From the NCBI RefSeq assembly GCF_017305435.1, contig NZ_JAFKIP010000005.1:124001-188000 (forward strand): a stretch of DNA of 64,000 nt. The letters are read 5' to 3'. Both the position numbers and the translations under genes were made by a program. The stretch comes from Microbacterium sp. GTDB lineage: Bacteria > Actinomycetota > Actinomycetes > Actinomycetales > Microbacteriaceae. Shown one piece after another: positions 1 through 64,000 of this stretch. The first letter of the stretch is position 1. Every line of letters begins with the position of its first letter. The notes beneath the pieces were generated by a model. That model was not told where the DNA came from. It did not search any database and was given only the letters and a program-made list of their open reading frames with translations.

Positions 1-1220
1 ACATCGATCACCTGGGCGTCGGTGTTCACCTTCACTCCGCAGTATGTGGTCGTCATGAGCGACTTGGCGGGATAGGCGTAGAACGGCGCGCGCACGATCG
101 GGCGCAGCGCCCCGACGCCGTTGCACAGGCTCGATCGGCCCTGCTCGTCGGTCTCGTTCGCGGCGATCGCGGCGTTGTAGCGCTCGATGGTGCGCTCGAG
201 CCGCTCCCCGTCGACGCCGACGAGCGTGGCGAGTTCGGACAGCGTGGCGGCGTGGTGCAGGTGGCCGAGCGCCTCGATGGCATCCATGTCCTTCAGCGGG
301 ATGCCGGGGTGCGACTTCGCGCGCACGTCGGCGTCGAAGATCTGGATGCCGAGGCCGTCCTCCTCCCTGAGCACCGCCCGCCCGAGCGACTTATAGGACT
401 GCGACTCGTCGGTGAAGCGCTCGCCGCCGCGGTTGACGATGATCGCGCCCATGTAATAGGCGGTGAGCAGCTCGTGCACGTCTCCTGTGTCGGGATGCGA
501 GCCATAGGTGCCGCTGACGAACGACATGTCGGCCATGTCGGCCCCGAGCCTCCACGCCAGGCGCAGTCCGTCGCCGGTGTTGCCCTTGCCGCCGAACGGG
601 ATCGCGGCGAGCTGCTCGGGCGCGAAGATGCGCAGCAGCGCTTCGCCCCGGCTGAAACCGCCGGTGGCCAGCACGACACCGTACCGGGCGCTCACGTCGA
701 CCTCGCCGGCGGGTGAGAGGAGGCGCGCGCCCGTCACGGCGCCTGTCTCGGCCGTGAGGAGCTGCACGGCACGATGCTCGCGCAGCGTGGTCCCGCCCGC
801 CTCGGCGAACTGGTGGTGGAGCGTGGCCATCACCTCGACGATCGCCGAGTTGTGACTGCGTTTGGCGGACTGCCCCGAGCTGATCTCGATCTCGCGGAAG
901 CGCACGCCGTGGGCGATGAGCCAGCGGTATGCGGCCTCTTGGCGGTCGAGGTAGGCATGCAGCAGCGCGGTGTCGTTACGGAACTCGCCGACCTCCTGCA
1001 TGTCCTTCAGAAACAGCTCGGTCGAGTCGTCCTCCCCCTCAGCCCGTTGCTCGTCGGTGCCGCTGAAGGCGAACCAGCCGCCGCTCATCACCGTCGATCC
1101 GCCGAGGGTCGCCGTCTTCTCGGCGAGGATCACGTCGAGACCCGCCTCGGACGCCGCGGTGGCGGCCGTCTGACCGGCGATGCCGCTGCCGAGGACGAGA
1201 AGGTCCGTGGTCAGGGTCAT
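1..1220 (-). CDS. FAD-dependent oxidoreductase, fumarate reductase/ketosteroid dehydrogenase-like (partial)
   Basis: The first ~406 residues are present; the C-terminus lies beyond the window edge. The N-terminus (MTLTTDLLVLGSGIAGQTAA) is a Rossmann dinucleotide fold with GxGxxG, and a later VLATGGF segment is typical of the FAD_binding_2 flavoproteins (fumarate reductase, urocanate reductase, 3-ketosteroid dehydrogenase). These enzymes reduce or desaturate a bond beside a carbonyl or carboxylate. There is no signal peptide, so it should be cytoplasmic. The start codon overlaps the stop of the upstream transporter gene (ATGA), indicating translational coupling. The substrate cannot be read from the sequence; the transporter and two dehydrogenases beside it suggest an alicyclic or steroid-like acid. 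Family is fairly sure, substrate is not. Confidence 0.8.
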   Translation of the reverse strand, partial: MTLTTDLLVLGSGIAGQTAATAASEAGLDVILAEKTATLGGSTVMSGGWFAFSGTDEQRAEGEDDSTELFLKDMQEVGEFRNDTALLHAYLDRQEAAYRWLIAHGVRFREIEISSGQSAKRSHNSAIVEVMATLHHQFAEAGGTTLREHRAVQLLTAETGAVTGARLLSPAGEVDVSARYGVVLATGGFSRGEALLRIFAPEQLAAIPFGGKGNTGDGLRLAWRLGADMADMSFVSGTYGSHPDTGDVHELLTAYYMGAIIVNRGGERFTDESQSYKSLGRAVLREEDGLGIQIFDADVRAKSHPGIPLKDMDAIEALGHLHHAATLSELATLVGVDGERLERTIERYNAAIAANETDEQGRSSLCNGVGALRPIVRAPFYAYPAKSLMTTTYCGVKVNTDAQVID

Positions 1221-2545
1221 CGCTTCACTCCGAGCTCGTCGAGCGGGGTCTTGTAGGTCTCCCGCGCAGTGGCGACGGCGATCGCCGACAGGACGCAGGC
1301 GACTGTCGTGTAGGCCGCGGCCGGCCACCAGGCGTCGCCGTTGGCGGACGAGATGGCCTGGATGATGACGGGGGAGAAGCCCGTCAGCACAAGGCCGAGC
1401 TGCAGGCCCACGGCCATGCCCGTGACGCGGTAGCGCACGTTGAACATCTCGCTGAAGAACGCTGGGTAGACCGAGTTGGTGGCGGCAAAGCCCACCGCGA
1501 TGCACAGGATCACGCCGACGAAGATCATCGGGATGTTCGCTGCGCCGACTGCCCAGAAGAACAGCCATACCGCTGCCGCGCCGAAGAGGTTCCCCCCGAT
1601 GAGGACGGGCTTGCGGCCGATGCGATCGCTGAGGTGTGCCAGGAGCGGCTGGGTGACGAGGGCGATGACGTAGCCGACGATGACCGCCCACAGCATCGTG
1701 CTCGCGGGGATGTGCACGATGTTGGTCGCGTAGGTGAGGCCGTAGACCGGGACGGTCGTGCTGATCACGACGAGGAAGGCGGCGAAGATGACACGCACGA
1801 CGTCCCACGGCTGCGTGCGGAGCACCTCGGCGAGGGGCACCTTCGCGGTGGTGCCGAGTTCCTTCTCGGTGGTGAACGCCTCCGTGTCGCGCACCGTGCG
1901 ACGGATGATGAGGCCGACGATGAGGATCGCCGCGCTCAGCCAGAACGGCACGCGCCATCCCCACGCGAGCAGCTGCTCCTCAGGCAGGGCGGCGACGCCG
2001 ATGAACGCGAGCGTGGCGAGGATGTAGCCGACCCAGATGCCGTTGATCGCCCACGACGTGTACAGCGCCCGTCGGTCGGCGGGGGCGTGCTCGAGGGTGA
2101 GCGAGGATGCCCCGGACAGCTCGCCGCCCACGGAGAGTCCCTGGCACAGTCGCAGCACGATGAGCATCGTCGGGGCGAGGACCCCGACGGAGTCGTACGA
2201 CGGCAGGCATCCGATGAGGAAGGTCGAGACGCCCATGACGAGGAGGGTCAGGATCATGACGTTGCGGCGGCCGAAGCGGTCGCCCAGGTGCCCCGCGAGG
2301 AAGCCGCCCAGGGGACGGGCCAGGTACGCGACACCGTAGAGGCCCAGTGAGTACAGCAGGCCGGTCGCGCCCATGTCGGGGAAGAACACGCGTGAGAACA
2401 CGAGCGCCGAGGCGGACGCGTATATGTACATGTCGTAGTACTCCAGCGCGGAGCCGATGAAGCCCGCGAGCGAGGAGCGCTTGCTCTGATTGCCGGGAGC
2501 ACGCACGCTCGCCGTCTGGGTGAATAGTCCTGTCTTCGTTGACAT
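1217..2545 (-). CDS. MFS transporter, metabolite:H+ symporter (MHS) type
   Basis: A 442-residue polytopic protein with about 12 membrane segments. It carries the MHS-subfamily signatures: an acidic/aromatic first helix (GSALEYYDMYIYASAS), the loop motif GHLGDRFGRR between helices 2 and 3, and RLCQGLSVGGE in helix 4. Relatives such as ShiA, ProP and KgtP import carboxylates or betaines with protons. An AAGGAGAG-like ribosome site precedes the ATG by six bases. It lies 46 bases after a short-chain dehydrogenase gene and overlaps the flavoprotein gene, so it is probably the uptake system for the substrate of this cluster. Which acid it carries is unknown. Confidence 0.87.
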   Translation of the reverse strand: MSTKTGLFTQTASVRAPGNQSKRSSLAGFIGSALEYYDMYIYASASALVFSRVFFPDMGATGLLYSLGLYGVAYLARPLGGFLAGHLGDRFGRRNVMILTLLVMGVSTFLIGCLPSYDSVGVLAPTMLIVLRLCQGLSVGGELSGASSLTLEHAPADRRALYTSWAINGIWVGYILATLAFIGVAALPEEQLLAWGWRVPFWLSAAILIVGLIIRRTVRDTEAFTTEKELGTTAKVPLAEVLRTQPWDVVRVIFAAFLVVISTTVPVYGLTYATNIVHIPASTMLWAVIVGYVIALVTQPLLAHLSDRIGRKPVLIGGNLFGAAAVWLFFWAVGAANIPMIFVGVILCIAVGFAATNSVYPAFFSEMFNVRYRVTGMAVGLQLGLVLTGFSPVIIQAISSANGDAWWPAAAYTTVACVLSAIAVATARETYKTPLDELGVKR

Positions 2546-2591
2546 CTGCTCTCTCCTTGAGGGGGTGGACGGAATGCGGGTGGTGCGGGTT

Positions 2592-3407
2592 TCAGCAGGT
2601 GAGGGCGCCGCCGTTGACGTCGAGGCTGGCGCCCGTGATGTACGAGGCTCGCGGGCCGACCAGGAACTCGATGGCGTCGGCGATCTCGTCGGGTCGGGCG
2701 AAGCGGCCCATCGGGATCTGTCCGGTCATCTGCGCAGCCTCCTGCTGCGGCATCCCGCCGGTCATCTGGGTCTGGACGAATCCGGGAGCGACGCCGTTGA
2801 CGCGGATGCGGAAGCTCGACAGCTCGCGTGAGAGCGACGCGGTGAGGTTCTGCAGCGCACCCTTGGAGGCCGCGTAGGCGACGGAGGAGGGCAGGAACGG
2901 CGGGAATGTGTCGCTCGGCAGGCCGCCGGTGCCCCACTTCGAGACGATCGAGAGGATGTTCACGATCGACGCCGAGCCGTCCGACGGCATGTGCCGGAAG
3001 GCCTCCTGCACGAGCAGCAACGGCGCCTTCACGTTCACGGCCAGGACGAGGTCCCACTCCTCAGGCGTCACGTCGAAGAAGGGGCGCTTTCGCCCGTCGT
3101 CCTTCGGCGAGATGCCCACTCCGTTCACGAGCACACTGAGCGTGCCGAGGTCACGCGCGACGGCGACGGCGGTGCGGTTGGCTTCGACCGTGGTCAGGTC
3201 GCCGGCGACGGCACGGTGCGTGCCGTGCCCGGCGGGGAGCGCCGCGGCGACGGCCTCTGCCGCCGCCGCGGACGCATCGGCGACCACGACGCGGTAGCCG
3301 GCGTGCGCCAGGCGCTCGGAGACGACGCGGCCGATGCCGCCCGCACCACCGGTGACGATCGCGCTGCGGGCGGTGCCCGCGGGGGATGCGGTGAGGATCT
3401 CGCTCAT
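2592..3407 (-). CDS. short-chain dehydrogenase/reductase (SDR) 1
   Basis: 271 residues of a classical SDR: the cofactor motif TGGAGGIG near residue 20, the NGVG equivalent of the NNAG motif near 95, and the catalytic YAASK (Tyr-x-x-x-Lys) in the middle, preceded by the Ser-containing strand IVNILSIVS. The C-terminus SYITGASLDVNGG is also typical. It would oxidise or reduce a hydroxyl/keto group with NAD(P)(H) in the cytoplasm. The open frame continues far upstream without a stop, but the ATG at 3407, eleven bases after the previous SDR, gives the normal family length. It belongs to the same operon as the transporter and flavoprotein genes. Substrate unknown. Confidence 0.87.
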   Translation of the reverse strand: MSEILTASPAGTARSAIVTGGAGGIGRVVSERLAHAGYRVVVADASAAAAEAVAAALPAGHGTHRAVAGDLTTVEANRTAVAVARDLGTLSVLVNGVGISPKDDGRKRPFFDVTPEEWDLVLAVNVKAPLLLVQEAFRHMPSDGSASIVNILSIVSKWGTGGLPSDTFPPFLPSSVAYAASKGALQNLTASLSRELSSFRIRVNGVAPGFVQTQMTGGMPQQEAAQMTGQIPMGRFARPDEIADAIEFLVGPRASYITGASLDVNGGALTC

Positions 3408-3418
3408 GGCTGCGTCTC

Positions 3419-4153
3419 TCAGTAGTCGGCTCGGCCGCCGGACGCGTCGAAGACGAACCCGGTGGTGAAGGAGGAGGCGGGGGAGGCGATGAACGAGACG
3501 AGTCCGGCGATTTCGTCGACCGTGCCGAGCCGGCCCATGGGGATGAGCGACTTCTGCGTCTCGCGCCGCTCGGGGCTCATCCCGAGGATCAGCGGCGTCT
3601 CGATCGAGGCGGGGGCCACGGCGTTGACGGTGACGCCACTCGCGGCGTACTCCTTGCCGACGGCCTTGACCAGCCCGATGACCCCCGCCTTCGAGGCCGA
3701 GTACGCGGCCATCTGAGGGTTGCCCTCTTTGCCGGCGATCGACGCGATGTGGATGATGCGTCCGGAGCCGCGGGGCAGGAGGTGGGCGAGTGCCGAGCGG
3801 GTCACGGCGAAGGCGCCGCCGAGATTGAGGCGGACGACCCGCTCGAAGCTCTCCTGGTCGGAGTCGATCGTCGCCGTCACGGGGCCGAGGATGCCGGCGC
3901 AGTTCACGACGATCTCGATCCCCCCGAGCGCGTCGACCGCGTCGGCAATGGCCGCCTCGACCCCCGCGGCGTCGGTGACGTCGATGGTGCCGGTCACGCG
4001 GGCGTCGAATCCGTCCGGCCAGCGTGCGTCGACGACGTCGAGCGCCGCGACGGCCAGGCCGTCGGCGGTGAGTCGGCGGGTGATGGCTGCCCCCATGCCG
4101 CTGGAGGCGCCGACGACGACGGCCCCTCGCGCTGTGCTCTGGTGCCTCGACAT
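3419..4153 (-). CDS. short-chain dehydrogenase/reductase (SDR) 2
   Basis: 244 residues, first gene of the minus-strand operon. Motifs: VVGASSGMG for the cofactor (the usual Thr before Gly is Val), VNCAG, and the active-site YSASK. It ends in FDASGGRADY. It shares only the family fold with the neighbouring SDR, so the pair probably catalyses two successive steps. A purine-rich GAGAGGA lies upstream of the ATG. The gene is divergent from the IclR regulator, with the shared control region between them holding stacked palindromes. Function beyond SDR cannot be stated. Confidence 0.87.
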   Translation of the reverse strand: MSRHQSTARGAVVVGASSGMGAAITRRLTADGLAVAALDVVDARWPDGFDARVTGTIDVTDAAGVEAAIADAVDALGGIEIVVNCAGILGPVTATIDSDQESFERVVRLNLGGAFAVTRSALAHLLPRGSGRIIHIASIAGKEGNPQMAAYSASKAGVIGLVKAVGKEYAASGVTVNAVAPASIETPLILGMSPERRETQKSLIPMGRLGTVDEIAGLVSFIASPASSFTTGFVFDASGGRADY

Positions 4154-4224
4154 CTTCGTCCTCTCGGTTCACACGGTGTCCGGGGCCGCTCCGACCCGGA
4201 TGACGTGTGAGCCTAGGAGGATGA

Positions 4225-4271
4225 TTGCGGATCAAGCAAGTATTGATAGAGTCAATTGCGTGGAGCGCAAT
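4225..4271. promoter_or_regulatory. three stacked palindromes, probable IclR operators
   Basis: The sequence shows TTGC-N7-GCAA (4225-4239), ATTGA-N5-TCAAT (4242-4256) and ATTGCG-N5-CGCAAT (4255-4271). The last two share the five-base spacer. The stretch is much more AT-rich than its surroundings and lies between the divergent SDR operon and the IclR gene. That position and symmetry fit autoregulation by the IclR protein with control of the SDR operon. The promoter elements themselves could not be fixed with confidence. Confidence 0.6.
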
Positions 4272-5018
4272 AAGCCCGGCCGCGTCGAGTCCGTTCACCG
4301 AGCCCTCGTCCTCCTGAAGCTGATCGTCGAGGAGGGTTCGATCGGGGTCACCGACGCGGCGGCGGCACTCGACGTCAATGCGTCGACGGCGCAGCGCCTG
4401 CTCGCGACGCTCGCGCACGACGGCTTCGCCGTGCAGGGCGCCGGCCGGCGGTACTTTCCCGGCTCGGCGATGATGAGCCCGGCGTTGCGCGCGCCCACCC
4501 CGCAGTTGACCGACACTCTGCGCCCCGCCCTGGAGGCGCTGTTCGAGCGCACGGGTGAGACGGTGCATGTCGCGACGCTCGTCGGCACCCGTATCCAGCA
4601 CATCGACGGCATCGAGGCGACGACACACCTGCTGCGCTTCGGTCTTCGCGTCGGGGTCTGGCTGCCGGCGCACATCACCTCGGGGGGGAAGGCGCTGCTG
4701 GCCGACCTGTCCGATGAAGAGGTCGAGGCGCGCTACCGGTTGGCGCTCACCGGCCCGCGTGGTCAGCGCCTCGACGTCGATCTCGACGCGCTGCGCGAGC
4801 AGCTCGACGACGTGCGGGAGTCTCGCGTCGCGTGGAACTTCGAGGAGAGCGAGCCGGGGGTGGCGGCGATGTCGATCTCTGTCGGGGAGGTCGGAGGTCA
4901 GCGCGCCGCTTTGAGCATCGCGCTGCCGATCGCGCGATTCACACGCGAGGTCGGCGATGCATGCTCGCGTGCGCTCACCGATATCGCCGACGCGGTCGCC
5001 GCCCGATCATTGGTCTGA
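4260..5018 (+). CDS. IclR-family transcriptional regulator
   Basis: With the GTG at 4260 the product is 252 residues, normal for IclR. It begins with a winged helix-turn-helix (VESVHRALVLLKLI..., then DAAAALDVNASTAQRLLATLAHDGF) followed by the effector domain (GETVHVATLVGTRIQHIDGIEA..., HITSGGKALLADL, and ...NFEESEPGVAAMSISV). Members bind small organic acids and control nearby catabolic genes. Other in-frame starts are ATG 4221, which directly abuts an AGGAGG, and ATG 4200. Neither 4221 nor 4260 has a well-spaced ribosome site, and the palindromes cover 4225-4271, so I favour 4260. It probably senses the substrate of the divergent SDR/transporter/flavoprotein operon. Confidence 0.83.
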   Translation: MERNKPGRVESVHRALVLLKLIVEEGSIGVTDAAAALDVNASTAQRLLATLAHDGFAVQGAGRRYFPGSAMMSPALRAPTPQLTDTLRPALEALFERTGETVHVATLVGTRIQHIDGIEATTHLLRFGLRVGVWLPAHITSGGKALLADLSDEEVEARYRLALTGPRGQRLDVDLDALREQLDDVRESRVAWNFEESEPGVAAMSISVGEVGGQRAALSIALPIARFTREVGDACSRALTDIADAVAARSLV

Positions 5019-5033
5019 GTCGCAGGAACAGGA

Positions 5034-5058
5034 AACTTGATATGGGTCGCATCAAGTT
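5034..5058. promoter_or_regulatory. HAIR-like inverted repeat 1 upstream of dnaK
   Basis: AACTTGAT and ATCAAGTT form a perfect inverted repeat with a nine-base spacer. Read as 7-7-7 it is CTTGATA-N7-CATCAAG, a variant of the HspR operator HAIR (CTTGAGT-N7-ACTCAAG). It lies just upstream of the -35 box. Confidence 0.65.
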
Positions 5059-5061
5059 CAC

Positions 5062-5090
5062 TTGACATGGTCCGACCGCCCGGGTAGCGT
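5062..5090 (+). promoter_or_regulatory. dnaK operon promoter
   Basis: TTGACA (5062-5067) and TAGCGT (5085-5090) are separated by 17 bases, a good housekeeping-sigma promoter. The start point would be near 5097. HAIR-like repeats lie on both sides, as expected for an HspR-repressed promoter. Confidence 0.72.
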
Positions 5091-5104
5091 GGCATCCATC
5101 ACAA

Positions 5105-5125
5105 GTTGAGCCTCCGTGACTCAAC
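5105..5125. promoter_or_regulatory. HAIR-like inverted repeat 2 (HspR operator)
   Basis: GTTGAGC-N7-ACTCAAC keeps the 7-7-7 layout of HAIR and most of its consensus. It lies just after the predicted transcription start, where bound HspR would block the polymerase. Confidence 0.68.
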
Positions 5126-5156
5126 TCCACAGATTTCTCCGCGAAAGGAAACACAC

Positions 5157-7028
<1,872 letters not shown>

Positions 7029-7040
7029 GAGAATCGGAAC

Positions 7041-7610
7041 ATGACGAAGGACTTCGAGAACGAAGTCCCCGGCGACGAGGGGTCGGATGCCACGGCATCC
7101 GGCCCCGACTCGCAGGAGGACTCCCTGACGGTGGACGACATCCTGGGCGCCGAGCAGACCGATGAGGCTGCCGTGGCCGAGGCATCCGACGAGGACAAGG
7201 ATCTGCTCCTCGACCTCAAGCGTGTGCAGGCGGAGTACGCCAACTACCGCCGCCGCACCGAGGAGCAGCGCGAGCTCGAGATCGCCCGCGCGAAGGGGTC
7301 GGTCGCGAAGGGCCTGCTGCCCGTGCTCGACGACCTCGACCGCGCCGAGAAGCACGGCGATCTCACCGAGGGGTCGCCCATCGCGGCGATCGCCGACAAG
7401 CTGCGCGGCGTCGTGAGCCGCTTGGGCGTGGAGACGTACGGCGTCGCGGGCGAGAAGTTCGACCCGCAGCAGCACGAGGCGATCTTCCACGCACCGAACC
7501 CCGGCGGCGTCGAGGACGGCACGATCCTGGATGTCGTGGAGGTCGGCTACCGTCTGGGCGACATCGAGCTGCGCCCGGCGAAGGTCGTCGTCGCGGGTTC
7601 GCCCGAGTAA
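7041..7610 (+). CDS. grpE: nucleotide exchange factor GrpE
   Basis: 189 residues. The N-terminal ~50 residues are acidic and low in complexity. They are followed by the long helix (LLLDLKRVQAEYANYRRRTEEQ) and the C-terminal beta-wing with the family pattern FDPQQHEAIFHAPNP...VVEVGYRLGDIELRPAKVVVA. GrpE dimers expel ADP from DnaK. The gene begins 12 bases after dnaK and is followed by dnaJ after 15 bases, so all are cotranscribed. Confidence 0.96.
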   Translation: MTKDFENEVPGDEGSDATASGPDSQEDSLTVDDILGAEQTDEAAVAEASDEDKDLLLDLKRVQAEYANYRRRTEEQRELEIARAKGSVAKGLLPVLDDLDRAEKHGDLTEGSPIAAIADKLRGVVSRLGVETYGVAGEKFDPQQHEAIFHAPNPGGVEDGTILDVVEVGYRLGDIELRPAKVVVAGSPE

Positions 7611-7625
7611 AGGGAGGAGGTGTCC

Positions 7626-8633
7626 ATGGCCAGTCAGGACTGGTTCGATAAGGACTTCTACAAGACACTGGGCGTCGCCAAGGACGTCTCCGAAGCCGAT
7701 CTCAAGAAGACCTATCGCAAGCTCGCACGCAAGTACCACCCCGATTCGACGCAGGGGGATGTCGCCGCGGAGGCGAAGTTCAAGGAGATCAGCGAGGCGT
7801 ACGCCGTGCTCTCCGACAAGGACCAGCGCGAGGAGTACGACCAGATCCGTGCGATGGGATCGGGCGGCGCCCGCTTCCAGGCGCCCGGTGCGGGCGGCTC
7901 CGGCGGGTTCGAGGACGTGTTCAGCCGCTTCGGCGGCGGGGGCGGCGGCCGCGGCGGCTCGTACCAGTCGGCGGACTTCGACGACCTGTTCGCGATGTTC
8001 GGTCAGCAGCAGGGCGGCGGGAGGTTCGGCTCGGGACGTTTCGGCCAGTCGACCGGCGGGTTCCAGGGCTTCGGCGGCCCGCAGCGCGGGGCGGATGTCA
8101 CGGCGCGGACGACCCTCGACTTCCAGACCGCCGTGCGCGGCGAGACGATCTCGCTCGCGGGCGAGGACGGCAAGCCGTTCAAGGTGAAGATCCCCGCCGG
8201 CGTCTCCGACGGGCAGAAGATCCGGTTGCGCGGTCGCGGACGCCCGTCGCCCGACGGCGGCGAGTCCGGCGACATCGTCGTGCAGGTGACGGTGCGTCCG
8301 CACCCCGTCTTCACGCGCGACGGACTCAATCTGCGCGTCACCGTGCCGGTCACTTTCACCGAGGCGGCGCTCGGCGCGACGATCGAGGTGCCGACGCTCG
8401 GCGGCGATCCGGTGAAGCTGCGTGTCGCCCCCGGCACGCCCTCGGGGCGCGTGCTGCGCGTCAAGGGCCGTGGCGTCGCATCGTCGAAGGGGACCGGTGA
8501 CCTTCTGGCCGAAGTGCAGGTGGCCGTGCCCGCGCACCTCGACGAGAAGGCGAAGGAGGCGCTTCTCGCCTTCCAGGCGGCGGAGCCCAAGGAGAATCCG
8601 CGCGCCGAGATGATGGCCAAGGCCCGGGAGTAG
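7626..8633 (+). CDS. dnaJ: DnaJ/Hsp40 co-chaperone without zinc finger
   Basis: 335 residues from ATG 7626, which has a strong GGAGGAGG (7613-7620) five bases upstream; the GTG at 7620 overlaps that site and is less likely. A J-domain with the essential HPD (YHPD near residue 39) comes first. A long Gly/Phe-rich region (about 75-145) follows, then two C-terminal beta-barrel domains (VTARTTLDFQTAVRGETISL...). The four CxxCxGxG zinc-binding repeats of type I DnaJ are absent, so this is a type II Hsp40 (CbpA-like) in the place normally held by canonical DnaJ. It stimulates DnaK's ATPase and delivers clients. It is two bases from hspR. Confidence 0.93.
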   Translation: MASQDWFDKDFYKTLGVAKDVSEADLKKTYRKLARKYHPDSTQGDVAAEAKFKEISEAYAVLSDKDQREEYDQIRAMGSGGARFQAPGAGGSGGFEDVFSRFGGGGGGRGGSYQSADFDDLFAMFGQQQGGGRFGSGRFGQSTGGFQGFGGPQRGADVTARTTLDFQTAVRGETISLAGEDGKPFKVKIPAGVSDGQKIRLRGRGRPSPDGGESGDIVVQVTVRPHPVFTRDGLNLRVTVPVTFTEAALGATIEVPTLGGDPVKLRVAPGTPSGRVLRVKGRGVASSKGTGDLLAEVQVAVPAHLDEKAKEALLAFQAAEPKENPRAEMMAKARE

Positions 8634-8635
8634 TC

Positions 8636-9061
8636 ATGGCGCACGACGAGGTCGACGACGAGTCCCCGATCTTCGCGATCGCGGTGGCGGCCGAGCTCTC
8701 CGGGATGCACCCGCAGACGCTCCGCCAGTACGATCGGCTCGGCCTCGTCGTGCCCGCCCGGACGCAGGGCGGGTCGCGCCGCTACTCGCTGCGCCACGTC
8801 AAGCAGCTGCGCGAGGTCGCCTCGCTGTCGGCCGAGGGTATGAGCCTGCCCGCCATCTCGCGCCTCATCGAGCTCGAGAACACCGTGCGCGCACTGCGTG
8901 CCCGGGTGAGCGATCTCGAGGGTCGGCTGCGGGATGCCGCCGACACCAGGTCGCGCGTCTTCGCGGCCGGCTCGAGCGGCTCGGTCGTGACGCTGCGTGC
9001 CGGCACGCGCGTGCGCCGCGCGACCGAGGTCGTCGTGTGGCGGCCGCCGGCCGCGGACTGA
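8636..9061 (+). CDS. hspR: heat-shock repressor HspR (MerR family)
   Basis: 141 residues. An N-terminal MerR winged helix is visible (IFAIAVAAELSGMHPQTLRQYDRLGLVVPARTQGGSRRYS), followed by a coiled coil (LIELENTVRALRARVSDLEGRLRD). As last gene of the dnaK operon it is the classic autoregulating repressor. HspR binds HAIR sequences with DnaK as co-repressor and releases them on heat shock. HAIR-like sites are seen at 5034, 5105 and, in front of clpB, at 35323, so one regulator should control both transcription units in this window. Confidence 0.95.
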   Translation: MAHDEVDDESPIFAIAVAAELSGMHPQTLRQYDRLGLVVPARTQGGSRRYSLRHVKQLREVASLSAEGMSLPAISRLIELENTVRALRARVSDLEGRLRDAADTRSRVFAAGSSGSVVTLRAGTRVRRATEVVVWRPPAAD

Positions 9062-9092
9062 GGCCCGTCGACGCGCCACGCGGCCGCGGGGC

Positions 9093-9138
9093 TTGCCAAT
9101 CGACGTGTGTCCTGCTGAGATCGATTGGAATCGATTTC
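9093..9138 (+). promoter_or_regulatory. promoter and LacI-type operator of the GH183 lipoprotein gene
   Basis: TTGCCA (9093-9098), 17 bases, then TGAGAT (9116-9121) make a plausible promoter. The operator GGAATCGATTTC (9127-9138) covers the predicted start point. The same palindrome recurs near 10458, 17915 and 19056. Binding by the LacI protein encoded at 17999 is inferred. Confidence 0.66.
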
Positions 9139-9185
9139 ACGCGGGCGGACGACTGCGCCCGTTTGCGCAAGGAGGCGCACATGCC

Positions 9186-10334
9186 ATGTCTCATCACCGA
9201 AGTCGCTCACGGCGCCTGTGCGCCGTTGCCACGATCGCCGCGACACTGATGCTCGGTGCGTGCGGGTCCACGACTCCCACTGCCGACCGTGCGGGTGACG
9301 ACTTCGTCCTCGCGGGCGTGAGCGGTCTGACGCAGGTCGCGCAGCTGACCGGTCCGGGCGCGATCAACGACACGGAGAAGGTCGGCGTCGCCGGGACCGA
9401 TCTCGGATCGATGGTCAACGTCGGCGATCGCACGTACTTCTTCTTCGGCGATACCTTCGGCGAGCGCGGTCCGGACTCGTACGGCGGCCAGGGCGGCGCC
9501 TGGCGTTCGAATGTGTCCGCGTGGACGACCGATGACGACCCGTCTGACGGCATCACCTTCGGAGGCTGGGCGCCGGTGGACGAGTTCGATTGGGCCGCGC
9601 CGCTCATCGAGGGCGACCACGATGCGAACGACGGCGGGGGCGAAGTCACGAAGATCCCGACCTACGGGTTCGCGGTCGGAGACGCGATGTACGTCGGCTA
9701 CATGTCCGTGAACCACTGGGGTGATCCGGGCGTCTGGGAGGCGAATCATGCCGGGATGGTGGTCTCCAGAGACGGGGGAGCCTCCTGGACAGACCTGCCG
9801 GATGTGCGCTGGCCGGGCGATTCGAACTTCGTGCAGCTCGCGACAGCCCATGTGATGGATGCCGGGGCGGAGTACGTGTACCTCTGGGGCATCCCCGCTG
9901 GGCGCTTCGGGGGTGTGGAGCTCATGCGCGTGCCTGCGAGCACGACGGCTGTCGAGGACATCGCCGCCTACACCTACTTCGCGGGCACGGACGAGACCGG
10001 CACGCCTCAATGGAGCGCGGACCCCGACGCAGCGGAGACGATCGTCGATCCGACCGTCGGGGAGCTCTCCGTGATGTGGTCTGAGTACCTGCAGCGGTGG
10101 GTCATGACCTACTCGGACGCCGGGAGCGCCTACATCCGCGAGGGGCTCGCACCCTGGGGGCCGTGGGGTGAACCGATCGAGATGGTTTCCGCGGACGACT
10201 ACCCCGGTCTCTACTCGCCGTACCTCAACCCCCGCTACACGGATGACGGCGGGCGGCGGCTCTATTTCACCCTGTCCCTCTGGGGTCCATACAACGTCTT
10301 CTGGTTCTCCGTCGATCTCGATAAGGCCGATTGA
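9186..10334 (+). CDS. secreted DUF4185 (GH183-like) lipoprotein, candidate endo-D-arabinanase
   Basis: 382 residues from ATG 9186, ten bases after AAGGAGG. A lipoprotein signal peptide with an arginine-rich start ends in the lipobox LGAC (Cys26), so the protein is tethered outside the membrane. The rest is a DUF4185 beta-propeller-like domain (GVAGTDLGSMVNVGDRTYFFFGD..., GMVVSRDGGASWTDLPDVRW, WSEYLQRWVMTYSD, SPYLNPRYTDDGG). DUF4185 contains family GH183, retaining endo-D-arabinofuranases that cut mycobacterial D-arabinan. Neighbouring GH172, GH116 and D-arabinose-type catabolic genes support that role. I cannot name the catalytic residues. It has its own operator. An alternative role would be cleavage of another furanose polymer. 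Confidence 0.8.
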   Translation: MSHHRSRSRRLCAVATIAATLMLGACGSTTPTADRAGDDFVLAGVSGLTQVAQLTGPGAINDTEKVGVAGTDLGSMVNVGDRTYFFFGDTFGERGPDSYGGQGGAWRSNVSAWTTDDDPSDGITFGGWAPVDEFDWAAPLIEGDHDANDGGGEVTKIPTYGFAVGDAMYVGYMSVNHWGDPGVWEANHAGMVVSRDGGASWTDLPDVRWPGDSNFVQLATAHVMDAGAEYVYLWGIPAGRFGGVELMRVPASTTAVEDIAAYTYFAGTDETGTPQWSADPDAAETIVDPTVGELSVMWSEYLQRWVMTYSDAGSAYIREGLAPWGPWGEPIEMVSADDYPGLYSPYLNPRYTDDGGRRLYFTLSLWGPYNVFWFSVDLDKAD

Positions 10335-10346
10335 TCGCGTCGTTGT

Positions 10347-10358
10347 GAAATCGATATA
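10347..10358. promoter_or_regulatory. weak third-copy LacI-type half-matching site
   Basis: GAAATCGATATA matches 10 of 12 positions of the locus palindrome and lies in the gap between the lipoprotein and binding-protein genes, 111 bases upstream of the strong operator. It might be an auxiliary looping site or chance. Confidence 0.3.
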
Positions 10359-10449
10359 CGGCCCGTCATCCCGCGGATTTGCGCGTCATGTCGCTCTTCT
10401 TCCGCCCGCCAGCTTCCTCGAACTCGGAGAGATCACGGGTGGGAGGCCA

Positions 10450-10478
10450 TTGCGGATGAAATCGATTTCGCCTACAGT
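10450..10478 (+). promoter_or_regulatory. ABC importer promoter with operator inside the spacer
   Basis: TTGCGG (10450-10455) and TACAGT (10473-10478) are 17 bases apart, and the perfect palindrome GAAATCGATTTC (10458-10469) lies wholly in the spacer. A LacI repressor there would exclude RNA polymerase. The layout is the same at 19048-19076. Confidence 0.78.
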
Positions 10479-10582
10479 GTCGATCAACGTCAACGGCGAC
10501 AACCGAGCGCCACGAACGTCCGATCGATAATGATCGGCAGAGCATCGGCTCAGCGGAGAGCCACGTTCCTGAGGAGGGACAC

Positions 10583-11953
10583 ATGATGAGGAGCACACGT
10601 CGTGCGGGGCGCTTCGCCGCTACCGCTCTGGGGGTCGTCGCTGTCGGCGCGATGTTCGCGGGCTGCGGCTCGGGCACCCCGGGCGAAGGGGCGACGGACG
10701 GCGGATCAGCGGACGGAGTCACGACGATCCAGTTCTGGCACCGCACGTTCACGCCTGCCGAGAACGCGTGGTACAAGTCCATCGTCGAGAAGTTCAATGC
10801 CGCGCAGTCCGACATCAAGGTCGTCGACACGGAGGTCCCTGCGGATGCGTGGGACCAGAAGATGAAGGCGGCCCAGGCGGCCGGCAAGGCCCCCGACGTC
10901 TACACGCACGCCGGATCGATCCAGGATGCCGTGAACGCGGGCCAGCTACACGAGCTCGACGGCATCGTGTCGGCGGATTCGCTCAACCAGATCCTTCCCG
11001 CGGCGCAATCGATCTCGAAGATGGGGGACAAGTACTACGCGTATCCGCTGCTGCAGGAGGCGCAGGCGGTCCTCTTCTGGAACAAGGACATGCTCTCCGC
11101 GGCGGGCGTCGATACCGAGAACGGCCCGGCGACGTGGAGCGACCTGCTCGCCGACTGTGCGAAGATCCAGCCCACGCTGCAGGACGGCCAGTACTGCATC
11201 TCCCCCGCCGGTGACGCGGTCACGTTCGCCTGGTCGACGGTCGGGCAGCAGTACAACTTCAACGGCCACCTCGCGCTCACGGATGACTGGACCGCGCCGG
11301 ACATCAACACCGACGGTTACAAGCAGCTGATGGCCAACTACAAGGAGCTGTGGGACAAGGGGTACATGCCCAAGCAGGCCCTGGACTCCTACGTCGGCGG
11401 CAAGGACTTCGGCGAGCAGAAGGTCGCGTTCAAGGTCTCCGGCTCGTGGATGATGTCGGAGATCGGTTCGGACTACAAGGATCTGCTCACCAAGACCGGT
11501 GTCGGCGCGTTCCCGAGCGCGGACGACGCTAAGGGCGACACCACCTCGACGCTCGGCAACTTCAAGTGGGTGGTCGACGCGAAGAGCAAGAACGCAGAGG
11601 CCGCGGGCAAGTTCCTCGAGTGGTCGATCGGCGGCGACCCGGCGAACGTCGTGCCGTTCTTCGTCGACACCCAGTTCACCAAGGTCCCGGTGCGTACGTC
11701 GGTGCAGGATGCCGTCGCGGCGGATGCCAAGGCGGCGGATGCGCCGTGGTCGCAGGTCGTCACCAACGAGATCGCCCCGAAGGCCATCCCCGAGCCGACC
11801 TACCCGTGGGACGTGTCGCTCGCCGTGGGCACCGCGATGGAGTCCGTCATGAAGGGCGCGGCCTCGCCCGAGGACGCGATCAAGACCGCCGAGGATGCGA
11901 TCAACAAGGTCATCCAGCAGCAGGAGCTCCCCAGCAAGGCTCCGAAGAACTGA
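10583..11953 (+). CDS. ABC sugar transporter substrate-binding lipoprotein
   Basis: 456 residues with a signal peptide and lipobox FAGC (Cys28). The mature part is a family 1 extracellular solute-binding protein: VTTIQFWHRTFTPAENAWYKSIVEKFN, KAPDVYTHAGSIQDAV, YPLLQEAQAVLFWNKDML. The GAGGAGGG ribosome site fits either of two adjacent ATGs (10583, 10586). It captures the oligosaccharide outside the cell and passes it to the two permeases encoded next. Given the operator and neighbours, D-arabino-oligosaccharides are the inferred ligand; the sequence itself only says sugar-type. Confidence 0.9.
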   Translation: MMRSTRRAGRFAATALGVVAVGAMFAGCGSGTPGEGATDGGSADGVTTIQFWHRTFTPAENAWYKSIVEKFNAAQSDIKVVDTEVPADAWDQKMKAAQAAGKAPDVYTHAGSIQDAVNAGQLHELDGIVSADSLNQILPAAQSISKMGDKYYAYPLLQEAQAVLFWNKDMLSAAGVDTENGPATWSDLLADCAKIQPTLQDGQYCISPAGDAVTFAWSTVGQQYNFNGHLALTDDWTAPDINTDGYKQLMANYKELWDKGYMPKQALDSYVGGKDFGEQKVAFKVSGSWMMSEIGSDYKDLLTKTGVGAFPSADDAKGDTTSTLGNFKWVVDAKSKNAEAAGKFLEWSIGGDPANVVPFFVDTQFTKVPVRTSVQDAVAADAKAADAPWSQVVTNEIAPKAIPEPTYPWDVSLAVGTAMESVMKGAASPEDAIKTAEDAINKVIQQQELPSKAPKN

Positions 11954-12029
11954 TGTCCGTTCGCCGGGGGTCGGGATGCGCTCCCGACCCCCGGCCCCAT
12001 GCCCGGTATCGATCCACCGCGAGGTAACG

Positions 12030-12992
12030 ATGACGACGACTCAGACCGTCGGTGAGCGCGGACTCACCGAGCTCCTGACGCTTCCCGATGACAAGCTTCG
12101 CCGCAGAGCGATGAACCGCGCGCGCTATCGCGATACGAAGATGGCGTATCTGATGCTGGCGCCCGCCGTCGCCCTGCTCGGAGTCTTCGTGATCTGGCCG
12201 GCGGTCTACGCCGGGTTCCTGTCTTTCCAGGACTGGAGCTTCTACAAGGATCCGCAGTTCGTCGGGTTCCGGAACTTCGTCAACGTCCTGACTGATCCGC
12301 TCTTCTGGGCGGCGATCGTTCGCGGGTTCCAGTTCGTGCTGATGACCGTGCCGATCATGCTCGTCCTCGCCTTCTTCTTCGCGAGTCTCGTAGTGAGCGT
12401 CTCCCGCCACTTCGCCGGGGTACTGAAGGTGAGCATCTACATCCCGACGATCATCTCGGGCGTCATCACGTCGATCATCTTCGTGCTGATCTACGACTAC
12501 TCGGGCGGCCTCCTGAACGCGGTCCTCGGAATGTTCGGGATCGATCCCATCGCCTGGCTCGGCGACCCCGCGTGGGCCCTGGTGGCGATCGCGGTGCCGG
12601 CCGTCTGGCTCGGAATGGGTCTCACCTCGCTGATCATGGTCGCCGCGATGGTGGACATCCCGACGGAGTTCTACGAGGCGGCGGCGATGGAGGGTGCCAA
12701 CTGGTGGCAGAAGACCTTCTACATCACCCTGCCGCAGATGAAGAACATCCTGCTGTACCTCCTGATCACGGGTTTCGTCGCCGCGATCCAGCAGTTCGAG
12801 CTGCCGCTCGTCATGACGCAGGGCGGTCCGTTGGACTCGACGACGTTGCCGAACCTCTTCATCTTCAACCACTTCCGCAACGACATCAGCGTGGGCTACT
12901 CCATTGCGGCAGCGTTGCTGCTCTTCGTCGTCCTGGGCACCGTGTCGGCCCTCGTCTTCCGTTTCGTCAACTCCGAGAGGCTGGTCGACTGA
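12030..12992 (+). CDS. ABC sugar transporter permease (MalF type)
   Basis: 320 residues with six predicted membrane helices after a ~45-residue cytoplasmic N-terminus. The EAA loop that contacts the ATPase reads EFYEAAAMEGANWWQKTFYITLPQM. ATG 12030 follows GAGG by five bases; the frame is open further upstream but lacks a better start. The stop overlaps the start of the second permease (TGATG). No ATPase gene is in the operon, as is usual for actinobacterial carbohydrate importers that share MsiK. Confidence 0.9.
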   Translation: MTTTQTVGERGLTELLTLPDDKLRRRAMNRARYRDTKMAYLMLAPAVALLGVFVIWPAVYAGFLSFQDWSFYKDPQFVGFRNFVNVLTDPLFWAAIVRGFQFVLMTVPIMLVLAFFFASLVVSVSRHFAGVLKVSIYIPTIISGVITSIIFVLIYDYSGGLLNAVLGMFGIDPIAWLGDPAWALVAIAVPAVWLGMGLTSLIMVAAMVDIPTEFYEAAAMEGANWWQKTFYITLPQMKNILLYLLITGFVAAIQQFELPLVMTQGGPLDSTTLPNLFIFNHFRNDISVGYSIAAALLLFVVLGTVSALVFRFVNSERLVD

Positions 12993-13879
12993 TGGCCGTC
13001 GTGACCTCCACCGCGGGCGCGAAGCCCATGAAGATCGAGCACCGCAAGGTGCAGCGGGACGGGCGTTGGTGGGCGTTCGCGATCGGCAAGGCGATCGCCG
13101 GAATCGTCTTCCTCCTCGCCGCACTGTTCCCCCTCGCATGGATGGTCGTCGCGGGATTCAAGACCAAGACCGAGGTGCTCAAGACGCCGTTCCAGTTCTT
13201 CCCCGAGGTGTGGAAGTGGGAGAACTACGCGCAGATCCTCAGCGACCCGGACTTCCTGCGGACCATGGCATGGACCTTCGGCGGCGCGGTCCTCTTCACG
13301 GTTCTCGCCTTGACGGTGAACTCGTGCGCCGCCTACGCGTTCGCCCGGCTCGACTTCCGCTTCAAGCGCACACTCTGGGTCATCGTCATCACGACGATGT
13401 TCATCCCCGGCATGACGATCCTTCTGACGAGCTTCATCGTCGTGACCAAACTCTCGATGCTCGACACTCTCGCGGTGCTCGTCATTCCCGGGGCGGCGAG
13501 CGCGGGCATGATCTTCTTCATCCGCCAGTTCTATCTGTCGATCCCGGCGAGCCTCGAGGAAGCCGCCATGCTCGATGGCTGCGGCCGGTTCCAGATCTTC
13601 GTGCGGCTGTTCCTGCCCCTGTCCAAGCCACCGTTCGTGGTCATGGGCATCACGGCATTCCTCGCGTACTGGAACTCCTACGTGTGGCCGATCCTCACGA
13701 TCACCACGCCCGAGCGCTTCGTCGTCCAGCAGTACCTCGCGACCTTCCGCTCCGAACGCAGCACCGAGCTGGGTCTGCTCATGGCGGGCTCGGTATTGGC
13801 GGCGGCACCGGTGATCATCCTGTTCCTGATCTTCCAGCGCCAGATCATCGGGAACATCAAGATGGCGGGGCTCAAGTAG
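12992..13879 (+). CDS. ABC sugar transporter permease (MalG type)
   Basis: 295 residues, six membrane segments, with the EAA loop ASLEEAAMLDGCGRFQIFVRLFLPLSKP and a C-terminal FQRQIIGNIKMAGLK typical of MalG-like subunits. The start overlaps the stop of the first permease, so the two halves of the membrane channel are made together. The gene ends 34 bases before the convergent oxidoreductase gene. Confidence 0.91.
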   Translation: MAVVTSTAGAKPMKIEHRKVQRDGRWWAFAIGKAIAGIVFLLAALFPLAWMVVAGFKTKTEVLKTPFQFFPEVWKWENYAQILSDPDFLRTMAWTFGGAVLFTVLALTVNSCAAYAFARLDFRFKRTLWVIVITTMFIPGMTILLTSFIVVTKLSMLDTLAVLVIPGAASAGMIFFIRQFYLSIPASLEEAAMLDGCGRFQIFVRLFLPLSKPPFVVMGITAFLAYWNSYVWPILTITTPERFVVQQYLATFRSERSTELGLLMAGSVLAAAPVIILFLIFQRQIIGNIKMAGLK

Positions 13880-13913
13880 GTCGTGCGCTTCACGGTCGCG
13901 GAGCCCCTCTGCG

Positions 13914-15038
13914 TCAGTACCGCGGCACCTCGAGCTTGAGCCCGCCGCGCAGAGACGACTCGTGCGCGACGATGCCCGGGGCGGTGATGGACGCTGCGCG
14001 CCGCGCACCGACGGACGGCTCGCGCCCCTCGACCACCGACGACACGAACTCGTGCACGAGATGCGGGTGCGAGCCGCCGTGCCACGCGTGCACCTCTCGC
14101 GCAGGCCGGCCACCGGGCGGCTGATACATGCTGGGGCGCGTATATGGGCGGATAGTGGGTGGCAAAGCGTCGACGCGGTCGGGCGGCTCGATCTCTCGAC
14201 GCTCGATCGGGCGGCCCCGGTGCCGACCGTCCTGCGGACCGGCGGTGAACAGGACGGTGGCGTCGCCCTCGATCGAGGGCCACTCCAGGGCGCCGAGGTC
14301 TCCGTACACGTTGAAGCCCTCGGTGTAGGCCCGGGCGTTCTCGAAGAACGACAGCGTCACCTGCGCCGCCAACGGCGACGGGGTCGTCAGCTGGAAGAGC
14401 GCCGACTCGAGGGGGAAGGGATTGCTCCCGTCGCCGCGGTGCTGCGGCAGCAGCTCGCCCGAGCCCACGCACACGACCGAGTCCGCGACCGCGTCGGCCA
14501 GGCCGAGCAGCGGCGCCACGATGTGGGTCGCGTACTGCATCGGCGCATAGCCCATCCAATACGGGGGGAATCCGTCGAGGTCCTGCATGTGCGCGCCGCT
14601 GAGGTAGGTGAGCCGACCGAGGGCGCCGGTGTCGCGCAGATGCAGAGCGTGCAGGTATTCACGCTGGTAGAGCGCCGTCTCCATCATCATGTATCGCCCG
14701 GATGCCGCAGCGGCACCCTCCACGACCCGATCGACGTCGTCGAGGCTCGTTGCCATCGGGACGGCGCTCGCGCACGCGCGGCCGCTCGCCAGCACGGAGA
14801 GAGTCTGCTCCACGTGGAAACGCACCGGCGACAGCAGGTGGACGGCATCCCATCGTCCGGTCGCGAGCGCCTCGTCGAGTCCGGCGTAGTCGGCGTCGAG
14901 GCCGTAGGCGTCGGCGACGGTGCGGCGCACACCCCCGTCGGGTTCGACGAGCCCGACCCGGTCCACGTCGGGGTGCAGCTGGTAGAGGTGCAGGAAGTCG
15001 CGGCCGAAGCCCGCTCCGACCACGAGCACGTCGATCAT
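13914..15038 (-). CDS. Gfo/Idh/MocA-family oxidoreductase
   Basis: 374 residues. The N-terminal Rossmann fold starts VLVVGAGFGRDFLHLYQLHPDVDRVGLVEPD. The EKP-like motif of the family is not conserved: the site reads ASAVPMATSL. A C-terminal alpha/beta substrate domain follows. Such enzymes oxidise or reduce sugars with tightly bound NAD(P), and a few are glycosidases. ATG 15038 overlaps the stop of the DUF4185-like gene (ATGA); longer in-frame starts are less likely. As third gene of the GH172 operon it should act on a sugar released from the imported oligosaccharide. The exact reaction is unknown. Confidence 0.82.
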   Translation of the reverse strand: MIDVLVVGAGFGRDFLHLYQLHPDVDRVGLVEPDGGVRRTVADAYGLDADYAGLDEALATGRWDAVHLLSPVRFHVEQTLSVLASGRACASAVPMATSLDDVDRVVEGAAAASGRYMMMETALYQREYLHALHLRDTGALGRLTYLSGAHMQDLDGFPPYWMGYAPMQYATHIVAPLLGLADAVADSVVCVGSGELLPQHRGDGSNPFPLESALFQLTTPSPLAAQVTLSFFENARAYTEGFNVYGDLGALEWPSIEGDATVLFTAGPQDGRHRGRPIERREIEPPDRVDALPPTIRPYTRPSMYQPPGGRPAREVHAWHGGSHPHLVHEFVSSVVEGREPSVGARRAASITAPGIVAHESSLRGGLKLEVPRY

Positions 15039-16678
15039 TCGTCCTTCGTCCCGGGCGCGCCGGCCCGTCGGGCCGTGTCGTCCCACACCTCGAGCTCCGC
15101 GATCGAGGTGAAGCGCATCGGGCCGCCGGCGGTGCCGATGATGCGGATGCCGTCGGCGATGACGGGCGCGAAGCGGAAGACGTACTCCTCCTCCTCCAGC
15201 GCCGCGTAGTCGTTGCGATAGGGAGGGGCCGGCTCCGCGGAGACTTCCACCCACGTGCCGTCGATGCGCGCCTCGAGCCGAGGGCCGTCGGCGAACCAGC
15301 CGCCGAGCGAATCCTGAGGGCCCGGGACGTACACCACCCGCGACATCCGTCGGGGTGATGCCCACTCGTAGCCCCAGACATCCTCCCCGCTGCCCGGCCC
15401 GAACGCCGAGTCCTCGGCGATGTCACGACGGCCGTCGTTGAGGACGATCTCCTGCCCTTCGCGCACGCGCGAGACCACCGGTGACGCGCCGTCGAGCGCG
15501 AGGTTCGCGCGTGACCCGGGGGTCACGGCATCAGTTCCAGGATCGAACACGACCCGCCGCAGCCCGAAGCAGTACGCACGACCTCCGCGAGTGGATGCCG
15601 GGACGAACCAGTTGCTCTGCAGCCACATCGACGTGCCATCGGGAGAGATGAACTTCGAGGGGATCGTCGGCGCGTATCCGCCGTGCTTGGCGAGGGGAGA
15701 GCGCGGGCCATGCCACGGGAAATGCCCGAAGTCATGGCTGTGCAGGTGCCGCCACGGCCCCCACGGCGCCGGTGCTTCGAAGAACTCGAAGGTGTACTCG
15801 CTCCACGTCGAATAGAGATAGCGCCCCAGCCCGGGGTTCCACACGACCGATCCTTGCGCGATGCACGTGAAGTCGTGCGCGCCCATCCCGAACGCGGGGG
15901 TGGGGTAGAAGCGACGCTCGTCGACGAGCACCGGGATCTTGGCTGAGATGTCGGACGACCACACGGGCGCGCCGTCAGGTGTCCACCCAGCGAGGAACTC
16001 CCATTGGGATCGGTCGAGCACGGCGCGCGCGGGGGCTCGACCGAGGTACAGGCACGTGGGGTCCGCGACGATGCGCGAGAACGAGGTGCGCCAGTTGCCG
16101 TCGATCCCGTACGCGTACACCCAGTCGCCGCGTCCACCCGAGCGGCCGAGGTCGAGGAACATGATCGTCGTGAAGACGTGGTCGGGAAACATCGGCTGTG
16201 CGCCCCACGCCCACGTGCGGCCGCCGTCGTCGGAGCGCACGATCGTCGCGGTCGGCGCTTCGTTGAACGTGTCCGGGCCCTCCCCGCAACGCAGATCCTG
16301 CACCGCGAGGTACAGCTCATCGCGGCCGTCGCCGTTGCCGTCGACGGCGATCATGCCGGTGGGTTTGCGGTTGCAGCGCGGGGGATCCCAGATCGGCGCG
16401 ACGGCGTCGCCGTCGCTGAGCCGCTCGCCCGTGAGACCCGTCTCGGGCATCCCGTCGATCCGGTGCACGAGGATGTCGCTCCATCCGTGGCGCGCGAAGC
16501 CGGTGCCGTCTCCGGCCGCCGTGTAGAGCGCATCGTCATCGGCCCACGTGGAGGGCCAGAGGTCTCCGTCGCTCGCGGTGAGCACGGTGTTCGCCTGATC
16601 GACGTGGGCGATGCGGAGCCGGAGCGGTCCGGTGTCGAGGCTCACCGGGGCGCCGTCGACGGCGAGTGTCGGTCTCAC
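15035..16678 (-). CDS. cytoplasmic DUF4185-like protein with C-terminal extension
   Basis: 547 residues from GTG 16678, with no signal peptide or lipobox. The first ~400 residues resemble DUF4185/GH183: SDGDLWPSTWADDDALYTAAGDG, IVRSDDGGRTWAWG, FPDHVFTTIMFLDLG, WSEYTFEFFEAPAPWGPW. The last ~140 residues form a separate beta-rich domain with a discoidin-like feel (WGYEWASPRRMSRVVYVPG..., IRIIGTAGGPMRFTSIAELEVWDD). It sits between GH172 and the oxidoreductase in one operon. If it is a GH183 enzyme it would work on imported oligosaccharides inside the cell. It could also be a non-catalytic relative. Confidence 0.72.
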   Translation of the reverse strand: MRPTLAVDGAPVSLDTGPLRLRIAHVDQANTVLTASDGDLWPSTWADDDALYTAAGDGTGFARHGWSDILVHRIDGMPETGLTGERLSDGDAVAPIWDPPRCNRKPTGMIAVDGNGDGRDELYLAVQDLRCGEGPDTFNEAPTATIVRSDDGGRTWAWGAQPMFPDHVFTTIMFLDLGRSGGRGDWVYAYGIDGNWRTSFSRIVADPTCLYLGRAPARAVLDRSQWEFLAGWTPDGAPVWSSDISAKIPVLVDERRFYPTPAFGMGAHDFTCIAQGSVVWNPGLGRYLYSTWSEYTFEFFEAPAPWGPWRHLHSHDFGHFPWHGPRSPLAKHGGYAPTIPSKFISPDGTSMWLQSNWFVPASTRGGRAYCFGLRRVVFDPGTDAVTPGSRANLALDGASPVVSRVREGQEIVLNDGRRDIAEDSAFGPGSGEDVWGYEWASPRRMSRVVYVPGPQDSLGGWFADGPRLEARIDGTWVEVSAEPAPPYRNDYAALEEEEYVFRFAPVIADGIRIIGTAGGPMRFTSIAELEVWDDTARRAGAPGTKDE

Positions 16679-16687
16679 CGGCCGAGC

Positions 16688-17830
16688 TCAGTCCTGAGGG
16701 GCCCGCGGCGGCGTTGCGCCGATGTCGGGAACCGGAGCGGTCCCTAGGTGGACCTCCATGTCGTCGGCGCTGGGTGCCTTCGGGAGGCGGGCGGTCGGCC
16801 GGTCGAGGTAGAACATGGCGGTCGAGGCGATGTCGTCGCGCAGCGGCAGGTAGCGCCACCCCGATCGCCAGCCGAGGGCCTGGATGTCGACCTTCGGCAG
16901 CCCCGTGGTGAAGAAGATGGGGTCGAGCAGGTGCCACCGGTACATGCCGAAACGCTGCTGCGAGACGTAGAGGCCATCCGGGCGGATGACCTGCGGCATC
17001 CCGAGGTACGGCGTCGAGAAGTCGGTGTACCCCTGTCCGGGGATGTCGAAGTTCCAGGCCCCGCCGAAGTAGTCCTCGGTTCCGGTGCCGCAGATCGTCG
17101 GGTAGTCGGTGTCGTCATCGAGGTAGAACTTGATCTCGCCTTCACCCCACCATCCGTTGGCGTTCACCCCCCAGGCGATATACGTGCCGACGTACTGCCC
17201 GGCGCCTTCGATGCCTTCGAGGATCGTGTGCGGGACGAGTTCGTCGAGCGGGTTCGACCGGCGCCACTGCGCATGGAAGTAGCCGTCGTTCGAGTAATCG
17301 CCGCCGATCTCGTACGTCACCTGGAAGTAGATGCGCACATCGACCACGGACGTGTTCTCGATCGTGAGGCGCGCACCCTCGCGGAACGGCATCGGCCAGT
17401 AGGAATTGAAGCCGCCGTGCGGATTGGCCGCGATCACCTGGGAGTTGACCTGCGCGAAGACACCCCAGCCGTTGCAGAAGAAGTCGCCGTAGGGCACCTC
17501 GACGGCGGGCTCCTCGGCGCCGTCCCAGTAGGCGCGCAGCACGAGAGTGCGCCAGTTGTCGGTGTGCGTGGTGATCCAGATGTGCGTGATCTTGCCGGCG
17601 CCCGAGATGTTCGCGAGGTCGAAGGTCTCACCCGCCTTGATGTCGACACTCGGGGAGATCTTCCAGCCCGGGCCGAGATCACGTGCGCACGATGCGCCGG
17701 TGCCTTCGGTTGCGCGGCCGCCTCCGCCCACCGCGCCGTCGAAGTTCTCCGGCGAGATGGAGCGGGTCTGGATTCCGCGGCGCAGTGCGGCGATCGACGA
17801 GAGGTCAGGGGAGGGCAGGGGAGCAGACAT
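16688..17830 (-). CDS. DUF2961/GH172 glycosidase, candidate exo-alpha-D-arabinofuranosidase
   Basis: 380 residues without a signal peptide. The family DUF2961 (GH172) is recognisable from KITHIWITTHTDNWRTLVLRAYWDGAEEPAVEVPYGDFF, WGEGEIKFYLDDD, TICGTGTEDYFGGAWNF and YRWHLLDPI. Characterised GH172 enzymes are retaining furanosidases acting on alpha-D-fructofuranose or alpha-D-arabinofuranose ends. To my knowledge the latter activity has been shown in a Microbacterium together with GH183 and GH116 enzymes. GAGGAAG precedes the ATG by eight bases. It is the first gene of the minus operon, with the LacI-type palindrome 82 bases upstream. It acts in the cytoplasm on imported oligosaccharides. Confidence 0.85.
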   Translation of the reverse strand: MSAPLPSPDLSSIAALRRGIQTRSISPENFDGAVGGGGRATEGTGASCARDLGPGWKISPSVDIKAGETFDLANISGAGKITHIWITTHTDNWRTLVLRAYWDGAEEPAVEVPYGDFFCNGWGVFAQVNSQVIAANPHGGFNSYWPMPFREGARLTIENTSVVDVRIYFQVTYEIGGDYSNDGYFHAQWRRSNPLDELVPHTILEGIEGAGQYVGTYIAWGVNANGWWGEGEIKFYLDDDTDYPTICGTGTEDYFGGAWNFDIPGQGYTDFSTPYLGMPQVIRPDGLYVSQQRFGMYRWHLLDPIFFTTGLPKVDIQALGWRSGWRYLPLRDDIASTAMFYLDRPTARLPKAPSADDMEVHLGTAPVPDIGATPPRAPQD

Positions 17831-17911
17831 CGGGGCACTTCCTCGTGGCGGTCGGATGGTCCACGGCGTCGGTCGCGCGGCGCCGGCGGACTCATCTGCA
17901 GTCATGTCATC

Positions 17912-17929
17912 GGTGGAATCGATTTCACC
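17912..17929. promoter_or_regulatory. LacI-type operator between the divergent GH172 operon and lacI gene
   Basis: GGTGGAATCGATTTCACC is an 18-base palindrome with one mismatched pair, containing the core GGAATCGATTTC (17915-17926). It can serve both the GH172 operon and autoregulation of the repressor gene. The flanking -35/-10 elements are weak in both directions. Confidence 0.75.
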
Positions 17930-17998
17930 ATGGACTGCTTCACTGTATGGTGGCATCACGACGGATGTCAACGCGCGCCGGCGCAACGAGGAGCACCC

Positions 17999-18988
17999 AT
18001 GGCGACGATCTACGAGGTCGCGAAGCTGGCGGGTGTCTCGCCTGCCACCGTGTCCCGCGTGTTCAACGGCATGGGCGTCTCCGCCGAGCGTGCCGAGGCG
18101 GTGCGAACGGCGGCGGCCGAGCTCAAGTTCACGCCGAACCGCACCGCCCGAACCCTTCGGCGCCAGGCGTCCGAGGTGATCGCGCTCGTGATCCCCGACA
18201 TCGAGAACCCGTACTTCACCGAGATGGCGCGCGGTGTCGAGGACGTGGCATCCGAAGCGGGATACTCCGTCGTCCTCTGCAACTCCGACTCGCAGATCGC
18301 TAAGGAGGCCACCTACCTGCAGATCGCGATCTCCGAGCACATGGCGGGCGTCATCCTCGCGGCCTCCAGCGATCACACCAACCTCGACGCGCTGCTGGCC
18401 ACGGGCCGCCCGGTCGTCGCGGTCGACCGTGGCACCGGGTACGACATCGACGGGGTCATGATGTCGAATCGCCCGGCAGGACAGGCAGCCACGGAGAATC
18501 TCGTTCAGGCCGGGTACCGCCGGATCGCCTGCATCACGGGCCCGCAGGAGATCGAGACGGCCCAGGAGCGCGCCGCCGGCTGGCGCTCGGTGATCCTGCG
18601 GAACTTCGCCGACGCGGACCCCGACGAGCTCCTGCGGTACTCGACGTTCCGGGTCGACGGTGGGCGTCAGGTCATGGAGGAGCTGCTCGCGCTGCCCGAG
18701 CCGCCCGACGCCGTGGTCGCCGCCAACAACCTGCTCGGGGTCGGGGCCATCCAGGTCCTCACCGAGCACGGACTGACGCCGCCGCGCTTCGGCGTCGCCG
18801 TCGTGGGCTCGCTGCCGTTCACGACGCTGTCGCCGTCGGCGGTGACGGTCGTCCGGCTCCCCGCTCGGCACATGGGCGTGACGGCGGCGAAGATGCTGCT
18901 GGAGCGGATCGGCGGCGACGACCAGCCTGCCCGCACCATCGTGCTGCGCAATGAGGTCCAGCCGGCTCGCGTCTCCAGCGAGCGCTGA
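17999..18988 (+). CDS. LacI-family transcriptional repressor of the D-arabinan locus
   Basis: 329 residues. The N-terminal helix-turn-helix and hinge are standard (ATIYEVAKLAGVSPATVSRV, then TARTLRRQASEVIALVIPDIENPYF), followed by the periplasmic-binding-protein-like effector domain. GAGGAG lies six bases before ATG 17999. The four good palindromes of this locus (9127, 10458, 17915, 19056) have the central CG expected for LacI-type operators, and one adjoins this gene. The inducer is probably a D-arabinose-containing sugar or a catabolic intermediate. The long upstream open frame is antisense to GH172 and is not coding. Confidence 0.9.
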   Translation: MATIYEVAKLAGVSPATVSRVFNGMGVSAERAEAVRTAAAELKFTPNRTARTLRRQASEVIALVIPDIENPYFTEMARGVEDVASEAGYSVVLCNSDSQIAKEATYLQIAISEHMAGVILAASSDHTNLDALLATGRPVVAVDRGTGYDIDGVMMSNRPAGQAATENLVQAGYRRIACITGPQEIETAQERAAGWRSVILRNFADADPDELLRYSTFRVDGGRQVMEELLALPEPPDAVVAANNLLGVGAIQVLTEHGLTPPRFGVAVVGSLPFTTLSPSAVTVVRLPARHMGVTAAKMLLERIGGDDQPARTIVLRNEVQPARVSSER

Positions 18989-19029
18989 GGCCGAGCGCTT
19001 TCAGCCGGGTTTCATCCTCCTTTCACGAT

Positions 19030-19042
19030 GGAAGCGATTTCC
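19030..19042. promoter_or_regulatory. degenerate second LacI-type site upstream of the kinase operon
   Basis: GGAAGCGATTTCC resembles the locus palindrome but has a changed centre. It lies 26 bases (about 2.5 turns) upstream of the perfect operator, so it might be an auxiliary site. Confidence 0.35.
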
Positions 19043-19047
19043 TTCGG

Positions 19048-19076
19048 TTGCTCATGAAATCGATTTCGTCTACAGT
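19048..19076 (+). promoter_or_regulatory. kinase-GH116-isomerase operon promoter with embedded operator
   Basis: TTGCTC (19048-19053), 17-base spacer, TACAGT (19071-19076). The perfect operator GAAATCGATTTC occupies 19056-19067, the same position relative to the -10 box as in the importer promoter. Confidence 0.78.
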
Positions 19077-19104
19077 GAACGGGAATCGCGATCAAGGAGG
19101 ACGC

Positions 19105-20595
19105 ATGGCGGTGGCCTGCACGCTCGGTGTCGATGTCGGCACCTCCAGCACCAAGGGCGTGCTGGTCGACGGCGACGGCCGCATCCTCGCGTCGGCGACC
19201 CGCGCGCACGACGTCCAGCGTCCGCACGCGGGCTGGGTCGAGATGGATGCCGCGGTGTGGTGGGACGAGTTCGTCTCGATCGCGCAGGAGCTGCGGGAGG
19301 CGGTCCCGGATGCCGCTGTCGCGGCCGTCGGTGTGAGCGGGATGGGCCCGTGCGTGCTGCTTACGGATGCGACCGACGAGCCGGTGCGCCCGGCGATCCT
19401 CTATGGCGTCGACACCCGTGCGACCCGGCAGGGCGAGCGGATGACGGAGGACCTCGGCGAAGACGAGGTCGTCCGCGTCGGCGGTTCGCGGCTGACCTCG
19501 CAGGCCGGTGGGCCGAAGGTCGTCTGGATCGCCGAGGAGGAGCCGGACGCGTACGCGCGGGCGCGGCGCCTGTTCATGCCGGCATCCTGGCTCGTACGGC
19601 GGCTCACGGGCGCATACGCGCTCGATCACCAGTCGGCGAGCCAGATGAGCCCCCTCTACGACGTCGAGGCCGAGGCGTGGGACGTGCCGCTGTGGGAGCG
19701 CTACGCGCGCGGCCTGGAGGCGCCGCAGCTGCGCTGGGCGGGCGACGTCGCCGGCGAGGTGACGGATGCCGCTGCCGCACGCACCGGCATCCCGGCGGGC
19801 ACACCCGTCATCACGGGCACGATCGACGCGTGGTCCGAGGCGGTCAGCGTCGGCGCGCACGAGTTCGGCGACCTCATGCTGATGTACGGGACCACGATGT
19901 TCCTCGTCGCGACGGGGGAGGAGACCCTCCGCACGCCGTCGATGTGGACGACGGTCGGAGCCTTCCCCGGCACCCGCAACCTGGCGGGCGGGCTCGCCAC
20001 CAGCGGCGCGCTGACGACGTGGCTGAAGGACCTCACGGGTGCGGACTACCCCGCGCTGCTCGCGGAGGCGGCCGCGGCGGGCCCCGGCGCGAACGGGCTC
20101 GTGATGCTGCCCTACTTCGCCGGTGAGCGCACCCCGATCCTCGACCCGGACGCGCGCGGGGTGATCGCGGGGCTCACTCTGACGCACGGTCGCGGGCATC
20201 TGTACCGGGCCGCGCTGGAGGCGACCGCGATGGGGGTTCGCCACAACGTGGAGACGATGCGCGCCGCGGGCGCCGACATCCGCCGCATCGTCGCCGTCGG
20301 CGGCGGGACACAGGGCGACCTCTGGCTGCAGATCGTCTCCGACATCACGGGGCTCGTGCAGGAGGTGCCGGCCGCCACGATCGGCGCAAGCTACGGGGCG
20401 GCATTCCTCGCCGCCGCCGCACGGGCGGATGGCGAAGTGCGCATCACTGACTGGAACCCGATCGCACGCACCGTGACGCCCGACCCCACGGTCGCGGCGC
20501 GGTACGACGCGCAGTTCGCGCGCTACCTCGAACTGTACGAGGCCACGAAGACGCTGGCCCACGACCTGGCCGTCCTGCAGAAGGAGTCCGTATGA
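19105..20595 (+). CDS. FGGY carbohydrate kinase, probable D-ribulokinase
   Basis: 496 residues. The FGGY N-terminal phosphate loop is LGVDVGTSSTKGVLVD, GVSGMGP follows, and Asp103 in GVDTRA fits the catalytic base. The C-terminal domain carries AVGGGTQGDLWLQIVSDITG. FGGY kinases phosphorylate ketoses or polyols. Next to a FucI-like isomerase and D-arabinofuranosidases the expected reaction is D-ribulose + ATP to D-ribulose 5-phosphate; xylulokinase is the alternative from sequence alone. AAGGAGG precedes ATG 19105 by four bases. Its stop overlaps the GH116 start (ATGA). Confidence 0.86.
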   Translation: MAVACTLGVDVGTSSTKGVLVDGDGRILASATRAHDVQRPHAGWVEMDAAVWWDEFVSIAQELREAVPDAAVAAVGVSGMGPCVLLTDATDEPVRPAILYGVDTRATRQGERMTEDLGEDEVVRVGGSRLTSQAGGPKVVWIAEEEPDAYARARRLFMPASWLVRRLTGAYALDHQSASQMSPLYDVEAEAWDVPLWERYARGLEAPQLRWAGDVAGEVTDAAAARTGIPAGTPVITGTIDAWSEAVSVGAHEFGDLMLMYGTTMFLVATGEETLRTPSMWTTVGAFPGTRNLAGGLATSGALTTWLKDLTGADYPALLAEAAAAGPGANGLVMLPYFAGERTPILDPDARGVIAGLTLTHGRGHLYRAALEATAMGVRHNVETMRAAGADIRRIVAVGGGTQGDLWLQIVSDITGLVQEVPAATIGASYGAAFLAAAARADGEVRITDWNPIARTVTPDPTVAARYDAQFARYLELYEATKTLAHDLAVLQKESV

Positions 20596-23129
20596 CGACC
20601 CCGCGCCGCGCCCGCGGCATCCCGCACACCTCCGAACCGGCCGCCTTCCTCCTCGGAGGCATCGGCACCGGCAACGTCTCGCTCGGCGCCCGCGGCGAGC
20701 TACGCGACTGGGAACTCGAGAACCTGCCCGACAAGGGCCGGTTCAACCCGTACTCGTTCTTCGCGATCCACGCTCGACCCGCCGGCCGCGACGGGGTCGC
20801 GCGCGTGCTGGAAGCGCGCATGACCGGCCGCCACGACGCAGACGCGGGCTACCCGTTCGACCGGCTCGCAGGACTGCCGCGACTCGCCGGCGCGACGATG
20901 CACGGCGAGTATCCCGTCGTCGACATCGACTTCACCGATGACGTCTTGCCCGTCGACGTGTCGCTGCGCGCGTTCACGCCGCTCGTCCCGCTCGATGCGG
21001 ATGACTCCGGCATCCCCGCCGCCGTCCTGCGCTACTCCGTGACCAACCCGGGCGACGTGCCGGTCGCCGTGACCATCGCGGGGTCGCTGACGCACACGGC
21101 GGGACGCGGCGAGGGCCCCTTCGGCACGCGTGCTGCGCAGCGGGTGGCCTGGCGCGAGGAGGGCCGCGTCCGGGGGCTGGACTTCGGCATCGACCTGCCC
21201 GAGGACGACTTCGGGTACGGCACGATGAGCCTCACCACCACCGACGCCTCGACCACCGTCAAGCCGCAGTGGGCAGTCGGCTTCTGGCCGGACGGCGCCC
21301 GGCTGTTCTGGAACGACTTCGTCGCCGACGGTCTGCTCGAACCCGAGCCGCACCTGACGCTCGAAGATCGCCCGCGCGGCTTGTTCGCCGACGCGGGATC
21401 GGCTGCGCCGATGACCGAGGCCGAGCTGTTCGACAGGCTGCCGCGCCTGCGCACCGGAACGCTCGGCATCGTCCACGAGCTGGCCCCGGGCGAGTGCCGA
21501 GAGTTCGAGTTCGTGCTGAGCTGGAGCTTCCCGAACCGGCGTCGCGGGTGGCTCGGGCACATCGTCTTCGCCGATCCGCACAAGGACGAGGTCGTGCGTA
21601 ACCACTACTCCACGATCTGGCCGGATGCCTGGACGGCGGCGAGCGACCTGCACGAGAGGATGCCGCAGCTCGAGGCGGCCACGATCGCCTTCGTCGAGGC
21701 GCTCTACGGCGGCACGCTCGACCCGGTCATCGCCGACGCGGTCGGCGCGAACATCGCCGCGGCGCGATCGACGACGGGATTCGTCGTCGAGTCGCCGACC
21801 TCCGCGGTGGGTGCGGGTCCCGTCTTCGCCGCGTGGGAGGGCTCGTTCGAGCACGGGGGCTCCTGCGAGGGCACCTGCACGCACGTATGGTCGTATGCGC
21901 AGACCCTCGCGTGGCTGTTCCCGCAGCTGGAGCGCAGCGCCCGGCGCATCGAGTTCCTGCTCGAGACCGACACCGACGGTGCGCAGAAGTTCCGCAGCAA
22001 CCGCGTCTTCGACGGCCCGGCCTGGTTCATGACGCCGGCCGTCGACGGGCAGCTCGGCACCTTCCTGCGACTGCATCGCGAGTGGCGGTTCTCCGGCGAT
22101 GACGCGTTCCTGAGGGAGCTGTGGCCCGCTGCCGTCCGCACGCTCGACCACGCGATCCGGGAATGGGACCGCGACGGCGACGGGCTGCTCGACGGCGAGC
22201 TCCACAACACGTACGACATCGAGTTCCACGGCATCGATCCATTGGCGAACTCGGTGTTCCTCGCGGCGTTGCGCGCTGGGGCGCGCATGGCTGAGCACCT
22301 GGGCGAAGCCGAGCGTGCCGCGGACTGGTCGGCGCGCGCCGACCGCGCGGCTGGTGCGATGGATGCCGTGCTGTTCAACGGCGAGTACTACCGTCAGGTG
22401 ATCGACGACGTCGATGCGCACCGGTACCAGTACGGCGACGGCATCCTCTCCGATCAGCTGCTCGGCCAGTTTCACGCCTACCTGAACGGTCTGGGTGACC
22501 TGCTGCCGCGAGAGCACCTGCGCAGCGCGCTCGAGGCGATCGTGCGCCACAACCTGCGCGAGGACCTCACGGGGCACGAGAACCTGCAGCGGGTGTATGC
22601 GCTGAACGACGAAGGGGGACTGCTGCTGGCCTCCTGGCCCCGCGGCGGTCAGCCTGCGATCCCGTTCGTCTACTCGGATGAGGTGTGGACCGGCATCGAG
22701 CACCAGGTCGCGACGACGCTCGCGTTCGCCGGACTCACCGACGAGGCCCTGCGCGTGGAACGCATCCTGCGCGCCCGCTACGACGGCACGGTGCGCAACC
22801 CGTGGAACGAGATCGAGTGCGGCAACCACTACGCGCGCTCGCTCGCCTCGTGGGGGCTGCTGCTCGCCTTCAGCGGCGCGCAGTGGGATGCCGCCGAGCG
22901 CTGCCTCTCCTTCGATCCGCCCGCCGATGGCCGCCACCTGTTCACCACCGGCACCGGCTGGGGCCGCGTCACGGTCACCGGCGATGCGATCGAACTGCGG
23001 CTCGACGGCGGCGAACTCGACCTCGAACGGCTGCTCCTCCGGGGGCACACGGCATCCGGACCGCGCCTTCTTCGCGCGGGCGACACTCTGACCGGGCATC
23101 TCGACCTCACACCACAGGAGACACCATGA
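20592..23129 (+). CDS. GH116 glycoside hydrolase, candidate exo-beta-D-arabinofuranosidase
   Basis: 845 residues, no signal peptide. The N-terminal beta domain opens with AAFLLGGIGTGNVSLGARGELRDWE, typical of the GBA2/GH116 family. The C-terminal (alpha/alpha) domain holds DGELHNTYDIEFHG, with Glu536 in the place of the nucleophile, and YSDEVWTGIEHQ, with Asp696 in the place of the acid/base. These residues are assigned by motif and not by structure. GH116 members cleave beta-glucosides; one branch from Microbacterium is known to act on beta-D-arabinofuranose. The context with GH172, DUF4185 and an isomerase favours that activity. Start and stop overlap both neighbours by four bases, so it is tightly coupled in the operon. 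Confidence 0.87.
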   Translation: MTTPRRARGIPHTSEPAAFLLGGIGTGNVSLGARGELRDWELENLPDKGRFNPYSFFAIHARPAGRDGVARVLEARMTGRHDADAGYPFDRLAGLPRLAGATMHGEYPVVDIDFTDDVLPVDVSLRAFTPLVPLDADDSGIPAAVLRYSVTNPGDVPVAVTIAGSLTHTAGRGEGPFGTRAAQRVAWREEGRVRGLDFGIDLPEDDFGYGTMSLTTTDASTTVKPQWAVGFWPDGARLFWNDFVADGLLEPEPHLTLEDRPRGLFADAGSAAPMTEAELFDRLPRLRTGTLGIVHELAPGECREFEFVLSWSFPNRRRGWLGHIVFADPHKDEVVRNHYSTIWPDAWTAASDLHERMPQLEAATIAFVEALYGGTLDPVIADAVGANIAAARSTTGFVVESPTSAVGAGPVFAAWEGSFEHGGSCEGTCTHVWSYAQTLAWLFPQLERSARRIEFLLETDTDGAQKFRSNRVFDGPAWFMTPAVDGQLGTFLRLHREWRFSGDDAFLRELWPAAVRTLDHAIREWDRDGDGLLDGELHNTYDIEFHGIDPLANSVFLAALRAGARMAEHLGEAERAADWSARADRAAGAMDAVLFNGEYYRQVIDDVDAHRYQYGDGILSDQLLGQFHAYLNGLGDLLPREHLRSALEAIVRHNLREDLTGHENLQRVYALNDEGGLLLASWPRGGQPAIPFVYSDEVWTGIEHQVATTLAFAGLTDEALRVERILRARYDGTVRNPWNEIECGNHYARSLASWGLLLAFSGAQWDAAERCLSFDPPADGRHLFTTGTGWGRVTVTGDAIELRLDGGELDLERLLLRGHTASGPRLLRAGDTLTGHLDLTPQETP

Positions 23130-24757
23130 CCTACATCCTCCCCACCCCCACCCTGCGCCCGGCGACGGAGCCGAAGACGCTCTACCTGATCACCTCGGGC
23201 GACCTGCGCGAGTCGGCGAACGTCGCCGGCTGGCCGGTGCAGCGCGACCTGGAAGCCGCGGTGACGCGCGCGTTCGAGGCGCTGGGCTGGGCGGTCATCC
23301 GCCCGTTCGATGTCGACCCCGCCACCGGGCACGGCTACATCTCGAGTCAGCGCATGGGTCTCGAGGTATTCAAGAAGATCCCGACCGACGCGCCGCTGGT
23401 GGTCGCGACGGCGAACTGGCAGTACTCGCACCACGTGTTGGCAGGCCTGCGCACCCACACCGGCCCCATCCTGACGGTCGCGAACTTCGCGCCGGACTGG
23501 CCAGGCCTCGTGGGTCTGCTGAACCTCAACGCGAGCCTGACGAAGATGGGCAAGGACTACTCGACGATCTGGTCGGTCGATTTCACCGACGAGTGGTTCC
23601 GCGCGGGACTGAAGGAGTGGACTGAGACCGGCACGATCACACACGACGCATCGCACGTGCGTCCGCTCCCCGCGCTGCCCGACTCGCCCGAGAAGACCCT
23701 CGGCGAGGCGCTCGGCGATCAGCTGCTCGCCGACAAGGCGATCATCGGCGTCTTCGATGAAGGCTGCATGGGCATGTACAACGCGATCTTCGATGACGAA
23801 CTGCTGAACCCGCTCGGCATCTATAAGGAGCGCCTCTCGCAGTCGGCGCTGTACGCGGAGATGCTCACGGTCTCCGAGGACGACGCGAACGCGGCGTACG
23901 ACTGGCTCATCGGTCACGGTATGACCTTCGTCTACGGCGAGGATGCCGCGACCGAGCTCACCCGCGAGCAGGTGCAGTGGCAGCTGAAGATGTACATCGC
24001 GGCGCTGCGTCTGGCGGACGATTTCGGACTGGATGCCGTCGGCATCCAGTATCAGCAGGGCCTGAAGGACGTGGTCCCGGCATCCGACCTCGCCGAAGGC
24101 ATCCTCAACTCGACCGAGCGGCCGCCGGTGTTCTCGCGCGACGGCAAGCGCGAGCTGCACGCGGGCCGCGCGTTCCCGCACTTCAACGAGGTCGACGAGG
24201 GTGTCGCGGTCGACGCGCTGATCACCGATCGGGTGTGGACGGCCATGGGCCTCGTCCCCGACAACACCCTGCACGACGTGAGGTGGGGCGAGGACTACGA
24301 CGGGCAGTTCGTCTGGGTCTACGAGATCTCGGGCTCCGTGCCCGCCTCGCACCTCGGCGGTTGGGAGAAGGCCGAGGGCTGGCGACAGGGGCACGTCTTC
24401 TTCCCCGCCGGCGGCGCCACGATCAACGGTGTCTCGAAGCCGGGCGAGGTGGTGCTCTCGCGCGTGTTCATCGAGGACGGCATCCTCCAGGCCGACGTCT
24501 TCCGCGGGACGGTCGTCGAGCTCCCCTCCGACGAGACGCAGCGCCGGAAGAACGCCACCAACCCCGAGTGGCCGATCGCGCACGTCGTGCTCCACGGGAT
24601 CACGCGCGACCAGTTCATGGCACGCCACAAGGCGAACCACGCGCAGGTCGTCTACGCGCCGGATGCCGCGACCGCCGACAAGGCCCTCGTCGCGAAGGCC
24701 GCGATGTTCGACCGCATCGGCATCAAGGTCAACCTCACCGGTACCGTCAACGCCTGA
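23126..24757 (+). CDS. L-fucose/D-arabinose isomerase family protein
   Basis: 543 residues of the FucI fold: two N-terminal domains and a C-terminal domain ending in an ISGSVPASHLGG...GHVFFPAGGATINGV region. The DEGCMGMYNA segment (Asp211-Glu212) belongs to the conserved metal/substrate area of this family. FucI-type enzymes convert L-fucose to L-fuculose and, equally well, D-arabinose to D-ribulose with Mn2+. With a ribulokinase-like gene and D-arabinofuranosidases in the same operon, D-arabinose is the likely substrate. No fuculose-phosphate aldolase is present, which argues against fucose. ATGA overlap with GH116; cytoplasmic. Confidence 0.87.
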   Translation: MTYILPTPTLRPATEPKTLYLITSGDLRESANVAGWPVQRDLEAAVTRAFEALGWAVIRPFDVDPATGHGYISSQRMGLEVFKKIPTDAPLVVATANWQYSHHVLAGLRTHTGPILTVANFAPDWPGLVGLLNLNASLTKMGKDYSTIWSVDFTDEWFRAGLKEWTETGTITHDASHVRPLPALPDSPEKTLGEALGDQLLADKAIIGVFDEGCMGMYNAIFDDELLNPLGIYKERLSQSALYAEMLTVSEDDANAAYDWLIGHGMTFVYGEDAATELTREQVQWQLKMYIAALRLADDFGLDAVGIQYQQGLKDVVPASDLAEGILNSTERPPVFSRDGKRELHAGRAFPHFNEVDEGVAVDALITDRVWTAMGLVPDNTLHDVRWGEDYDGQFVWVYEISGSVPASHLGGWEKAEGWRQGHVFFPAGGATINGVSKPGEVVLSRVFIEDGILQADVFRGTVVELPSDETQRRKNATNPEWPIAHVVLHGITRDQFMARHKANHAQVVYAPDAATADKALVAKAAMFDRIGIKVNLTGTVNA

Positions 24758-24759
24758 CG

Positions 24760-25164
24760 ATGCGCACAGGGTCAGGCATACTGCATCCCGCGCTCACGCG
24801 GGTGATCGCCGAGGCGGGGCACACCGACCTCGTCGTCGTGACCGACGCGGGCCTGCCGATCCCGCCCGGGTCGGAGCGCATCGAGCTTGCGCTCCGACCC
24901 GGCCTGCCGGGCTTCGTCGACGTCCTCGATGCGATCCTCGCCGAGATGTCGGTCGAGGGCGCGACCGTCGCCGAGGAGACCGCCGCGGAGAACCCCGAGC
25001 TGTTCGAGGCGCTCCGCGAGCGCCTCGCGTCGATCGGCGTCGAGCCCGTGCTCGTGCCGCACCTCGAGTTCAAGCAGCTGTCGCGCGGCGCACGCGCGTT
25101 CGTGCGCACGGGGGAGTTCACGCCGTTCGCGAACGTGATCCTGCATGCCGGCGTGCCGTACTGA
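24760..25164 (+). CDS. RbsD/FucU-family sugar pyranase or mutarotase
   Basis: 134 residues. The family pattern is clear: GILHPALTRVIAEAGHTDLVVVTDAGLPIP near the N-terminus (the His of GHTD is the usual active-site base), PGLPGFVDVLDAILAEM in the middle and RTGEFTPFANVILHAGV at the end. RbsD and FucU interconvert pyranose, furanose and anomeric forms of free sugars. D-arabinose leaves GH172 and GH116 as a furanose, so this enzyme would speed supply of the ring form or open chain used by the isomerase. It begins two bases after the isomerase stop and closes the operon. Confidence 0.88.
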   Translation: MRTGSGILHPALTRVIAEAGHTDLVVVTDAGLPIPPGSERIELALRPGLPGFVDVLDAILAEMSVEGATVAEETAAENPELFEALRERLASIGVEPVLVPHLEFKQLSRGARAFVRTGEFTPFANVILHAGVPY

Positions 25165-25173
25165 TCGCGGCTC

Positions 25174-26520
25174 TCACCCTGCCGCGACGAACAGGTCGTA
25201 GTCCTGCCGTGACAGCTCCGCATACGCGCGCGCCCATTCGACGATCGCGCGCGTGACGAGGCGGCCGTCGCCGATGTAGCCGACGACCTCCGCTGCCGTC
25301 GGCGACTGGCCGTGCGCGCGGGCGAGCACGGCGGCACACGCCTGCGCGTAGAGGCGGAAGGACGCGTCATCCACCGTCTCCACGTCGATGCCGCCCTTCA
25401 TGTCGCGGAACTGGCGCACGTAGTAGTCACGCTCGGTGCCGCGGAACGACCCGAGCAGCGGGTCCGACACGCCCTGCAGGATCCGCTGCATCGCGACGAC
25501 CCGTCCGCCTTCGCCGTGCTCGTCGATGTACGCGGCGACGTCGGGCGGCTGAACGCGCGCGCCGTGCTCCGCGAGGACGCTCCGCCCCGCCTCCTTCGTC
25601 TGCAGCAGCAGCGTCGCGCCGTCACCGTCCACGAGCGCCGTCGCGTAGCAGCGCGTACCGACGCTGCCGACACCTACGACGCGACGCACGGTGTCGGATG
25701 CCGCATAGTGCGCCAGCAGGAGGCGCACATCCGCCCGGGTCGTCGACAGGTAGTCGGTCACCGACGACGTGACGAGCTCCTCGAGCTCGGCATCGACGTG
25801 GGTCATGGTCGGCGGCCGCTCGACGAAGCGCAGCCTGCCGTCGTCGCCCAGCGTCGTGAGCTTCCGGCTCGCCCGCTCGCCCGTGCGCTTCTCCGCGTCG
25901 GCGATCGCGGCTTTCACGACGCGTCGCGTCGACCGGCTTCCCGCGCCGAGCCCGCCCACCGCGTCGAAGTGCTGGTAGTAGCGCGCCAGGGGCGTGGCAT
26001 CGCGGCCGCCGCGCAGGGCCGTGACGTAGCTGCGCACCGCGGCGCGCGCGGCATCCGTCGTCACATCCTCGGCGCGGTCCGTGGCCTGCCCCGCGATCAC
26101 GATGCTCGTGACGAGTCGCTTGAGGTCGCACTCCCAGGGCGCCCACGCGGCCTCGTCGAAGTCGTTCAGATCGAAGACGAGCGTGCGCTGCGGAGAGGCG
26201 TAGAACCCGAAGTTCGCGACGTGCGCGTCGCCGCACGAGGCGACCTGGATGCCGCTCGTCGGCGACGCCGCGAGATCGGCGGCCATCAGCGCGGCCGTCC
26301 CGCGGTAGAACGCGAACGCGCTCGCCGCCATGCGCTCACGCCGCAGCGGCACCAGCTCGGGTACCCGCGTGGAGTTCTGCGCCGCGAGGATGCCGAGGGG
26401 ATCGCGCCCCGTCGTCACGAGCTCCGCGAGCGTGCGCCGCGGAGCCGCCGTGCGCGCCGCCTGCCCGGCCGCCTCGCGCGCGGGGGACGACGCGGGCACG
26501 GGCCGATCGACGATCACCAT
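25174..26520 (-). CDS. DUF2252 family protein
   Basis: 448 residues beginning MVIVDRPVPASSPAREAAG. Typical DUF2252 segments are RMAASAFAFYRGTAALMAADLA, VASCGDAHVANFGFYASPQRTLVFDLNDFDEAAWAPWECDLKRL, and SVGTRCYATALVDGDGATLLLQTKEA. The HxN-then-Asp pattern recalls aminoglycoside-phosphotransferase/kinase-like folds, but no activity is established for the family. The gene is convergent with the pyranase gene (nine bases between stops) and is not part of the D-arabinan operon. Function unknown. Confidence 0.82.
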   Translation of the reverse strand: MVIVDRPVPASSPAREAAGQAARTAAPRRTLAELVTTGRDPLGILAAQNSTRVPELVPLRRERMAASAFAFYRGTAALMAADLAASPTSGIQVASCGDAHVANFGFYASPQRTLVFDLNDFDEAAWAPWECDLKRLVTSIVIAGQATDRAEDVTTDAARAAVRSYVTALRGGRDATPLARYYQHFDAVGGLGAGSRSTRRVVKAAIADAEKRTGERASRKLTTLGDDGRLRFVERPPTMTHVDAELEELVTSSVTDYLSTTRADVRLLLAHYAASDTVRRVVGVGSVGTRCYATALVDGDGATLLLQTKEAGRSVLAEHGARVQPPDVAAYIDEHGEGGRVVAMQRILQGVSDPLLGSFRGTERDYYVRQFRDMKGGIDVETVDDASFRLYAQACAAVLARAHGQSPTAAEVVGYIGDGRLVTRAIVEWARAYAELSRQDYDLFVAAG

Positions 26521-26577
26521 GCCGCCATGATGGCACGGGGCGCTCGCTGTGACGGCGGCGCGTGAGCGCACGGCGCA

Positions 26578-27207
26578 TCAGGCGTCGCGTGTCGGCGGCG
26601 CTTCCTGCAGGTCGCCGGTGAGGTACCGCTGAATCGTGGGTCCGATCGCGGCGACGACCTCGTCGACGGATGCCGAGGCCAGCGGCTCGAGTTCGAGCAC
26701 GTAGCGGGTCACGATCAGCCCGATCACCTGACTGCCGACCAGCGCGACGCGGCGGTCGGCGTCGTCGCCGCCGAGGCGCTCGCCGATGCGCCCGAGGACC
26801 TCGCGCGAGAGGAAGCCCACGAGCATCGAGGCGGCGCGGCGGCTGCCGATGGCGGTGCGCAGCAGCGCGACTCCCCGCGTGCGGAAGTGCGGGGCATCCC
26901 ACGTCGTCACGATCATGCGCACGAGCCGCTCGCCGGCGGCGGCGAGGTCGCCCTCGATGACGGCCGGGAGCAGCTGTGTCGGGTCGGCCGGAACGTCGAC
27001 GGTCGCCGTGAACAGCGCGGCCTTGGTGCCGAAGTAATGGTGCAGCAGCGCGGCGTCGACCCGGGCGCGCTCGGCGATCGTGCGCATCGTCGTGGCGTCG
27101 TAACCCTGCGCGCCGAACTCCGCCGCCGCGGCGGCGAGGATCCGCTCGCGTGCGTCGCTCGACCCGCCGCGCGGGCGGCCGCGGCGACGGCGCGGCGAGT
27201 CGGTCAT
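26578..27207 (-). CDS. TetR-family transcriptional regulator
   Basis: 209 residues. After a basic N-terminus, a TetR helix-turn-helix reads ARERILAAAAAEFGAQGYDATTMRTIAERARVDAALLHHYFGTKAALF. The C-terminal part is an all-helical ligand-binding and dimer domain. The gene is divergent from an ABC-2 exporter, with ATTCA-N8-TGAAT between them, so it most likely represses that exporter and itself. Its own -10 box TAGGCT (27214-27219, minus strand) lies six bases from the ATG, implying a leaderless message. Confidence 0.9.
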   Translation of the reverse strand: MTDSPRRRRGRPRGGSSDARERILAAAAAEFGAQGYDATTMRTIAERARVDAALLHHYFGTKAALFTATVDVPADPTQLLPAVIEGDLAAAGERLVRMIVTTWDAPHFRTRGVALLRTAIGSRRAASMLVGFLSREVLGRIGERLGGDDADRRVALVGSQVIGLIVTRYVLELEPLASASVDEVVAAIGPTIQRYLTGDLQEAPPTRDA

Positions 27208-27237
27208 GGTGCCAGCCTAAAGCGCGGTGGGCGCCTC

Positions 27238-27267
27238 TTGCCAGATATTCATCCTTCGGTGAATAAT
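27238..27267 (+). promoter_or_regulatory. ABC-2 exporter promoter overlapped by a TetR-type operator
   Basis: TTGCCA (27238-27243) and AATAAT (27262-27267) are 18 bases apart. The inverted repeat ATTCA-N8-TGAAT (27247-27264) spans the spacer and enters the -10 box. The start codon follows the -10 by six bases. Operator function for the divergent TetR protein is inferred. Confidence 0.6.
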
Positions 27268-27273
27268 CGCCTC

Positions 27274-28374
27274 ATGCGTGCTGTCTTCCTCAAGGAGTTC
27301 CAGGAGCTGCGGCGAGACCGCCTGACCCTCGCGATGCTCATCGTCATGCCCCTCCTACTGCTCGTGATCTTCGGCTACGCGGCGAACTTCACGGTCGACA
27401 CGCTCCGCGTCGCGGTGGTCGGCAGCCAGACATCCGACGTCACCGACCTCATCGCCCAGAACGACGAGGTGAGCAGCCACCTCGACATCGTGTCGACGGA
27501 TGCCACGGGCACCGAAGCGGACGCGCGCGAAGACCTCGTCGACCGGCGTGCCGACGTCGTGCTGTTCGCGGACGCGGCGGGCGCCGTGACGGTCCACATC
27601 GACGGCGCGAACCTCTTCGCGGCGCAATCCGCGAAGGTGCTGTTCACGGAGGTCTCCGCCCAGCTCGCGCAGAATCCCCAGGCTCCGAAGGTCGACATCC
27701 AGGTGCTCTTCAATCCCGATCTGAAGACCGCGTGGGTCATGATCCCGGCGATCATCGGACTGATCCTCACCTTCATCGGCACGATCATCACCTCGATCGG
27801 CATGGTGCGCGAGCGCGAGGCCGGCACGTTCGAACAGCTCGCCGTCATGCCCTTGAAGGCGTCGGCGGTGATCCTCGGCAAGATCACGCCGTACTTCCTG
27901 CTGGCGGCCCTCGACATGGTGCTGATCGCCGTCCTCGGCATCCTCCTGTTCGGCGTGCCCTTCCTGGGGAGCGTGTGGGTCTTCGCCGTCGGCGCGGCGT
28001 TCTTCCTGTTCGCCGTCCTCGGCATCGGGGTGCTGATCTCGACCGTCGCGAAGACGAGCGGGCAGGCGATCCAGATGGCGATGATGACGCTGCTGCCGCA
28101 GATCCTGCTGTCGGGAATGATCTTCCCGCTGGATGCCATGGCCGCCGGCGTCCGCTGGATCGGGTACCTCCTGCCGCTCACCTACTTCACGATGATCTCG
28201 CAGGGCGTCATGCTGCGCGGCTCGGGCTGGGACGCCCTATGGCTGCCGCTCGTGATCCTCGCGGGGATGGCGCTCATCCTGTTCGCCCTCGCCGTCGTGC
28301 GGCTGCACGCGAGCATCGCGCCCGCGAAGCAGCCGCGCGCGGGGCGGCACGGCAACGTCGAGGCCGGGCGATGA
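27274..28374 (+). CDS. ABC-2 type exporter permease
   Basis: 366 residues: an N-terminal membrane helix (LAMLIVMPLLLLVIFGYAANF), a ~150-residue external domain, then five helices containing GTIITSIGMVREREAGTFEQLAVMPL and MTLLPQILLSGMIFPLDAM. This is the DrrB/YbhS-type permease for drug or lipid export. ATG 27274 has no ribosome site but a -10 box just upstream. The stop overlaps the start of the double-ATPase gene (ATGA). The half-size permease would pair with itself or another subunit. Cargo unknown. Confidence 0.87.
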   Translation: MRAVFLKEFQELRRDRLTLAMLIVMPLLLLVIFGYAANFTVDTLRVAVVGSQTSDVTDLIAQNDEVSSHLDIVSTDATGTEADAREDLVDRRADVVLFADAAGAVTVHIDGANLFAAQSAKVLFTEVSAQLAQNPQAPKVDIQVLFNPDLKTAWVMIPAIIGLILTFIGTIITSIGMVREREAGTFEQLAVMPLKASAVILGKITPYFLLAALDMVLIAVLGILLFGVPFLGSVWVFAVGAAFFLFAVLGIGVLISTVAKTSGQAIQMAMMTLLPQILLSGMIFPLDAMAAGVRWIGYLLPLTYFTMISQGVMLRGSGWDALWLPLVILAGMALILFALAVVRLHASIAPAKQPRAGRHGNVEAGR

Positions 28375-30206
28375 CGCCCGCGACCGGGGTGAAGACGCTC
28401 GGCGTCCGAGGCATCCGCGTCGTCTTCGGCGACACGGTCGCGCTCGACGACGTGACCCTGGAGGTGCCCGCAGGCGAGGTGACCGCGGTCGTCGGCGGCG
28501 ATGGCGCGGGCAAGTCGACGTTGCTGCGGGTGCTCGCGGGGCGCGTCGGCGTCCAGGCGGGCGAGGTGCAGACACTTCGGAAGGAGCAGATCGGGTACCA
28601 GCCGTCGACGTCGGGGGTGTGGGGGAGTCTCTCGGTCGAGGAGAACCTCGCGTTCGTGGGTCAGTCGTACGGGATGTCGGCGCGGGCGCTGCGTGCGCGC
28701 GGCGGCGAGCTGCTGGAGCGCGCGGGCCTCGCCGATGCGCGGAAACGCCTCGGCCGCGACCTGTCGGGTGGCATGCGCCAGAAGCTCGGCTTCGTCCTGG
28801 TGATCGTGCACGAGCCTCGGCTCGTCCTCCTCGACGAGCCGAGCACGGGCGTCGACCCGGTGAGCCGCGTCGAGCTGTGGCGCCTCATCGCCGAAGCCGC
28901 GACGGGCGACACGGCAGTGCTGATGGCGACGACGTACCTCGACGAGGCGGCGCGCGCCGCGACCGTGACGGCGCTGGATGCCGGGGCCGTGATCGCCTCG
29001 GGAACCCCCGACGAGGTCGTGGCATCGGTTCCGGGACGGATCGTCGAGGCGGCGGAGGTCTTCGGCGCCGACACCTGGCGCCGCGGCACGGCGCGGCATC
29101 GCTGGGTGCCGCCGACGGGAGCGGGCAGCGTTGCTGGTGCGGGCACGGCCTCGGGCAGGGCCGCGGGCGATGGCGCAGAGGTGACGGTCGACCTGGAGGA
29201 CGCGCTCATCGCGCTCACGCTCGCACGCGAGTCTCACCTCGCGACCCGCCGCGAAGCGCGCGCGGGCGCGGGTGCACACGGTTCGGGGGTCGCAATCGCC
29301 CGTGTCGGACGCGACGAGGCGCCCGTTCGCGACCCGCAACCGGCGAGTGCGGCTGCGACGGGCGCGGCTCTCGCAGCCGGGCGGAACGTCACGCGCCGGT
29401 TCGGCGCGCACCTCGCCGTCGATGACGTCTCGGTCGAGGTCGCGCCGGGCGAGATCGTGGGGCTCATCGGCGCGAACGGGGCCGGCAAGACGACGTTCCT
29501 GCGGTGCCTCATCGGCCTCGACACGCCCGACGGGGGCGAGGTGCAGCTCTTCGGCGCGCCGCCGAGCTCCGGCGCGCGAGAGCGCCTCGGCTACGTGCCG
29601 CAGGGGCTGGGGCTGTACCGCACGATCAGCGTGGACGAGAACGCCGAGTTCTTCTCGCGGGTGTACCGCGTGCCGGAGCCCGCGCTGCCGGCATCCCTCG
29701 CCGCGGTCCACCGCGACGCGGTCGGTGCGATCGGCCTCGGGCGCCAGCGTCAGCTCGCCTTCGCCCTCGCGCTGGCGCACGAGCCGGAGCTGCTCGTGCT
29801 CGACGAGCCGACGTCGGGCGTCGATCCGCTCTCGCGCGCGCGGCTCTGGGACATCGTGCACGCGCAGGCGGATGCCGGCGTCGGAGTCATCGTCACGACG
29901 CACTACCTGCAGGAGGCCGAGCAGTGCACGCGTCTCGCGCTGCTCTCGCAGGGGCGCCTCGTGGGCACCGGATCGGTGGTCGAGCTGACGGCACAAGCGC
30001 GTGCCACGCTCGTCGAGACCGACGATTGGCAGCGCGCCTTCGCCGTGCTCAGCGCTGCGGGCCTGCCCACGATGCTCTCAGGGCGCGCGATCCGGGTCGC
30101 GGGTTCGACCCCCGACGAGGTGCGCGCCGCACTCGGGGGCATTCCGGCATCCGTCGCGGAGGTCCCGCCGACGCTCGAAGAGGCGATGGTTCTCCGCGAG
30201 GGGTGA
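28371..30206 (+). CDS. ABC exporter ATPase with two fused nucleotide-binding domains
   Basis: 611 residues. Domain 1 has Walker A GGDGAGKST, signature LSGGMRQ and Walker B LVLLDEPSTGVD. Domain 2 (from about residue 335) has Walker A GANGAGKTT and Walker B LLVLDEPTSGVD, but its signature reads IGLGRQRQ instead of LSGGQ. A low-complexity Ala/Gly linker of ~100 residues separates them. The layout is that of YbhF-like tandem ATPases driving ABC-2 exporters. Together with the preceding permease and the divergent TetR regulator it forms a typical drug-efflux cassette. It ends two bases before the convergent channel gene. Confidence 0.88.
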   Translation: MTPATGVKTLGVRGIRVVFGDTVALDDVTLEVPAGEVTAVVGGDGAGKSTLLRVLAGRVGVQAGEVQTLRKEQIGYQPSTSGVWGSLSVEENLAFVGQSYGMSARALRARGGELLERAGLADARKRLGRDLSGGMRQKLGFVLVIVHEPRLVLLDEPSTGVDPVSRVELWRLIAEAATGDTAVLMATTYLDEAARAATVTALDAGAVIASGTPDEVVASVPGRIVEAAEVFGADTWRRGTARHRWVPPTGAGSVAGAGTASGRAAGDGAEVTVDLEDALIALTLARESHLATRREARAGAGAHGSGVAIARVGRDEAPVRDPQPASAAATGAALAAGRNVTRRFGAHLAVDDVSVEVAPGEIVGLIGANGAGKTTFLRCLIGLDTPDGGEVQLFGAPPSSGARERLGYVPQGLGLYRTISVDENAEFFSRVYRVPEPALPASLAAVHRDAVGAIGLGRQRQLAFALALAHEPELLVLDEPTSGVDPLSRARLWDIVHAQADAGVGVIVTTHYLQEAEQCTRLALLSQGRLVGTGSVVELTAQARATLVETDDWQRAFAVLSAAGLPTMLSGRAIRVAGSTPDEVRAALGGIPASVAEVPPTLEEAMVLREG

Positions 30207-30208
30207 GG

Positions 30209-30907
30209 TCACCCGTCGTCGGAGTCCGGAGACCGGGCGGCGCGCTCGTCGGTGAGTGTGCGGCCGGTGCGGTGGATCTGGTCGGTGAGGGCCGAGATCA
30301 CGGTCGCGCTCGTGACACCGAGCACCACCAGGCCGCCCATCATGAGCCCCACGGCGATGGTGCGCCCCAGCACGGTGACCGGCACGAAGTCGCCGTATCC
30401 GACCGTCGCGATGGTGGCGAAGCCCCACCAGATCGCGTCGCCGAGATTGACGATGTTCGCGTGCGGGTCCTGACGCTCGGCCAGCCAGACAAGGGTGGAT
30501 GCCGTGAACACGAAGAGGAACGTGAACATCGACACCATGATGATCAGCCGCATCCGCTGGCGTTGGGCGCTCGCCCGGAACCACGGAAGGCGCCAGAGAT
30601 AGGCGAGGATCACGAACGGACGGACGTAGGCGAAGACGAGCGACACGGCCTCGAACCAGCGCGTGCGCAGGAAGACGCGGCGGTCGCCGCTGAGCAGGAA
30701 CCGGACGGCGAAATCGGCGATGAACAGCGCCCAGCTCGCGGACACGACCGCGACCAGCAGCGCATTCCAGCCGGAGGGGAGGTGGGGGTCGGCCAGCAGC
30801 CAGACCCACGCCGCGAAGAAGATCAGCGACAGCGCGAACATGGGCCACGCCGTGCGTTCCTCCCAGTCGAGCGAGCGCTGCGAGACGCCGTGAGTCGATG
30901 CCTTCAT
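30209..30907 (-). CDS. two-pore-domain-like/voltage-gated-type potassium channel
   Basis: 232 residues. Several membrane segments precede a pore loop with the exact K+ selectivity filter TVGYGD (168-173) and a final inner helix. The first four helices (about 22-110) resemble a short voltage-sensor domain, including RFLLSGDRRVFLRTRW, though an S4 with regular Arg spacing is not obvious. It has only a short cytoplasmic tail and no RCK domain. The start at 30907 has TAACCT (30914-30919, minus strand) six bases upstream. Confidence 0.88.
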   Translation of the reverse strand: MKASTHGVSQRSLDWEERTAWPMFALSLIFFAAWVWLLADPHLPSGWNALLVAVVSASWALFIADFAVRFLLSGDRRVFLRTRWFEAVSLVFAYVRPFVILAYLWRLPWFRASAQRQRMRLIIMVSMFTFLFVFTASTLVWLAERQDPHANIVNLGDAIWWGFATIATVGYGDFVPVTVLGRTIAVGLMMGGLVVLGVTSATVISALTDQIHRTGRTLTDERAARSPDSDDG

Positions 30908-30954
30908 GCGGCCAGGTTAGCGATCGGGCGCTGCCCGGGGCGTGGAACGGGACC

Positions 30955-31548
30955 TTATGAGGGGTCTAGTCGCAGGACGGACGGCGATTCTCCGGCGGTG
31001 ATCTCGTCGCTGATCCGCAGCGACCTGGCCAGGTCGTCGACCGCGCCGATGACGATGCCGAACCGCTCGCGGTCCGCGCAGACGGCGGTGACGGTGATCA
31101 GGTGGGTGCCGGTGTCCCACGTGTAGGTCGCGAACGGCGGTGTCGTCGACGTCTCGGGGAGCGGCATCGCGAGCTTCTCGCCGACGCCGAGATAGGTGCC
31201 GCGGAAGGTCTCGGTGTCGTCGTACTCCATCGGCATCATGGCGCGTGCCGTGCGCAGTTGCGGGGTGAGCTCCTGGATCTGCGCCATCACGACGAGCAGG
31301 TCGGGCTCCGCCTTCCACACCCAGACGAGAACGCGCCCGGCGGCCTTGCGCATCAACGCGGGCGTGGCCTGGCTGATCGCCCACGCAGCGAACGCGCCGC
31401 CGGGGCGCGGCTGCGCGCCCGTCAGGCCGCCGGCCTGGCCGAGCAGCATCCGGATCGCCTTCTTGCGGGCGCGGCGCCCGCGGAACCCGAAGGACTCGGT
31501 CACCGGCATCCAGCGCGTCGGGTCGGCGTCCGCGTGAAGTCTCACCAT
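30955..31548 (-). CDS. hypothetical protein, monooxygenase-like spectrin-free cytoplasmic protein
   Basis: 197 residues with no family I recognise. It is mixed alpha/beta, soluble, with no signal peptide. Notable parts are a basic segment RGRRARKKAIRMLLG near residue 25 and AFAAWAISQATPALMRKAAGRVLVWVWKAEPDLLVVMAQI in the middle. Codon use and GC pattern match the neighbours, and a -10 box TAGCCT (31555-31560, minus strand) lies six bases from the ATG, so I take it as real. It is divergent from a glycosyltransferase gene. No function is proposed; the descriptive name reflects only its soluble nature. Confidence 0.6.
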   Translation of the reverse strand: MVRLHADADPTRWMPVTESFGFRGRRARKKAIRMLLGQAGGLTGAQPRPGGAFAAWAISQATPALMRKAAGRVLVWVWKAEPDLLVVMAQIQELTPQLRTARAMMPMEYDDTETFRGTYLGVGEKLAMPLPETSTTPPFATYTWDTGTHLITVTAVCADRERFGIVIGAVDDLARSLRISDEITAGESPSVLRLDPS

Positions 31549-31671
31549 GATTCCAGGCTACGTGCACGACGCCCGTGGCTCCGGGCTCGAAGAGGGTGCT
31601 CGGGTAGACTCGAGATCGGCACCCGCGCGATCGGCGGGGTGCCGCCGCCGCACAGATTGGCCCCGTACCCC

Positions 31672-32898
31672 GTGACCGGATCCGCGACGCCCGAGCCCTC
31701 CGCCCGCCGTGCTCCCGACCCCTCTCCTGGCCCGCTGACGATCGTCATCGCTGCCGACACGTTCGCGCCCGACATCAACGGCGCGGCCCGGTTCGCCGAG
31801 CGCCTCGCGGCCGGTCTCGCCGGCCGCGGCCACCACGTGCACGTGGTCACCCCGAGCGTCGGGCACCGCAACCACGGCGTGTTCACGGAGCACATCGAGG
31901 GGCAGGACCTCACCGTCCACCGCCTGCCCGGAGTCCGCTGGCCCCCGCACGACTGGCTGCGCTTCGTGTGGCCCTGGCGCGCCAAGCACTACGCGCGCAA
32001 GGTGCTGGATGCCGTGCAGCCCGATGTCGTGCACAGCCAGTCCCACATCGTGATCGGCCGGGGGCTCACGCGTATCGCGAAGCAGCGCGGCATCCCCGTC
32101 ATCGCCACGAACCACGTGATGGCCGAGAACATCATCGACTTCACGACCCTGCCGCCGCTGCTCGACAAGTATGTCGTCAAGCTCGCCTGGGCCGATGCCA
32201 AGCGCACGTTCGACATGTCGCGCGCCGTCACGACGCCGACCCGCAAGGCCGCCGAGTTCCTCGAGCAGACGATCGACATCCACAACGTCATCCCGATCAG
32301 CTGCGGCATCGACAAGCGCAACTACGCGCCCGACCTCGCCCCGCGGGAGCACCACCGCGTGCTGTTCGTCGGGCGGCTGACCACCGAGAAGCACGTCGAG
32401 GTGACGCTCGCCGCCGTGGCGAAGCTCGTGCCCGAGCTGCCGAACATCACGTTCGACATCGTCGGCGGGGGCGACCAGCACCGCAACCTCGAGCAGGTGT
32501 CCCAGAAGCTGGGGCTGACCGACCGGGTCACGTTCCACGGCCGCGTATCCGAGGAAGAGCTGCGCGCGTCGTACGGCAAGGCCGATGTCTTCGCGATCGC
32601 CTCGATCGCCGAGCTCCAGTCCATCGCGACGATGGAGGCCATGGCATCCGGCCTGCCCGTCGTCGGGGCGAACGCCGTCGCGCTGCCGCACCTCGTCAAT
32701 GACGGGGTCAACGGCTACCTGTTCGAGCCGGGCAACGTCGACGACCTCGCCGACAAGCTGCGTCGGGTCCTCACCGCCTCGCCGGAGGAGTACCTGCGCA
32801 TGCAGCAGGCATCCCTCGACGGCGTCGAGATCCACGACATCGAGACGACACTCGACACGTTCGAGAAGCTGTACCGCGGCGAGCCGCTCGACGCCTGA
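31672..32898 (+). CDS. GT4-family glycosyltransferase
   Basis: 408 residues if GTG 31672 is the start; GTG 31639 is an alternative and neither has a clear ribosome site. Two Rossmann domains (GT-B fold) are evident: IVIAADTFAPDINGAARFAERLAAGLAGRGH at the N-terminus and VLFVGRLTTEKHVEVTLAAVAKL, with EAMASGLPVVGANAVALPHLVNDGVNGYLF, in the C-terminal donor domain. The usual GT4 ExxxxxE region reads SIAELQSIATMEAMA. Relatives make glycolipids or phosphatidylinositol mannosides at the inner membrane face. It is followed after 13 bases by a second GT4 gene. Substrates unknown. Confidence 0.85.
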   Translation: MTGSATPEPSARRAPDPSPGPLTIVIAADTFAPDINGAARFAERLAAGLAGRGHHVHVVTPSVGHRNHGVFTEHIEGQDLTVHRLPGVRWPPHDWLRFVWPWRAKHYARKVLDAVQPDVVHSQSHIVIGRGLTRIAKQRGIPVIATNHVMAENIIDFTTLPPLLDKYVVKLAWADAKRTFDMSRAVTTPTRKAAEFLEQTIDIHNVIPISCGIDKRNYAPDLAPREHHRVLFVGRLTTEKHVEVTLAAVAKLVPELPNITFDIVGGGDQHRNLEQVSQKLGLTDRVTFHGRVSEEELRASYGKADVFAIASIAELQSIATMEAMASGLPVVGANAVALPHLVNDGVNGYLFEPGNVDDLADKLRRVLTASPEEYLRMQQASLDGVEIHDIETTLDTFEKLYRGEPLDA

Positions 32899-32911
32899 GG
32901 CGGGGATACGC

Positions 32912-34018
32912 ATGCGGCTCCTGTTCGACGCGCGGTACATCCGCACCGACTTCCACGACGGCATCAGCCGGTACTCGGCGGAGCTGGCCGCAGCCGTCCA
33001 CGCGGCGGCGCCCACGCACGGGGTCGACGTGGTGTTCCTCGTCTGGGACGACGCCCAGATCCCGTTCCTGCCCGATGGGGCGCGGACCCTGACCATCCAC
33101 GCGCCGACCGCCGTGCGTGAGCCGTTCACGGCGCTCCTGCTGAACCGCTACCGCCCGGATGCCGTGTTCTCGCCCATGCAGACGATCGGGTCGATGGGGC
33201 GTCGGTTCGGGCTGATCCTCACCCTGCACGACACGATCTATTACCGGCACCGCACACCCCCGCGCGACCTGCCCTGGTATGTCCGGCTCGGCTGGCGCCT
33301 GTTCCACCTGTCGTACGTGCCGCAGCGGCTGACCCTGAACGCGGCGGACGTCGTCGCCACCGTGAGCGAGACGAGCGCGGCGGAGTTCGCGCGCGTGAAG
33401 CTGACGAAGCGTCCCGTCGTGGTGATCCCGAACGCACCGCAGCGGCTCGCCGAGCTGCTCCCCGCCGACGTCGCGGTGGAGTCCGGAGCGCAGAACCTCG
33501 TCTACATGGGCTCGTTCATGCCCTACAAGAACGTCGAGACGCTCATCCGCGCAGCGGCGCACCTGCCCGGGCGGACGCTCCACCTGCTCTCACGCATCTC
33601 ACCCGAACGCCGGGCCGAGTTGGCGTCGCTCATCGATCCCGCCGGTGCCGACGTCGTCTTCCACGGCGGGGTGACGGATGCCGAGTACGCGGCGCTCCTC
33701 GCCGATCGCGCGGTCCTGGTCTCGGCATCCCTCGACGAGGGCTACGGGCTGCCGGTCGCCGAAGCCGTCGAGATGGGCGTTCCCGCTGTCGTCACCGAGA
33801 TGCCGATCTTCCGAGAGGTCGCCGGCGGCGGTGCGCTGTATGCGCCCGGGACGGATGCGGAGGCGTTCGCCGCCGGCATCCGCACGCTGGATGACCCGGC
33901 GACCCGCGCGGCCGTCGTGGCCGCCGGATCGGCGCACATCGCACGCTTCGACTGGGCGCGCTCGGCGGCCGTTCTGCTCGACGCCGTGGGCGCGCTGCCG
34001 CGGCGCCGGACACGATAA
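32912..34018 (+). CDS. GT4-family glycosyltransferase
   Basis: 368 residues, GT-B fold. The N-terminus MRLLFDARYIRTDFHDGISRYSAEL, the central LILTLHDTIYYRH and the donor-site region SASLDEGYGLPVAEAVEMGVPAVVTEMPIFREVAGGGALY are typical of GT4 mannosyl- or glucosyltransferases. It is soluble and would attach to the membrane peripherally. It is probably cotranscribed with the preceding glycosyltransferase and ends in a strong terminator. The acceptor cannot be told from the sequence. Confidence 0.86.
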   Translation: MRLLFDARYIRTDFHDGISRYSAELAAAVHAAAPTHGVDVVFLVWDDAQIPFLPDGARTLTIHAPTAVREPFTALLLNRYRPDAVFSPMQTIGSMGRRFGLILTLHDTIYYRHRTPPRDLPWYVRLGWRLFHLSYVPQRLTLNAADVVATVSETSAAEFARVKLTKRPVVVIPNAPQRLAELLPADVAVESGAQNLVYMGSFMPYKNVETLIRAAAHLPGRTLHLLSRISPERRAELASLIDPAGADVVFHGGVTDAEYAALLADRAVLVSASLDEGYGLPVAEAVEMGVPAVVTEMPIFREVAGGGALYAPGTDAEAFAAGIRTLDDPATRAAVVAAGSAHIARFDWARSAAVLLDAVGALPRRRTR

Positions 34019-34093
34019 CTCCGGCGATCCGAGCGACGAGAGGCCGCCGAATCGATGTGATCGTGCTGCCGATGCCCGGATCACCGGAGTTTT
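34018..34093 (+). terminator. Rho-independent terminator after the GT4 pair
   Basis: ACTCCGGCGATCCG (34018-34031) pairs with CGGATCACCGGAGT (34077-34090) with one mismatch, followed directly by a T run. The loop is long (about 45 bases). Confidence 0.6.
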
Positions 34094-34114
34094 CGTGCGG
34101 CGACGGCGAGCGGG

Positions 34115-34234
34115 TCACGGTAGCCGGGACGGGTCGGTGGGGAGGCGGCGGTAGCCGTCGGTCCGCAGGGCACGGATGGTCGCCACGGTCGCGACGGCCG
34201 AGAGGATGCCGAAGACGGCGATGACGGTGAACAT
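34115..34234 (-). CDS. small membrane protein (39 aa)
   Basis: A 39-residue frame starting MFTVIAVFGILSAVATVATIRAL: one membrane helix and a short basic tail (TDGYRRLPTDPSRLP). A -10 box TAGCGT (34242-34247, minus strand) lies seven bases before the ATG. The start region is an exact mirror of the start region of the divergent regulator gene, including both start codons. That symmetry is the main reason to accept it. It resembles no family I know. It may be a target or modulator of the neighbouring GlxA-type regulator. Confidence 0.6.
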   Translation of the reverse strand: MFTVIAVFGILSAVATVATIRALRTDGYRRLPTDPSRLP

Positions 34235-34308
34235 GGCAGAAACGCTACGACCGCGAGGATCACGCCACGAGTGGCAGAAGTGACTCCATGTGTATGATTT
34301 CTGCCATG
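34232..34308. promoter_or_regulatory. divergent leaderless promoter pair with 11-bp inverted repeat
   Basis: CATGGCAGAAA (34232-34242) and TTTCTGCCATG (34298-34308) are exact reverse complements and contain the two divergent start codons. A third GGCAGAA copy is at 34273-34279. -10 boxes are TAGCGT (34242-34247, minus) and TATGAT (34293-34298, plus), each seven bases from its ATG. The repeats probably bind the regulator encoded at 34306. Confidence 0.62.
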
Positions 34309-35265
34309 AAGACCATCGCGTGCGTCGTGCAGCCCGGGTTCGCGCCGTTCGAGTTCGGCCTCGCGTGCGAGGCGTTCGGGCTCGACCGGTCGGATGACGG
34401 CATCCCGACCTTCGACTTCCGCATCGTCGCGCCTGACCCGGGCGTCGTCCCGAGCAACATCGGCTTCTCGATCAACGTCGACGCCGACCTCGCGTTCGCC
34501 GACGAGGCCGACCTCGTCGTGATCACGCCGATCCCGCGCGAGGCGTGGGGGTCTGTCGACGAGCGGGTGTGCGAGGTCGTGCGCCGCGCCGTTGCGCGGG
34601 GCGCCTGGGTGCTCACGGTCTGCAGCGGCTCGTTCGTCGTCGCCGCCTCCGGAGTCCTCGACGGGCGCCGCGCCACGACCCACTGGCGCTACGCCGACAC
34701 GATGGCGCGCATGTACCCCGAGATCGAGGTCGATCCGAACGTCCTCTACGTGCAGGACGGGCGCATCATCACCAGCGCGGGAACAGCGGCGGGGCTGGAT
34801 GCCTGCCTGCACCTGCTGCGCATCGAGCTCGGCGCCGAGATGACCAACACGATCGCCCGGCGCATGGTCGTGCCCCCGCAGCGCGACGGGGGGCAGGCGC
34901 AGTTCATCGCCGCGCCGCTGCCGGTGAGCACCTCGCTCTCACTGTCTCCGGTCACCGACTGGGTGCTCGAGAACCTCAGTCTCGACCTGTCGGTCGACCA
35001 GCTCGCCGCACGCGCGCACATGTCGCCGCGTACCTTCGCCCGCAGGTTCAAGGCCGACTACGGCACGACGCCCGCGGCGTGGCTCGCCCGTCAGCGGATC
35101 ATCCACGCGCAGCGTCTGCTCGAGCAGACGGATCTGGGGCTCGACGCGATCGCGTTCGAGAGCGGCTTCGGCTCTGCGGCGGTGCTGCGGCAGAACTTCA
35201 CCCGCATGCTCGGGCTCAGCCCCACCGCGTACCGCGCCCGCTTCGCGTGCGCGCCGGCGGCCTGA
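34306..35265 (+). CDS. GlxA-family AraC-type transcriptional regulator
   Basis: 319 residues. The N-terminal DJ-1/PfpI-like domain ([27 protein letters not shown]..., with Cys in [29 protein letters not shown]) is followed by two AraC helix-turn-helix motifs ([40 protein letters not shown] and [22 protein letters not shown]). Such regulators respond to metabolites such as amines or amino-acid derivatives. ATG 34306 is preferred over 34288 because of the TATGAT box seven bases before it. The mirror repeat upstream suggests it controls itself and the tiny membrane protein. Confidence 0.88.
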
Positions 35266-35294
35266 GTCTCACGCCGCGGGAGGCGCGCGCCCTC

Positions 35295-35346
35295 TTGTCG
35301 GCACCGTGCGAGGGGTGTTAAACTTGAGCCTAAGCGACTCAAGTTT
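35295..35346 (+). promoter_or_regulatory. clpB promoter with HAIR operator
   Basis: TTGTCG (35295-35300) and TTAAAC (35318-35323) are 17 bases apart. CTTGAGC-N7-ACTCAAG (35323-35343) matches the HspR HAIR consensus except for one base and is extended by AAA/TTT to a 27-base palindrome (35320-35346). It overlaps the -10 box and start point, so HspR should repress clpB. Confidence 0.8.
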
Positions 35347-35373
35347 GAGTCCCAGCAGTTTTCAGGAGAACAC

Positions 35374-37539
<2,166 letters not shown>

Positions 37540-37569
37540 CGCCGGGCGAGGCCGGCGGATCGACGAGGC

Positions 37570-38046
37570 TCAGGCGGGGTGGTCGCCGCCGGCGAGCTGA
37601 TCGAGCAGGTGGTCGAGCACGTCGCCCAGCACCGCGAGGCCGTCGCGGACGCCGCCGCTCGATCCGGGCAGGTTCACGACGATCGTGCGGCCGGCGATGC
37701 CGGCGACGGCACGGCTGAGCAGGGCGGATGCCGAGGCCGCCGAACCCCGGCGGCGCACCTCTTCCGGGATGCCGGGCAGCTCGGCATCCAGCAGCGCGCG
37801 CGTCGCCTCGGGCGTCCGGTCGCCGGGCGCGATGCCCGTGCCGCCCGTCGTCAGCACGAGGTCGGGCTGGGCGGCGACGATCCGCTGCAGTGCGGCGGCG
37901 ACGTCGGCATCCGCGACGACGACCGGGTCGACCTCGCCGAAGCCGTGCTCCTGCAGCCAGGTGGCGATGATCGGGCCCGTGCGATCGGTGTAGACGCCCG
38001 CCGCAGCACGGGTCGAGGCGACGAGGACGGCGGCCGTGCGGCTCAC
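37570..38046 (-). CDS. mogA: molybdopterin adenylyltransferase (MogA/MoaB type)
   Basis: 158 residues with the MPT-binding pattern LVLTTGGTGIAPGDRTPEAT and VNLPGSSGGVRDGL. MogA activates molybdopterin by adenylylation before MoeA inserts molybdate. It is the last gene of the minus-strand run moaD-moeA-moaC-mogA, overlapping moaC by four bases, and converges on clpB. MoaB is a close relative, so the label rests partly on the presence of moeA beside it. Confidence 0.9.
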   Translation of the reverse strand: MSRTAAVLVASTRAAAGVYTDRTGPIIATWLQEHGFGEVDPVVVADADVAAALQRIVAAQPDLVLTTGGTGIAPGDRTPEATRALLDAELPGIPEEVRRRGSAASASALLSRAVAGIAGRTIVVNLPGSSGGVRDGLAVLGDVLDHLLDQLAGGDHPA

Positions 38047-38513
38047 TCGATCGACCAGTCGCCGCTCTTGCCGCCCGACTTCGCGAGCACCTTGACGTCC
38101 GTGATGACGGCGCGGTTGTCGACGGCTTTGATCATGTCGTAGAGCGTGAGCGCCGCGATGTTCGCCGCGGTCAGCGCCTCCATCTCGACCCCGGTGACGC
38201 CGTTCGTGACGGCGGTCGCGACGATGCGCACGCGGTCGCCCTGCGGCTCGAGGTCGACGGCGAGCTTCGTGAGGGGCAGGGGGTGGCAGAGCGGGATGAG
38301 CGTCGAGGTCTGCTTCGCGCCCATGATGCCGGCGAGTCGCGCCGTGCCGAGGGCTTCGCCCTTGGGGAGGGTCCCGTCGGCGATGCGCGCGACGACCTCG
38401 GTCGTCGTCACGAGCACGGCCTGCGCACGCGCCTCGCGCCGCGTGACCGCCTTGTCGGTGACGTCCACCATGTGGGCGGACCCGTCGGCGCGCAGATGCG
38501 TCAGGTCACTCAT
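38043..38513 (-). CDS. moaC: cyclic pyranopterin monophosphate synthase MoaC
   Basis: 156 residues: LTHLRADGSAHMVDVTDKAVTRREARA, then TSTLIPLCHPLPLTKLAVDLEP and VTGVEMEALTAANIAALTLYDMIKAVD, the standard MoaC signatures. With MoaA it converts GTP to cyclic pyranopterin monophosphate, the first step of molybdenum cofactor synthesis. It overlaps moeA by eight bases and mogA by four. Confidence 0.96.
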   Translation of the reverse strand: MSDLTHLRADGSAHMVDVTDKAVTRREARAQAVLVTTTEVVARIADGTLPKGEALGTARLAGIMGAKQTSTLIPLCHPLPLTKLAVDLEPQGDRVRIVATAVTNGVTGVEMEALTAANIAALTLYDMIKAVDNRAVITDVKVLAKSGGKSGDWSIE

Positions 38514-39825
38514 CGATCCTCCAGATCTCCACCTCGGCGCCGGCCGGGAGGGCTGCGACGCCGATGGGCACGTGCACGAGCACCGTCGCGCGCGCGTAGT
38601 CGCGCAGCAGGTGCGAACCGGGCGCGCTCACCTCGACGGTACCGTCCGGACGCAGCGCGCCGCGACGCACCTGGTGCTTGTGCTCGGGTGACGAGATGTC
38701 ATGAGCGAGCGGGGCGCGGTCGGTGGGGCGGTACGGCGCGAGCCCCGCCGCCCGACGCAGCACGGGTCGCAGGAACATCTCGAACGACAGCAGTGCGGAC
38801 ACGGGATTGCCGGGGAAGGCGATCACCGGCACCTCGCGCGCCGAAGCCACGCCCGGGTCCGTGCCGGTGCCGGTGTCGCCTGCGAGCCGCGCCGTTCCGA
38901 GCCCCTGCGGGCCGCCCGGTTGCATCGCGACGTGCCCGAATCGCACGCCGACCGGCTCCAGCGCGTCGCGGACGACCTCGAACGCCCCCGCGCTCACACC
39001 GCCGGTCGTCACGACGAGATCGACATCGAGAGGGGCGGTGATCGCGTCGCGCACGGCTGCCGCGTCGTCGGGGGCGAAGGCCGTCTCGACGAGCGCACCG
39101 CAGTCGACGAGGGCGGCGCGGAGCGATGACGTGTTCGCGTCGTAGATCTGGCCGCTGCCTAGGGCGGCGCCGGGCGCGCGCAGCTCGTGCCCCGTCGAGA
39201 TGAGCAGCACGCGCACCCGCGGACGCACGAGGGCGGTCGTGATCCCGGCGGCGGCGAGGGCGCCCAGCTGGGCCGGGCCGAGGCGGGTCGCGGCATCCAG
39301 GATCGTGTCGCCCACGGCGAGGTCGGCACCCGCCGGGCGCACGTAGGTGCCGGGGGAGGTCGGCGCGAGGAAGGCGACCGCGGCATCCGCCGGCGCATCA
39401 TGGATGCCGCCGCCGATGCCGACGAATCGGGGCGGATCGACGACCTCGATCGGCACGACGGCGTCCGCGCCGACTGGCAACGGCGCCCCCGTCATGATGG
39501 CGGTCGCCGAGCCCGGAGTGTGCGCGCCGACCGGATCGCCCGCCGCGCTCGTCCCTCTGATCGGCAGTCGGATGGATGCCTCTGCCGACGCATCCGCGAT
39601 ATCGGCGGCGCGCACGGCGTAGCCGTCCATCTGCGCGTTCGCGAACGGCGGCACCGCCACGGGGCTCGTCACTGCGACGGCGAGGACCCGGCCGAGCGCC
39701 GCGGAGCCCGAGAGGTCGACCCGTTCGGCGCGCGTCGGGTCGGCGAGGCGCGCGAGCACCGGCGCGAGCAGCGCTTCGACGGCGCGCGCGTGCTGAGCGG
39801 GCGTCGACGGGGGCGTCACGGTCAC
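38506..39825 (-). CDS. moeA: molybdopterin molybdenumtransferase MoeA
   Basis: 439 residues from GTG 39825, four bases after the moaD stop. Family marks are PPFANAQMDGYAVRAADI, ATAIMTGAPLPVGADAVV, VLLISTGHEL, VTTGGVSAGAFEVVRDAL and IAFPGNPVSALLSFEMF. MoeA hydrolyses adenylyl-molybdopterin and inserts molybdate. A Gly/Thr-rich insertion (ARLAGDTGTGTDPGVASAREV) before the IAFPGNP motif is unusual. GTG 39819 is a possible alternative start. Confidence 0.95.
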   Translation of the reverse strand: MTVTPPSTPAQHARAVEALLAPVLARLADPTRAERVDLSGSAALGRVLAVAVTSPVAVPPFANAQMDGYAVRAADIADASAEASIRLPIRGTSAAGDPVGAHTPGSATAIMTGAPLPVGADAVVPIEVVDPPRFVGIGGGIHDAPADAAVAFLAPTSPGTYVRPAGADLAVGDTILDAATRLGPAQLGALAAAGITTALVRPRVRVLLISTGHELRAPGAALGSGQIYDANTSSLRAALVDCGALVETAFAPDDAAAVRDAITAPLDVDLVVTTGGVSAGAFEVVRDALEPVGVRFGHVAMQPGGPQGLGTARLAGDTGTGTDPGVASAREVPVIAFPGNPVSALLSFEMFLRPVLRRAAGLAPYRPTDRAPLAHDISSPEHKHQVRRGALRPDGTVEVSAPGSHLLRDYARATVLVHVPIGVAALPAGAEVEIWRIDE

Positions 39826-39829
39826 GGCG

Positions 39830-40078
39830 TCACCCGCCGGCGAAGGGCGGCAGCACGTCGACCTGGCGCCCGAGCGGATGTGCGGCATCGCATCGCGCGA
39901 TGCCGTCGACGAGGAACGAACCCGACCGCAGCACGCGCGCCATCGGGTCGCCGTAGCGGCGCAGTAGCTCGGTGCGCAGGGTGCCGAGGGTCGCGTTCGC
40001 GTCGAGCACGAGCTCCTCCTGCTCACGCCCTGCGGCGTCGGAGGCCGCGGCGAAGTAGCGCACCGAGACGATCGACAT
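39830..40078 (-). CDS. moaD: molybdopterin synthase sulfur carrier subunit MoaD
   Basis: 82 residues, ubiquitin-like, ending in PPFAGG; the C-terminal Gly-Gly is the site adenylylated by MoeB and converted to thiocarboxylate. ATG 40078 has a -10 box TACGAT (40086-40091, minus strand) seven bases upstream; ATG 40087 is an alternative without one. First gene of the minus-strand moa/moe operon, 24 bases from the divergent moeB start. Confidence 0.88.
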   Translation of the reverse strand: MSIVSVRYFAAASDAAGREQEELVLDANATLGTLRTELLRRYGDPMARVLRSGSFLVDGIARCDAAHPLGRQVDVLPPFAGG

Positions 40079-40085
40079 GAGTGTC

Positions 40086-40095
40086 ATCGTATTCT
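40086..40095. promoter_or_regulatory. overlapping divergent -10 boxes of moaD and moeB
   Basis: TACGAT on the minus strand (40086-40091) lies seven bases before the moaD ATG. TATTCT on the plus strand (40090-40095) lies seven bases before the moeB ATG. The hexamers share two bases, so the two polymerases would exclude each other. Good -35 boxes are not visible. Confidence 0.5.
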
Positions 40096-40102
40096 GTGAG
40101 CC

Positions 40103-41275
40103 ATGAACCCGCTCGTCGAGCCGGGCCCGGCGCTGGGACCCGAGCACATCGCCCGGTACGGCCGCCAGCTGGCGCTGCCCGGCTTCGGTGAGCTCGCGCA
40201 GCGCCGCCTCCGTGCGGCGCGCGTCCTCGTGATCGGGGCGGGCGGGCTCGGGAGCGCCGTGGCTCCGGCCCTCGTCGGTGCCGGCGTCGGTGCGATCGGC
40301 ATCATCGACGACGACGCCGTCGAGCTCTCGAACCTTCACCGGCAGCTCAGCCACGGCGTCGCCGACATCGGCCGCCCGAAGGTCGACTCGCTCCGGGACA
40401 CCCTCCGCGCGATCGACCCCGACATCGTGGTCGAGGTCCACCGGGTGCGCGCGACGAGCGCCACCCTGCCCGGCATCCTGGCGTCCTACGACCTCCTCAT
40501 CGACGGCAGCGACAACTTCGCGACCCGGTACCTCGCCGCCGATGCGGCCCAACTCGCCGGCGTCCCGCTCGTCTGGGGCTCGATCCTGCGCTTCCAGGGT
40601 CAGGTCGGCGTCTCCGGGCCCGGCCACGGGCCCGGCTACCGCGACCTCTTCGCCGCCCCGCCGGACGAGCTCGCCGAGGGCGAGGTGCTCTCATGCGAGA
40701 TCGGCGGCGTGCTGCCGAGCCTGTGCACCGCCGTCGGCTCCTTCCTCGCGACGGAGGCGATCAAGCTCATCACCGGGATCGGCGAGCCGCTGATCGGCCG
40801 CGTGCTCTTCTACGACGCCCTCACGGCGCGGACGCGCGAGATCGCGTACGCCGCCGACGAGACGCGCGCACCCGTCACGACGCTCACGGATGCCGAGGCT
40901 CGCCGCGATACGGACGGCTCGGATCGTGACGACGCGGCCGTGTCCGCGGCCGAGCTGCTCCGCCGCATCCGGGCCGGCGAGCCGGTGCGCCTCCTCGATG
41001 TGCGCGGGCCGGATGAAGCGGAGCTCCAGCGCATCCCCGGCGGCGAGCTGCTGCCCCTGCCCGCTCTCGAGGCGGGGGCGAGCCCGGCGCCGGGAGCGGC
41101 GCTGATCGTCTACTGCGCGCAGGGTCCGCGCTCGCAGCGCGCCGCACGTGTGCTGAAGGGGCGCGGGTTCGAGGCCGCGTATCTCGCCGGCGGCATCCGT
41201 GCGTACGCGGACCTCGGCGGAACGGTCGAGACCGGCGCATTCGAGGTCGCCGCTGTCGAGGGAGCCCGGCCATGA
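40103..41275 (+). CDS. moeB: MoeB/ThiF-type adenylyltransferase fused to rhodanese
   Basis: 390 residues. The E1-like domain has the ATP motif VLVIGAGGLGSAVAPALVGAGVG, DDDAVELSNLHRQ and LLIDGSDNFATRY. A C-terminal rhodanese domain carries the active Cys in IVYCAQGPRS. It activates the MoaD C-terminus and supplies sulfur, like MOCS3. Both CxxC pairs that bind zinc in E. coli MoeB appear lost: the first site reads GPGYRDLFA and the second region (VLFYDALTARTREIAYAADETRAP) has no Cys. The stop overlaps moaE by four bases. Confidence 0.9.
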   Translation: MNPLVEPGPALGPEHIARYGRQLALPGFGELAQRRLRAARVLVIGAGGLGSAVAPALVGAGVGAIGIIDDDAVELSNLHRQLSHGVADIGRPKVDSLRDTLRAIDPDIVVEVHRVRATSATLPGILASYDLLIDGSDNFATRYLAADAAQLAGVPLVWGSILRFQGQVGVSGPGHGPGYRDLFAAPPDELAEGEVLSCEIGGVLPSLCTAVGSFLATEAIKLITGIGEPLIGRVLFYDALTARTREIAYAADETRAPVTTLTDAEARRDTDGSDRDDAAVSAAELLRRIRAGEPVRLLDVRGPDEAELQRIPGGELLPLPALEAGASPAPGAALIVYCAQGPRSQRAARVLKGRGFEAAYLAGGIRAYADLGGTVETGAFEVAAVEGARP

Positions 41276-41682
41276 CCCTGTACGCGCACGTCGTCGAGGG
41301 CCCGATCGACGAGGCGGCCGTCCGCGACGCGGTGGGGTCGGATGCCGACGGCGCGGTCGTCCTCTTCTGCGGTGTCGTCCGCGATCACGACGGCGGACGC
41401 TCCGTGCGTGCGCTCGACTACCGCGCGCACCCCGATGCCGAGCGATTCCTGGCCGACATCGTCGCCCGCGTGAACGCGCAGACCGGATGCCTCGTCGCCG
41501 CCGTGCACCGCGTGGGCGACCTCCGCATCGGCGATGTCGCACTGTACGCCGCGGCATCGGCGGGCCACCGCGCCGAGGCGTTCGCCGCGTGCGAGCTGCT
41601 CGTCGAGGAGATCAAGCGCGGCGTGCCGATCTGGAAGCGTCAGCACTACGACGACGGCGTCTCGGAGTGGATCGGCCTCTGA
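41272..41682 (+). CDS. moaE: molybdopterin synthase catalytic subunit MoaE
   Basis: 136 residues: VVLFCGVVRDHDGGRSVRALDYRAHPDAERFLADI, VAAVHRVGDLRIGDVALYAAASAGHRAEAFAACELLVEEIKRGVPIWKRQHY. The last segment contains the conserved Lys residues of the active site (KRxxPIWK). With MoaD it adds the dithiolene sulfurs. Coupled to moeB; followed by a tandem repeat and the convergent moaA. Confidence 0.95.
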   Translation: MTLYAHVVEGPIDEAAVRDAVGSDADGAVVLFCGVVRDHDGGRSVRALDYRAHPDAERFLADIVARVNAQTGCLVAAVHRVGDLRIGDVALYAAASAGHRAEAFAACELLVEEIKRGVPIWKRQHYDDGVSEWIGL

Positions 41683-41697
41683 GCGTGATCTCGATAC

Positions 41698-41833
41698 ACC
41701 GGCGCTGCGCGCCGGCACTCGATCACCGAAGGGCTCCCCGGAGCCGCGCTGCGCGCCGGCACTCGATCACCGAAGGGCTCCCCGGAGCCGCGCTGCGCGC
41801 CGGCACTCGATCACCGAAGCCCGCCCCGGAGCC
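41698..41833. repeat. three tandem 44-bp repeats between convergent moaE and moaA
   Basis: Copies begin at 41702, 41746 and 41790. The first two are identical; the third differs near its end. Each contains GGCTCCCCGGAGCC or a relative (hairpin) and CACTCGATCACCGA. The first is preceded by CC, completing the stem CCGGCGC-TGC-GCGCCGG. Hairpins without T runs between convergent genes suggest a bidirectional termination or mRNA-end element of a dispersed family. Confidence 0.85.
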
Positions 41834-41840
41834 GCGGGTG

Positions 41841-42938
41841 TCAGCCGCCGATGTAGCTCATCTCGATGCGCGGGCGGGCGGCGCGCAGCTCCGGCGTGAG
41901 ACTCGCGCGCTCTTCGGAGTAGCGGTCATCCCGTGCGCCCCAGATGGATGCCATTGCCGCCGCGAGCTCGTCATCGCTCGCCCCGCCGCGCAGAAGCGCC
42001 CGCAGATCGTGCCCCTCCGTCGCGAACAGGCACGTGAAGAGCTTTCCCTCCGTCGAGATCCGTGCGCGGTTGCACGTGCCGCAGAAGGTGTTCGTGACCG
42101 AGGAGATGACGCCGATCTCTCCGCCGCCGTCGAGGTAGCGCCAGCGGCGGGCGGTCTCGCCCGGGACCGCGGCGGGGATCTCCTCGAGGGGGAACAGCGC
42201 CGCGATGCGGGCGACGATCTCGGCGGCGGAGACGACCTCGTCGAGCTCCCAGCCGTTCGATGTGCCGACGTCCATGTATTCGATGAAGCGCAGGGTGTAG
42301 GGCGTGCCCTTGAAGCGTGCCGCCATCGCCTCGATCTCGCCGTCGTTCAGGCCGCGCTTGACGACCATGTTGAGCTTGATCGGCCCGATGCCCGCGGCGT
42401 GGGCCGCGCCGATCCCGTCGAGGACGCGTGACACGGGGAAGCGGACGTCGTTCATCCGCTGGAACAGCTCGTCGTCGAGCGAGTCGATCGACACCGTCAG
42501 ACGGTCGAGCCCGGCATCCTTCAGCGCCTGTGCCTTGACCGCGAGCGCCGACCCGTTCGTCGTGAGCGCGATCTCGAGGCGATCTCCGTCGGGGGTGCGG
42601 AGCGCCGCGAGTCGGCCGATGAGGTCTTCGACGCCGCGTCGCAGCAGCGGTTCACCGCCCGTCAGACGCAGCTTCCGCACTCCGTGGCCCGCAGCGACCC
42701 GGGCGATCCGCTCGATCTCGTCGAACGACAGCAGTTCATCGCGGTCGAGGAATGCGTAGTCGCTTCCGAACACCGCGCGCGGCATGCAGTACACGCAGCG
42801 GAAGTTGCACCGATCGGTGAGGGAGATGCGGAGATCGCGCAGGGGCCGGCGGAATCGGTCCGCGAGCATGCCCGTCGAGGGGAGCCGCTGCGCGTGCGCG
42901 GCTCGAGCCGTGCGCGGCGCCGTCGCTGTGATCGTCAT
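41841..42938 (-). CDS. moaA: GTP 3',8-cyclase MoaA (radical SAM)
   Basis: 365 residues. The N-terminal radical-SAM cluster is CNFRCVYC (Cys44, 48, 51), TGGEPLLR follows, and the C-terminal second cluster is [21 protein letters not shown]. The protein ends in Gly-Gly, as active MoaA does. It makes 3',8-cyclo-GTP for MoaC. ATG 42938 is the last in-frame start before the signature and gives normal length. It follows modC by 37 bases on the same strand and is probably cotranscribed with the molybdate importer. Confidence 0.96.
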
Positions 42939-42975
42939 CGCCCGCCCCCCGTTTGGCTGGCAACAGTAGCACTGC

Positions 42976-44052
42976 TCACTCCGAGGATCGCGTGGAGACC
43001 TCGCCCTCGTCGACGTGGAAGACGAGGCGCGCTCCCGTGGCGACCCCGAGCGCCGCGGCGGTGGACGATGGGCAGACCACCGCGATGTCCGGGGCTTCCC
43101 GGCAGGTGAGGCGGATGCCGCCGGGCACCGGCTCCATGAGGTCGATCGTGCCCGCCCACGCGTTGTCGGCGTTCCCGAGGCCTTCCGCACCTGTAGCGAG
43201 GGGGCGCAGCCGTACGGCTGCGGGGGCGAAGGCGACCGAACCGGGCGCGCCCTCCGCGGGAGCCGTGCCGTGCCCGCGGAAGCGCAGGTCCGGTCCCGAG
43301 AGCGCCGGCACCCGGACAGCGCCGTCGGCCGTGCCCGTGCCGCGCAGGAGGTTCACACCCGCGACGGCGGCGACGAAGGGCGAACGCGGGTGGCCGAGCA
43401 CCTCGGCGGTCGCGCCCTCCTGCTCCACCCGGCCCTCGCGCAGCACGATCGTGCGGGCGGCGAGCACCACGGCATCCATCGCGTCGTGCGTCACGAGGAC
43501 GATCGGGATCGCGACGCGATCGCGCAGCTCCGCGACGATGCGGCGCACCTGAGTCGCGGTGAGCGCGTCGAGGGCCGCGAACGGCTCGTCGAGCAGCAGC
43601 GCGTCGGGGGCGGCGGCCAGGGCGCGCGCGATCGCGACCCGCTGCTGCTGCCCGCCGGAGAGCTGATGCGGTCGCCGGGCGGCGAGCTCCTCGAGCCCGA
43701 CTGCGGCGAGATGCTCCCGCGCCCGTTCTCGCGCCGTGTCTCGCCGCACGGCCTGGGCGCGAGGGCCGAAGGCGACGTTCTCGAGGGCTGTGAGATGGGG
43801 GAACAGCAGGGCGCGCTGGCCGAGCATCCCGATCCGACGCTCCTCGGCGGGCACGCGGGCGCCGAGCGCACGCTCACCCAGCGTGACCGTCCCCTCGGCG
43901 TCCGGGCGATGACCCGCGATGGCGCCGAGCAGGGTCGACTTGCCCGACCCGTTCGGCCCGAGCACCGCGACGACCTCCCCCGGCTCGGCGCGCAGCGCCA
44001 CGTCGAGCGTGAAGCCTCCCGTGCGGCAGCGGATCTCGGCGGAGAGAGTCAT
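42976..44052 (-). CDS. modC: molybdate ABC importer ATPase ModC
   Basis: 358 residues: Walker [10 protein letters not shown], signature [15 protein letters not shown], Walker [12 protein letters not shown] and switch His in [11 protein letters not shown]-terminal regulatory part (from about residue 240) resembles the Mop/TOBE region. The start overlaps the modB stop (ATGA), which fixes ATG 44052 even though the frame stays open through modB. Powers molybdate uptake. Confidence 0.93.
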
Positions 44053-44876
44053 CGGATCGCGTCGGCCTTCCACCCGCGCATCAGCACGAGAACGGCCACC
44101 GCGACGGCGATGAGCAGCAGCGAGAGCGCGATCGCGGTGTCTTCGCCGACGCCCGCGCCGTTGAAGGCGGTGTAGATCGCGAGGGGCATCGTGCGCGTGA
44201 CCCCCGGCGCGTTGCCGGCGAACAGGGCCGTCGCGCCGAACTCGCCGAGCGCCCGCGCGAAGCAGAGCACCGTGCCGGCGACGAGTCCCGGTGCGACGAG
44301 CGGCAGGGTCACCCTCCGGAACACCGTGAAGCGCCTCGCTCCGAGGGATGCCGCGACCGCCTCGTGCGCCGTGCCGTTCGTGCGCAGGGCGCCCTCTACC
44401 GAGATCACGAGGAACGGCAGCGCGACGAACGTCTGCGCGATGACGACCGCGACGGTCGTGAACGGGATGCGCACGCCGACGAGGGCGAGGGCTCCGCCGA
44501 GCAGGCCCGCACGGCCGAACAGCGACAGCAGCGCGATCCCGCCGACGAGCGGCGGCAGCACGAGCGGCAGCGCGGTGAGCGTGCGGAGCGCTGCCGCGAG
44601 GGGTCCCGTGCTCCTCGCGATGACGAGCGCAAGCGGGACACCCAGCACGAGGCAGATGACGGTCGCGAGGGATGCCGTCGTGAGCGACAGGGCGAGGGCC
44701 TGCAGGGCGGCCGGCGCGGCGATCGCCGCCGGCACGCCCGCCCAATCGAGGCGCACGAGGAGGGCCACGAACGGCATCGCGAGCAGGAGCGTCGCGATGC
44801 CGGCAGGCACGATCAGCCACGCGGGCGGGCGCCGACGCGCCCCCGCGGAGGCCCGCGGCGCCCCCGCGGGGGTCAC
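44049..44876 (-). CDS. modB: molybdate ABC importer permease ModB
   Basis: 275 residues from GTG 44876, with about six membrane helices and the ATPase-contact loop HEAVAASLGARRFTVFRRVTLPLVAPGL, then ALGEFGATALFAGN, the ModB/CysT-type signature. It forms the membrane channel with ModC. Seventeen bases separate it from modA. Confidence 0.93.
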   Translation of the reverse strand: MTPAGAPRASAGARRRPPAWLIVPAGIATLLLAMPFVALLVRLDWAGVPAAIAAPAALQALALSLTTASLATVICLVLGVPLALVIARSTGPLAAALRTLTALPLVLPPLVGGIALLSLFGRAGLLGGALALVGVRIPFTTVAVVIAQTFVALPFLVISVEGALRTNGTAHEAVAASLGARRFTVFRRVTLPLVAPGLVAGTVLCFARALGEFGATALFAGNAPGVTRTMPLAIYTAFNGAGVGEDTAIALSLLLIAVAVAVLVLMRGWKADAIR

Positions 44877-44892
44877 GGTGCTCCCGCCGCGG

Positions 44893-45711
44893 TCACGGCG
44901 CTCCGAAGCCGAAGCTCTTCAGTACCTTCTGGCCGTCCGCGGAGAGGACGAACGCGACGAACGCGCGCGCCGCCTCGGGGTTCGGGGCCGCCGTGAGCGC
45001 GGCGATCGGGTAGACGTTCGTCGCGGCATCCGCCCCGTCGATCTCGACGCCCGAGACGGCGTCGCCCGCGGCGGTCACGTCCGTGCGGTAGACGAGGCCC
45101 GCGTCGGCCTCGCCGGACTTCACCTTCGTGAGGACCGCAGTGACGTTCTGCTCCTCGCTCGCGGGCGTCAGGGCGACGCCCGCGGCGGTGAGCAGCTTCT
45201 GCGCGGCCGAGCCGCACGGCACCTCGGCGGCGCACACGACGACTGTGAGGCCCGGAGCGGCGAGGTCCTGGAGCGACGAGATCTTCTTCGGGTTGCCGGG
45301 GGCGACCGCGATCTCGAGGGTGTTCGTGGCGAACGGCGCGGCCGCCGCCGCGAGGGCGGCGTCCGTCACCTTCGCCATGTTCTTCTCGTCGGCCGACGCG
45401 AAGACGTCGACGGTCGCGCCGCCGAGGAGCTGCGTCGCGAGCACCGACGAGCCGTCGTAGCTGATCGGCGCGACATCCAGACCCGGGTGGAGCTGCTCGA
45501 ACTGCGTCGCGAGCTCGTCGAACGCGCCGGAGAGGGATGCCGCGGCGAAGATCGTGAGCTCCCCCGTCAGCTCGGGCCCGGCGCTCGCCGTCGGCGTGGG
45601 CGCGGCGCTGGAGGCGGCATCGGTCGACGCGCCTCCAGAGGCGCACCCCGCCAGAGCGAGGGCGGCGGCGACGGTCAGTGCGGCGAGGGCGTGGCGGCGG
45701 AGCGTGATCAT
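44893..45711 (-). CDS. modA: molybdate-binding lipoprotein ModA
   Basis: 272 residues with a signal peptide and lipobox LAGC (Cys23), followed by a Ser/Ala/Thr-rich spacer. The binding domain begins LTIFAAASLSGAFDELATQFEQ, the ModA pattern in which AASL Ser residues contact the oxyanion. DVFASADEKNM and YPIAAL also fit. It delivers molybdate or tungstate to ModBC. The ATG overlaps the stop of the Mop-domain regulator. Confidence 0.94.
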   Translation of the reverse strand: MITLRRHALAALTVAAALALAGCASGGASTDAASSAAPTPTASAGPELTGELTIFAAASLSGAFDELATQFEQLHPGLDVAPISYDGSSVLATQLLGGATVDVFASADEKNMAKVTDAALAAAAAPFATNTLEIAVAPGNPKKISSLQDLAAPGLTVVVCAAEVPCGSAAQKLLTAAGVALTPASEEQNVTAVLTKVKSGEADAGLVYRTDVTAAGDAVSGVEIDGADAATNVYPIAALTAAPNPEAARAFVAFVLSADGQKVLKSFGFGAP

Positions 45712-46115
45712 ACGGGGGTGTCCTTCTCGGTCTCGAGGATGACCATCGTCGCCTTCACGACGGCGACGGCCTTGGATCCGATCTCCAGCTGCATCTCGCG
45801 CGCGGCTTCGGAAGACATGAGGGTGACGACGCGGTGCGGACCGCACTGCAGTTCGACCTGCGCCATCAGGCCGTCGATCTCGACCTTCGTGACGAGCCCG
45901 GTGAAACGGTTGCGCGCGCTCCGGCGCACGCCGCCCACGTCGGCGACGTCTGCGGCGAGACTCTGCGCGAGGCGCGCGAGCTGTGCGCCGTCGACGACCT
46001 GGCGCCCCGCGCCGTCGTGCGAGATGTCGAGGGTGCCGTCCGCGCCCCATCGGCGGACGGTGTCGTCGCTCACGCCGATCAGGGAGGACGCCTCACTGAT
46101 CCTGAAATGCGTCAT
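45708..46115 (-). CDS. HTH-Mop (TOBE) molybdenum-responsive regulator
   Basis: 135 residues. The N-terminal MerR/excisionase-like helix-turn-helix (FRISEASSLIGVSDDTVRRWGADGTLD) is joined to a single Mop/TOBE domain (SARNRFTGLVTKVEIDGLMAQVEL..., ending SKAVAVVKATMVILE) that binds molybdate in related proteins. As first gene of the mod operon with a perfect palindrome in its promoter, it is likely a ModE-like autorepressor built on a different HTH. ATG 46115 has TATCGT seven bases upstream; upstream in-frame codons would overlap the operator. Confidence 0.88.
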   Translation of the reverse strand: MTHFRISEASSLIGVSDDTVRRWGADGTLDISHDGAGRQVVDGAQLARLAQSLAADVADVGGVRRSARNRFTGLVTKVEIDGLMAQVELQCGPHRVVTLMSSEAAREMQLEIGSKAVAVVKATMVILETEKDTPV

Positions 46116-46122
46116 GAGAGGG

Positions 46123-46151
46123 ACGATAGTTCCGCATCTGCGGAACGACAA
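46123..46151 (-). promoter_or_regulatory. mod operon promoter with palindrome filling the spacer
   Basis: On the minus strand TTGTCG (46146-46151) and TATCGT (46123-46128) are 17 bases apart. The perfect palindrome GTTCCGCATCTGCGGAAC (46129-46146) fills the whole spacer and touches the -35 box. A regulator bound there would fully block transcription of the mod-moaA operon. Confidence 0.78.
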
Positions 46152-46184
46152 ATGGGGCTGCCGCTCCGGCGTGCGCACGGGCAC

Positions 46185-46242
46185 GAAAAAGGTGGCGCGA
46201 ACGCCGGGGAACCCGTCAGGGATCTCGGCGTACGCGCCACCT
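46185..46242 (-). terminator. Rho-independent terminator after the nitroreductase gene
   Basis: AGGTGGCGCG (46190-46199) pairs with CGCGCCACCT (46233-46242). Inside, after one A-A mismatch, ACGCCG pairs with CGGCGT, giving a 16-bp stem. On the minus strand it is followed by TTTTT (46185-46189). Confidence 0.85.
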
Positions 46243-46271
46243 CTGCACGCGGTGTGCGCGGTGTGCGCGGC

Positions 46272-46838
46272 TCAGGCGTTGACGACGAGCGAGTCCGCGA
46301 TCGGGCGTCGTGTGCGCGGGGCGAGCTCGCGCTCACGCAGGGCGTCCGGGGCGGCCTGGACGTCGCCGAGCGTGCCGACGGCCATGACCGTGACGGCGGC
46401 GATGTCCTCGCCGAAGCCGAAGGCCTCGGCGATCTGGTCGCGGTGGAACCCGCCCATCTGGTGCGTGTAGAGGCCCGAGGCGTGGGCCTGCACCGTGAAG
46501 TGCGCCGCGGCCTGGCCCGTGTCGTACGCGGCCCACGGCAGCGGCTTGCCGTCGAGGGATGCCGAGGCGGCGAACACGACGAGCGCCGCGGCATCCGCGG
46601 CCCAGGACTGGTTGAAGCCCATGAGCGCGGCGACGATCTGCGCGTGCTCGGGCGTGCCGCGACGCGCGACGACGAAGCGCCAGGGCTGCGAGTTGTTGGC
46701 CGACGGCGCCCACCGGGCGGCTTCCAGCGCGCTCGCGAGAGCGGCCTCGTCGATCGGGGTCTCGGCGTCGAAGACGCGGGTGCTCCAGCGCTCGGCGAGC
46801 ACGTCGAGGATGGGGGCTTCGGTGACAGCGGCGCTCAT
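46272..46838 (-). CDS. nitroreductase family protein
   Basis: 188 residues. Segments RWSTRVFDAE (FMN phosphate contact), AARWAPSANNSQPWRFVVARRGT and the C-terminal half GMGG-like HQMGGFHRD...AVTVMAVGTLG fit FMN-dependent nitroreductases. These reduce nitro groups or quinones with NAD(P)H as homodimers. An AGGAGG six bases upstream supports ATG 46838. It has a strong terminator behind it and a palindrome-rich control region in front, divergent from rraA. Confidence 0.88.
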   Translation of the reverse strand: MSAAVTEAPILDVLAERWSTRVFDAETPIDEAALASALEAARWAPSANNSQPWRFVVARRGTPEHAQIVAALMGFNQSWAADAAALVVFAASASLDGKPLPWAAYDTGQAAAHFTVQAHASGLYTHQMGGFHRDQIAEAFGFGEDIAAVTVMAVGTLGDVQAAPDALRERELAPRTRRPIADSLVVNA

Positions 46839-46845
46839 GGTGCCT

Positions 46846-46949
46846 CCTGGGTGTGTGAACGGGCCTGGGTGTGTGAACAGGGAGGGACGTCGTCGGCCCG
46901 GAACTTCGAGACGGGTTCGGAGAACCCGGTGCATGCAACGGTATGCACC
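46846..46949. promoter_or_regulatory. repeat- and palindrome-rich control region of the nitroreductase gene
   Basis: CCTGGGTGTGTGAAC occurs twice (46846-46860, 46864-46878; period 18). CGGGTTC-GGA-GAACCCG is a palindrome at 46912-46928, and GGTGCAT-N8-ATGCACC an inverted repeat at 46928-46949. These are likely regulator or RNA structures; no bound protein can be named. Confidence 0.45.
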
Positions 46950-47047
46950 CCGCCGGTATTCCACGGAATCCACGGCGGCGGAAGAATCCGCAGACTTCGC
47001 GGCGCGACCCCCGGCGGCGTGGCCGCCGTCGGCGTAGCGTGGCATCC

Positions 47048-47518
47048 ATGACCACCATCGCGACCGCCGACCTGTACGACGAGCGCGGAGACGCGCTCGA
47101 CTCGCTCGCGCTGCAGCTGCACGACATCGGCGGTCGCGTCGCGTTCCACGGGCCCGTCCGGACGATCCGCTGCCACCGCGACAACGCGCTCGTCAAGGCG
47201 ACGCTCGCGACGCCCGGCGACGGCGCCGTGCTCGTCGTGGACGGCGGCGGCTCGCTCGAGTCGGCCCTGGTGGGGGATCTGATCGCGGCATCCGCCGTCG
47301 AGCACGGCTGGGCGGGGATCATCGTGCACGGTGCGATCCGTGACCGCGAGGCGATCGGCAGACTGCCCCTGGGGCTGAAGGCCCTCGGGTCGAACCCGCG
47401 CAAGAGCGCGAAAGCGGGGATCGGCGAAGTGGACGTGCCCGTCGAGATCGGCGGCGTCGTCTTCCGCCCCGGCGTGCACGTGTGGGCCGACGCCGACGGC
47501 ATCCTCGTCGAGCGATGA
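47048..47518 (+). CDS. rraA: RraA-like protein (ribonuclease E regulator/HMG aldolase family)
   Basis: 156 residues: TADLYDERGDALDSLALQLHDIGGRVAFHGPVRTI, ALVKATLATPGDGAVLVVDGGGSLESALVGDLIAASAVEHGWAGIIVHGAIRD, and RPGVHVWADADGILV, the RraA fold. In E. coli RraA inhibits RNase E; other members are 4-hydroxy-4-methyl-2-oxoglutarate aldolases that need the G-x-R/D catalytic set. TAGCGT (47035-47040) lies seven bases before the ATG. Which activity applies is open. Confidence 0.9.
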   Translation: MTTIATADLYDERGDALDSLALQLHDIGGRVAFHGPVRTIRCHRDNALVKATLATPGDGAVLVVDGGGSLESALVGDLIAASAVEHGWAGIIVHGAIRDREAIGRLPLGLKALGSNPRKSAKAGIGEVDVPVEIGGVVFRPGVHVWADADGILVER

Positions 47519-47529
47519 CAGGAGTGATC

Positions 47530-47961
47530 ATGGTGACGATCGACAACGCATTCTCCGGCTTCTCCGTCGACGACATCGCCGCCGCGGAGCGGTTCTACGG
47601 CGGGAGCCTCGGCCTCGACGTCCGCGTGAACGAGATGGGGATCCTCGAGATCTCCCTCCCCGGGGGCGGGCACGCGATCGCCTATCCGAAGGGCGACCAC
47701 ACCCCGGCCTCCTTCACGATCCTGAACTTCGGCGTCGCCGACATCGACGTCGCGGTCGACGAGCTGAACGCGGCGGGCATCGTCACGAAGATCTACGACG
47801 ACCCCGACTACGGCACCGATCGGCGCGGGATCTCGCGCGGGCGCGGGCCCGACATCGCGTGGTTCCGCGACCCCGCGGGCAACGTCCTGTCGGTCATCGC
47901 GGATGCCGCGAGCGACGCCCGAGCGGACGCCGGTGCCGAGTCCGGAGCCTCCGAGGACTGA
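47530..47961 (+). CDS. VOC (glyoxalase/bleomycin-resistance fold) protein
   Basis: 143 residues from ATG 47530, five bases after AGGAG; ATG 47515, which overlaps the rraA stop, is the alternative. The paired beta-alpha-beta-beta-beta units read NAFSGFSVDDIAAAERFYGGSLGLDVRV and SFTILNFGVADIDVAVDELNAAGIV, ending in DIAWFRDPAGNVLSVI. The family includes dioxygenases, glyoxalases and antibiotic-binding proteins. The usual first metal-binding His is Ser/Gly-rich here, so activity is uncertain. Confidence 0.87.
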   Translation: MVTIDNAFSGFSVDDIAAAERFYGGSLGLDVRVNEMGILEISLPGGGHAIAYPKGDHTPASFTILNFGVADIDVAVDELNAAGIVTKIYDDPDYGTDRRGISRGRGPDIAWFRDPAGNVLSVIADAASDARADAGAESGASED

Positions 47962-48054
47962 CGCTAGGGCTGACGCCGGCACCCGCTACAGTGTGGACGG
48001 GCGGCGCCTGCCGCCCCGGCCGCACGGCCGCAGGGGAGCTGTCTGGGAGGTCGG

Positions 48055-49365
48055 ATGCCGCTCATCTTCCTCTGCGCCTTCCTCGCGATCGCGCTGTGGT
48101 CGCTCGTCGAGCACCGGTTCGCGCGCTACGGCGTCGCGGGGCCCGCGGCACTCACCCTCGCCGGCGCCGCGCTCGTCTTCATCGATGTGAACGGGTTCGC
48201 CGCCGCCGTCGCGGGCGAGGCCGCGGAGCACGTCGTCGAGCTGATCCTCGCGGTGCTCCTGTTCGTCGACGCGTGCGAAGTGCGGGGCGGAGTCTTCGGC
48301 GGTCAAGGTCGGGCGACCGCCCGGCTCGTGCTCATCGCGCTCCCGCTGTCGCTGCTCGCGGTGGTGATCAGCGGCATCTGGATGCTGCCGCACCTCAACG
48401 TCTTCGTGCTGCTCGTCATCGCCTGCGTCGTCATGCCCACCGACTTCGCGCCCGCCGCGACCCTTCTGCGTTCACCGCGGATCCCGCCGCGCGTGCGACA
48501 GATCCTCAACGTCGAGAGCGGGTACAACGACGGCCTCGTCTCACCCGTGTTCGCGATGGCGCTCGCCGCCGCGGTGGTCCTTCCGACGCTCCTCGCCGCC
48601 GCCGACGCCGACACCATCGACGCCGCCACGGAGGCGCAGCTCGAAGAGCACCTCGCCGAGTTCATCGCGGCGTTCTTCGGCGCCGTGCCGGCGACCCTCC
48701 TCGCGGTCGTCATCGGCGTCGTCTTCGGCGGCCTGTTCGGTTTGCTCGCCCGCCTCGCGCACAGCCGCGGGTGGGCGGCGGCGGGCGGCATCCGCTACGT
48801 CATGCTGATCGTGCCGCTGCTCGCGTTCGGCACGGCGACGATCTCGGCCGTCGCGGCCAACGGATTCGTCGCGGCGTTCGTCGCCGGTATCTTGTACCGC
48901 CTCATGCGCACGCGCGGCACGACCGAGCACGCCATCCCGCACACCGAGGTGCTGCTCGTCGAAGAGGCGGGTACCCTCGCCGCGAGCCTCGTCTGGTTCG
49001 TGCTGGGCGCGATGACGGTCGTCGTCATCCTGGACGGGTTCGATCTGAGGATGCTCCTCGTCGCCGCGCTCGCGCTGACGGTGTTCCGCGTCGTGCCGGT
49101 GTACCTCGCGATGCTCCGGTCGCCGGTGTCCTGGCGTGAGCGCACCATGATCGGCTTCATCGGGCCGCGCGGCACGGCGACGATCGTGTTCGGTCTGCTG
49201 GCGTTCAACAAGCTGCCGGATGCCGAGGCCTACGACGTCCTCGCGGTCATGGTCTTCACGGTCGTCGGCAGCATCCTCATGCACGGCGTCATCGCGCCGC
49301 GGATCGTGAACCGCGGCGCGATGACGGACCGGGGCCTCAGCCCCGCAGCGCCTCCGTCAGCTTGA
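48055..49365 (+). CDS. CPA1-family cation/proton antiporter
   Basis: 436 residues with about 11-12 membrane segments. NVESGYNDGLVSPVF carries the conserved Asp region for ion exchange, and GFIGPRGTATIVFGLLAFN matches the late conserved motif of NhaP-type antiporters. It would exchange Na+ or K+ for H+ at the cell membrane. Its 3' end overlaps the convergent ABC permease gene by 29 bases. Confidence 0.88.
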   Translation: MPLIFLCAFLAIALWSLVEHRFARYGVAGPAALTLAGAALVFIDVNGFAAAVAGEAAEHVVELILAVLLFVDACEVRGGVFGGQGRATARLVLIALPLSLLAVVISGIWMLPHLNVFVLLVIACVVMPTDFAPAATLLRSPRIPPRVRQILNVESGYNDGLVSPVFAMALAAAVVLPTLLAAADADTIDAATEAQLEEHLAEFIAAFFGAVPATLLAVVIGVVFGGLFGLLARLAHSRGWAAAGGIRYVMLIVPLLAFGTATISAVAANGFVAAFVAGILYRLMRTRGTTEHAIPHTEVLLVEEAGTLAASLVWFVLGAMTVVVILDGFDLRMLLVAALALTVFRVVPVYLAMLRSPVSWRERTMIGFIGPRGTATIVFGLLAFNKLPDAEAYDVLAVMVFTVVGSILMHGVIAPRIVNRGAMTDRGLSPAAPPSA

Positions 49366-50479
49366 CGCGCGCGCCCATGCGCAGCAGCGAGTTCTCGTAG
49401 ATCTTCGCGCCGACCCAGATCGCGCCCACGCACGTCGCGGCGAGGATGCCGAGGGACAGCAGGGGCTCCCACCACTGCGCCTCGCCGGTGAACAACCGCA
49501 TCGGCATCCCCACGGGGGCCGAGAACGGCACGTACGACATGATGCCGAGGACGAGCGGGTTGTCGTTGAAGAAGATGACGAGGAAGTACGGGATCATGAT
49601 CAGGTAGATGAGGGGTGCGGTCGTCGAGCCGACGTCCTCCATGCGCGAGACCATCGCGGCGGCCGCGGCGAACAGCGCCGCGAGCAGGATGAACCCCAGC
49701 AGGAAGAACACCGCGAACCACGCGAGCGGCGCGCCGATCACCTGCAGCACCTCGCTCTGCCCCGTGACGGTGAGCCCGACGACGGCGATCGCGGCGAGTA
49801 CGAGGATCTGCCCCATCGCGAGGATCGTGTTGCCGAGCACCTTGCCCGCCAGGAGCGCCCGCACCGGGATCGCCGAGATCAGCAGCTCCACGACGCGGGT
49901 CTGCTTCTCCTCCACGACGCTCTGCGCGATCGTCGACCCGAACAGCTGTGCCGAGAGCAGGAAGACGATCCCCAGGCCGATCGCGACGATGTAGCGGAGC
50001 CCCGGATCCGTCGTGGACGGGTTCAGCAGCTCGACCGTCGGCACGTGCGCGAACGTCATGAGGAGCGACGTCGGCGCGCTGTCGTCGGCGATGAGCGCGA
50101 AGCCCGTCGGCGAGGCGGAGTCGGCGACGATCGCGGCGGTGACGTCGCCCGACTCGACGAGCGCGTCGGCGGCGGCGCGGTCCGCGACATCCGTCACCTC
50201 CAGGTTCGGGATGCCGCTGACGTACTGCTGCGCGTCGGCGGTGACCGCGACCGACGTCGTCGAGACGGTCTTCGCCTGGAACCCCGCCCACACGACGAGC
50301 GCGAGCGCGCCGATGAACAGGATCGCGAACGAGATGATGAAGGCCTTGCTGCGCAGCTTCGACGCGATCTCGCGCTCGGCGACGAGCCACGCGCTCTGCG
50401 CGAAGCTCGGGGCGGCGGGGGCGGGAGGGGTTGCGGGGGCGGCCGCGGCGGTGCCGGCGGCAGGGGTGGTCGTGGTCAC
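49337..50479 (-). CDS. ABC-2 permease, NatB-like
   Basis: 380 residues from GTG 50479. An Ala/Pro-rich start precedes a first helix (AFIISFAILFIGALALVVWAGF), a ~150-residue extracellular domain and five more helices with STIAQSVVEEKQTRVVELLISAIPVRALLAGKVLGN, the mark of the NatB/YhaP branch. With its ATPase partner (four-base overlap) it forms an exporter related to Na+-efflux or peptide-resistance systems. The two-component system upstream on the same strand may control it. Confidence 0.88.
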   Translation of the reverse strand: MTTTTPAAGTAAAAPATPPAPAAPSFAQSAWLVAEREIASKLRSKAFIISFAILFIGALALVVWAGFQAKTVSTTSVAVTADAQQYVSGIPNLEVTDVADRAAADALVESGDVTAAIVADSASPTGFALIADDSAPTSLLMTFAHVPTVELLNPSTTDPGLRYIVAIGLGIVFLLSAQLFGSTIAQSVVEEKQTRVVELLISAIPVRALLAGKVLGNTILAMGQILVLAAIAVVGLTVTGQSEVLQVIGAPLAWFAVFFLLGFILLAALFAAAAAMVSRMEDVGSTTAPLIYLIMIPYFLVIFFNDNPLVLGIMSYVPFSAPVGMPMRLFTGEAQWWEPLLSLGILAATCVGAIWVGAKIYENSLLRMGARVKLTEALRG

Positions 50480-51360
50480 TGGATGACCTCCTTGAAGATC
50501 TCGGCGAGCGAGGGATGCTGGGGGGTGAAGCCGCGTACGGCCCCGGCGGCGAGGGCGCGCTGCAGCACGCGCTGCGCCGTCTCGTCGGTATCGGTGCCGA
50601 ACTGCGCGTAGCCGCCGTCGAAGTCGAGGACGGCGACGCCCGGCTCGTCGCGCAGCCATCCGAGGTCGGCATCCGAGACGAGTTCGAATCGGCGCTGCGC
50701 GTGCTCGGCGCGCAGCGCCTCGCGCGTTCCCGCGGCGCGGATGCGGCCGTCGGCGATGATCACGAGCTCGTCGCACAGCCGCTCGACGACATCGAGCTGG
50801 TGCGAGGAGAAGAGGACGGCCACGCCCTGTGCGGCGCGTTCGGCGAGGACCCCCGCCACGACGTCGACGGCGAGCGGGTCGAGGCCCGAGAACGGCTCGT
50901 CGAGGATCAGCACCTGGGGTTCGTGCACGAGTGCCGCGGCGATCTGCGCCCGCTGCTGGTTGCCGAGCGACAGCGTCTCGACGTTGTCGCCGAGGCGCTC
51001 CCCGAGGCCGAGCTGCTCGAGCAGCGCGCGGGCGCGGTCCGTGGCATCCGCCGTCCCGAAGCCGTGCAGTCGCGCGAGGTAGACGATGTGCTCGAGCACC
51101 TTCATCTTCGGATAGAGACCACGCTCTTCCGGCATGTAGCCGAAGAGGCGCCGATCGGCGGGTGTCACCGGTGCGCCCCCCAGGGTGACCGCGCCGCCGT
51201 CCTTGGCGAGAACGCCGAGGATGATCCGCATCGTCGTCGTCTTGCCCGCCCCGTTGCCGCCGACGAAGCCCGTCATGCGGCCGGGGACGACCGTGAACGA
51301 CACGTCGTCGAGCACGCGGTGCGTGCCGTAGCTCTTGGTGATCCCGTTCAGTTCCAGCAT
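50476..51360 (-). CDS. ABC exporter ATPase, NatA-like
   Basis: 294 residues: Walker A GGNGAGKTT, a signature reading LSLGNQQRAQIAAALVHEP (LSLGNQQ, as in NatA-like ATPases), Walker B VLILDEPFSGLDP and a C-terminal DUF4162-like extension. It energises the permease encoded next. A -10 box TAGCGT (51368-51373, minus strand) seven bases from the ATG implies its own leaderless promoter, downstream of the hairpin pair that separates it from the response regulator gene. Confidence 0.9.
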   Translation of the reverse strand: MLELNGITKSYGTHRVLDDVSFTVVPGRMTGFVGGNGAGKTTTMRIILGVLAKDGGAVTLGGAPVTPADRRLFGYMPEERGLYPKMKVLEHIVYLARLHGFGTADATDRARALLEQLGLGERLGDNVETLSLGNQQRAQIAAALVHEPQVLILDEPFSGLDPLAVDVVAGVLAERAAQGVAVLFSSHQLDVVERLCDELVIIADGRIRAAGTREALRAEHAQRRFELVSDADLGWLRDEPGVAVLDFDGGYAQFGTDTDETAQRVLQRALAAGAVRGFTPQHPSLAEIFKEVIQ

Positions 51361-51405
51361 GCTTCCGACGCTAGGGGCGCCGGATGCCGCGCACCTCCCC
51401 CGCGC

Positions 51406-51501
51406 GGCGGATTCCGCTCTCCCCGTTGCGGTGGAGAGCTCCGCCGAGTGTCCAGGACACGCGGAATCCGAGCTCTCATGATCCGCGTGTCTTGGACACT
51501 C
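51406..51501. terminator. two adjacent hairpins between the response regulator and ABC genes
   Basis: Hairpin A spans 51406-51445 (GGCGGA/TCCGCC outer and CTCTCC/GGAGAG inner pairing). Hairpin B has 20-base arms (51446-51465 and 51482-51501) with a single mismatch and a 16-base loop. No T run follows on either strand, so they may be a Rho-associated or processing structure instead of a simple terminator. Confidence 0.55.
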
Positions 51502-51526
51502 GACGCGGCCGACGCGGCCGACGCGC

Positions 51527-52183
51527 TCAGGCGAGCCCGTGGCGGTGGGCGTAGACGACGGCGGCCACGCGGTCGCGGACGCCGAGCTTCTGCAGCACGT
51601 TCGACACGTGCGTCTTCACGGTCGCCTCGCCGATGTAGAGCTCCGCGGCGATCTCGGCGTTGCTGCGGGCATCGGCGAGCAGGCGCAGGACGTCGTGCTC
51701 GCGCTCGGTGAGCGTCTCGAGCGCCGCCGTCGTGCGGGAGTTCGCGCCGGGGGACGCCGCGAACCGCTCGATCACGCGTCGCGTCACCGCGGGGGCGAGC
51801 AGCGCGTCGCCGGCCGCCGCGACTCGCACCGCCTCGACGAGCTGCTCGGGCCCGGCGTTCTTCAGCAGGAAGCCGCTCGCGCCCGCGTCGAGCGCCTGGA
51901 AGAGGTAGTCGTCACGGTCGAAGGTCGTCACCACGACGACGGCCGCGCGCAGCGCGGGGTCGGCGACGATCCGCCGTGTCGCGTCCAGGCCGTCCATGTC
52001 GGGCATCTGCACGTCCATGCAGATGACGTCGGGTCGGCAGTCGGATGCCGCCGTCAGCGCCTGCACGCCCGTCGCCGCCTCGCCGACGACGGTGATGTCG
52101 GGCTGCGCCTCCAGGATCATCCGGAACCCGGCGCGCATGACGGCGTGGTCGTCCACGAGGAGGACGCGGATCGCGTCGCTCAT
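51527..52183 (-). CDS. NarL/LuxR-type response regulator
   Basis: 218 residues. The receiver domain has Asp11-Asp12 and the phosphorylation site Asp57 (DVICMDVQMPDMDG), with Thr and Lys switch residues in VVVTTFDRDDYL and GFLLKNAG. A LuxR-type HTH closes the protein (LTEREHDVLRLLADARSNAEIAAELYIGEATVKTHVSNVLQKLG). It is coupled to the histidine kinase gene by a four-base overlap. The neighbouring ABC exporter is the likely target. Confidence 0.93.
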   Translation of the reverse strand: MSDAIRVLLVDDHAVMRAGFRMILEAQPDITVVGEAATGVQALTAASDCRPDVICMDVQMPDMDGLDATRRIVADPALRAAVVVVTTFDRDDYLFQALDAGASGFLLKNAGPEQLVEAVRVAAAGDALLAPAVTRRVIERFAASPGANSRTTAALETLTEREHDVLRLLADARSNAEIAAELYIGEATVKTHVSNVLQKLGVRDRVAAVVYAHRHGLA

Positions 52184-53481
52184 ACCCGCTCCGCTCCGGT
52201 CCGGCTCGGCGCGTCCGCCGCGGCATCCACCACCGTGCTCGGAACGTGCAGCCGCACCCGGAAGCCGCCGCGCGGGCGCGGGCCGGCGTCGAGGGTCCCG
52301 CCGGAGGCCGCCGCCCGCTCGCGCATGCCGACGAGACCGAGGCCGGGGCGCGTCGCCACCGCGGTGCGGCCGACGTTCGTGACCTCCAGCTCGACACCGT
52401 CGGCGCCGTACCGGACGCGCACGTCGGCGGTCGCGCCGGAGCCGCCGTGCCGACGGGCGTTCGTCAACGCCTCCTGCGCGACGCGGTACACGTTGACCTC
52501 GACGAGCTCGGGGAGGGGGCGGGCCTCGCCGACGATCGTCAGCGTCGTCGGCAGGCCGTTGGCGCCCGCGTGCGCGACGAGTTCGGGCAGGGCGCTCAGG
52601 TGCACCGTCGAATCACCCGGCGTCTCGGCATCCGGCGTGCGGAGCGTGTCCAGCAGCTGTCGCAGCTCGACGAGGGCGTCCCGGGCGGACTGCTCGACCG
52701 CCTCGAGCCCCGCCCGCGCGGCGGCGGGGTCGCGGTCCAGCACGACGCGTGTCGCCCCCGCCTGCACGCCCATCGCCGACACGTGATGCGCGACGACGTC
52801 GTGCAGCTCGCGCGCGATGCGCACGCGATCGAGCGCGACGGCCTGGGCGGCCGTGAGCTCGCGCTCGCGTTCGAGTTCGACGGTGCGCGCCTCGAGCGCC
52901 GCCCGCGAGCGCGCCTGCATCCACGCGCGCTCGCCGAACAGGTACGCCCCGCCGAAGAAGGCGGCGTTCACGAGGAACTGCAGCACCATGTACGCCGCGA
53001 AGGGCGAGAAGAGCCCCGCCCGCGACAGATTGCCGTCCTCGCCGGCGGACGCCTGGAACGTGACGACCGTGAGCCACACGAACATGCCGACGATCACGAG
53101 CACGCGCGCCAGGGTCGCCCGGCGCCGATCCTCGACCCACGCGCCGACCGTGTACATCGCGATGAAGAGGGTGACGTTGCCGACATAGACCTCGGGGATC
53201 CGCAGCGACACCCCCGCGAAGAACGCCACCGCGATGACGACGAGGACGGCGATCGGCATCCGCCGTCGGAACGCGATCGGCACTGTCAGCGCGACCGCGT
53301 ACAGGAGCGCCCACGAGAACGGTGCGGACTCCGTGCCGTAGACGCTCGCCGTGCTTCCGAGCCACGCGCTGAGCACGGCGGCGACGAGCAGACCGGCGGC
53401 GAGCCACGCGTCCTGCCGGCGCTGCGCCGCGGTGAGGCGCTGTGCCGCGGTCGATGGAGGCACGAGGGTCGGCTCGCTCAT
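52180..53481 (-). CDS. sensor histidine kinase, HisKA_3 (NarX/DesK) type
   Basis: 433 residues: six or so membrane helices (about 25-185) without a large extracellular domain, a coiled linker, the dimerisation/phosphorylation helix IARELHDVVAHHVSAM with His227, and a HATPase domain ending GLGLVGMRERAAASGGTLDAGPRPRGGFRVRLHVP. Kinases of this intramembrane kind often sense membrane stress or antibiotics and sit beside ABC exporters. TAGTTT (53488-53493, minus strand) lies six bases before the ATG. Confidence 0.92.
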   Translation of the reverse strand: MSEPTLVPPSTAAQRLTAAQRRQDAWLAAGLLVAAVLSAWLGSTASVYGTESAPFSWALLYAVALTVPIAFRRRMPIAVLVVIAVAFFAGVSLRIPEVYVGNVTLFIAMYTVGAWVEDRRRATLARVLVIVGMFVWLTVVTFQASAGEDGNLSRAGLFSPFAAYMVLQFLVNAAFFGGAYLFGERAWMQARSRAALEARTVELERERELTAAQAVALDRVRIARELHDVVAHHVSAMGVQAGATRVVLDRDPAAARAGLEAVEQSARDALVELRQLLDTLRTPDAETPGDSTVHLSALPELVAHAGANGLPTTLTIVGEARPLPELVEVNVYRVAQEALTNARRHGGSGATADVRVRYGADGVELEVTNVGRTAVATRPGLGLVGMRERAAASGGTLDAGPRPRGGFRVRLHVPSTVVDAAADAPSRTGAERV

Positions 53482-53640
53482 CCTTCAAAACTACGGGGGA
53501 ATCGGATGCCACAGCCTCCCCCGTGCGGGGGATCCGGGCGACGCGGTGGCGGCCGCGGCACCATCACGCTCAGCAAACTGACAGGAGATCGACATGTCGC
53601 ATCCACCTGCCGCGCAGTCGTGATCTCTACACTCAAGCGA

Positions 53641-55029
53641 GTGACGAGCGCCCCCCAGCACGCCCCTGAGCCCCTCGAAACCCCCGTCCACGCGACGGAG
53701 GGCCGGAGCTCGGGCGCCTGGCAGGAACGCATCTCGGCTCTGCGTGACCCCTTCCTGCGCGCCGCGCAGACGCCTCGCGGCCTCATGATCGGCTTCGCCG
53801 TCGTGCACGCGATGTTCTTCCTCGCGCTCCTGCCGACCATGATCTCCGGCCAGACGCAGGGCGATCTGCCGCTGTACCGTCTCTGGGCGGAGCAGGCGAA
53901 GCTCGGCTACTGGCCCGTGATGGACATGCCGTGGGTCTACCCCGCCGGTGCACTCGCACCCATCATGGGAGCGATCGCGGCCGGCGCCTACAACTACCAG
54001 CTCGGCTGGTTCGTGCTGATGATCGGCGCGAACCTCCTCGCGGTGCTCGCCCTCACGGGCAACCTCCGTCGCCGCTCCGGCTACCGCGCGGCGTGGTACT
54101 GGCTCGCCATCGTCCTCCTTCTCGCGCCGGTCTCGATGCTGCGCCTGGAGGGCTTCTCGGCTCCGCTCGCGATCGCCGGTCTCGTCGTGCTGCTGCGTCG
54201 CCCCGCCGTCGCGGGCGCCCTGATCGCGGCCGCCACCTGGATCAAGGTGTGGCCCGCCGCGATCGCGGCGGCGGCGGTGACCGTGGCATCCACGCGTCTG
54301 CGGATCATCTTCGGCGGCATCGTCGTGACCGCCGTCATCGCGGCCAGCGTCGTGGTTGCCGGCGGGGGATCGAACCTGCTGAGCTTCGCGACGATCCAGG
54401 GCGACCGTTCGCTGCAGCTCGAGGCGCCCGTCGCGACGCCCTGGGTGTGGGCGACCGTCCTCGGCATCCCCGGCTCGCAGATCCAGCAGAACTACGTGCT
54501 CGCGACGCGCGAGGTCGCCGGGCCCGGGGCGCACCTCGCGGGCGAGGTCGTCGGCTGGCTCATGCCGATCTCGTTCGTCGTCATCGTGCTGCTGCTCTGG
54601 CGCGCGCGGCGCCTCGCGGTCTCGCAGAACCGCCTCACGCCCCAGCTCGAGCAGAAGCTCGTCCTGAGCGGCAGCTTCGCCCTCACCGCGGCGCTGATCG
54701 TCTTCAACAAGGTCGGGTCGCCGCAGTACATGATGTGGCTCGCCCCGATCGTGGCCGTCGGCCTCGCGGTCGCGCCGGCCGCGTGGAAGCGCGCCGCGCA
54801 GTGGATGGCGGCGACCTGCTTCCTCACGACGCTCGTCTTCCCGATCCTGTACATGCCCCTCATCGACGGGCACCCGTTCGCCGCATTCGTGCTGCTCGCG
54901 CGCAACGCGATGGTCGTCGGGCTGTTCGTGTGGGCGGTCGTCGCGCTGTGGCGTGCCGGCAGCGAGACGGTGCGCGAGCGCGACAGCGTGCTGGTCACCG
55001 CGCCCGTCATGGCGATCGCGCGCGGCTGA
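53641..55029 (+). CDS. GT87-like membrane glycosyltransferase (DUF2029)
   Basis: 462 residues from GTG 53641, which has TACACT (53628-53633) seven bases upstream and no ribosome site. About ten membrane helices follow a hydrophilic N-terminus. The first loop GQTQGDLPLYRLWAEQAKLGYWPVMDMPWVYPAGALA holds the Asp expected of GT-C polyprenyl-phosphate-sugar transferases, and WIKVWP and NKVGSPQYMMWLAP fit DUF2029. Related enzymes mannosylate or arabinosylate cell-envelope glycolipids outside the membrane. The sugar is not known. Confidence 0.8.
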   Translation: MTSAPQHAPEPLETPVHATEGRSSGAWQERISALRDPFLRAAQTPRGLMIGFAVVHAMFFLALLPTMISGQTQGDLPLYRLWAEQAKLGYWPVMDMPWVYPAGALAPIMGAIAAGAYNYQLGWFVLMIGANLLAVLALTGNLRRRSGYRAAWYWLAIVLLLAPVSMLRLEGFSAPLAIAGLVVLLRRPAVAGALIAAATWIKVWPAAIAAAAVTVASTRLRIIFGGIVVTAVIAASVVVAGGGSNLLSFATIQGDRSLQLEAPVATPWVWATVLGIPGSQIQQNYVLATREVAGPGAHLAGEVVGWLMPISFVVIVLLLWRARRLAVSQNRLTPQLEQKLVLSGSFALTAALIVFNKVGSPQYMMWLAPIVAVGLAVAPAAWKRAAQWMAATCFLTTLVFPILYMPLIDGHPFAAFVLLARNAMVVGLFVWAVVALWRAGSETVRERDSVLVTAPVMAIARG

Positions 55030-55066
55030 GCGCGGCGCGCGGCACCCGCGCGGCCCTCGGCGGCAT

Positions 55067-55140
55067 CATTCGGGAGGTCATCCGCATTCGGGAGGACTCC
55101 TGATCGGGATTCGCCCTCCCGAATGCAGAAACCCTCCCGA
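55067..55140. repeat. nested direct and inverted repeats after the GT87 gene
   Basis: CATTCGGGAGG occurs at 55067-55077 and 55085-55095. GCATTCGGGAGG (55084-55095) pairs perfectly with CCTCCCGAATGC (55115-55126), and a further CCCTCCCGA lies at 55132-55140, so alternative hairpins are possible. Placed between convergent genes it may end both transcripts. Confidence 0.65.
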
Positions 55141-55209
55141 GCATGCCGCCCGGACGTCGTCACCGACGCCAGGACTGCCCGTCACCGGCTCCCTGTCACC
55201 AGATCCGTC

Positions 55210-56049
55210 TCACCAGATCATCGGGCGGTCGTCGTCGTCGGGCCCGGCGAGATCGAGGTCGACCGCGACGGGCACGTGGTCGCTCGGGATCTCGCCCTTG
55301 CGCTCGTCGCGATGGATGGATGCCGCGACGACGGCATCCGCGAACGCGTGCGACCCGAGGATGAAGTCGATGCGCAGCCCCTCGTTCCGCGGGAAGCGCA
55401 GCTGCTTGTAGTCCCAGTACGTGTACCCCGTGGGGATGAGGGGGCGCACGGTGTCGTGCAGACCGGCATCCAGCAACGCCTGGAACGCCTCGCGCTCGGG
55501 CGGGGAGACATGCGTCGTGACGCCCTCGATGACGGTCGGGTCGCCGTTGTCGGCATCCGTGGGGGCGATGTTGAAGTCGCCGGTGAGCGCCAGCGCCAGA
55601 TCGGGCCGGGCGCGCAACGCGTCGGCGGTGTACCCGCGCAGGGCTTCGAGCCACGCGAGCTTGTAGGTGTAGTGCGGGTCGTCGAGGCCGCGGCCGTTGG
55701 GGACGTAGAGGCTCCACAGCTGGATGCCGCCGATCGTCGCGCCGATCGCGCGGGCCTCCTGCGGGGCATCCGGTCCGTCGTGGCCCTTGGCGAAGCCCGG
55801 CATGCCGGGGAAGCCGATCTGCAGGTCCTCGATGGGTTCGCGGCTCGCGATCGCGACGCCGTTCCACTGGTTGAGCCCGTGCGCTTCGACGGTGTATCCG
55901 GCCGCTTCGAATTCGGCGTACGGGAACTGCTCGGGCTTGCACTTGATCTCCTGCATGAGCAGGACGTCGACGTCTTCCCGCACGCAGAACTCGACGGTGC
56001 GGACGACCCGGGCGCGGATCGAGTTGACGTTCCAGGTGGCGATACGCAT
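55210..56049 (-). CDS. xthA: exodeoxyribonuclease III / AP endonuclease
   Basis: 279 residues of the exonuclease-endonuclease-phosphatase fold: TWNVNSIRAR, LLMQEIKCKPEQFP (metal-binding Glu), YVPNGRG, TGDFNIAPTDAD, YTYWDYK, LRIDFIL and the final SDHVPV with the catalytic His. It repairs abasic sites and removes 3' blocks. ATG 56049 is chosen over an upstream in-frame ATG (56079) by alignment with the family start and by TAGGCT (56057-56062, minus strand) seven bases upstream. Confidence 0.95.
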   Translation of the reverse strand: MRIATWNVNSIRARVVRTVEFCVREDVDVLLMQEIKCKPEQFPYAEFEAAGYTVEAHGLNQWNGVAIASREPIEDLQIGFPGMPGFAKGHDGPDAPQEARAIGATIGGIQLWSLYVPNGRGLDDPHYTYKLAWLEALRGYTADALRARPDLALALTGDFNIAPTDADNGDPTVIEGVTTHVSPPEREAFQALLDAGLHDTVRPLIPTGYTYWDYKQLRFPRNEGLRIDFILGSHAFADAVVAASIHRDERKGEIPSDHVPVAVDLDLAGPDDDDRPMIW

Positions 56050-56161
56050 GGCATCCAGCCTAGGGTCGCGCGCCGACACCCCCGCGCCCCGGGCGGGAGG
56101 GAGGGGTTTGTCCCGGCTGCGGGCGCGAAGGGAGGCAGGCGAGCGGCGTACTTTCGCCGGT

Positions 56162-56593
56162 ATGGGAAAGGTCCCGCGCGGGATCCGCGTCGCGCTGGCT
56201 GCGCTCGCCTGGTTCCAGCTCGCGTCGGCGCTCGTCGGCGGCGCGATGGGCGTGTTCTTCGGCGGCGCCGGAGTTCCTCAGGAGTGGCTCGATCGTTCGG
56301 GGTTCTCGTCGTTCGTGTGGCCGGGGGTGATCCTCGGCGTCGTCGTGGGCGGGGTGCAGGCGCTCGCGCTCTTCGCTCTGCACGGTCGCTACCGCCTCGC
56401 CGCGGGGATGAGCGCGGCGGCCGGGCTCGTCATGATGACCTGGATCTTCGTCGAGATCGCACTGCTGCTCGTCTGGTCGCCGCTGCAGGGCGTGTACTTC
56501 GCCACGGGACTCGCGCAGGTCGTGCTCGCGGTGCTCGCGCTGGGCGCATGGCCGCGCCCGTTCCTCGCCCGCGATCCTCGTCGCCCGCGGTGA
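56162..56593 (+). CDS. four-helix membrane protein of unknown function
   Basis: 143 residues, mostly hydrophobic, with four predicted membrane helices: GIRVALAALAWFQLASALVGGAMGVFF, FVWPGVILGVVVGGVQALALFAL, LAAGMSAAAGLVMMTWIFVEIALLLVW, and LAQVVLAVLALGAW. The tail PFLARDPRRPR is basic. TACTTT (56149-56154) seven bases before the ATG and no ribosome site suggest a leaderless message. I recognise no characterised family. Confidence 0.72.
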   Translation: MGKVPRGIRVALAALAWFQLASALVGGAMGVFFGGAGVPQEWLDRSGFSSFVWPGVILGVVVGGVQALALFALHGRYRLAAGMSAAAGLVMMTWIFVEIALLLVWSPLQGVYFATGLAQVVLAVLALGAWPRPFLARDPRRPR

Positions 56594-56660
56594 TCTCGAC
56601 CGGCGCGTGCCGCTCGCCCGGCGCGTGCCGCTCGCGGCGCTGGTTGGCGCGACGCGGGCG

Positions 56661-58025
56661 TCAGCCGCCGAGCTCGAACGGGTGCGTGAGCCGCCACCAG
56701 GCATCCGGCAGGGCGATGTCGCGGTCGAGCACGAGAGCAGCCGAGACGGTGTGGGGGCCATCGGTCCACGTGACCGTGCCGACCTCCTCTCCGGCGCTCC
56801 CGGTCTTCAGGGGCGTGGTCACGACGGTCGCCGTGATCGGAGTGTCCGACCAGGTGAGCAGCGACGCGTCGTCTGCGAGCACGAGGCTCCCTTCCGCGCC
56901 CCACGCGGTGGTGTAGCTGCCGAACGACTGACCCTTCGTCGCCAGCGGAACGCGGTGGAACCCGCCGCGGATGCTCGAGAGCAATGCCTGGACGTCCGCG
57001 TCGACGCTGGCGTGGTCGGCTCCGCCGAGGATGACGCCGGTGACCTGGAGCGGCGCGCCGATGCCGACGTCGAGCAGTGACGAGTACAGCAGGTTGGAGT
57101 GGTCGAGGGTGCCGGTCTTGATGCCGCGGACGCCGTCCGTGCCGAGGAGGGTGTTCGTGTTGGAGCCTGAGAACCCGGGCACGTCGAGCTGCGGCTTCGC
57201 GACGATCGCCGCGACCGCCGGATTGGCCAATGCGAGCTTTCCGAGTGTCAGCAGGTCGGCGGGGGTGCTGGTGTTGCGCGCGTCGATGCCGGTGGGCTCG
57301 TCGAGCGTCGTCTGGGTGAGACCGTTGCGCGCCATCCAGTCGTCGGCGGCGTGCAGGAAGGCGCTCTCGGAGCCGAACGCCCACACCGCGACGGCCTGCG
57401 CGTAGTTGCTTGCCGAGGCGACGAGCATGAGCTCCAGCGCGTCGTGGAGACTCATCGTGCTGCCGGTCGGCATCTCCTCGATCGTGGCGCCCTCGACGTA
57501 GAACGCGTCGTAGAGGTCGTGGTCGGCCTTGCTGAACGTGAGCGTCGGGCCTGCATCGTCGGGCCCCGCGAGCGGGTGCGCATCGAGCACGACGAGCGCC
57601 GTGACCAGCTTGCTGATGCTCGCCATCGGTTGCGGGTCGGCGGAGCCGGATGCCGCGGTCAGCCCGTTGGCGCCGAGGAAGTCGGCGGCCCCCTGCACGT
57701 CGATCGACGATGCGCCCTCGCTCGGCAGAGCGAGGGCGACGGGCGCTCCCGCCGTGGGCGGCGGGGTGCGCGTCGCCGCAGCGGGGAGCGCGATGGGGGC
57801 GTTCAACGTGTAGGCGGCGTAGCCGCCCGCCGCGGCGAAGAGGAGCACGACGACGAGCGCGGCGATCCAGCCCACGCGCCGACGACGCCGCCGGCGGCGG
57901 GCGAGGTCAGCGTCGACCGGCATCGGCACCTCAGCCTCGTCGATCATGGCCGCGAACGATGCCAGGTCGCTCTCGCTCGTCGCCGACGTCGTGATCTCGT
58001 CCTCCGCCACGACTTCATCCTGCAC
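56661..58025 (-). CDS. D-alanyl-D-alanine carboxypeptidase-like protein (peptidase S11)
   Basis: 454 residues. An acidic cytoplasmic N-terminus and an Arg8 run (43-50) precede one membrane anchor (about 51-72). The S11 domain lies outside the membrane: SISK (Ser136, Lys139) is the SxxK nucleophile motif and GIKTGTL is the KTG motif. The SxN site reads SASN in VASASNYAQ, so the aligned triplet is S-A-S where S-A-N is usual. It should trim the terminal D-Ala of peptidoglycan stem peptides, unless the changed motif weakens it. It is the only gene of its unit. Confidence 0.87.
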   Translation of the reverse strand: MQDEVVAEDEITTSATSESDLASFAAMIDEAEVPMPVDADLARRRRRRRRVGWIAALVVVLLFAAAGGYAAYTLNAPIALPAAATRTPPPTAGAPVALALPSEGASSIDVQGAADFLGANGLTAASGSADPQPMASISKLVTALVVLDAHPLAGPDDAGPTLTFSKADHDLYDAFYVEGATIEEMPTGSTMSLHDALELMLVASASNYAQAVAVWAFGSESAFLHAADDWMARNGLTQTTLDEPTGIDARNTSTPADLLTLGKLALANPAVAAIVAKPQLDVPGFSGSNTNTLLGTDGVRGIKTGTLDHSNLLYSSLLDVGIGAPLQVTGVILGGADHASVDADVQALLSSIRGGFHRVPLATKGQSFGSYTTAWGAEGSLVLADDASLLTWSDTPITATVVTTPLKTGSAGEEVGTVTWTDGPHTVSAALVLDRDIALPDAWWRLTHPFELGG

Positions 58026-58058
58026 CCGCCGTGACCCGGCAGGCAGGCGGGATGGCTG

Positions 58059-59498
58059 TCAGAGTGCCCTGAGGATGTCCTCCACGCGCTGCTTCGCGTC
58101 GCCGAAGAGCATCTGGGTGTTGTCGCGGAAGAAAAGCGGGTTCTGGACGCCCGCGTACCCGGAAGCCATCGACCGCTTGAACACGACGACGTCCTTCGCC
58201 TCCCACACGTGCAGCACGGGCATGCCCGCGATCGGGGAGCCCGGGTCCTCCGCGGCGGCGGGGTTGACGGTGTCGTTCGCGCCGATGACGAGCACGACGT
58301 CCGTCGAGGCGAAGTCGTCGTTGATCTCGTCGAGCTCGAGCACGATGTCGTACGGCACCTTCGCCTCGGCGAGGAGGACGTTCATGTGGCCGGGCAGGCG
58401 CCCGGCCACGGGGTGGATGCCGAAGCGCACCTCCACGCCGCGTTCCCGCAGCCGCTTCGTCAGATCGGCGACGGGGTACTGGGCCTGCGCGACGGCCATG
58501 CCGTAGCCGGGAGTGATGATCACCGATGACGCGTCCCGCAGGAGTTCTGCGACCGCCGCGGCGTCCGTCTCGTGGATCTCGCCCTCCTCCTCGGCATCCG
58601 CGCGCGGCGCCTCGATGCCGAAGCCGCCCGCGATGACCGAGAGGAACGACCGGTTCATGGCCTTGCACATGATGTACGACAGGTATGCACCGCTGGAGCC
58701 GACGAGAGCGCCCGTGACGATCAGCAGGTCGTTGTTCAGGAGGAAGCCGGCGGCGGCGGCCGCCCAACCCGAGTAGCTGTTGAGCATGGAGACGACGACC
58801 GGCATGTCTCCGCCGCCGATGGATGCCACGAGGTGCCACCCGAGCGCGAGCGCGACGAGCGTCACGACGATGAGCAGCCACAGTTCCGGCGTGATGACGT
58901 ACCAGACCGTGAGCGCGACGAACAGGACGAGCGCGCCCACGTTGAGCGCGTTCTTGCCCGGCAGCATGAGCGGGCGCGATGACATGCGCGCCGAGAGCTT
59001 CAGGAACGCGACGATCGACCCCGTGAAGGTCACGGCGCCGATGAACACGCCGATGAACACTTCGGCGTGGTGGATGCCGACGAGCTCGGGGGCGATCCCC
59101 TCGGCGTAGAGGGCGCCGTTCCAGCCGACGAGCACGGCCGCGAGGCCGACGAACGAGTGCAGCAGCGCGATGAGCTCGGGCATGCCGGTCATCTCGACGA
59201 CGCGCGCGCGCCACAGTCCGATGGCGCCGCCGATCACGACGGCGCCGACGAGGAGCACGATGCCGAGCGTCGCGCCGCCCGTGAGTGCGCCCTGCGCGAG
59301 CACGAGGATCAGGGTCGCGACGAGCGCGATCGTCATGCCCGCGATGCCGTAGACGATGCCTCGGCGCGCGGACGACTGCGCGCTGAGGCCCGCCAGCGCG
59401 AGGATGAACAGCAGAGCCGCGACGATGTATGCCGCAGTGGCGATGGACTGCGCGAGCAGGAGCGCCCCGGACGCCGCGGAGGTGGTCACGATGGTCAC
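58059..59498 (-). CDS. pntB: NAD(P) transhydrogenase subunit beta
   Basis: 479 residues: eight to nine membrane helices, then the NADP(H)-binding dIII domain with [70 protein letters not shown] and [19 protein letters not shown]. It couples proton entry to hydride transfer from NADH to NADP+. Overlaps pntA by four bases. Confidence 0.95.
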
Positions 59499-61051
59499 TT
59501 CTGGTCGCCCTTCTGGAACATGGCGAGCATGCGGCGGGTCACGGCGAAGCCGCCGAAGATGTTGATGGATGCCAGCAGGACGGCGATCGCGGCGAGCACC
59601 TGCACGAGCGCGTTCGGCACGACGATCTGCGTCATCGCGCCGACGATGATGATGCCGCTGACGGCATTCGTGATGCTCATGAGCGGCGTGTGCAGCGCGT
59701 GCGCCACTTTGCCGATGACGTAGAAGCCGATCACGACCGACAGGGTGAGGACGAGGAAGTGCTGCGGGAGCGGCGCGGGCGCGACCGCGCAGACGAGGAA
59801 GAGCGCCGCGATGCCGACGGCGATGAGCGCCGTCCTCGCGCCGCGGGAGAGCCCCTTCTTGGCCGAGGGGGCGGCGGCGCCGGCCGCCACCGCGACGGGT
59901 GCGGCCGCTGGTGCGGCCGAGACCTGCACGGGCGGTGGAGGCCAGGTGACGGCGCCGGCCTGCGCGACGGTGACGCCCCGCTGCACGACATCGCGCTCGT
60001 CGATCACGAGCTGACCGTCCTTCTGCGGGGTGAGGAGCGCGAGCAGGTTCAGGATGTTCGTGCCGTACAGCTGCGACGCCTGCTGCGGCAGCCGCCCGGC
60101 GAGGTCGGTGTACCCGAGGATCGTGACGCCGTTCGGGGTGACGACCTTCTCACCGGCGACGGAACCCTCGACGTTGCCTCCCTGGCCGGCCGCCATGTCG
60201 ACGATGACGCTGCCGGGCTTCATGGATGCCACGTCGGCGCCGGTGATCAGGCGCGGCGCCGCCCGGCCGGGAATGAGGGCGGTGGTGATGATGATGTCGA
60301 CATCGGCGGCCTGGTCGCTGTAGAGCTGCGCGGCGGCCGCGTCGTACGCCGCCGACGTCGCCTTCGCGTAGCCGTCGCTCGAGACCTCCTTCGCCTCGTC
60401 GGGCACGACGACATCGAGGTAGGTTCCGCCGATGGACTTCACCTGATCGGCGACCTCGGGGCGCGGGTCCGTCGCGCGGACGATCGCGCCGAGGCTGGAT
60501 GCCGCGCCGATGGCGGCGAGCCCCGCGACGCCCGCGCCCGCGACGAGCACCTTCGCGGGCGGCACCTTGCCGGCCGCGGTGACCTGGCCGGTGAAGAAGC
60601 GGCCGAATTCGTTCGCCGCTTCCACGACGGCACGGTAGCCGGCGATGTTCGCCATCGAGGAGAGCACGTCCATCGACTGCGCACGGGATATGCGCGGAAC
60701 GGCATCCATCGCTAGCGCCGTCACGCCGCGGGCGGCGAGAGCGGCGAGCAGGTCGGGTTTGAGGGCGGGGGAGAGGAGGCCGATGAGGGTCTGTCCGTCG
60801 CGGAGGCGTGCGATCTCGGCATCCGTCGGGGCGTTGATCTTCGCGATGACGTCGGCGGCCCACGCGGCATCCGTGTCGACGATCTCCGCGCCCGCGGCAC
60901 GGTAGGCGTCGTCGGGAAAGGACGAGTGCGCGCCGGCGGCCGCTTCGACGACGACGTCGTACCCGAGCGCGATGATCTTCTGGACGGTCGTCGGGGAGGC
61001 GGCGACGCGATTCTCCCCGGGCTGTTCGGCGACGATCCCGATGCGTGACAT
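59495..61051 (-). CDS. pntA: NAD(P) transhydrogenase subunit alpha
   Basis: 518 residues, the fused form: an NAD-binding dI domain ([63 protein letters not shown]) followed, after an Ala/Pro linker, by four membrane helices. Many actinobacteria split this subunit in two; here it is one protein. The ATG at 61051 is preceded by GGGGAG and, further up, by the minus-strand box TATAGT. The pair supplies NADPH for biosynthesis. Confidence 0.95.
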
Positions 61052-61163
61052 GGTGCTCCCCGGTTGTGGTTCCGTCCCGACTATAGGGGGAGGCCTCGTG
61101 GGCGCACCCGCGGTCGGCCCGGGAAAACTTCGCGGTTCTTCCCCATTCCGTAGACTTCTCGGC

Positions 61164-61739
61164 ATGACCGTCGCCTCCACGCCCGCCCTCGAGTCCGACC
61201 GCCAGAGCCTCATCGCCTTGATCGGCGACGAGGCCGTCTTCCACGGCGACTTCACCCTGTCGAGCGGCAAGAAGGCGACGTACTACGTCGACATGCGCAA
61301 GCTGACGCTCGACCACCGCGCGGCGCCGGCGATCGGTCGCCTGGTGCTCGACATCGTGCGGGATCTCGACGTGGATGCCGTGGGCGGGTTGACGCTCGGC
61401 GCAGACCCGATCGCGAACGCCGTGCTGCACGCATCGGTCGCCGCCGGCACGCCGGTGGATGCCTTCGTCGTGCGCAAGGAGCCCAAGGACCACGGACGCG
61501 GTCGCCAGATCGAGGGCGCCGAGGTCGCCGGCAAGCGCGTCGTGATCGTCGAGGACACGTCGACCACGGGCGGCTCGCCGCTCAAGGCCGCCGAAGTGGC
61601 GCGGGATGCCGGGGCCGACGTCGTCGCGGTCGTCACCGTCGTCGACCGGAAGACCGGTGCGCAGGCCGCCGTCGAGGCCGCGGGCTTCGAGTGGCGGTCG
61701 ATCATCGACCTCGACGACTTGGGGCTGCAGGCGCAGTAG
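61164..61739 (+). CDS. pyrE: orotate phosphoribosyltransferase
   Basis: 191 residues with FTLSSGKKATYYVDMRKLTL, GLTLGADPIANAV, RKEPKDHGRGRQIEG and the PRPP-binding VVIVEDTSTTGGSPL. It converts orotate and PRPP to OMP in pyrimidine synthesis. TAGACT (61151-61156) lies seven bases before the ATG; there is no ribosome site, so translation is probably leaderless. The gene stands alone. Confidence 0.95.
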   Translation: MTVASTPALESDRQSLIALIGDEAVFHGDFTLSSGKKATYYVDMRKLTLDHRAAPAIGRLVLDIVRDLDVDAVGGLTLGADPIANAVLHASVAAGTPVDAFVVRKEPKDHGRGRQIEGAEVAGKRVVIVEDTSTTGGSPLKAAEVARDAGADVVAVVTVVDRKTGAQAAVEAAGFEWRSIIDLDDLGLQAQ

Positions 61740-61778
61740 AGCGAGGCCACAGGCCTGTGCGCTGCTCCCCGGTGCGCG

Positions 61779-61967
61779 TCAGCGCAGCAGGCCGGAACGA
61801 CCCGCGTCGATCTGCGCCTGGATCTCTTCGCCCGCGCGGCGCAACTCGCCGCCGAGTCGCGGATCCACGCGGCTGCGACGCATGCGCGGCACAGCGATGG
61901 CAGAGATGAGGGCGACCGCAAGTACCGTGAGGCCCCCGGCAGTCATCGCCGCGATCAGTCCGGGCAT
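61779..61967 (-). CDS. small membrane protein (62 aa)
   Basis: 62 residues: one N-terminal membrane helix (MPGLIAAMTAGGLTVLAVALISAIAV) followed by a charged helix RMRRSRVDPRLGGELRRAGEEIQAQIDAGRSG. AAGGGAG lies about six bases before the ATG and a TAGCCT box further upstream (61990-61995, minus strand), so expression is likely. I know no function. Confidence 0.6.
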   Translation of the reverse strand: MPGLIAAMTAGGLTVLAVALISAIAVPRMRRSRVDPRLGGELRRAGEEIQAQIDAGRSGLLR

Positions 61968-62065
61968 GACGTCTCCCTTCGTTACCCCGAGGCTATCTGG
62001 GGGAGACCACGGAGGTAACCCTCCGGGCGCTTACCCGATGCCGGGCTCCTCCCAGGTACGCGTCG

Positions 62066-62140
62066 TATACTGGTGGTGATAGGCGAGCTTCTCATTCGTC
62101 TCGCCCCGGCTGTGTGGTAACAGTCGGGGCTTTCTCTTTT
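62066..62140 (+). ncRNA. short terminated transcript or attenuator with mutually exclusive hairpins
   Basis: TATACT (62066-62071) predicts a start near 62078. The RNA could fold GGCGAG (62082-62087) with CTCGCC (62100-62105), or form a 10-bp hairpin GCCCCGGCTG / CAGTCGGGGC (62103-62112 / 62121-62130, one G-U pair) followed by TTTCTCTTTT. The two structures share bases 62103-62105 and so exclude each other, the layout of an attenuator. No -35 box is convincing. It matches no RNA class I know. Confidence 0.55.
62103..62140 (+). terminator. Rho-independent terminator within the leader
   Basis: A 10-bp stem with an eight-base loop followed by TTTCTCTTTT. It lies 70 bases upstream of the reductase-like gene and would stop transcription unless an alternative fold forms. 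Confidence 0.8.
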
Positions 62141-62154
62141 CTTCGACGGACGAG

Positions 62155-62214
62155 GTGAAGAACCACGGGTGCGCAGGAATAGGCGGCCCGTGCACCTGGT
62201 TTCACCGCGCATGA
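62155..62214 (+). CDS. possible 19-codon leader peptide
   Basis: GTG 62155 opens a 19-codon frame (KNHGC...GGPCTWFHRA) whose TGA overlaps the ATG of the next gene (ATGA). The region also pairs GGGTGC with GCACC and GGTGA with TCACC. It could couple translation of the reductase-like gene to peptide synthesis. Support is only positional, and an alternative GTG at 62169 would instead extend the downstream protein by 14 residues. Confidence 0.25.
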   Translation: MKNHGCAGIGGPCTWFHRA

Positions 62215-62867
62215 CGACGTTCGGAATCATCGGAGCAGGCCACATCGGATCCCAGGTCGCACGCGCTCTCACGCGCGCGGGCCACGAGGTCGTGATCGCT
62301 AATTCGCGCGGGCCGGAGACGCTCACGGACCTCATCGAGGAGCTCGGGCCGCTCGCCCGTGCCGCGACGGCGGAGGAGGCGGCTGAGGCCGCCGAGGTCG
62401 CGGTCGTCACGGTGCCGCTCGGCGCGATCGGCGATCTGCCCGTCGAGCCGCTCGCCGGCAAGGTCGTGCTCGACACGAACAACTACTACTGGGAGCGTGA
62501 TGGCCACATTCCGGCGCTGGATGCCGGTGAGGCGACGACGTCCGGTCTGCTGCAGGCGCATCTCCCGGCCTCGAAGGTGGCCAAGGCGTTCAACAACATC
62601 TACGCCGCTGAGATCACGACGACCGGAACGCCCGCCGGCACGGCCGGGCGCCGCGCCCTCGGCACGGCATCCGATCACCCGGAGGCGATCGCGGTCGTCA
62701 CCGATGTCTACGACACCCTCGGATTCGACACCGTCTCGGCGGGCACTCTCGACGAATCGTGGCGACTCGAGCGCGACCGCCCCGGGTACGGCGCGCGCCA
62801 GACCGCCGACGAGATGCGCGCCAACCTGGCCGCCGCGAACCGCATCCGCCCCGAAGACGCGGCCTGA
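62211..62867 (+). CDS. NADPH-dependent F420 reductase-like protein
   Basis: 218 residues. The N-terminal Rossmann fold is TTFGIIGAGHIGSQVARALTRAGHEVVIANSRGPETL, the pattern of F420H2:NADP+ oxidoreductase and its relatives; VAKAFNNIYA and ALGTASDHPEAIAVVTDVYDTLGFDTV follow. True Fno enzymes bind F420; many bacterial relatives of this type have unknown substrates and are called NAD(P)-binding reductases. ATG 62211 gives the family start; GTG 62169, eight bases after GAGGTGAAG, is the alternative. The unusual structured leader lies directly upstream. Confidence 0.85.
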   Translation: MTTFGIIGAGHIGSQVARALTRAGHEVVIANSRGPETLTDLIEELGPLARAATAEEAAEAAEVAVVTVPLGAIGDLPVEPLAGKVVLDTNNYYWERDGHIPALDAGEATTSGLLQAHLPASKVAKAFNNIYAAEITTTGTPAGTAGRRALGTASDHPEAIAVVTDVYDTLGFDTVSAGTLDESWRLERDRPGYGARQTADEMRANLAAANRIRPEDAA

Positions 62868-62916
62868 GGTCCGCGCGCGGCGGGCGCGGCGTCGGAATCT
62901 CCAGCTGGTCTCAATT

Positions 62917-62928
62917 TCGTAATACGAT
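62917..62928. promoter_or_regulatory. toxin-antitoxin operator overlapping the -10 box
   Basis: TCGTAATACGA (62917-62927) is a perfect palindrome overlapping TACGAT (62923-62928), six bases before the antitoxin ATG. This is the usual place for autoregulation by a ribbon-helix-helix antitoxin. Confidence 0.6.
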
Positions 62929-62934
62929 GTACTC

Positions 62935-63213
62935 ATGAACAGCGGCGAGGCGATCGACGGCGAGGCGATCGACGGCGCGCCGGTCACCGAAGCGCAGATC
63001 GAGGCATGGGCGGCAGAGGCGGCATCCGGCTATGACGTCGACGCGCTCAAACGCCGCGGACGCGGACGACCCGGGCGCGGAGCGGAGCCGGCGCAGGTGG
63101 TGGCGCTCCGTTTGACTGCCGATGAGCTCGCAGCCCTCGACGCCCGGGCCGCCCGGGAACACAAATCGCGGTCCGACCTGATTCGTGAAGCGATCGCTGC
63201 GTACGCGGCGTGA
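62935..63213 (+). CDS. ribbon-helix-helix antitoxin
   Basis: 92 residues. The C-terminal half is a CopG-type ribbon-helix-helix (AQVVALRLTADELAALDARAAREHKSRSDLIREAIAAYA), preceded by an acidic N-terminus and the basic turn RRGRGRPGRG. It would bind the palindrome at its own promoter and neutralise a toxin. The stop overlaps the GTG of the toxin frame (GTGA). Confidence 0.8.
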   Translation: MNSGEAIDGEAIDGAPVTEAQIEAWAAEAASGYDVDALKRRGRGRPGRGAEPAQVVALRLTADELAALDARAAREHKSRSDLIREAIAAYAA

Positions 63214-63447
63214 AGATTCATCAGGCGGCTCTCAAGCATGGCATCGCGTCCGACGACATTCGGCAGGCAGTTTCCTGGCCGCTGTGGGTCGAAGACCTCG
63301 ACGAGGATTCGCCCGCCCGCCAATTGCGCCTCGGATTCGATACCCAGGGGCGCCTCCTCGACCGTCGTTCTCGTCTTCGACAGCGGCAACGAACTCGTCA
63401 TCCACGCTATGAAGGCGCGTCCGCAGACGCTCGAGCTCTTGCCCTGA
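63210..63447 (+). pseudogene. frameshifted toxin of a toxin-antitoxin pair
   Basis: From GTG 63210 the frame encodes KIHQAALKHGIASDDIRQAV...LRLGFDTQGRLL up to about 63359. The natural continuation TVVLVFDSGNELVIHAMKARPQTLELLP is in the next frame from 63361, ending at TGA 63445-63447. Joined, they make a ~78-residue protein resembling small RelE/BrnT-like toxins of RHH modules (HAMKARP near the end). Either two bases were lost or one gained between the halves. The gene is inactive unless the ribosome shifts frame or the base call is wrong. Confidence 0.75.
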
Positions 63448-63449
63448 AG

Positions 63450-63710
63450 TCAGTGCGGCGCGTTGGTGATCGCTGTCACGAAGAGCGACAACCAGACGGC
63501 GAAAAAGGCGAGCTGAAAGACGGTGCCCGCGGCTCCGATGATCATCGCCCAACGCGCGAAACCGCGGCCGCCTTCGAGATTGCCAGGCCGGCTGAGCTGG
63601 TTGCGCGCGACGATCCCGATCACGAGCCCCGCGACGGGGATCACGAAGGCCGCGATGAAGCCGACGAGCGCGAGCGTGTTCGTTCGCGGGGCGGAGGTCG
63701 TGTCCGTCAT
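63450..63710 (-). CDS. DUF4190-like small membrane protein
   Basis: 86 residues with two membrane helices: TLALVGFIAAFVIPVAGLVIGIVARNQL and GRGFARWAMIIGAAGTVFQLAFFAVWLSLFVTAI. This two-helix unit with a conserved turn is common in actinobacterial DUF4190 proteins of unknown role. TAGCAT (63717-63722, minus strand) lies six bases before the ATG. The stop is two bases from the end of the convergent toxin remnant. Confidence 0.75.
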   Translation of the reverse strand: MTDTTSAPRTNTLALVGFIAAFVIPVAGLVIGIVARNQLSRPGNLEGGRGFARWAMIIGAAGTVFQLAFFAVWLSLFVTAITNAPH

Positions 63711-63771
63711 ATCGCGATGCTAGCGGCGACGGACGCTTGTACTCACTCCCGGTGCGACGGATGATCGAGAG

Positions 63772-63990
63772 ATGGACGTCGACTTCCCGCATGTGCTCAT
63801 CGTGCTGCTGGTGCTCGGCGCGCTCGCGCTCTGGATCGGCGCATTCGTCAGTATCGGTGCGTCGAAGGTTCGTGGCGGCGAGAAGGCGATCTGGGTGCTC
63901 GTCGTCCTGCTGTTCCCGTTCGTCGGCTCGATCGCGTGGCTCCTGATCGGCAGGCGGACGGACGGCGGCGCCGACGTCCCGCGTCTCTGA
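63772..63990 (+). CDS. PLDc_N-domain small membrane protein
   Basis: 72 residues: two helices (VLIVLLVLGALALWIGAFVSIG and AIWVLVVLLFPFVGSIAWLLIGRR). The sequence KAIWVLVVLLFPFVGSIAWLLIGR is the mark of the phospholipase D-nuclease N-terminal (PLDc_N) family, found alone in many actinobacteria. Function unknown; inner-membrane location is expected. Confidence 0.78.
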   Translation: MDVDFPHVLIVLLVLGALALWIGAFVSIGASKVRGGEKAIWVLVVLLFPFVGSIAWLLIGRRTDGGADVPRL

Positions 63991-64000
63991 CGCCTCCTCC

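Follow-up and report, generated by a model that had tools for sequence, protein, structure and literature searches.

The gene block at positions 9126-25164 of the window (the 64,000-nucleotide stretch analysed here, from a 3.5-Mb Microbacterium genome) very probably serves the catabolism of D-arabinan under LacI control; this unusual polysaccharide is found in the cell walls of mycobacteria and related bacteria. A secreted GH183, an ABC importer, cytoplasmic GH172 and GH116 enzymes, an isomerase and a kinase are clustered in this block, which is the gene content expected of a Gram-positive D-arabinan PUL. The D-arabinan reading, proposed in an earlier note, finds strong support in individual residues shared with characterised enzymes and in an operator common to the locus. 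The genes, their catalytic residues, the operator set and their conservation are direct observations from the DNA.

Gene content, operator and distribution

All genes that the earlier note had named are present in the block (Table 1), and its list omitted one gene, encoding a Gfo/Idh/MocA-type oxidoreductase. The start that it gave, 9126, falls exactly where the first LacI-type operator begins. The importer that it described spans 10583-13879 on the + strand as a sugar-binding protein (SBP) and two permeases, and no ABC ATPase gene was seen among the frames scanned within the locus. Among nine locus proteins checked, only the GH183 and the SBP have a strongly hydrophobic N-terminus; the FAGC lipobox of the SBP was seen by eye and was missed by a simple pattern search.

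Table 1. Features of the candidate D-arabinan locus (positions in the window).
Feature	Position	Strand	Evidence or remark
LacI-type operator TGGAATCGATTTCA	9126..9139		before GH183; 1 mismatch to TGAAATCGATTTCA
GH183 (DUF4185) lipoprotein, predicted endo-D-arabinanase	9186..10334	+	Pfam DUF4185 272.9 bits; lipobox LGAC
LacI-type operator TGAAATCGATTTCG	10457..10470		before SBP
Sugar-binding protein (SBP), ABC importer	10583..11953	+	SBP_bac_1 97.6 bits
ABC permease 1	12030..12992	+	BPD_transp_1
ABC permease 2	12992..13879	+	BPD_transp_1
Gfo/Idh/MocA-type oxidoreductase	13914..15038	-	Pfam PF01408 41.4 bits
D4185b, GH183-like beta-propeller + C-terminal CBM32-like domain	15035..16678	-	DUF4185 33.3 bits (< 39.5 cut-off)
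GH172 (DUF2961), predicted exo-alpha-D-arabinofuranosidase	16688..17830	-	284.8 bits
LacI-type operator TGGAATCGATTTCA	17914..17927		between divergent GH172 and LacI
LacI-family repressor	17999..18988	+	Pfam LacI + Peripla_BP_1
LacI-type operator TGAAATCGATTTCG	19055..19068		before kinase
FGGY pentulose kinase, predicted D-ribulokinase	19105..20595	+	xylulokinase-like by sequence
GH116, predicted exo-beta-D-arabinofuranosidase	20592..23129	+	match to ExoMA2
FucI/D-arabinose-isomerase-like enzyme	23126..24757	+	Fucose_iso_C; fold match
RbsD-type pyranase	24760..25164	+	NCBIfam NF008761

At up to 2 mismatches, a motif scan returned exactly four sites of the operator, TGRAATCGATTYC, in the genome, located before the GH183, SBP and kinase genes and between GH172 and LacI, and no site in reversed controls. 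The operator was found in 47 of 48 loci carrying a LacI at least 50% identical to the window copy, versus 1 of 11 loci otherwise, and LacI is presumed on these grounds to be the regulator of the D-arabinan locus.

The close GH172 type was detected in 64 of 295 sampled Microbacterium genomes, a number from which nine genomes with a remoter GH172 (46-51% identity) were excluded. Five core genes (GH172, LacI, kinase, GH116 and isomerase), each at least 50% identical to the window copy, occur together in 12 of the 80 named loci, which are the best 80 of 579 and whose counts are not a census, and in 12 of another 20, which makes 22 distinct loci in other genomes. Some relative loci have no kinase match at 50% identity, and no close GH116 occurs in three of them (L133, L146 and L147). 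The block is more than a chance assembly, because the close GH172 recurs in the genus, the core genes co-occur and the operator is exclusive to the locus within the genome.

Hydrolases and the predicted route of D-arabinose

The GH183 is 39.5% identical to EndoMA1 (8hhv) and retains all eight active-site residues checked (D33, D51, E243, R198, W138, P141, L292 and Y293 of EndoMA1); the nucleophile D33, the acid/base D51 and the third carboxylate E243 correspond to D72, D89 and E293 in the window protein, which is accordingly annotated as a predicted endo-D-arabinanase. It was placed in an SBP-adjacent clade (100/99), apart from EndoMA1, and is the only one of the two DUF4185 matches in the genome to carry a signal. 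The GH116 matches ExoMA2 (8ic6) with 1372.9 bits and 76% identity over the 204 residues compared, and the four active-site residues checked (Glu431, His446, Arg483 and Asp557) are all retained. Neither GH116 nor GH172 has a signal peptide.

The GH172 is 90.5% identical (814.7 bits) to the crystallised exo-alpha-D-arabinofuranosidase ExoMA1 (8ic8). Its family also includes the difructose dianhydride enzyme alphaFFase1 (7v1v), and the locus might thus serve another furanoside, such as alpha-D-fructofuranosides or difructose anhydrides, with the GH172 as an alpha-fructofuranosidase. We consider this very improbable: the match to alphaFFase1 is remote (117.7 bits), and the protein retains Asn253 of ExoMA1, reported to exclude fructofuranose (PMC10509167), in place of Gly299 of alphaFFase1. 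The fructan reading was rejected on this residue and these scores; in addition, a GH116 with ExoMA2 residues and a GH183 with EndoMA1 residues stand under the same operator.

The FucI-like isomerase is divergent and has no close solved relative, as a sequence search of the PDB gave no chain at E 1e-3 and the profile match over its C-terminal part was weak (E 0.031). For this protein and for D4185b, predicted folds outdid sequence search in the PDB; the AlphaFold model of the isomerase (pLDDT 88.9) matched best the D-arabinose isomerase of B. pallidus (3a9r, E 1.5e-21), which indicates a FucI fold. The FGGY kinase scored under every NCBIfam cut-off and most resembles xylulokinase, while RbsD, the only copy found in the genome, reached 144 bits against a cut-off of 93 for D-ribose pyranase (NF008761, an NCBIfam equivalog).

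RbsD matches were found in 78 of the 295 genus genomes, 34 of which are among the 64 with the close GH172 type. The window RbsD lies 6.9 kb from GH172. In the other 33 genomes the two genes are at least 81 kb apart on the same contig (20 genomes) or on different contigs (13 genomes, where assembly fragmentation could mask proximity). This distance count is confined to genomes of the close GH172 type; the 44 remaining RbsD genomes are outside it, and two of these (G339 and G380) have only the remoter type, on another contig. RbsD was therefore rejected as a standard PUL part, being near GH172 only in the window among the 34 genomes with both.

In the proposed pathway, the surface GH183 lipoprotein would cut D-arabinan chains extracellularly, and the SBP and both permeases would import oligosaccharides as their likely substrate, powered presumably by a shared ATPase encoded elsewhere. 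In the cytoplasm, GH172 would take off alpha-linked and GH116 beta-linked D-arabinofuranose. RbsD, if we infer correctly that it acts on arabinose, would speed the interchange of furanose and pyranose; the FucI-like enzyme is predicted from its modelled fold to convert D-arabinose to D-ribulose, and the putative D-ribulokinase would feed D-ribulose 5-phosphate into the pentose phosphate pathway. Alternatively, a FucA-type aldolase may provide a 1-phosphate route, because two Aldolase_II genes lie elsewhere in the genome, on other contigs. LacI would bind its single operator type and repress the genes until an arabinose-derived inducer appears. D4185b and the MocA-type oxidoreductase may contribute accessory cytoplasmic steps on imported oligosaccharides.

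D4185b and the neighbouring oxidoreductase

D4185b resembles the GH183 enzymes EndoMA1 and M. tuberculosis AraH2 (8an0) in its fold match and in keeping both catalytic Asp residues and the Arg; it differs from them in having no signal peptide, a Gln for the essential Glu, no Trp, Pro and Tyr at the respective alignment positions, and a CBM32-like C-terminus (long type). The profile comparison with GH183 was strong (hhalign, E 7.6e-20), and the AlphaFold model (pLDDT 82.8) had EndoMA1 as its top PDB match, with CBM32 matches lower in the list. A sequence search of the PDB gave nothing strong, the best profile match (E 0.0031) being to short Asp-box stretches of sialidase-type proteins.

Asp39, Asp57, Arg197 and Gln275 of D4185b are invariant in 38 of 38 aligned rows. 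At the position of E243 of EndoMA1, all 38 D4185b rows have Gln and all 36 other DUF4185 rows have Glu, a comparison from which one weak DUF4185 ORF (L068, E 1.5e-5) was excluded; hhalign recovered the same Glu/Gln pairing. Motif inspection found the Gln in 42 of 44 fetched copies, the remaining two being fragments without that part. Seven of the 44 stretches were omitted from the alignment (a duplicate, two pieces of a single gene and four for brevity), and all were motif-checked. The E243Q variant of EndoMA1 is nearly inactive, and D4185b was rejected as an ordinary GH183 on account of this change.

D4185b is a member of a cytoplasmic, GH172-linked clade. We tentatively suggest, at somewhat less than even likelihood, that it is a new cytoplasmic GH183 offshoot turned exo-acting or linkage-specific retaining furanosidase, which would clear parts of imported arabino-oligosaccharides beyond GH172 and GH116, e.g. 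CBM32-bound branch points or arabinose-galactose junctions, coupled in the window to a MocA-type NAD-dependent step. The activity is proposed because the Glu-to-Gln change is fixed and substrate-holding positions are lost while the two Asp are kept. The start of the oxidoreductase gene overlaps the D4185b stop by 4 bases. Among 100 loci (the best 80 of 579 and 20 further ones), strong MocA orthologues (560-685 bits) occur only in four, from three genomes (L028 and L138, of one genome, L137 and L022), and weak matches occur in L019 and L071; MocA was thus rejected as a usual PUL part.

Alternative sources, published systems and significance

The earlier note proposed that the organism uses D-arabinan from the cell walls of other actinobacteria as food, which is a reasonable inference for the natural source. 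The genome gave no match to the arabinosyltransferase family PF04602 (Arabinose_trans), for which a C. glutamicum control was positive, and remodelling of the organism's own wall is therefore unlikely. Mycobacteria themselves have GH183 enzymes (PMC10115798), but here a catabolic isomerase and kinase share the locus and the close GH172 type has a patchy distribution across the genus; a role in the own envelope is hardly credible and was rejected on the PF04602 result. Other sources of D-arabinofuranosides exist in P. aeruginosa PA7 pili and some LPS (PMC10115798). Degradation of such non-wall glycans, or of small D-arabinosides, would agree with the cutting of PA7 pilus D-Araf oligosaccharides by GH172 and some GH183 enzymes (PMC10115798) and with several Streptomyces loci that lack a GH116 match but have GH172, isomerase, kinase, importer and DUF4185 proteins. 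However, the GH116 exo-beta enzyme suits the beta-linked LAM ends described in PMC10509167, and a secreted endo-enzyme with an oligosaccharide-type importer suits a polymer, which leaves this alternative improbable beside D-arabinan of actinobacterial walls.

A D-arabinan-degradation PUL of the sister species Microbacterium arabinogalactanolyticum (MIAR_33170-33320), with ABC importer, isomerase and kinase, was published in 2023; qRT-PCR showed its induction by D-arabinose and by an extract of mycobacterial walls, and related clusters in other bacteria were also described (PMC10509167). The window locus is of the same genus and likewise clusters GH183, importer, GH172, GH116, isomerase and kinase genes, with the GH172 proteins 90.5% identical. 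That PUL has four GH183 genes, EndoMA1 and EndoMA2 among them, whereas the window has one secreted GH183, and the published positional counterpart of its clade was not characterised. PUL42 of Dysgonomonas gadei, likened here by description, also has DUF4185 and DUF2961 enzymes and a predicted fucose isomerase and is abundant on D-arabinan (PMC10115798), with a putative GH116 noted in PMC10509167, but its host belongs to Bacteroidota. Of the importer, catabolic enzymes and regulator, which were claimed to exceed prior knowledge, only the regulator does so: the words regulator, repressor and operator are absent from the main text of PMC10509167, which does not mention a pyranase or an oxidoreductase either. 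This kind of locus has been known since 2023, and what appears new is detail: a sole secreted GH183 in the SBP-adjacent clade, RbsD at the locus, D4185b with its fixed Glu-to-Gln change, and the regulator with its operator.

The operator delimits the candidate regulon exactly. In this compact locus all extracellular cutting would fall to the SBP-adjacent GH183 clade, so that the role of this uncharacterised clade can be checked directly. D4185b represents a GH183-like cytoplasmic partner of GH172 that is present in several families, and new enzymes whose linkage specificity is defined can be used to dissect arabinogalactan and lipoarabinomannan.

Gene layout and hydrolases

The window (C3:124001-188000) lies in a 3.50 Mb genome of 10 contigs. 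All of the genes that the earlier note had named for a candidate D-arabinan locus were found in it, although its list overlooked a Gfo/Idh/MocA oxidoreductase gene (MocA). By strand and spacing, the genes form the groups GH183; sugar-binding protein (SBP)-permease-permease; a minus-strand set, GH172-D4185b-MocA; LacI alone; and kinase-GH116-FucI-RbsD. D4185b, the second, divergent DUF4185-like protein, is present as claimed, but its Pfam score below the cut-off (33.3 vs 39.5 bits) had gone unremarked. A heat-shock operon directly precedes the locus, and its hspR-side neighbour is present in several congeners as well.

Positions of features in the window and in GH172-bearing loci of other genomes
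Feature	Sequence	Position	Strand
dnaK-grpE-dnaJ-hspR type heat-shock operon	window	5106-9061	
Whole locus	window	9126-25164	
GH183 (DUF4185 lipoprotein gene)	window	9186-10334	+
MocA	window	13914-15038	-
D4185b	window	15035-16678	-
Weaker operator copies (3 mismatches)	window	9116, 10346, 19029	
Other sequence directly after FucI	L009	1971-3514	
C-terminal stretch of long D4185b type (Microbacterium sp. Root180)	L028	14020-14472	
Same stretch, same genome	L138	13198-13650	

The reading of D-arabinan as substrate is strongly supported by the active-site residues kept in GH172, GH116 and GH183. GH172 is identical to the D-arabinan enzyme ExoMA1 (8ic8) at 334 of 369 aligned residues and keeps Asn253, which is reported to block fructofuranose (PMC10509167). 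GH116 matched ExoMA2 (8ic6) with 1372.9 bits and 155/204 identical residues over the stretch compared; Glu431, His446, Arg483 and Asp557 are kept when a fixed +4 offset between the published ExoMA2 numbering and that of the chain is allowed for; without it the positions misfit. GH183 shares 124/314 residues with EndoMA1 (8hhv), including 8/8 checked residues. In a simple check that used no trained predictor, only GH183, which carries a lipobox, and SBP had a strongly hydrophobic N-terminus among nine proteins (2.1 on a 15-residue hydrophobicity scale; other seven ≤1.33). The sole secreted GH183 here forms a clade of eight with seven SBP-adjacent Microbacterium GH183s (support 100/99), and EndoMA1 falls outside it. 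In M. arabinogalactanolyticum, MIAR_33320, numbered after the SBP gene MIAR_33310, is the counterpart of this GH183 by position; it is reported not to have given soluble protein in E. coli (PMC10509167). In three Paenibacillaceae loci (Bacillota; L038, L048, L082), GH183 relatives 50-52% identical to that of the window adjoin importer genes and another, more distantly related GH172.

A search of the window genome for the arabinosyltransferase family PF04602, relevant to an arabinan in the organism's own wall, gave no match, and C. glutamicum was the one genome matched among 14 controls. This absence agrees with the composition of Microbacterium walls, which are not known to contain arabinan.

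Candidate operator and proposed sugar catabolism

The sequence TGRAATCGATTYC occurs at four genome positions, every one inside the locus. With up to 2 mismatches, the 14-base palindrome TGAAATCGATTTCA was found in the genome at the same four sites only, with 1 mismatch each, and its reversed-pattern control gave 0 sites. GH183, SBP and the kinase each have one of these predicted operators in front of them, and the remaining one lies between GH172 and LacI. Comparison loci with a LacI match of >280 residues numbered 59, including two same-genome pairs (L009/L148, L028/L138); the operator (≤1 mismatch) was present in 47/48 with a LacI at least 50% identical, whereas only 1/11 with a less similar LacI carried it. 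Mononucleotide shuffles (200-base bins, five per locus) gave 0 operator sites. Judged from sequence, LacI acting at four shared operators would constitute a candidate regulon. Weaker copies near the strong ones are possible second operators.

Five Streptomyces loci (L034, L036, L040, L054, L076) hold GH172, importer, LacI, kinase, FucI-like isomerase and D4185b together, some with a second DUF4185 gene, and gave no GH116 match. They carry 1-2 copies of the window operator and perhaps belong to a wider D-arabinoside regulon. No paper on the regulator or operator of such loci was found in a literature search that covered mainly open-access papers. In the main text of PMC10509167 the terms regulator, repressor, operator, oxidoreductase, pyranase and mutarotase are absent.

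Sequence search with the isomerase gave no PDB chain at E 1e-3. Its profile matched D-arabinose isomerase 3a9r best, though weakly (E 0.031), and its model (pLDDT 88.9) had the same top match (E 1.5e-21, TM 0.47-0.51). We infer a FucI-type enzyme acting on D-arabinose in this organism. The FGGY kinase is closest to xylulokinase models, with scores under those cut-offs, and would be specific for D-ribulose. RbsD was found as a single copy in the genome. In the 33 other genomes with both RbsD and close-type GH172, the two lie on one contig at least 81 kb apart in 20 and on separate contigs in 13; the 100 comparison loci gave two remote RbsD matches only (E about 1e-6). Directly downstream of FucI, in the place of RbsD in the window, several Microbacterium congeners carry other sequence, in some an open frame; two such frames were scanned, with no Pfam match.

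The divergent DUF4185-like protein

D4185b was detected in 21/295 genus genomes, and all 31 matches lie ≤3 kb from a GH172 gene (hypergeometric 6e-16, kinship between genomes ignored). Relatives in GH172 loci occur in Streptomyces, Actinotalea, Agromyces, Flexivirga, a Rhodoglobus MAG and an acidobacterial MAG; outside the genus, the link to GH172 follows from the choice of query, because this set was found through GH172. Strong MocA orthologues were present in three other genomes, each adjoining a D4185b gene (L022 among them). The long type, including that of the window, has a CBM32-like C-terminus that the short type lacks. In Microbacterium sp. Root180, the gene looks decayed, because only a 151-residue C-terminal stretch of the long type was found, before MocA.

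In a tree of 52 rows, 16/16 D4185b rows formed one group (support 100/100) on a long branch, for which the tree tool warns of long branches meeting. The model (pLDDT 82.8) matched EndoMA1 first (E 5.1e-20), then sialidases, with M. tuberculosis AraH2 at rank 11; its C-terminus matches CBM32 domains, and TM-scores over the whole length stay low, at 0.41-0.47.

All 38 aligned D4185b rows keep the two catalytic Asp and the Arg. Where EndoMA1 has Glu243, 38/38 of these rows carry Gln vs Glu in 36/36 other DUF4185 rows; a separate profile alignment pairs the same D4185b and GH183 columns (probability 99.2, E 7.6e-20), and the motif gave Gln in 42/44 fetched copies, the other two being fragments without that part. 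In EndoMA1, the sugars at -3 and -2 are held by Arg198, itself supported by Glu243, and the E243Q variant is reported to be almost inactive (PMC10509167). With the catalytic residues kept and this subsite position replaced, D4185b is a putative enzyme of changed specificity, possibly exo-acting; its role may instead be non-catalytic. No paper on a cytoplasmic DUF4185 protein was found in searches of wider aim that covered mainly open-access papers.

Published loci and distribution in the genus

The earlier claim of novelty does not hold, as a comparable M. arabinogalactanolyticum locus is published, with four GH183 genes (against one secreted GH183 in the window genome), ABC importer, GH172, GH116, isomerase and kinase. 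Genes in it are induced by D-arabinose and by mycobacterial wall extract, and the paper already presents this pathway model and points to similar clusters in other bacteria (PMC10509167). In a D. gadei PUL, DUF4185 and DUF2961 proteins are reported alongside a predicted fucose isomerase (PMC10115798).

GH172 (E 1e-60 or better) was found in 73/295 sampled genus genomes, 64 of these with the close type, and a DUF4185 match in 78/295 (71 above cut-off). The family sample, window genome included, gave 8/199 for GH172 and 1/199 for D4185b. All five core genes (GH172, LacI, kinase, GH116 and FucI-like isomerase; ≥50% identity) occur together in 12/80 named loci, which are the best 80 of 579 and often hold remote GH172 genes only, and in 12/20 further loci, 19 of these 20 picked for holding D4185b; 22 are distinct. 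The outer neighbours hspR and DUF2252 are both present at L014, L136 and L142. Because of the GH172 counts, the core-gene co-occurrence and the shared outer neighbours, the locus is a patchy yet established trait of the genus Microbacterium. The window locus is a well-delimited example of the published kind, with one interesting protein, D4185b, of putative function.
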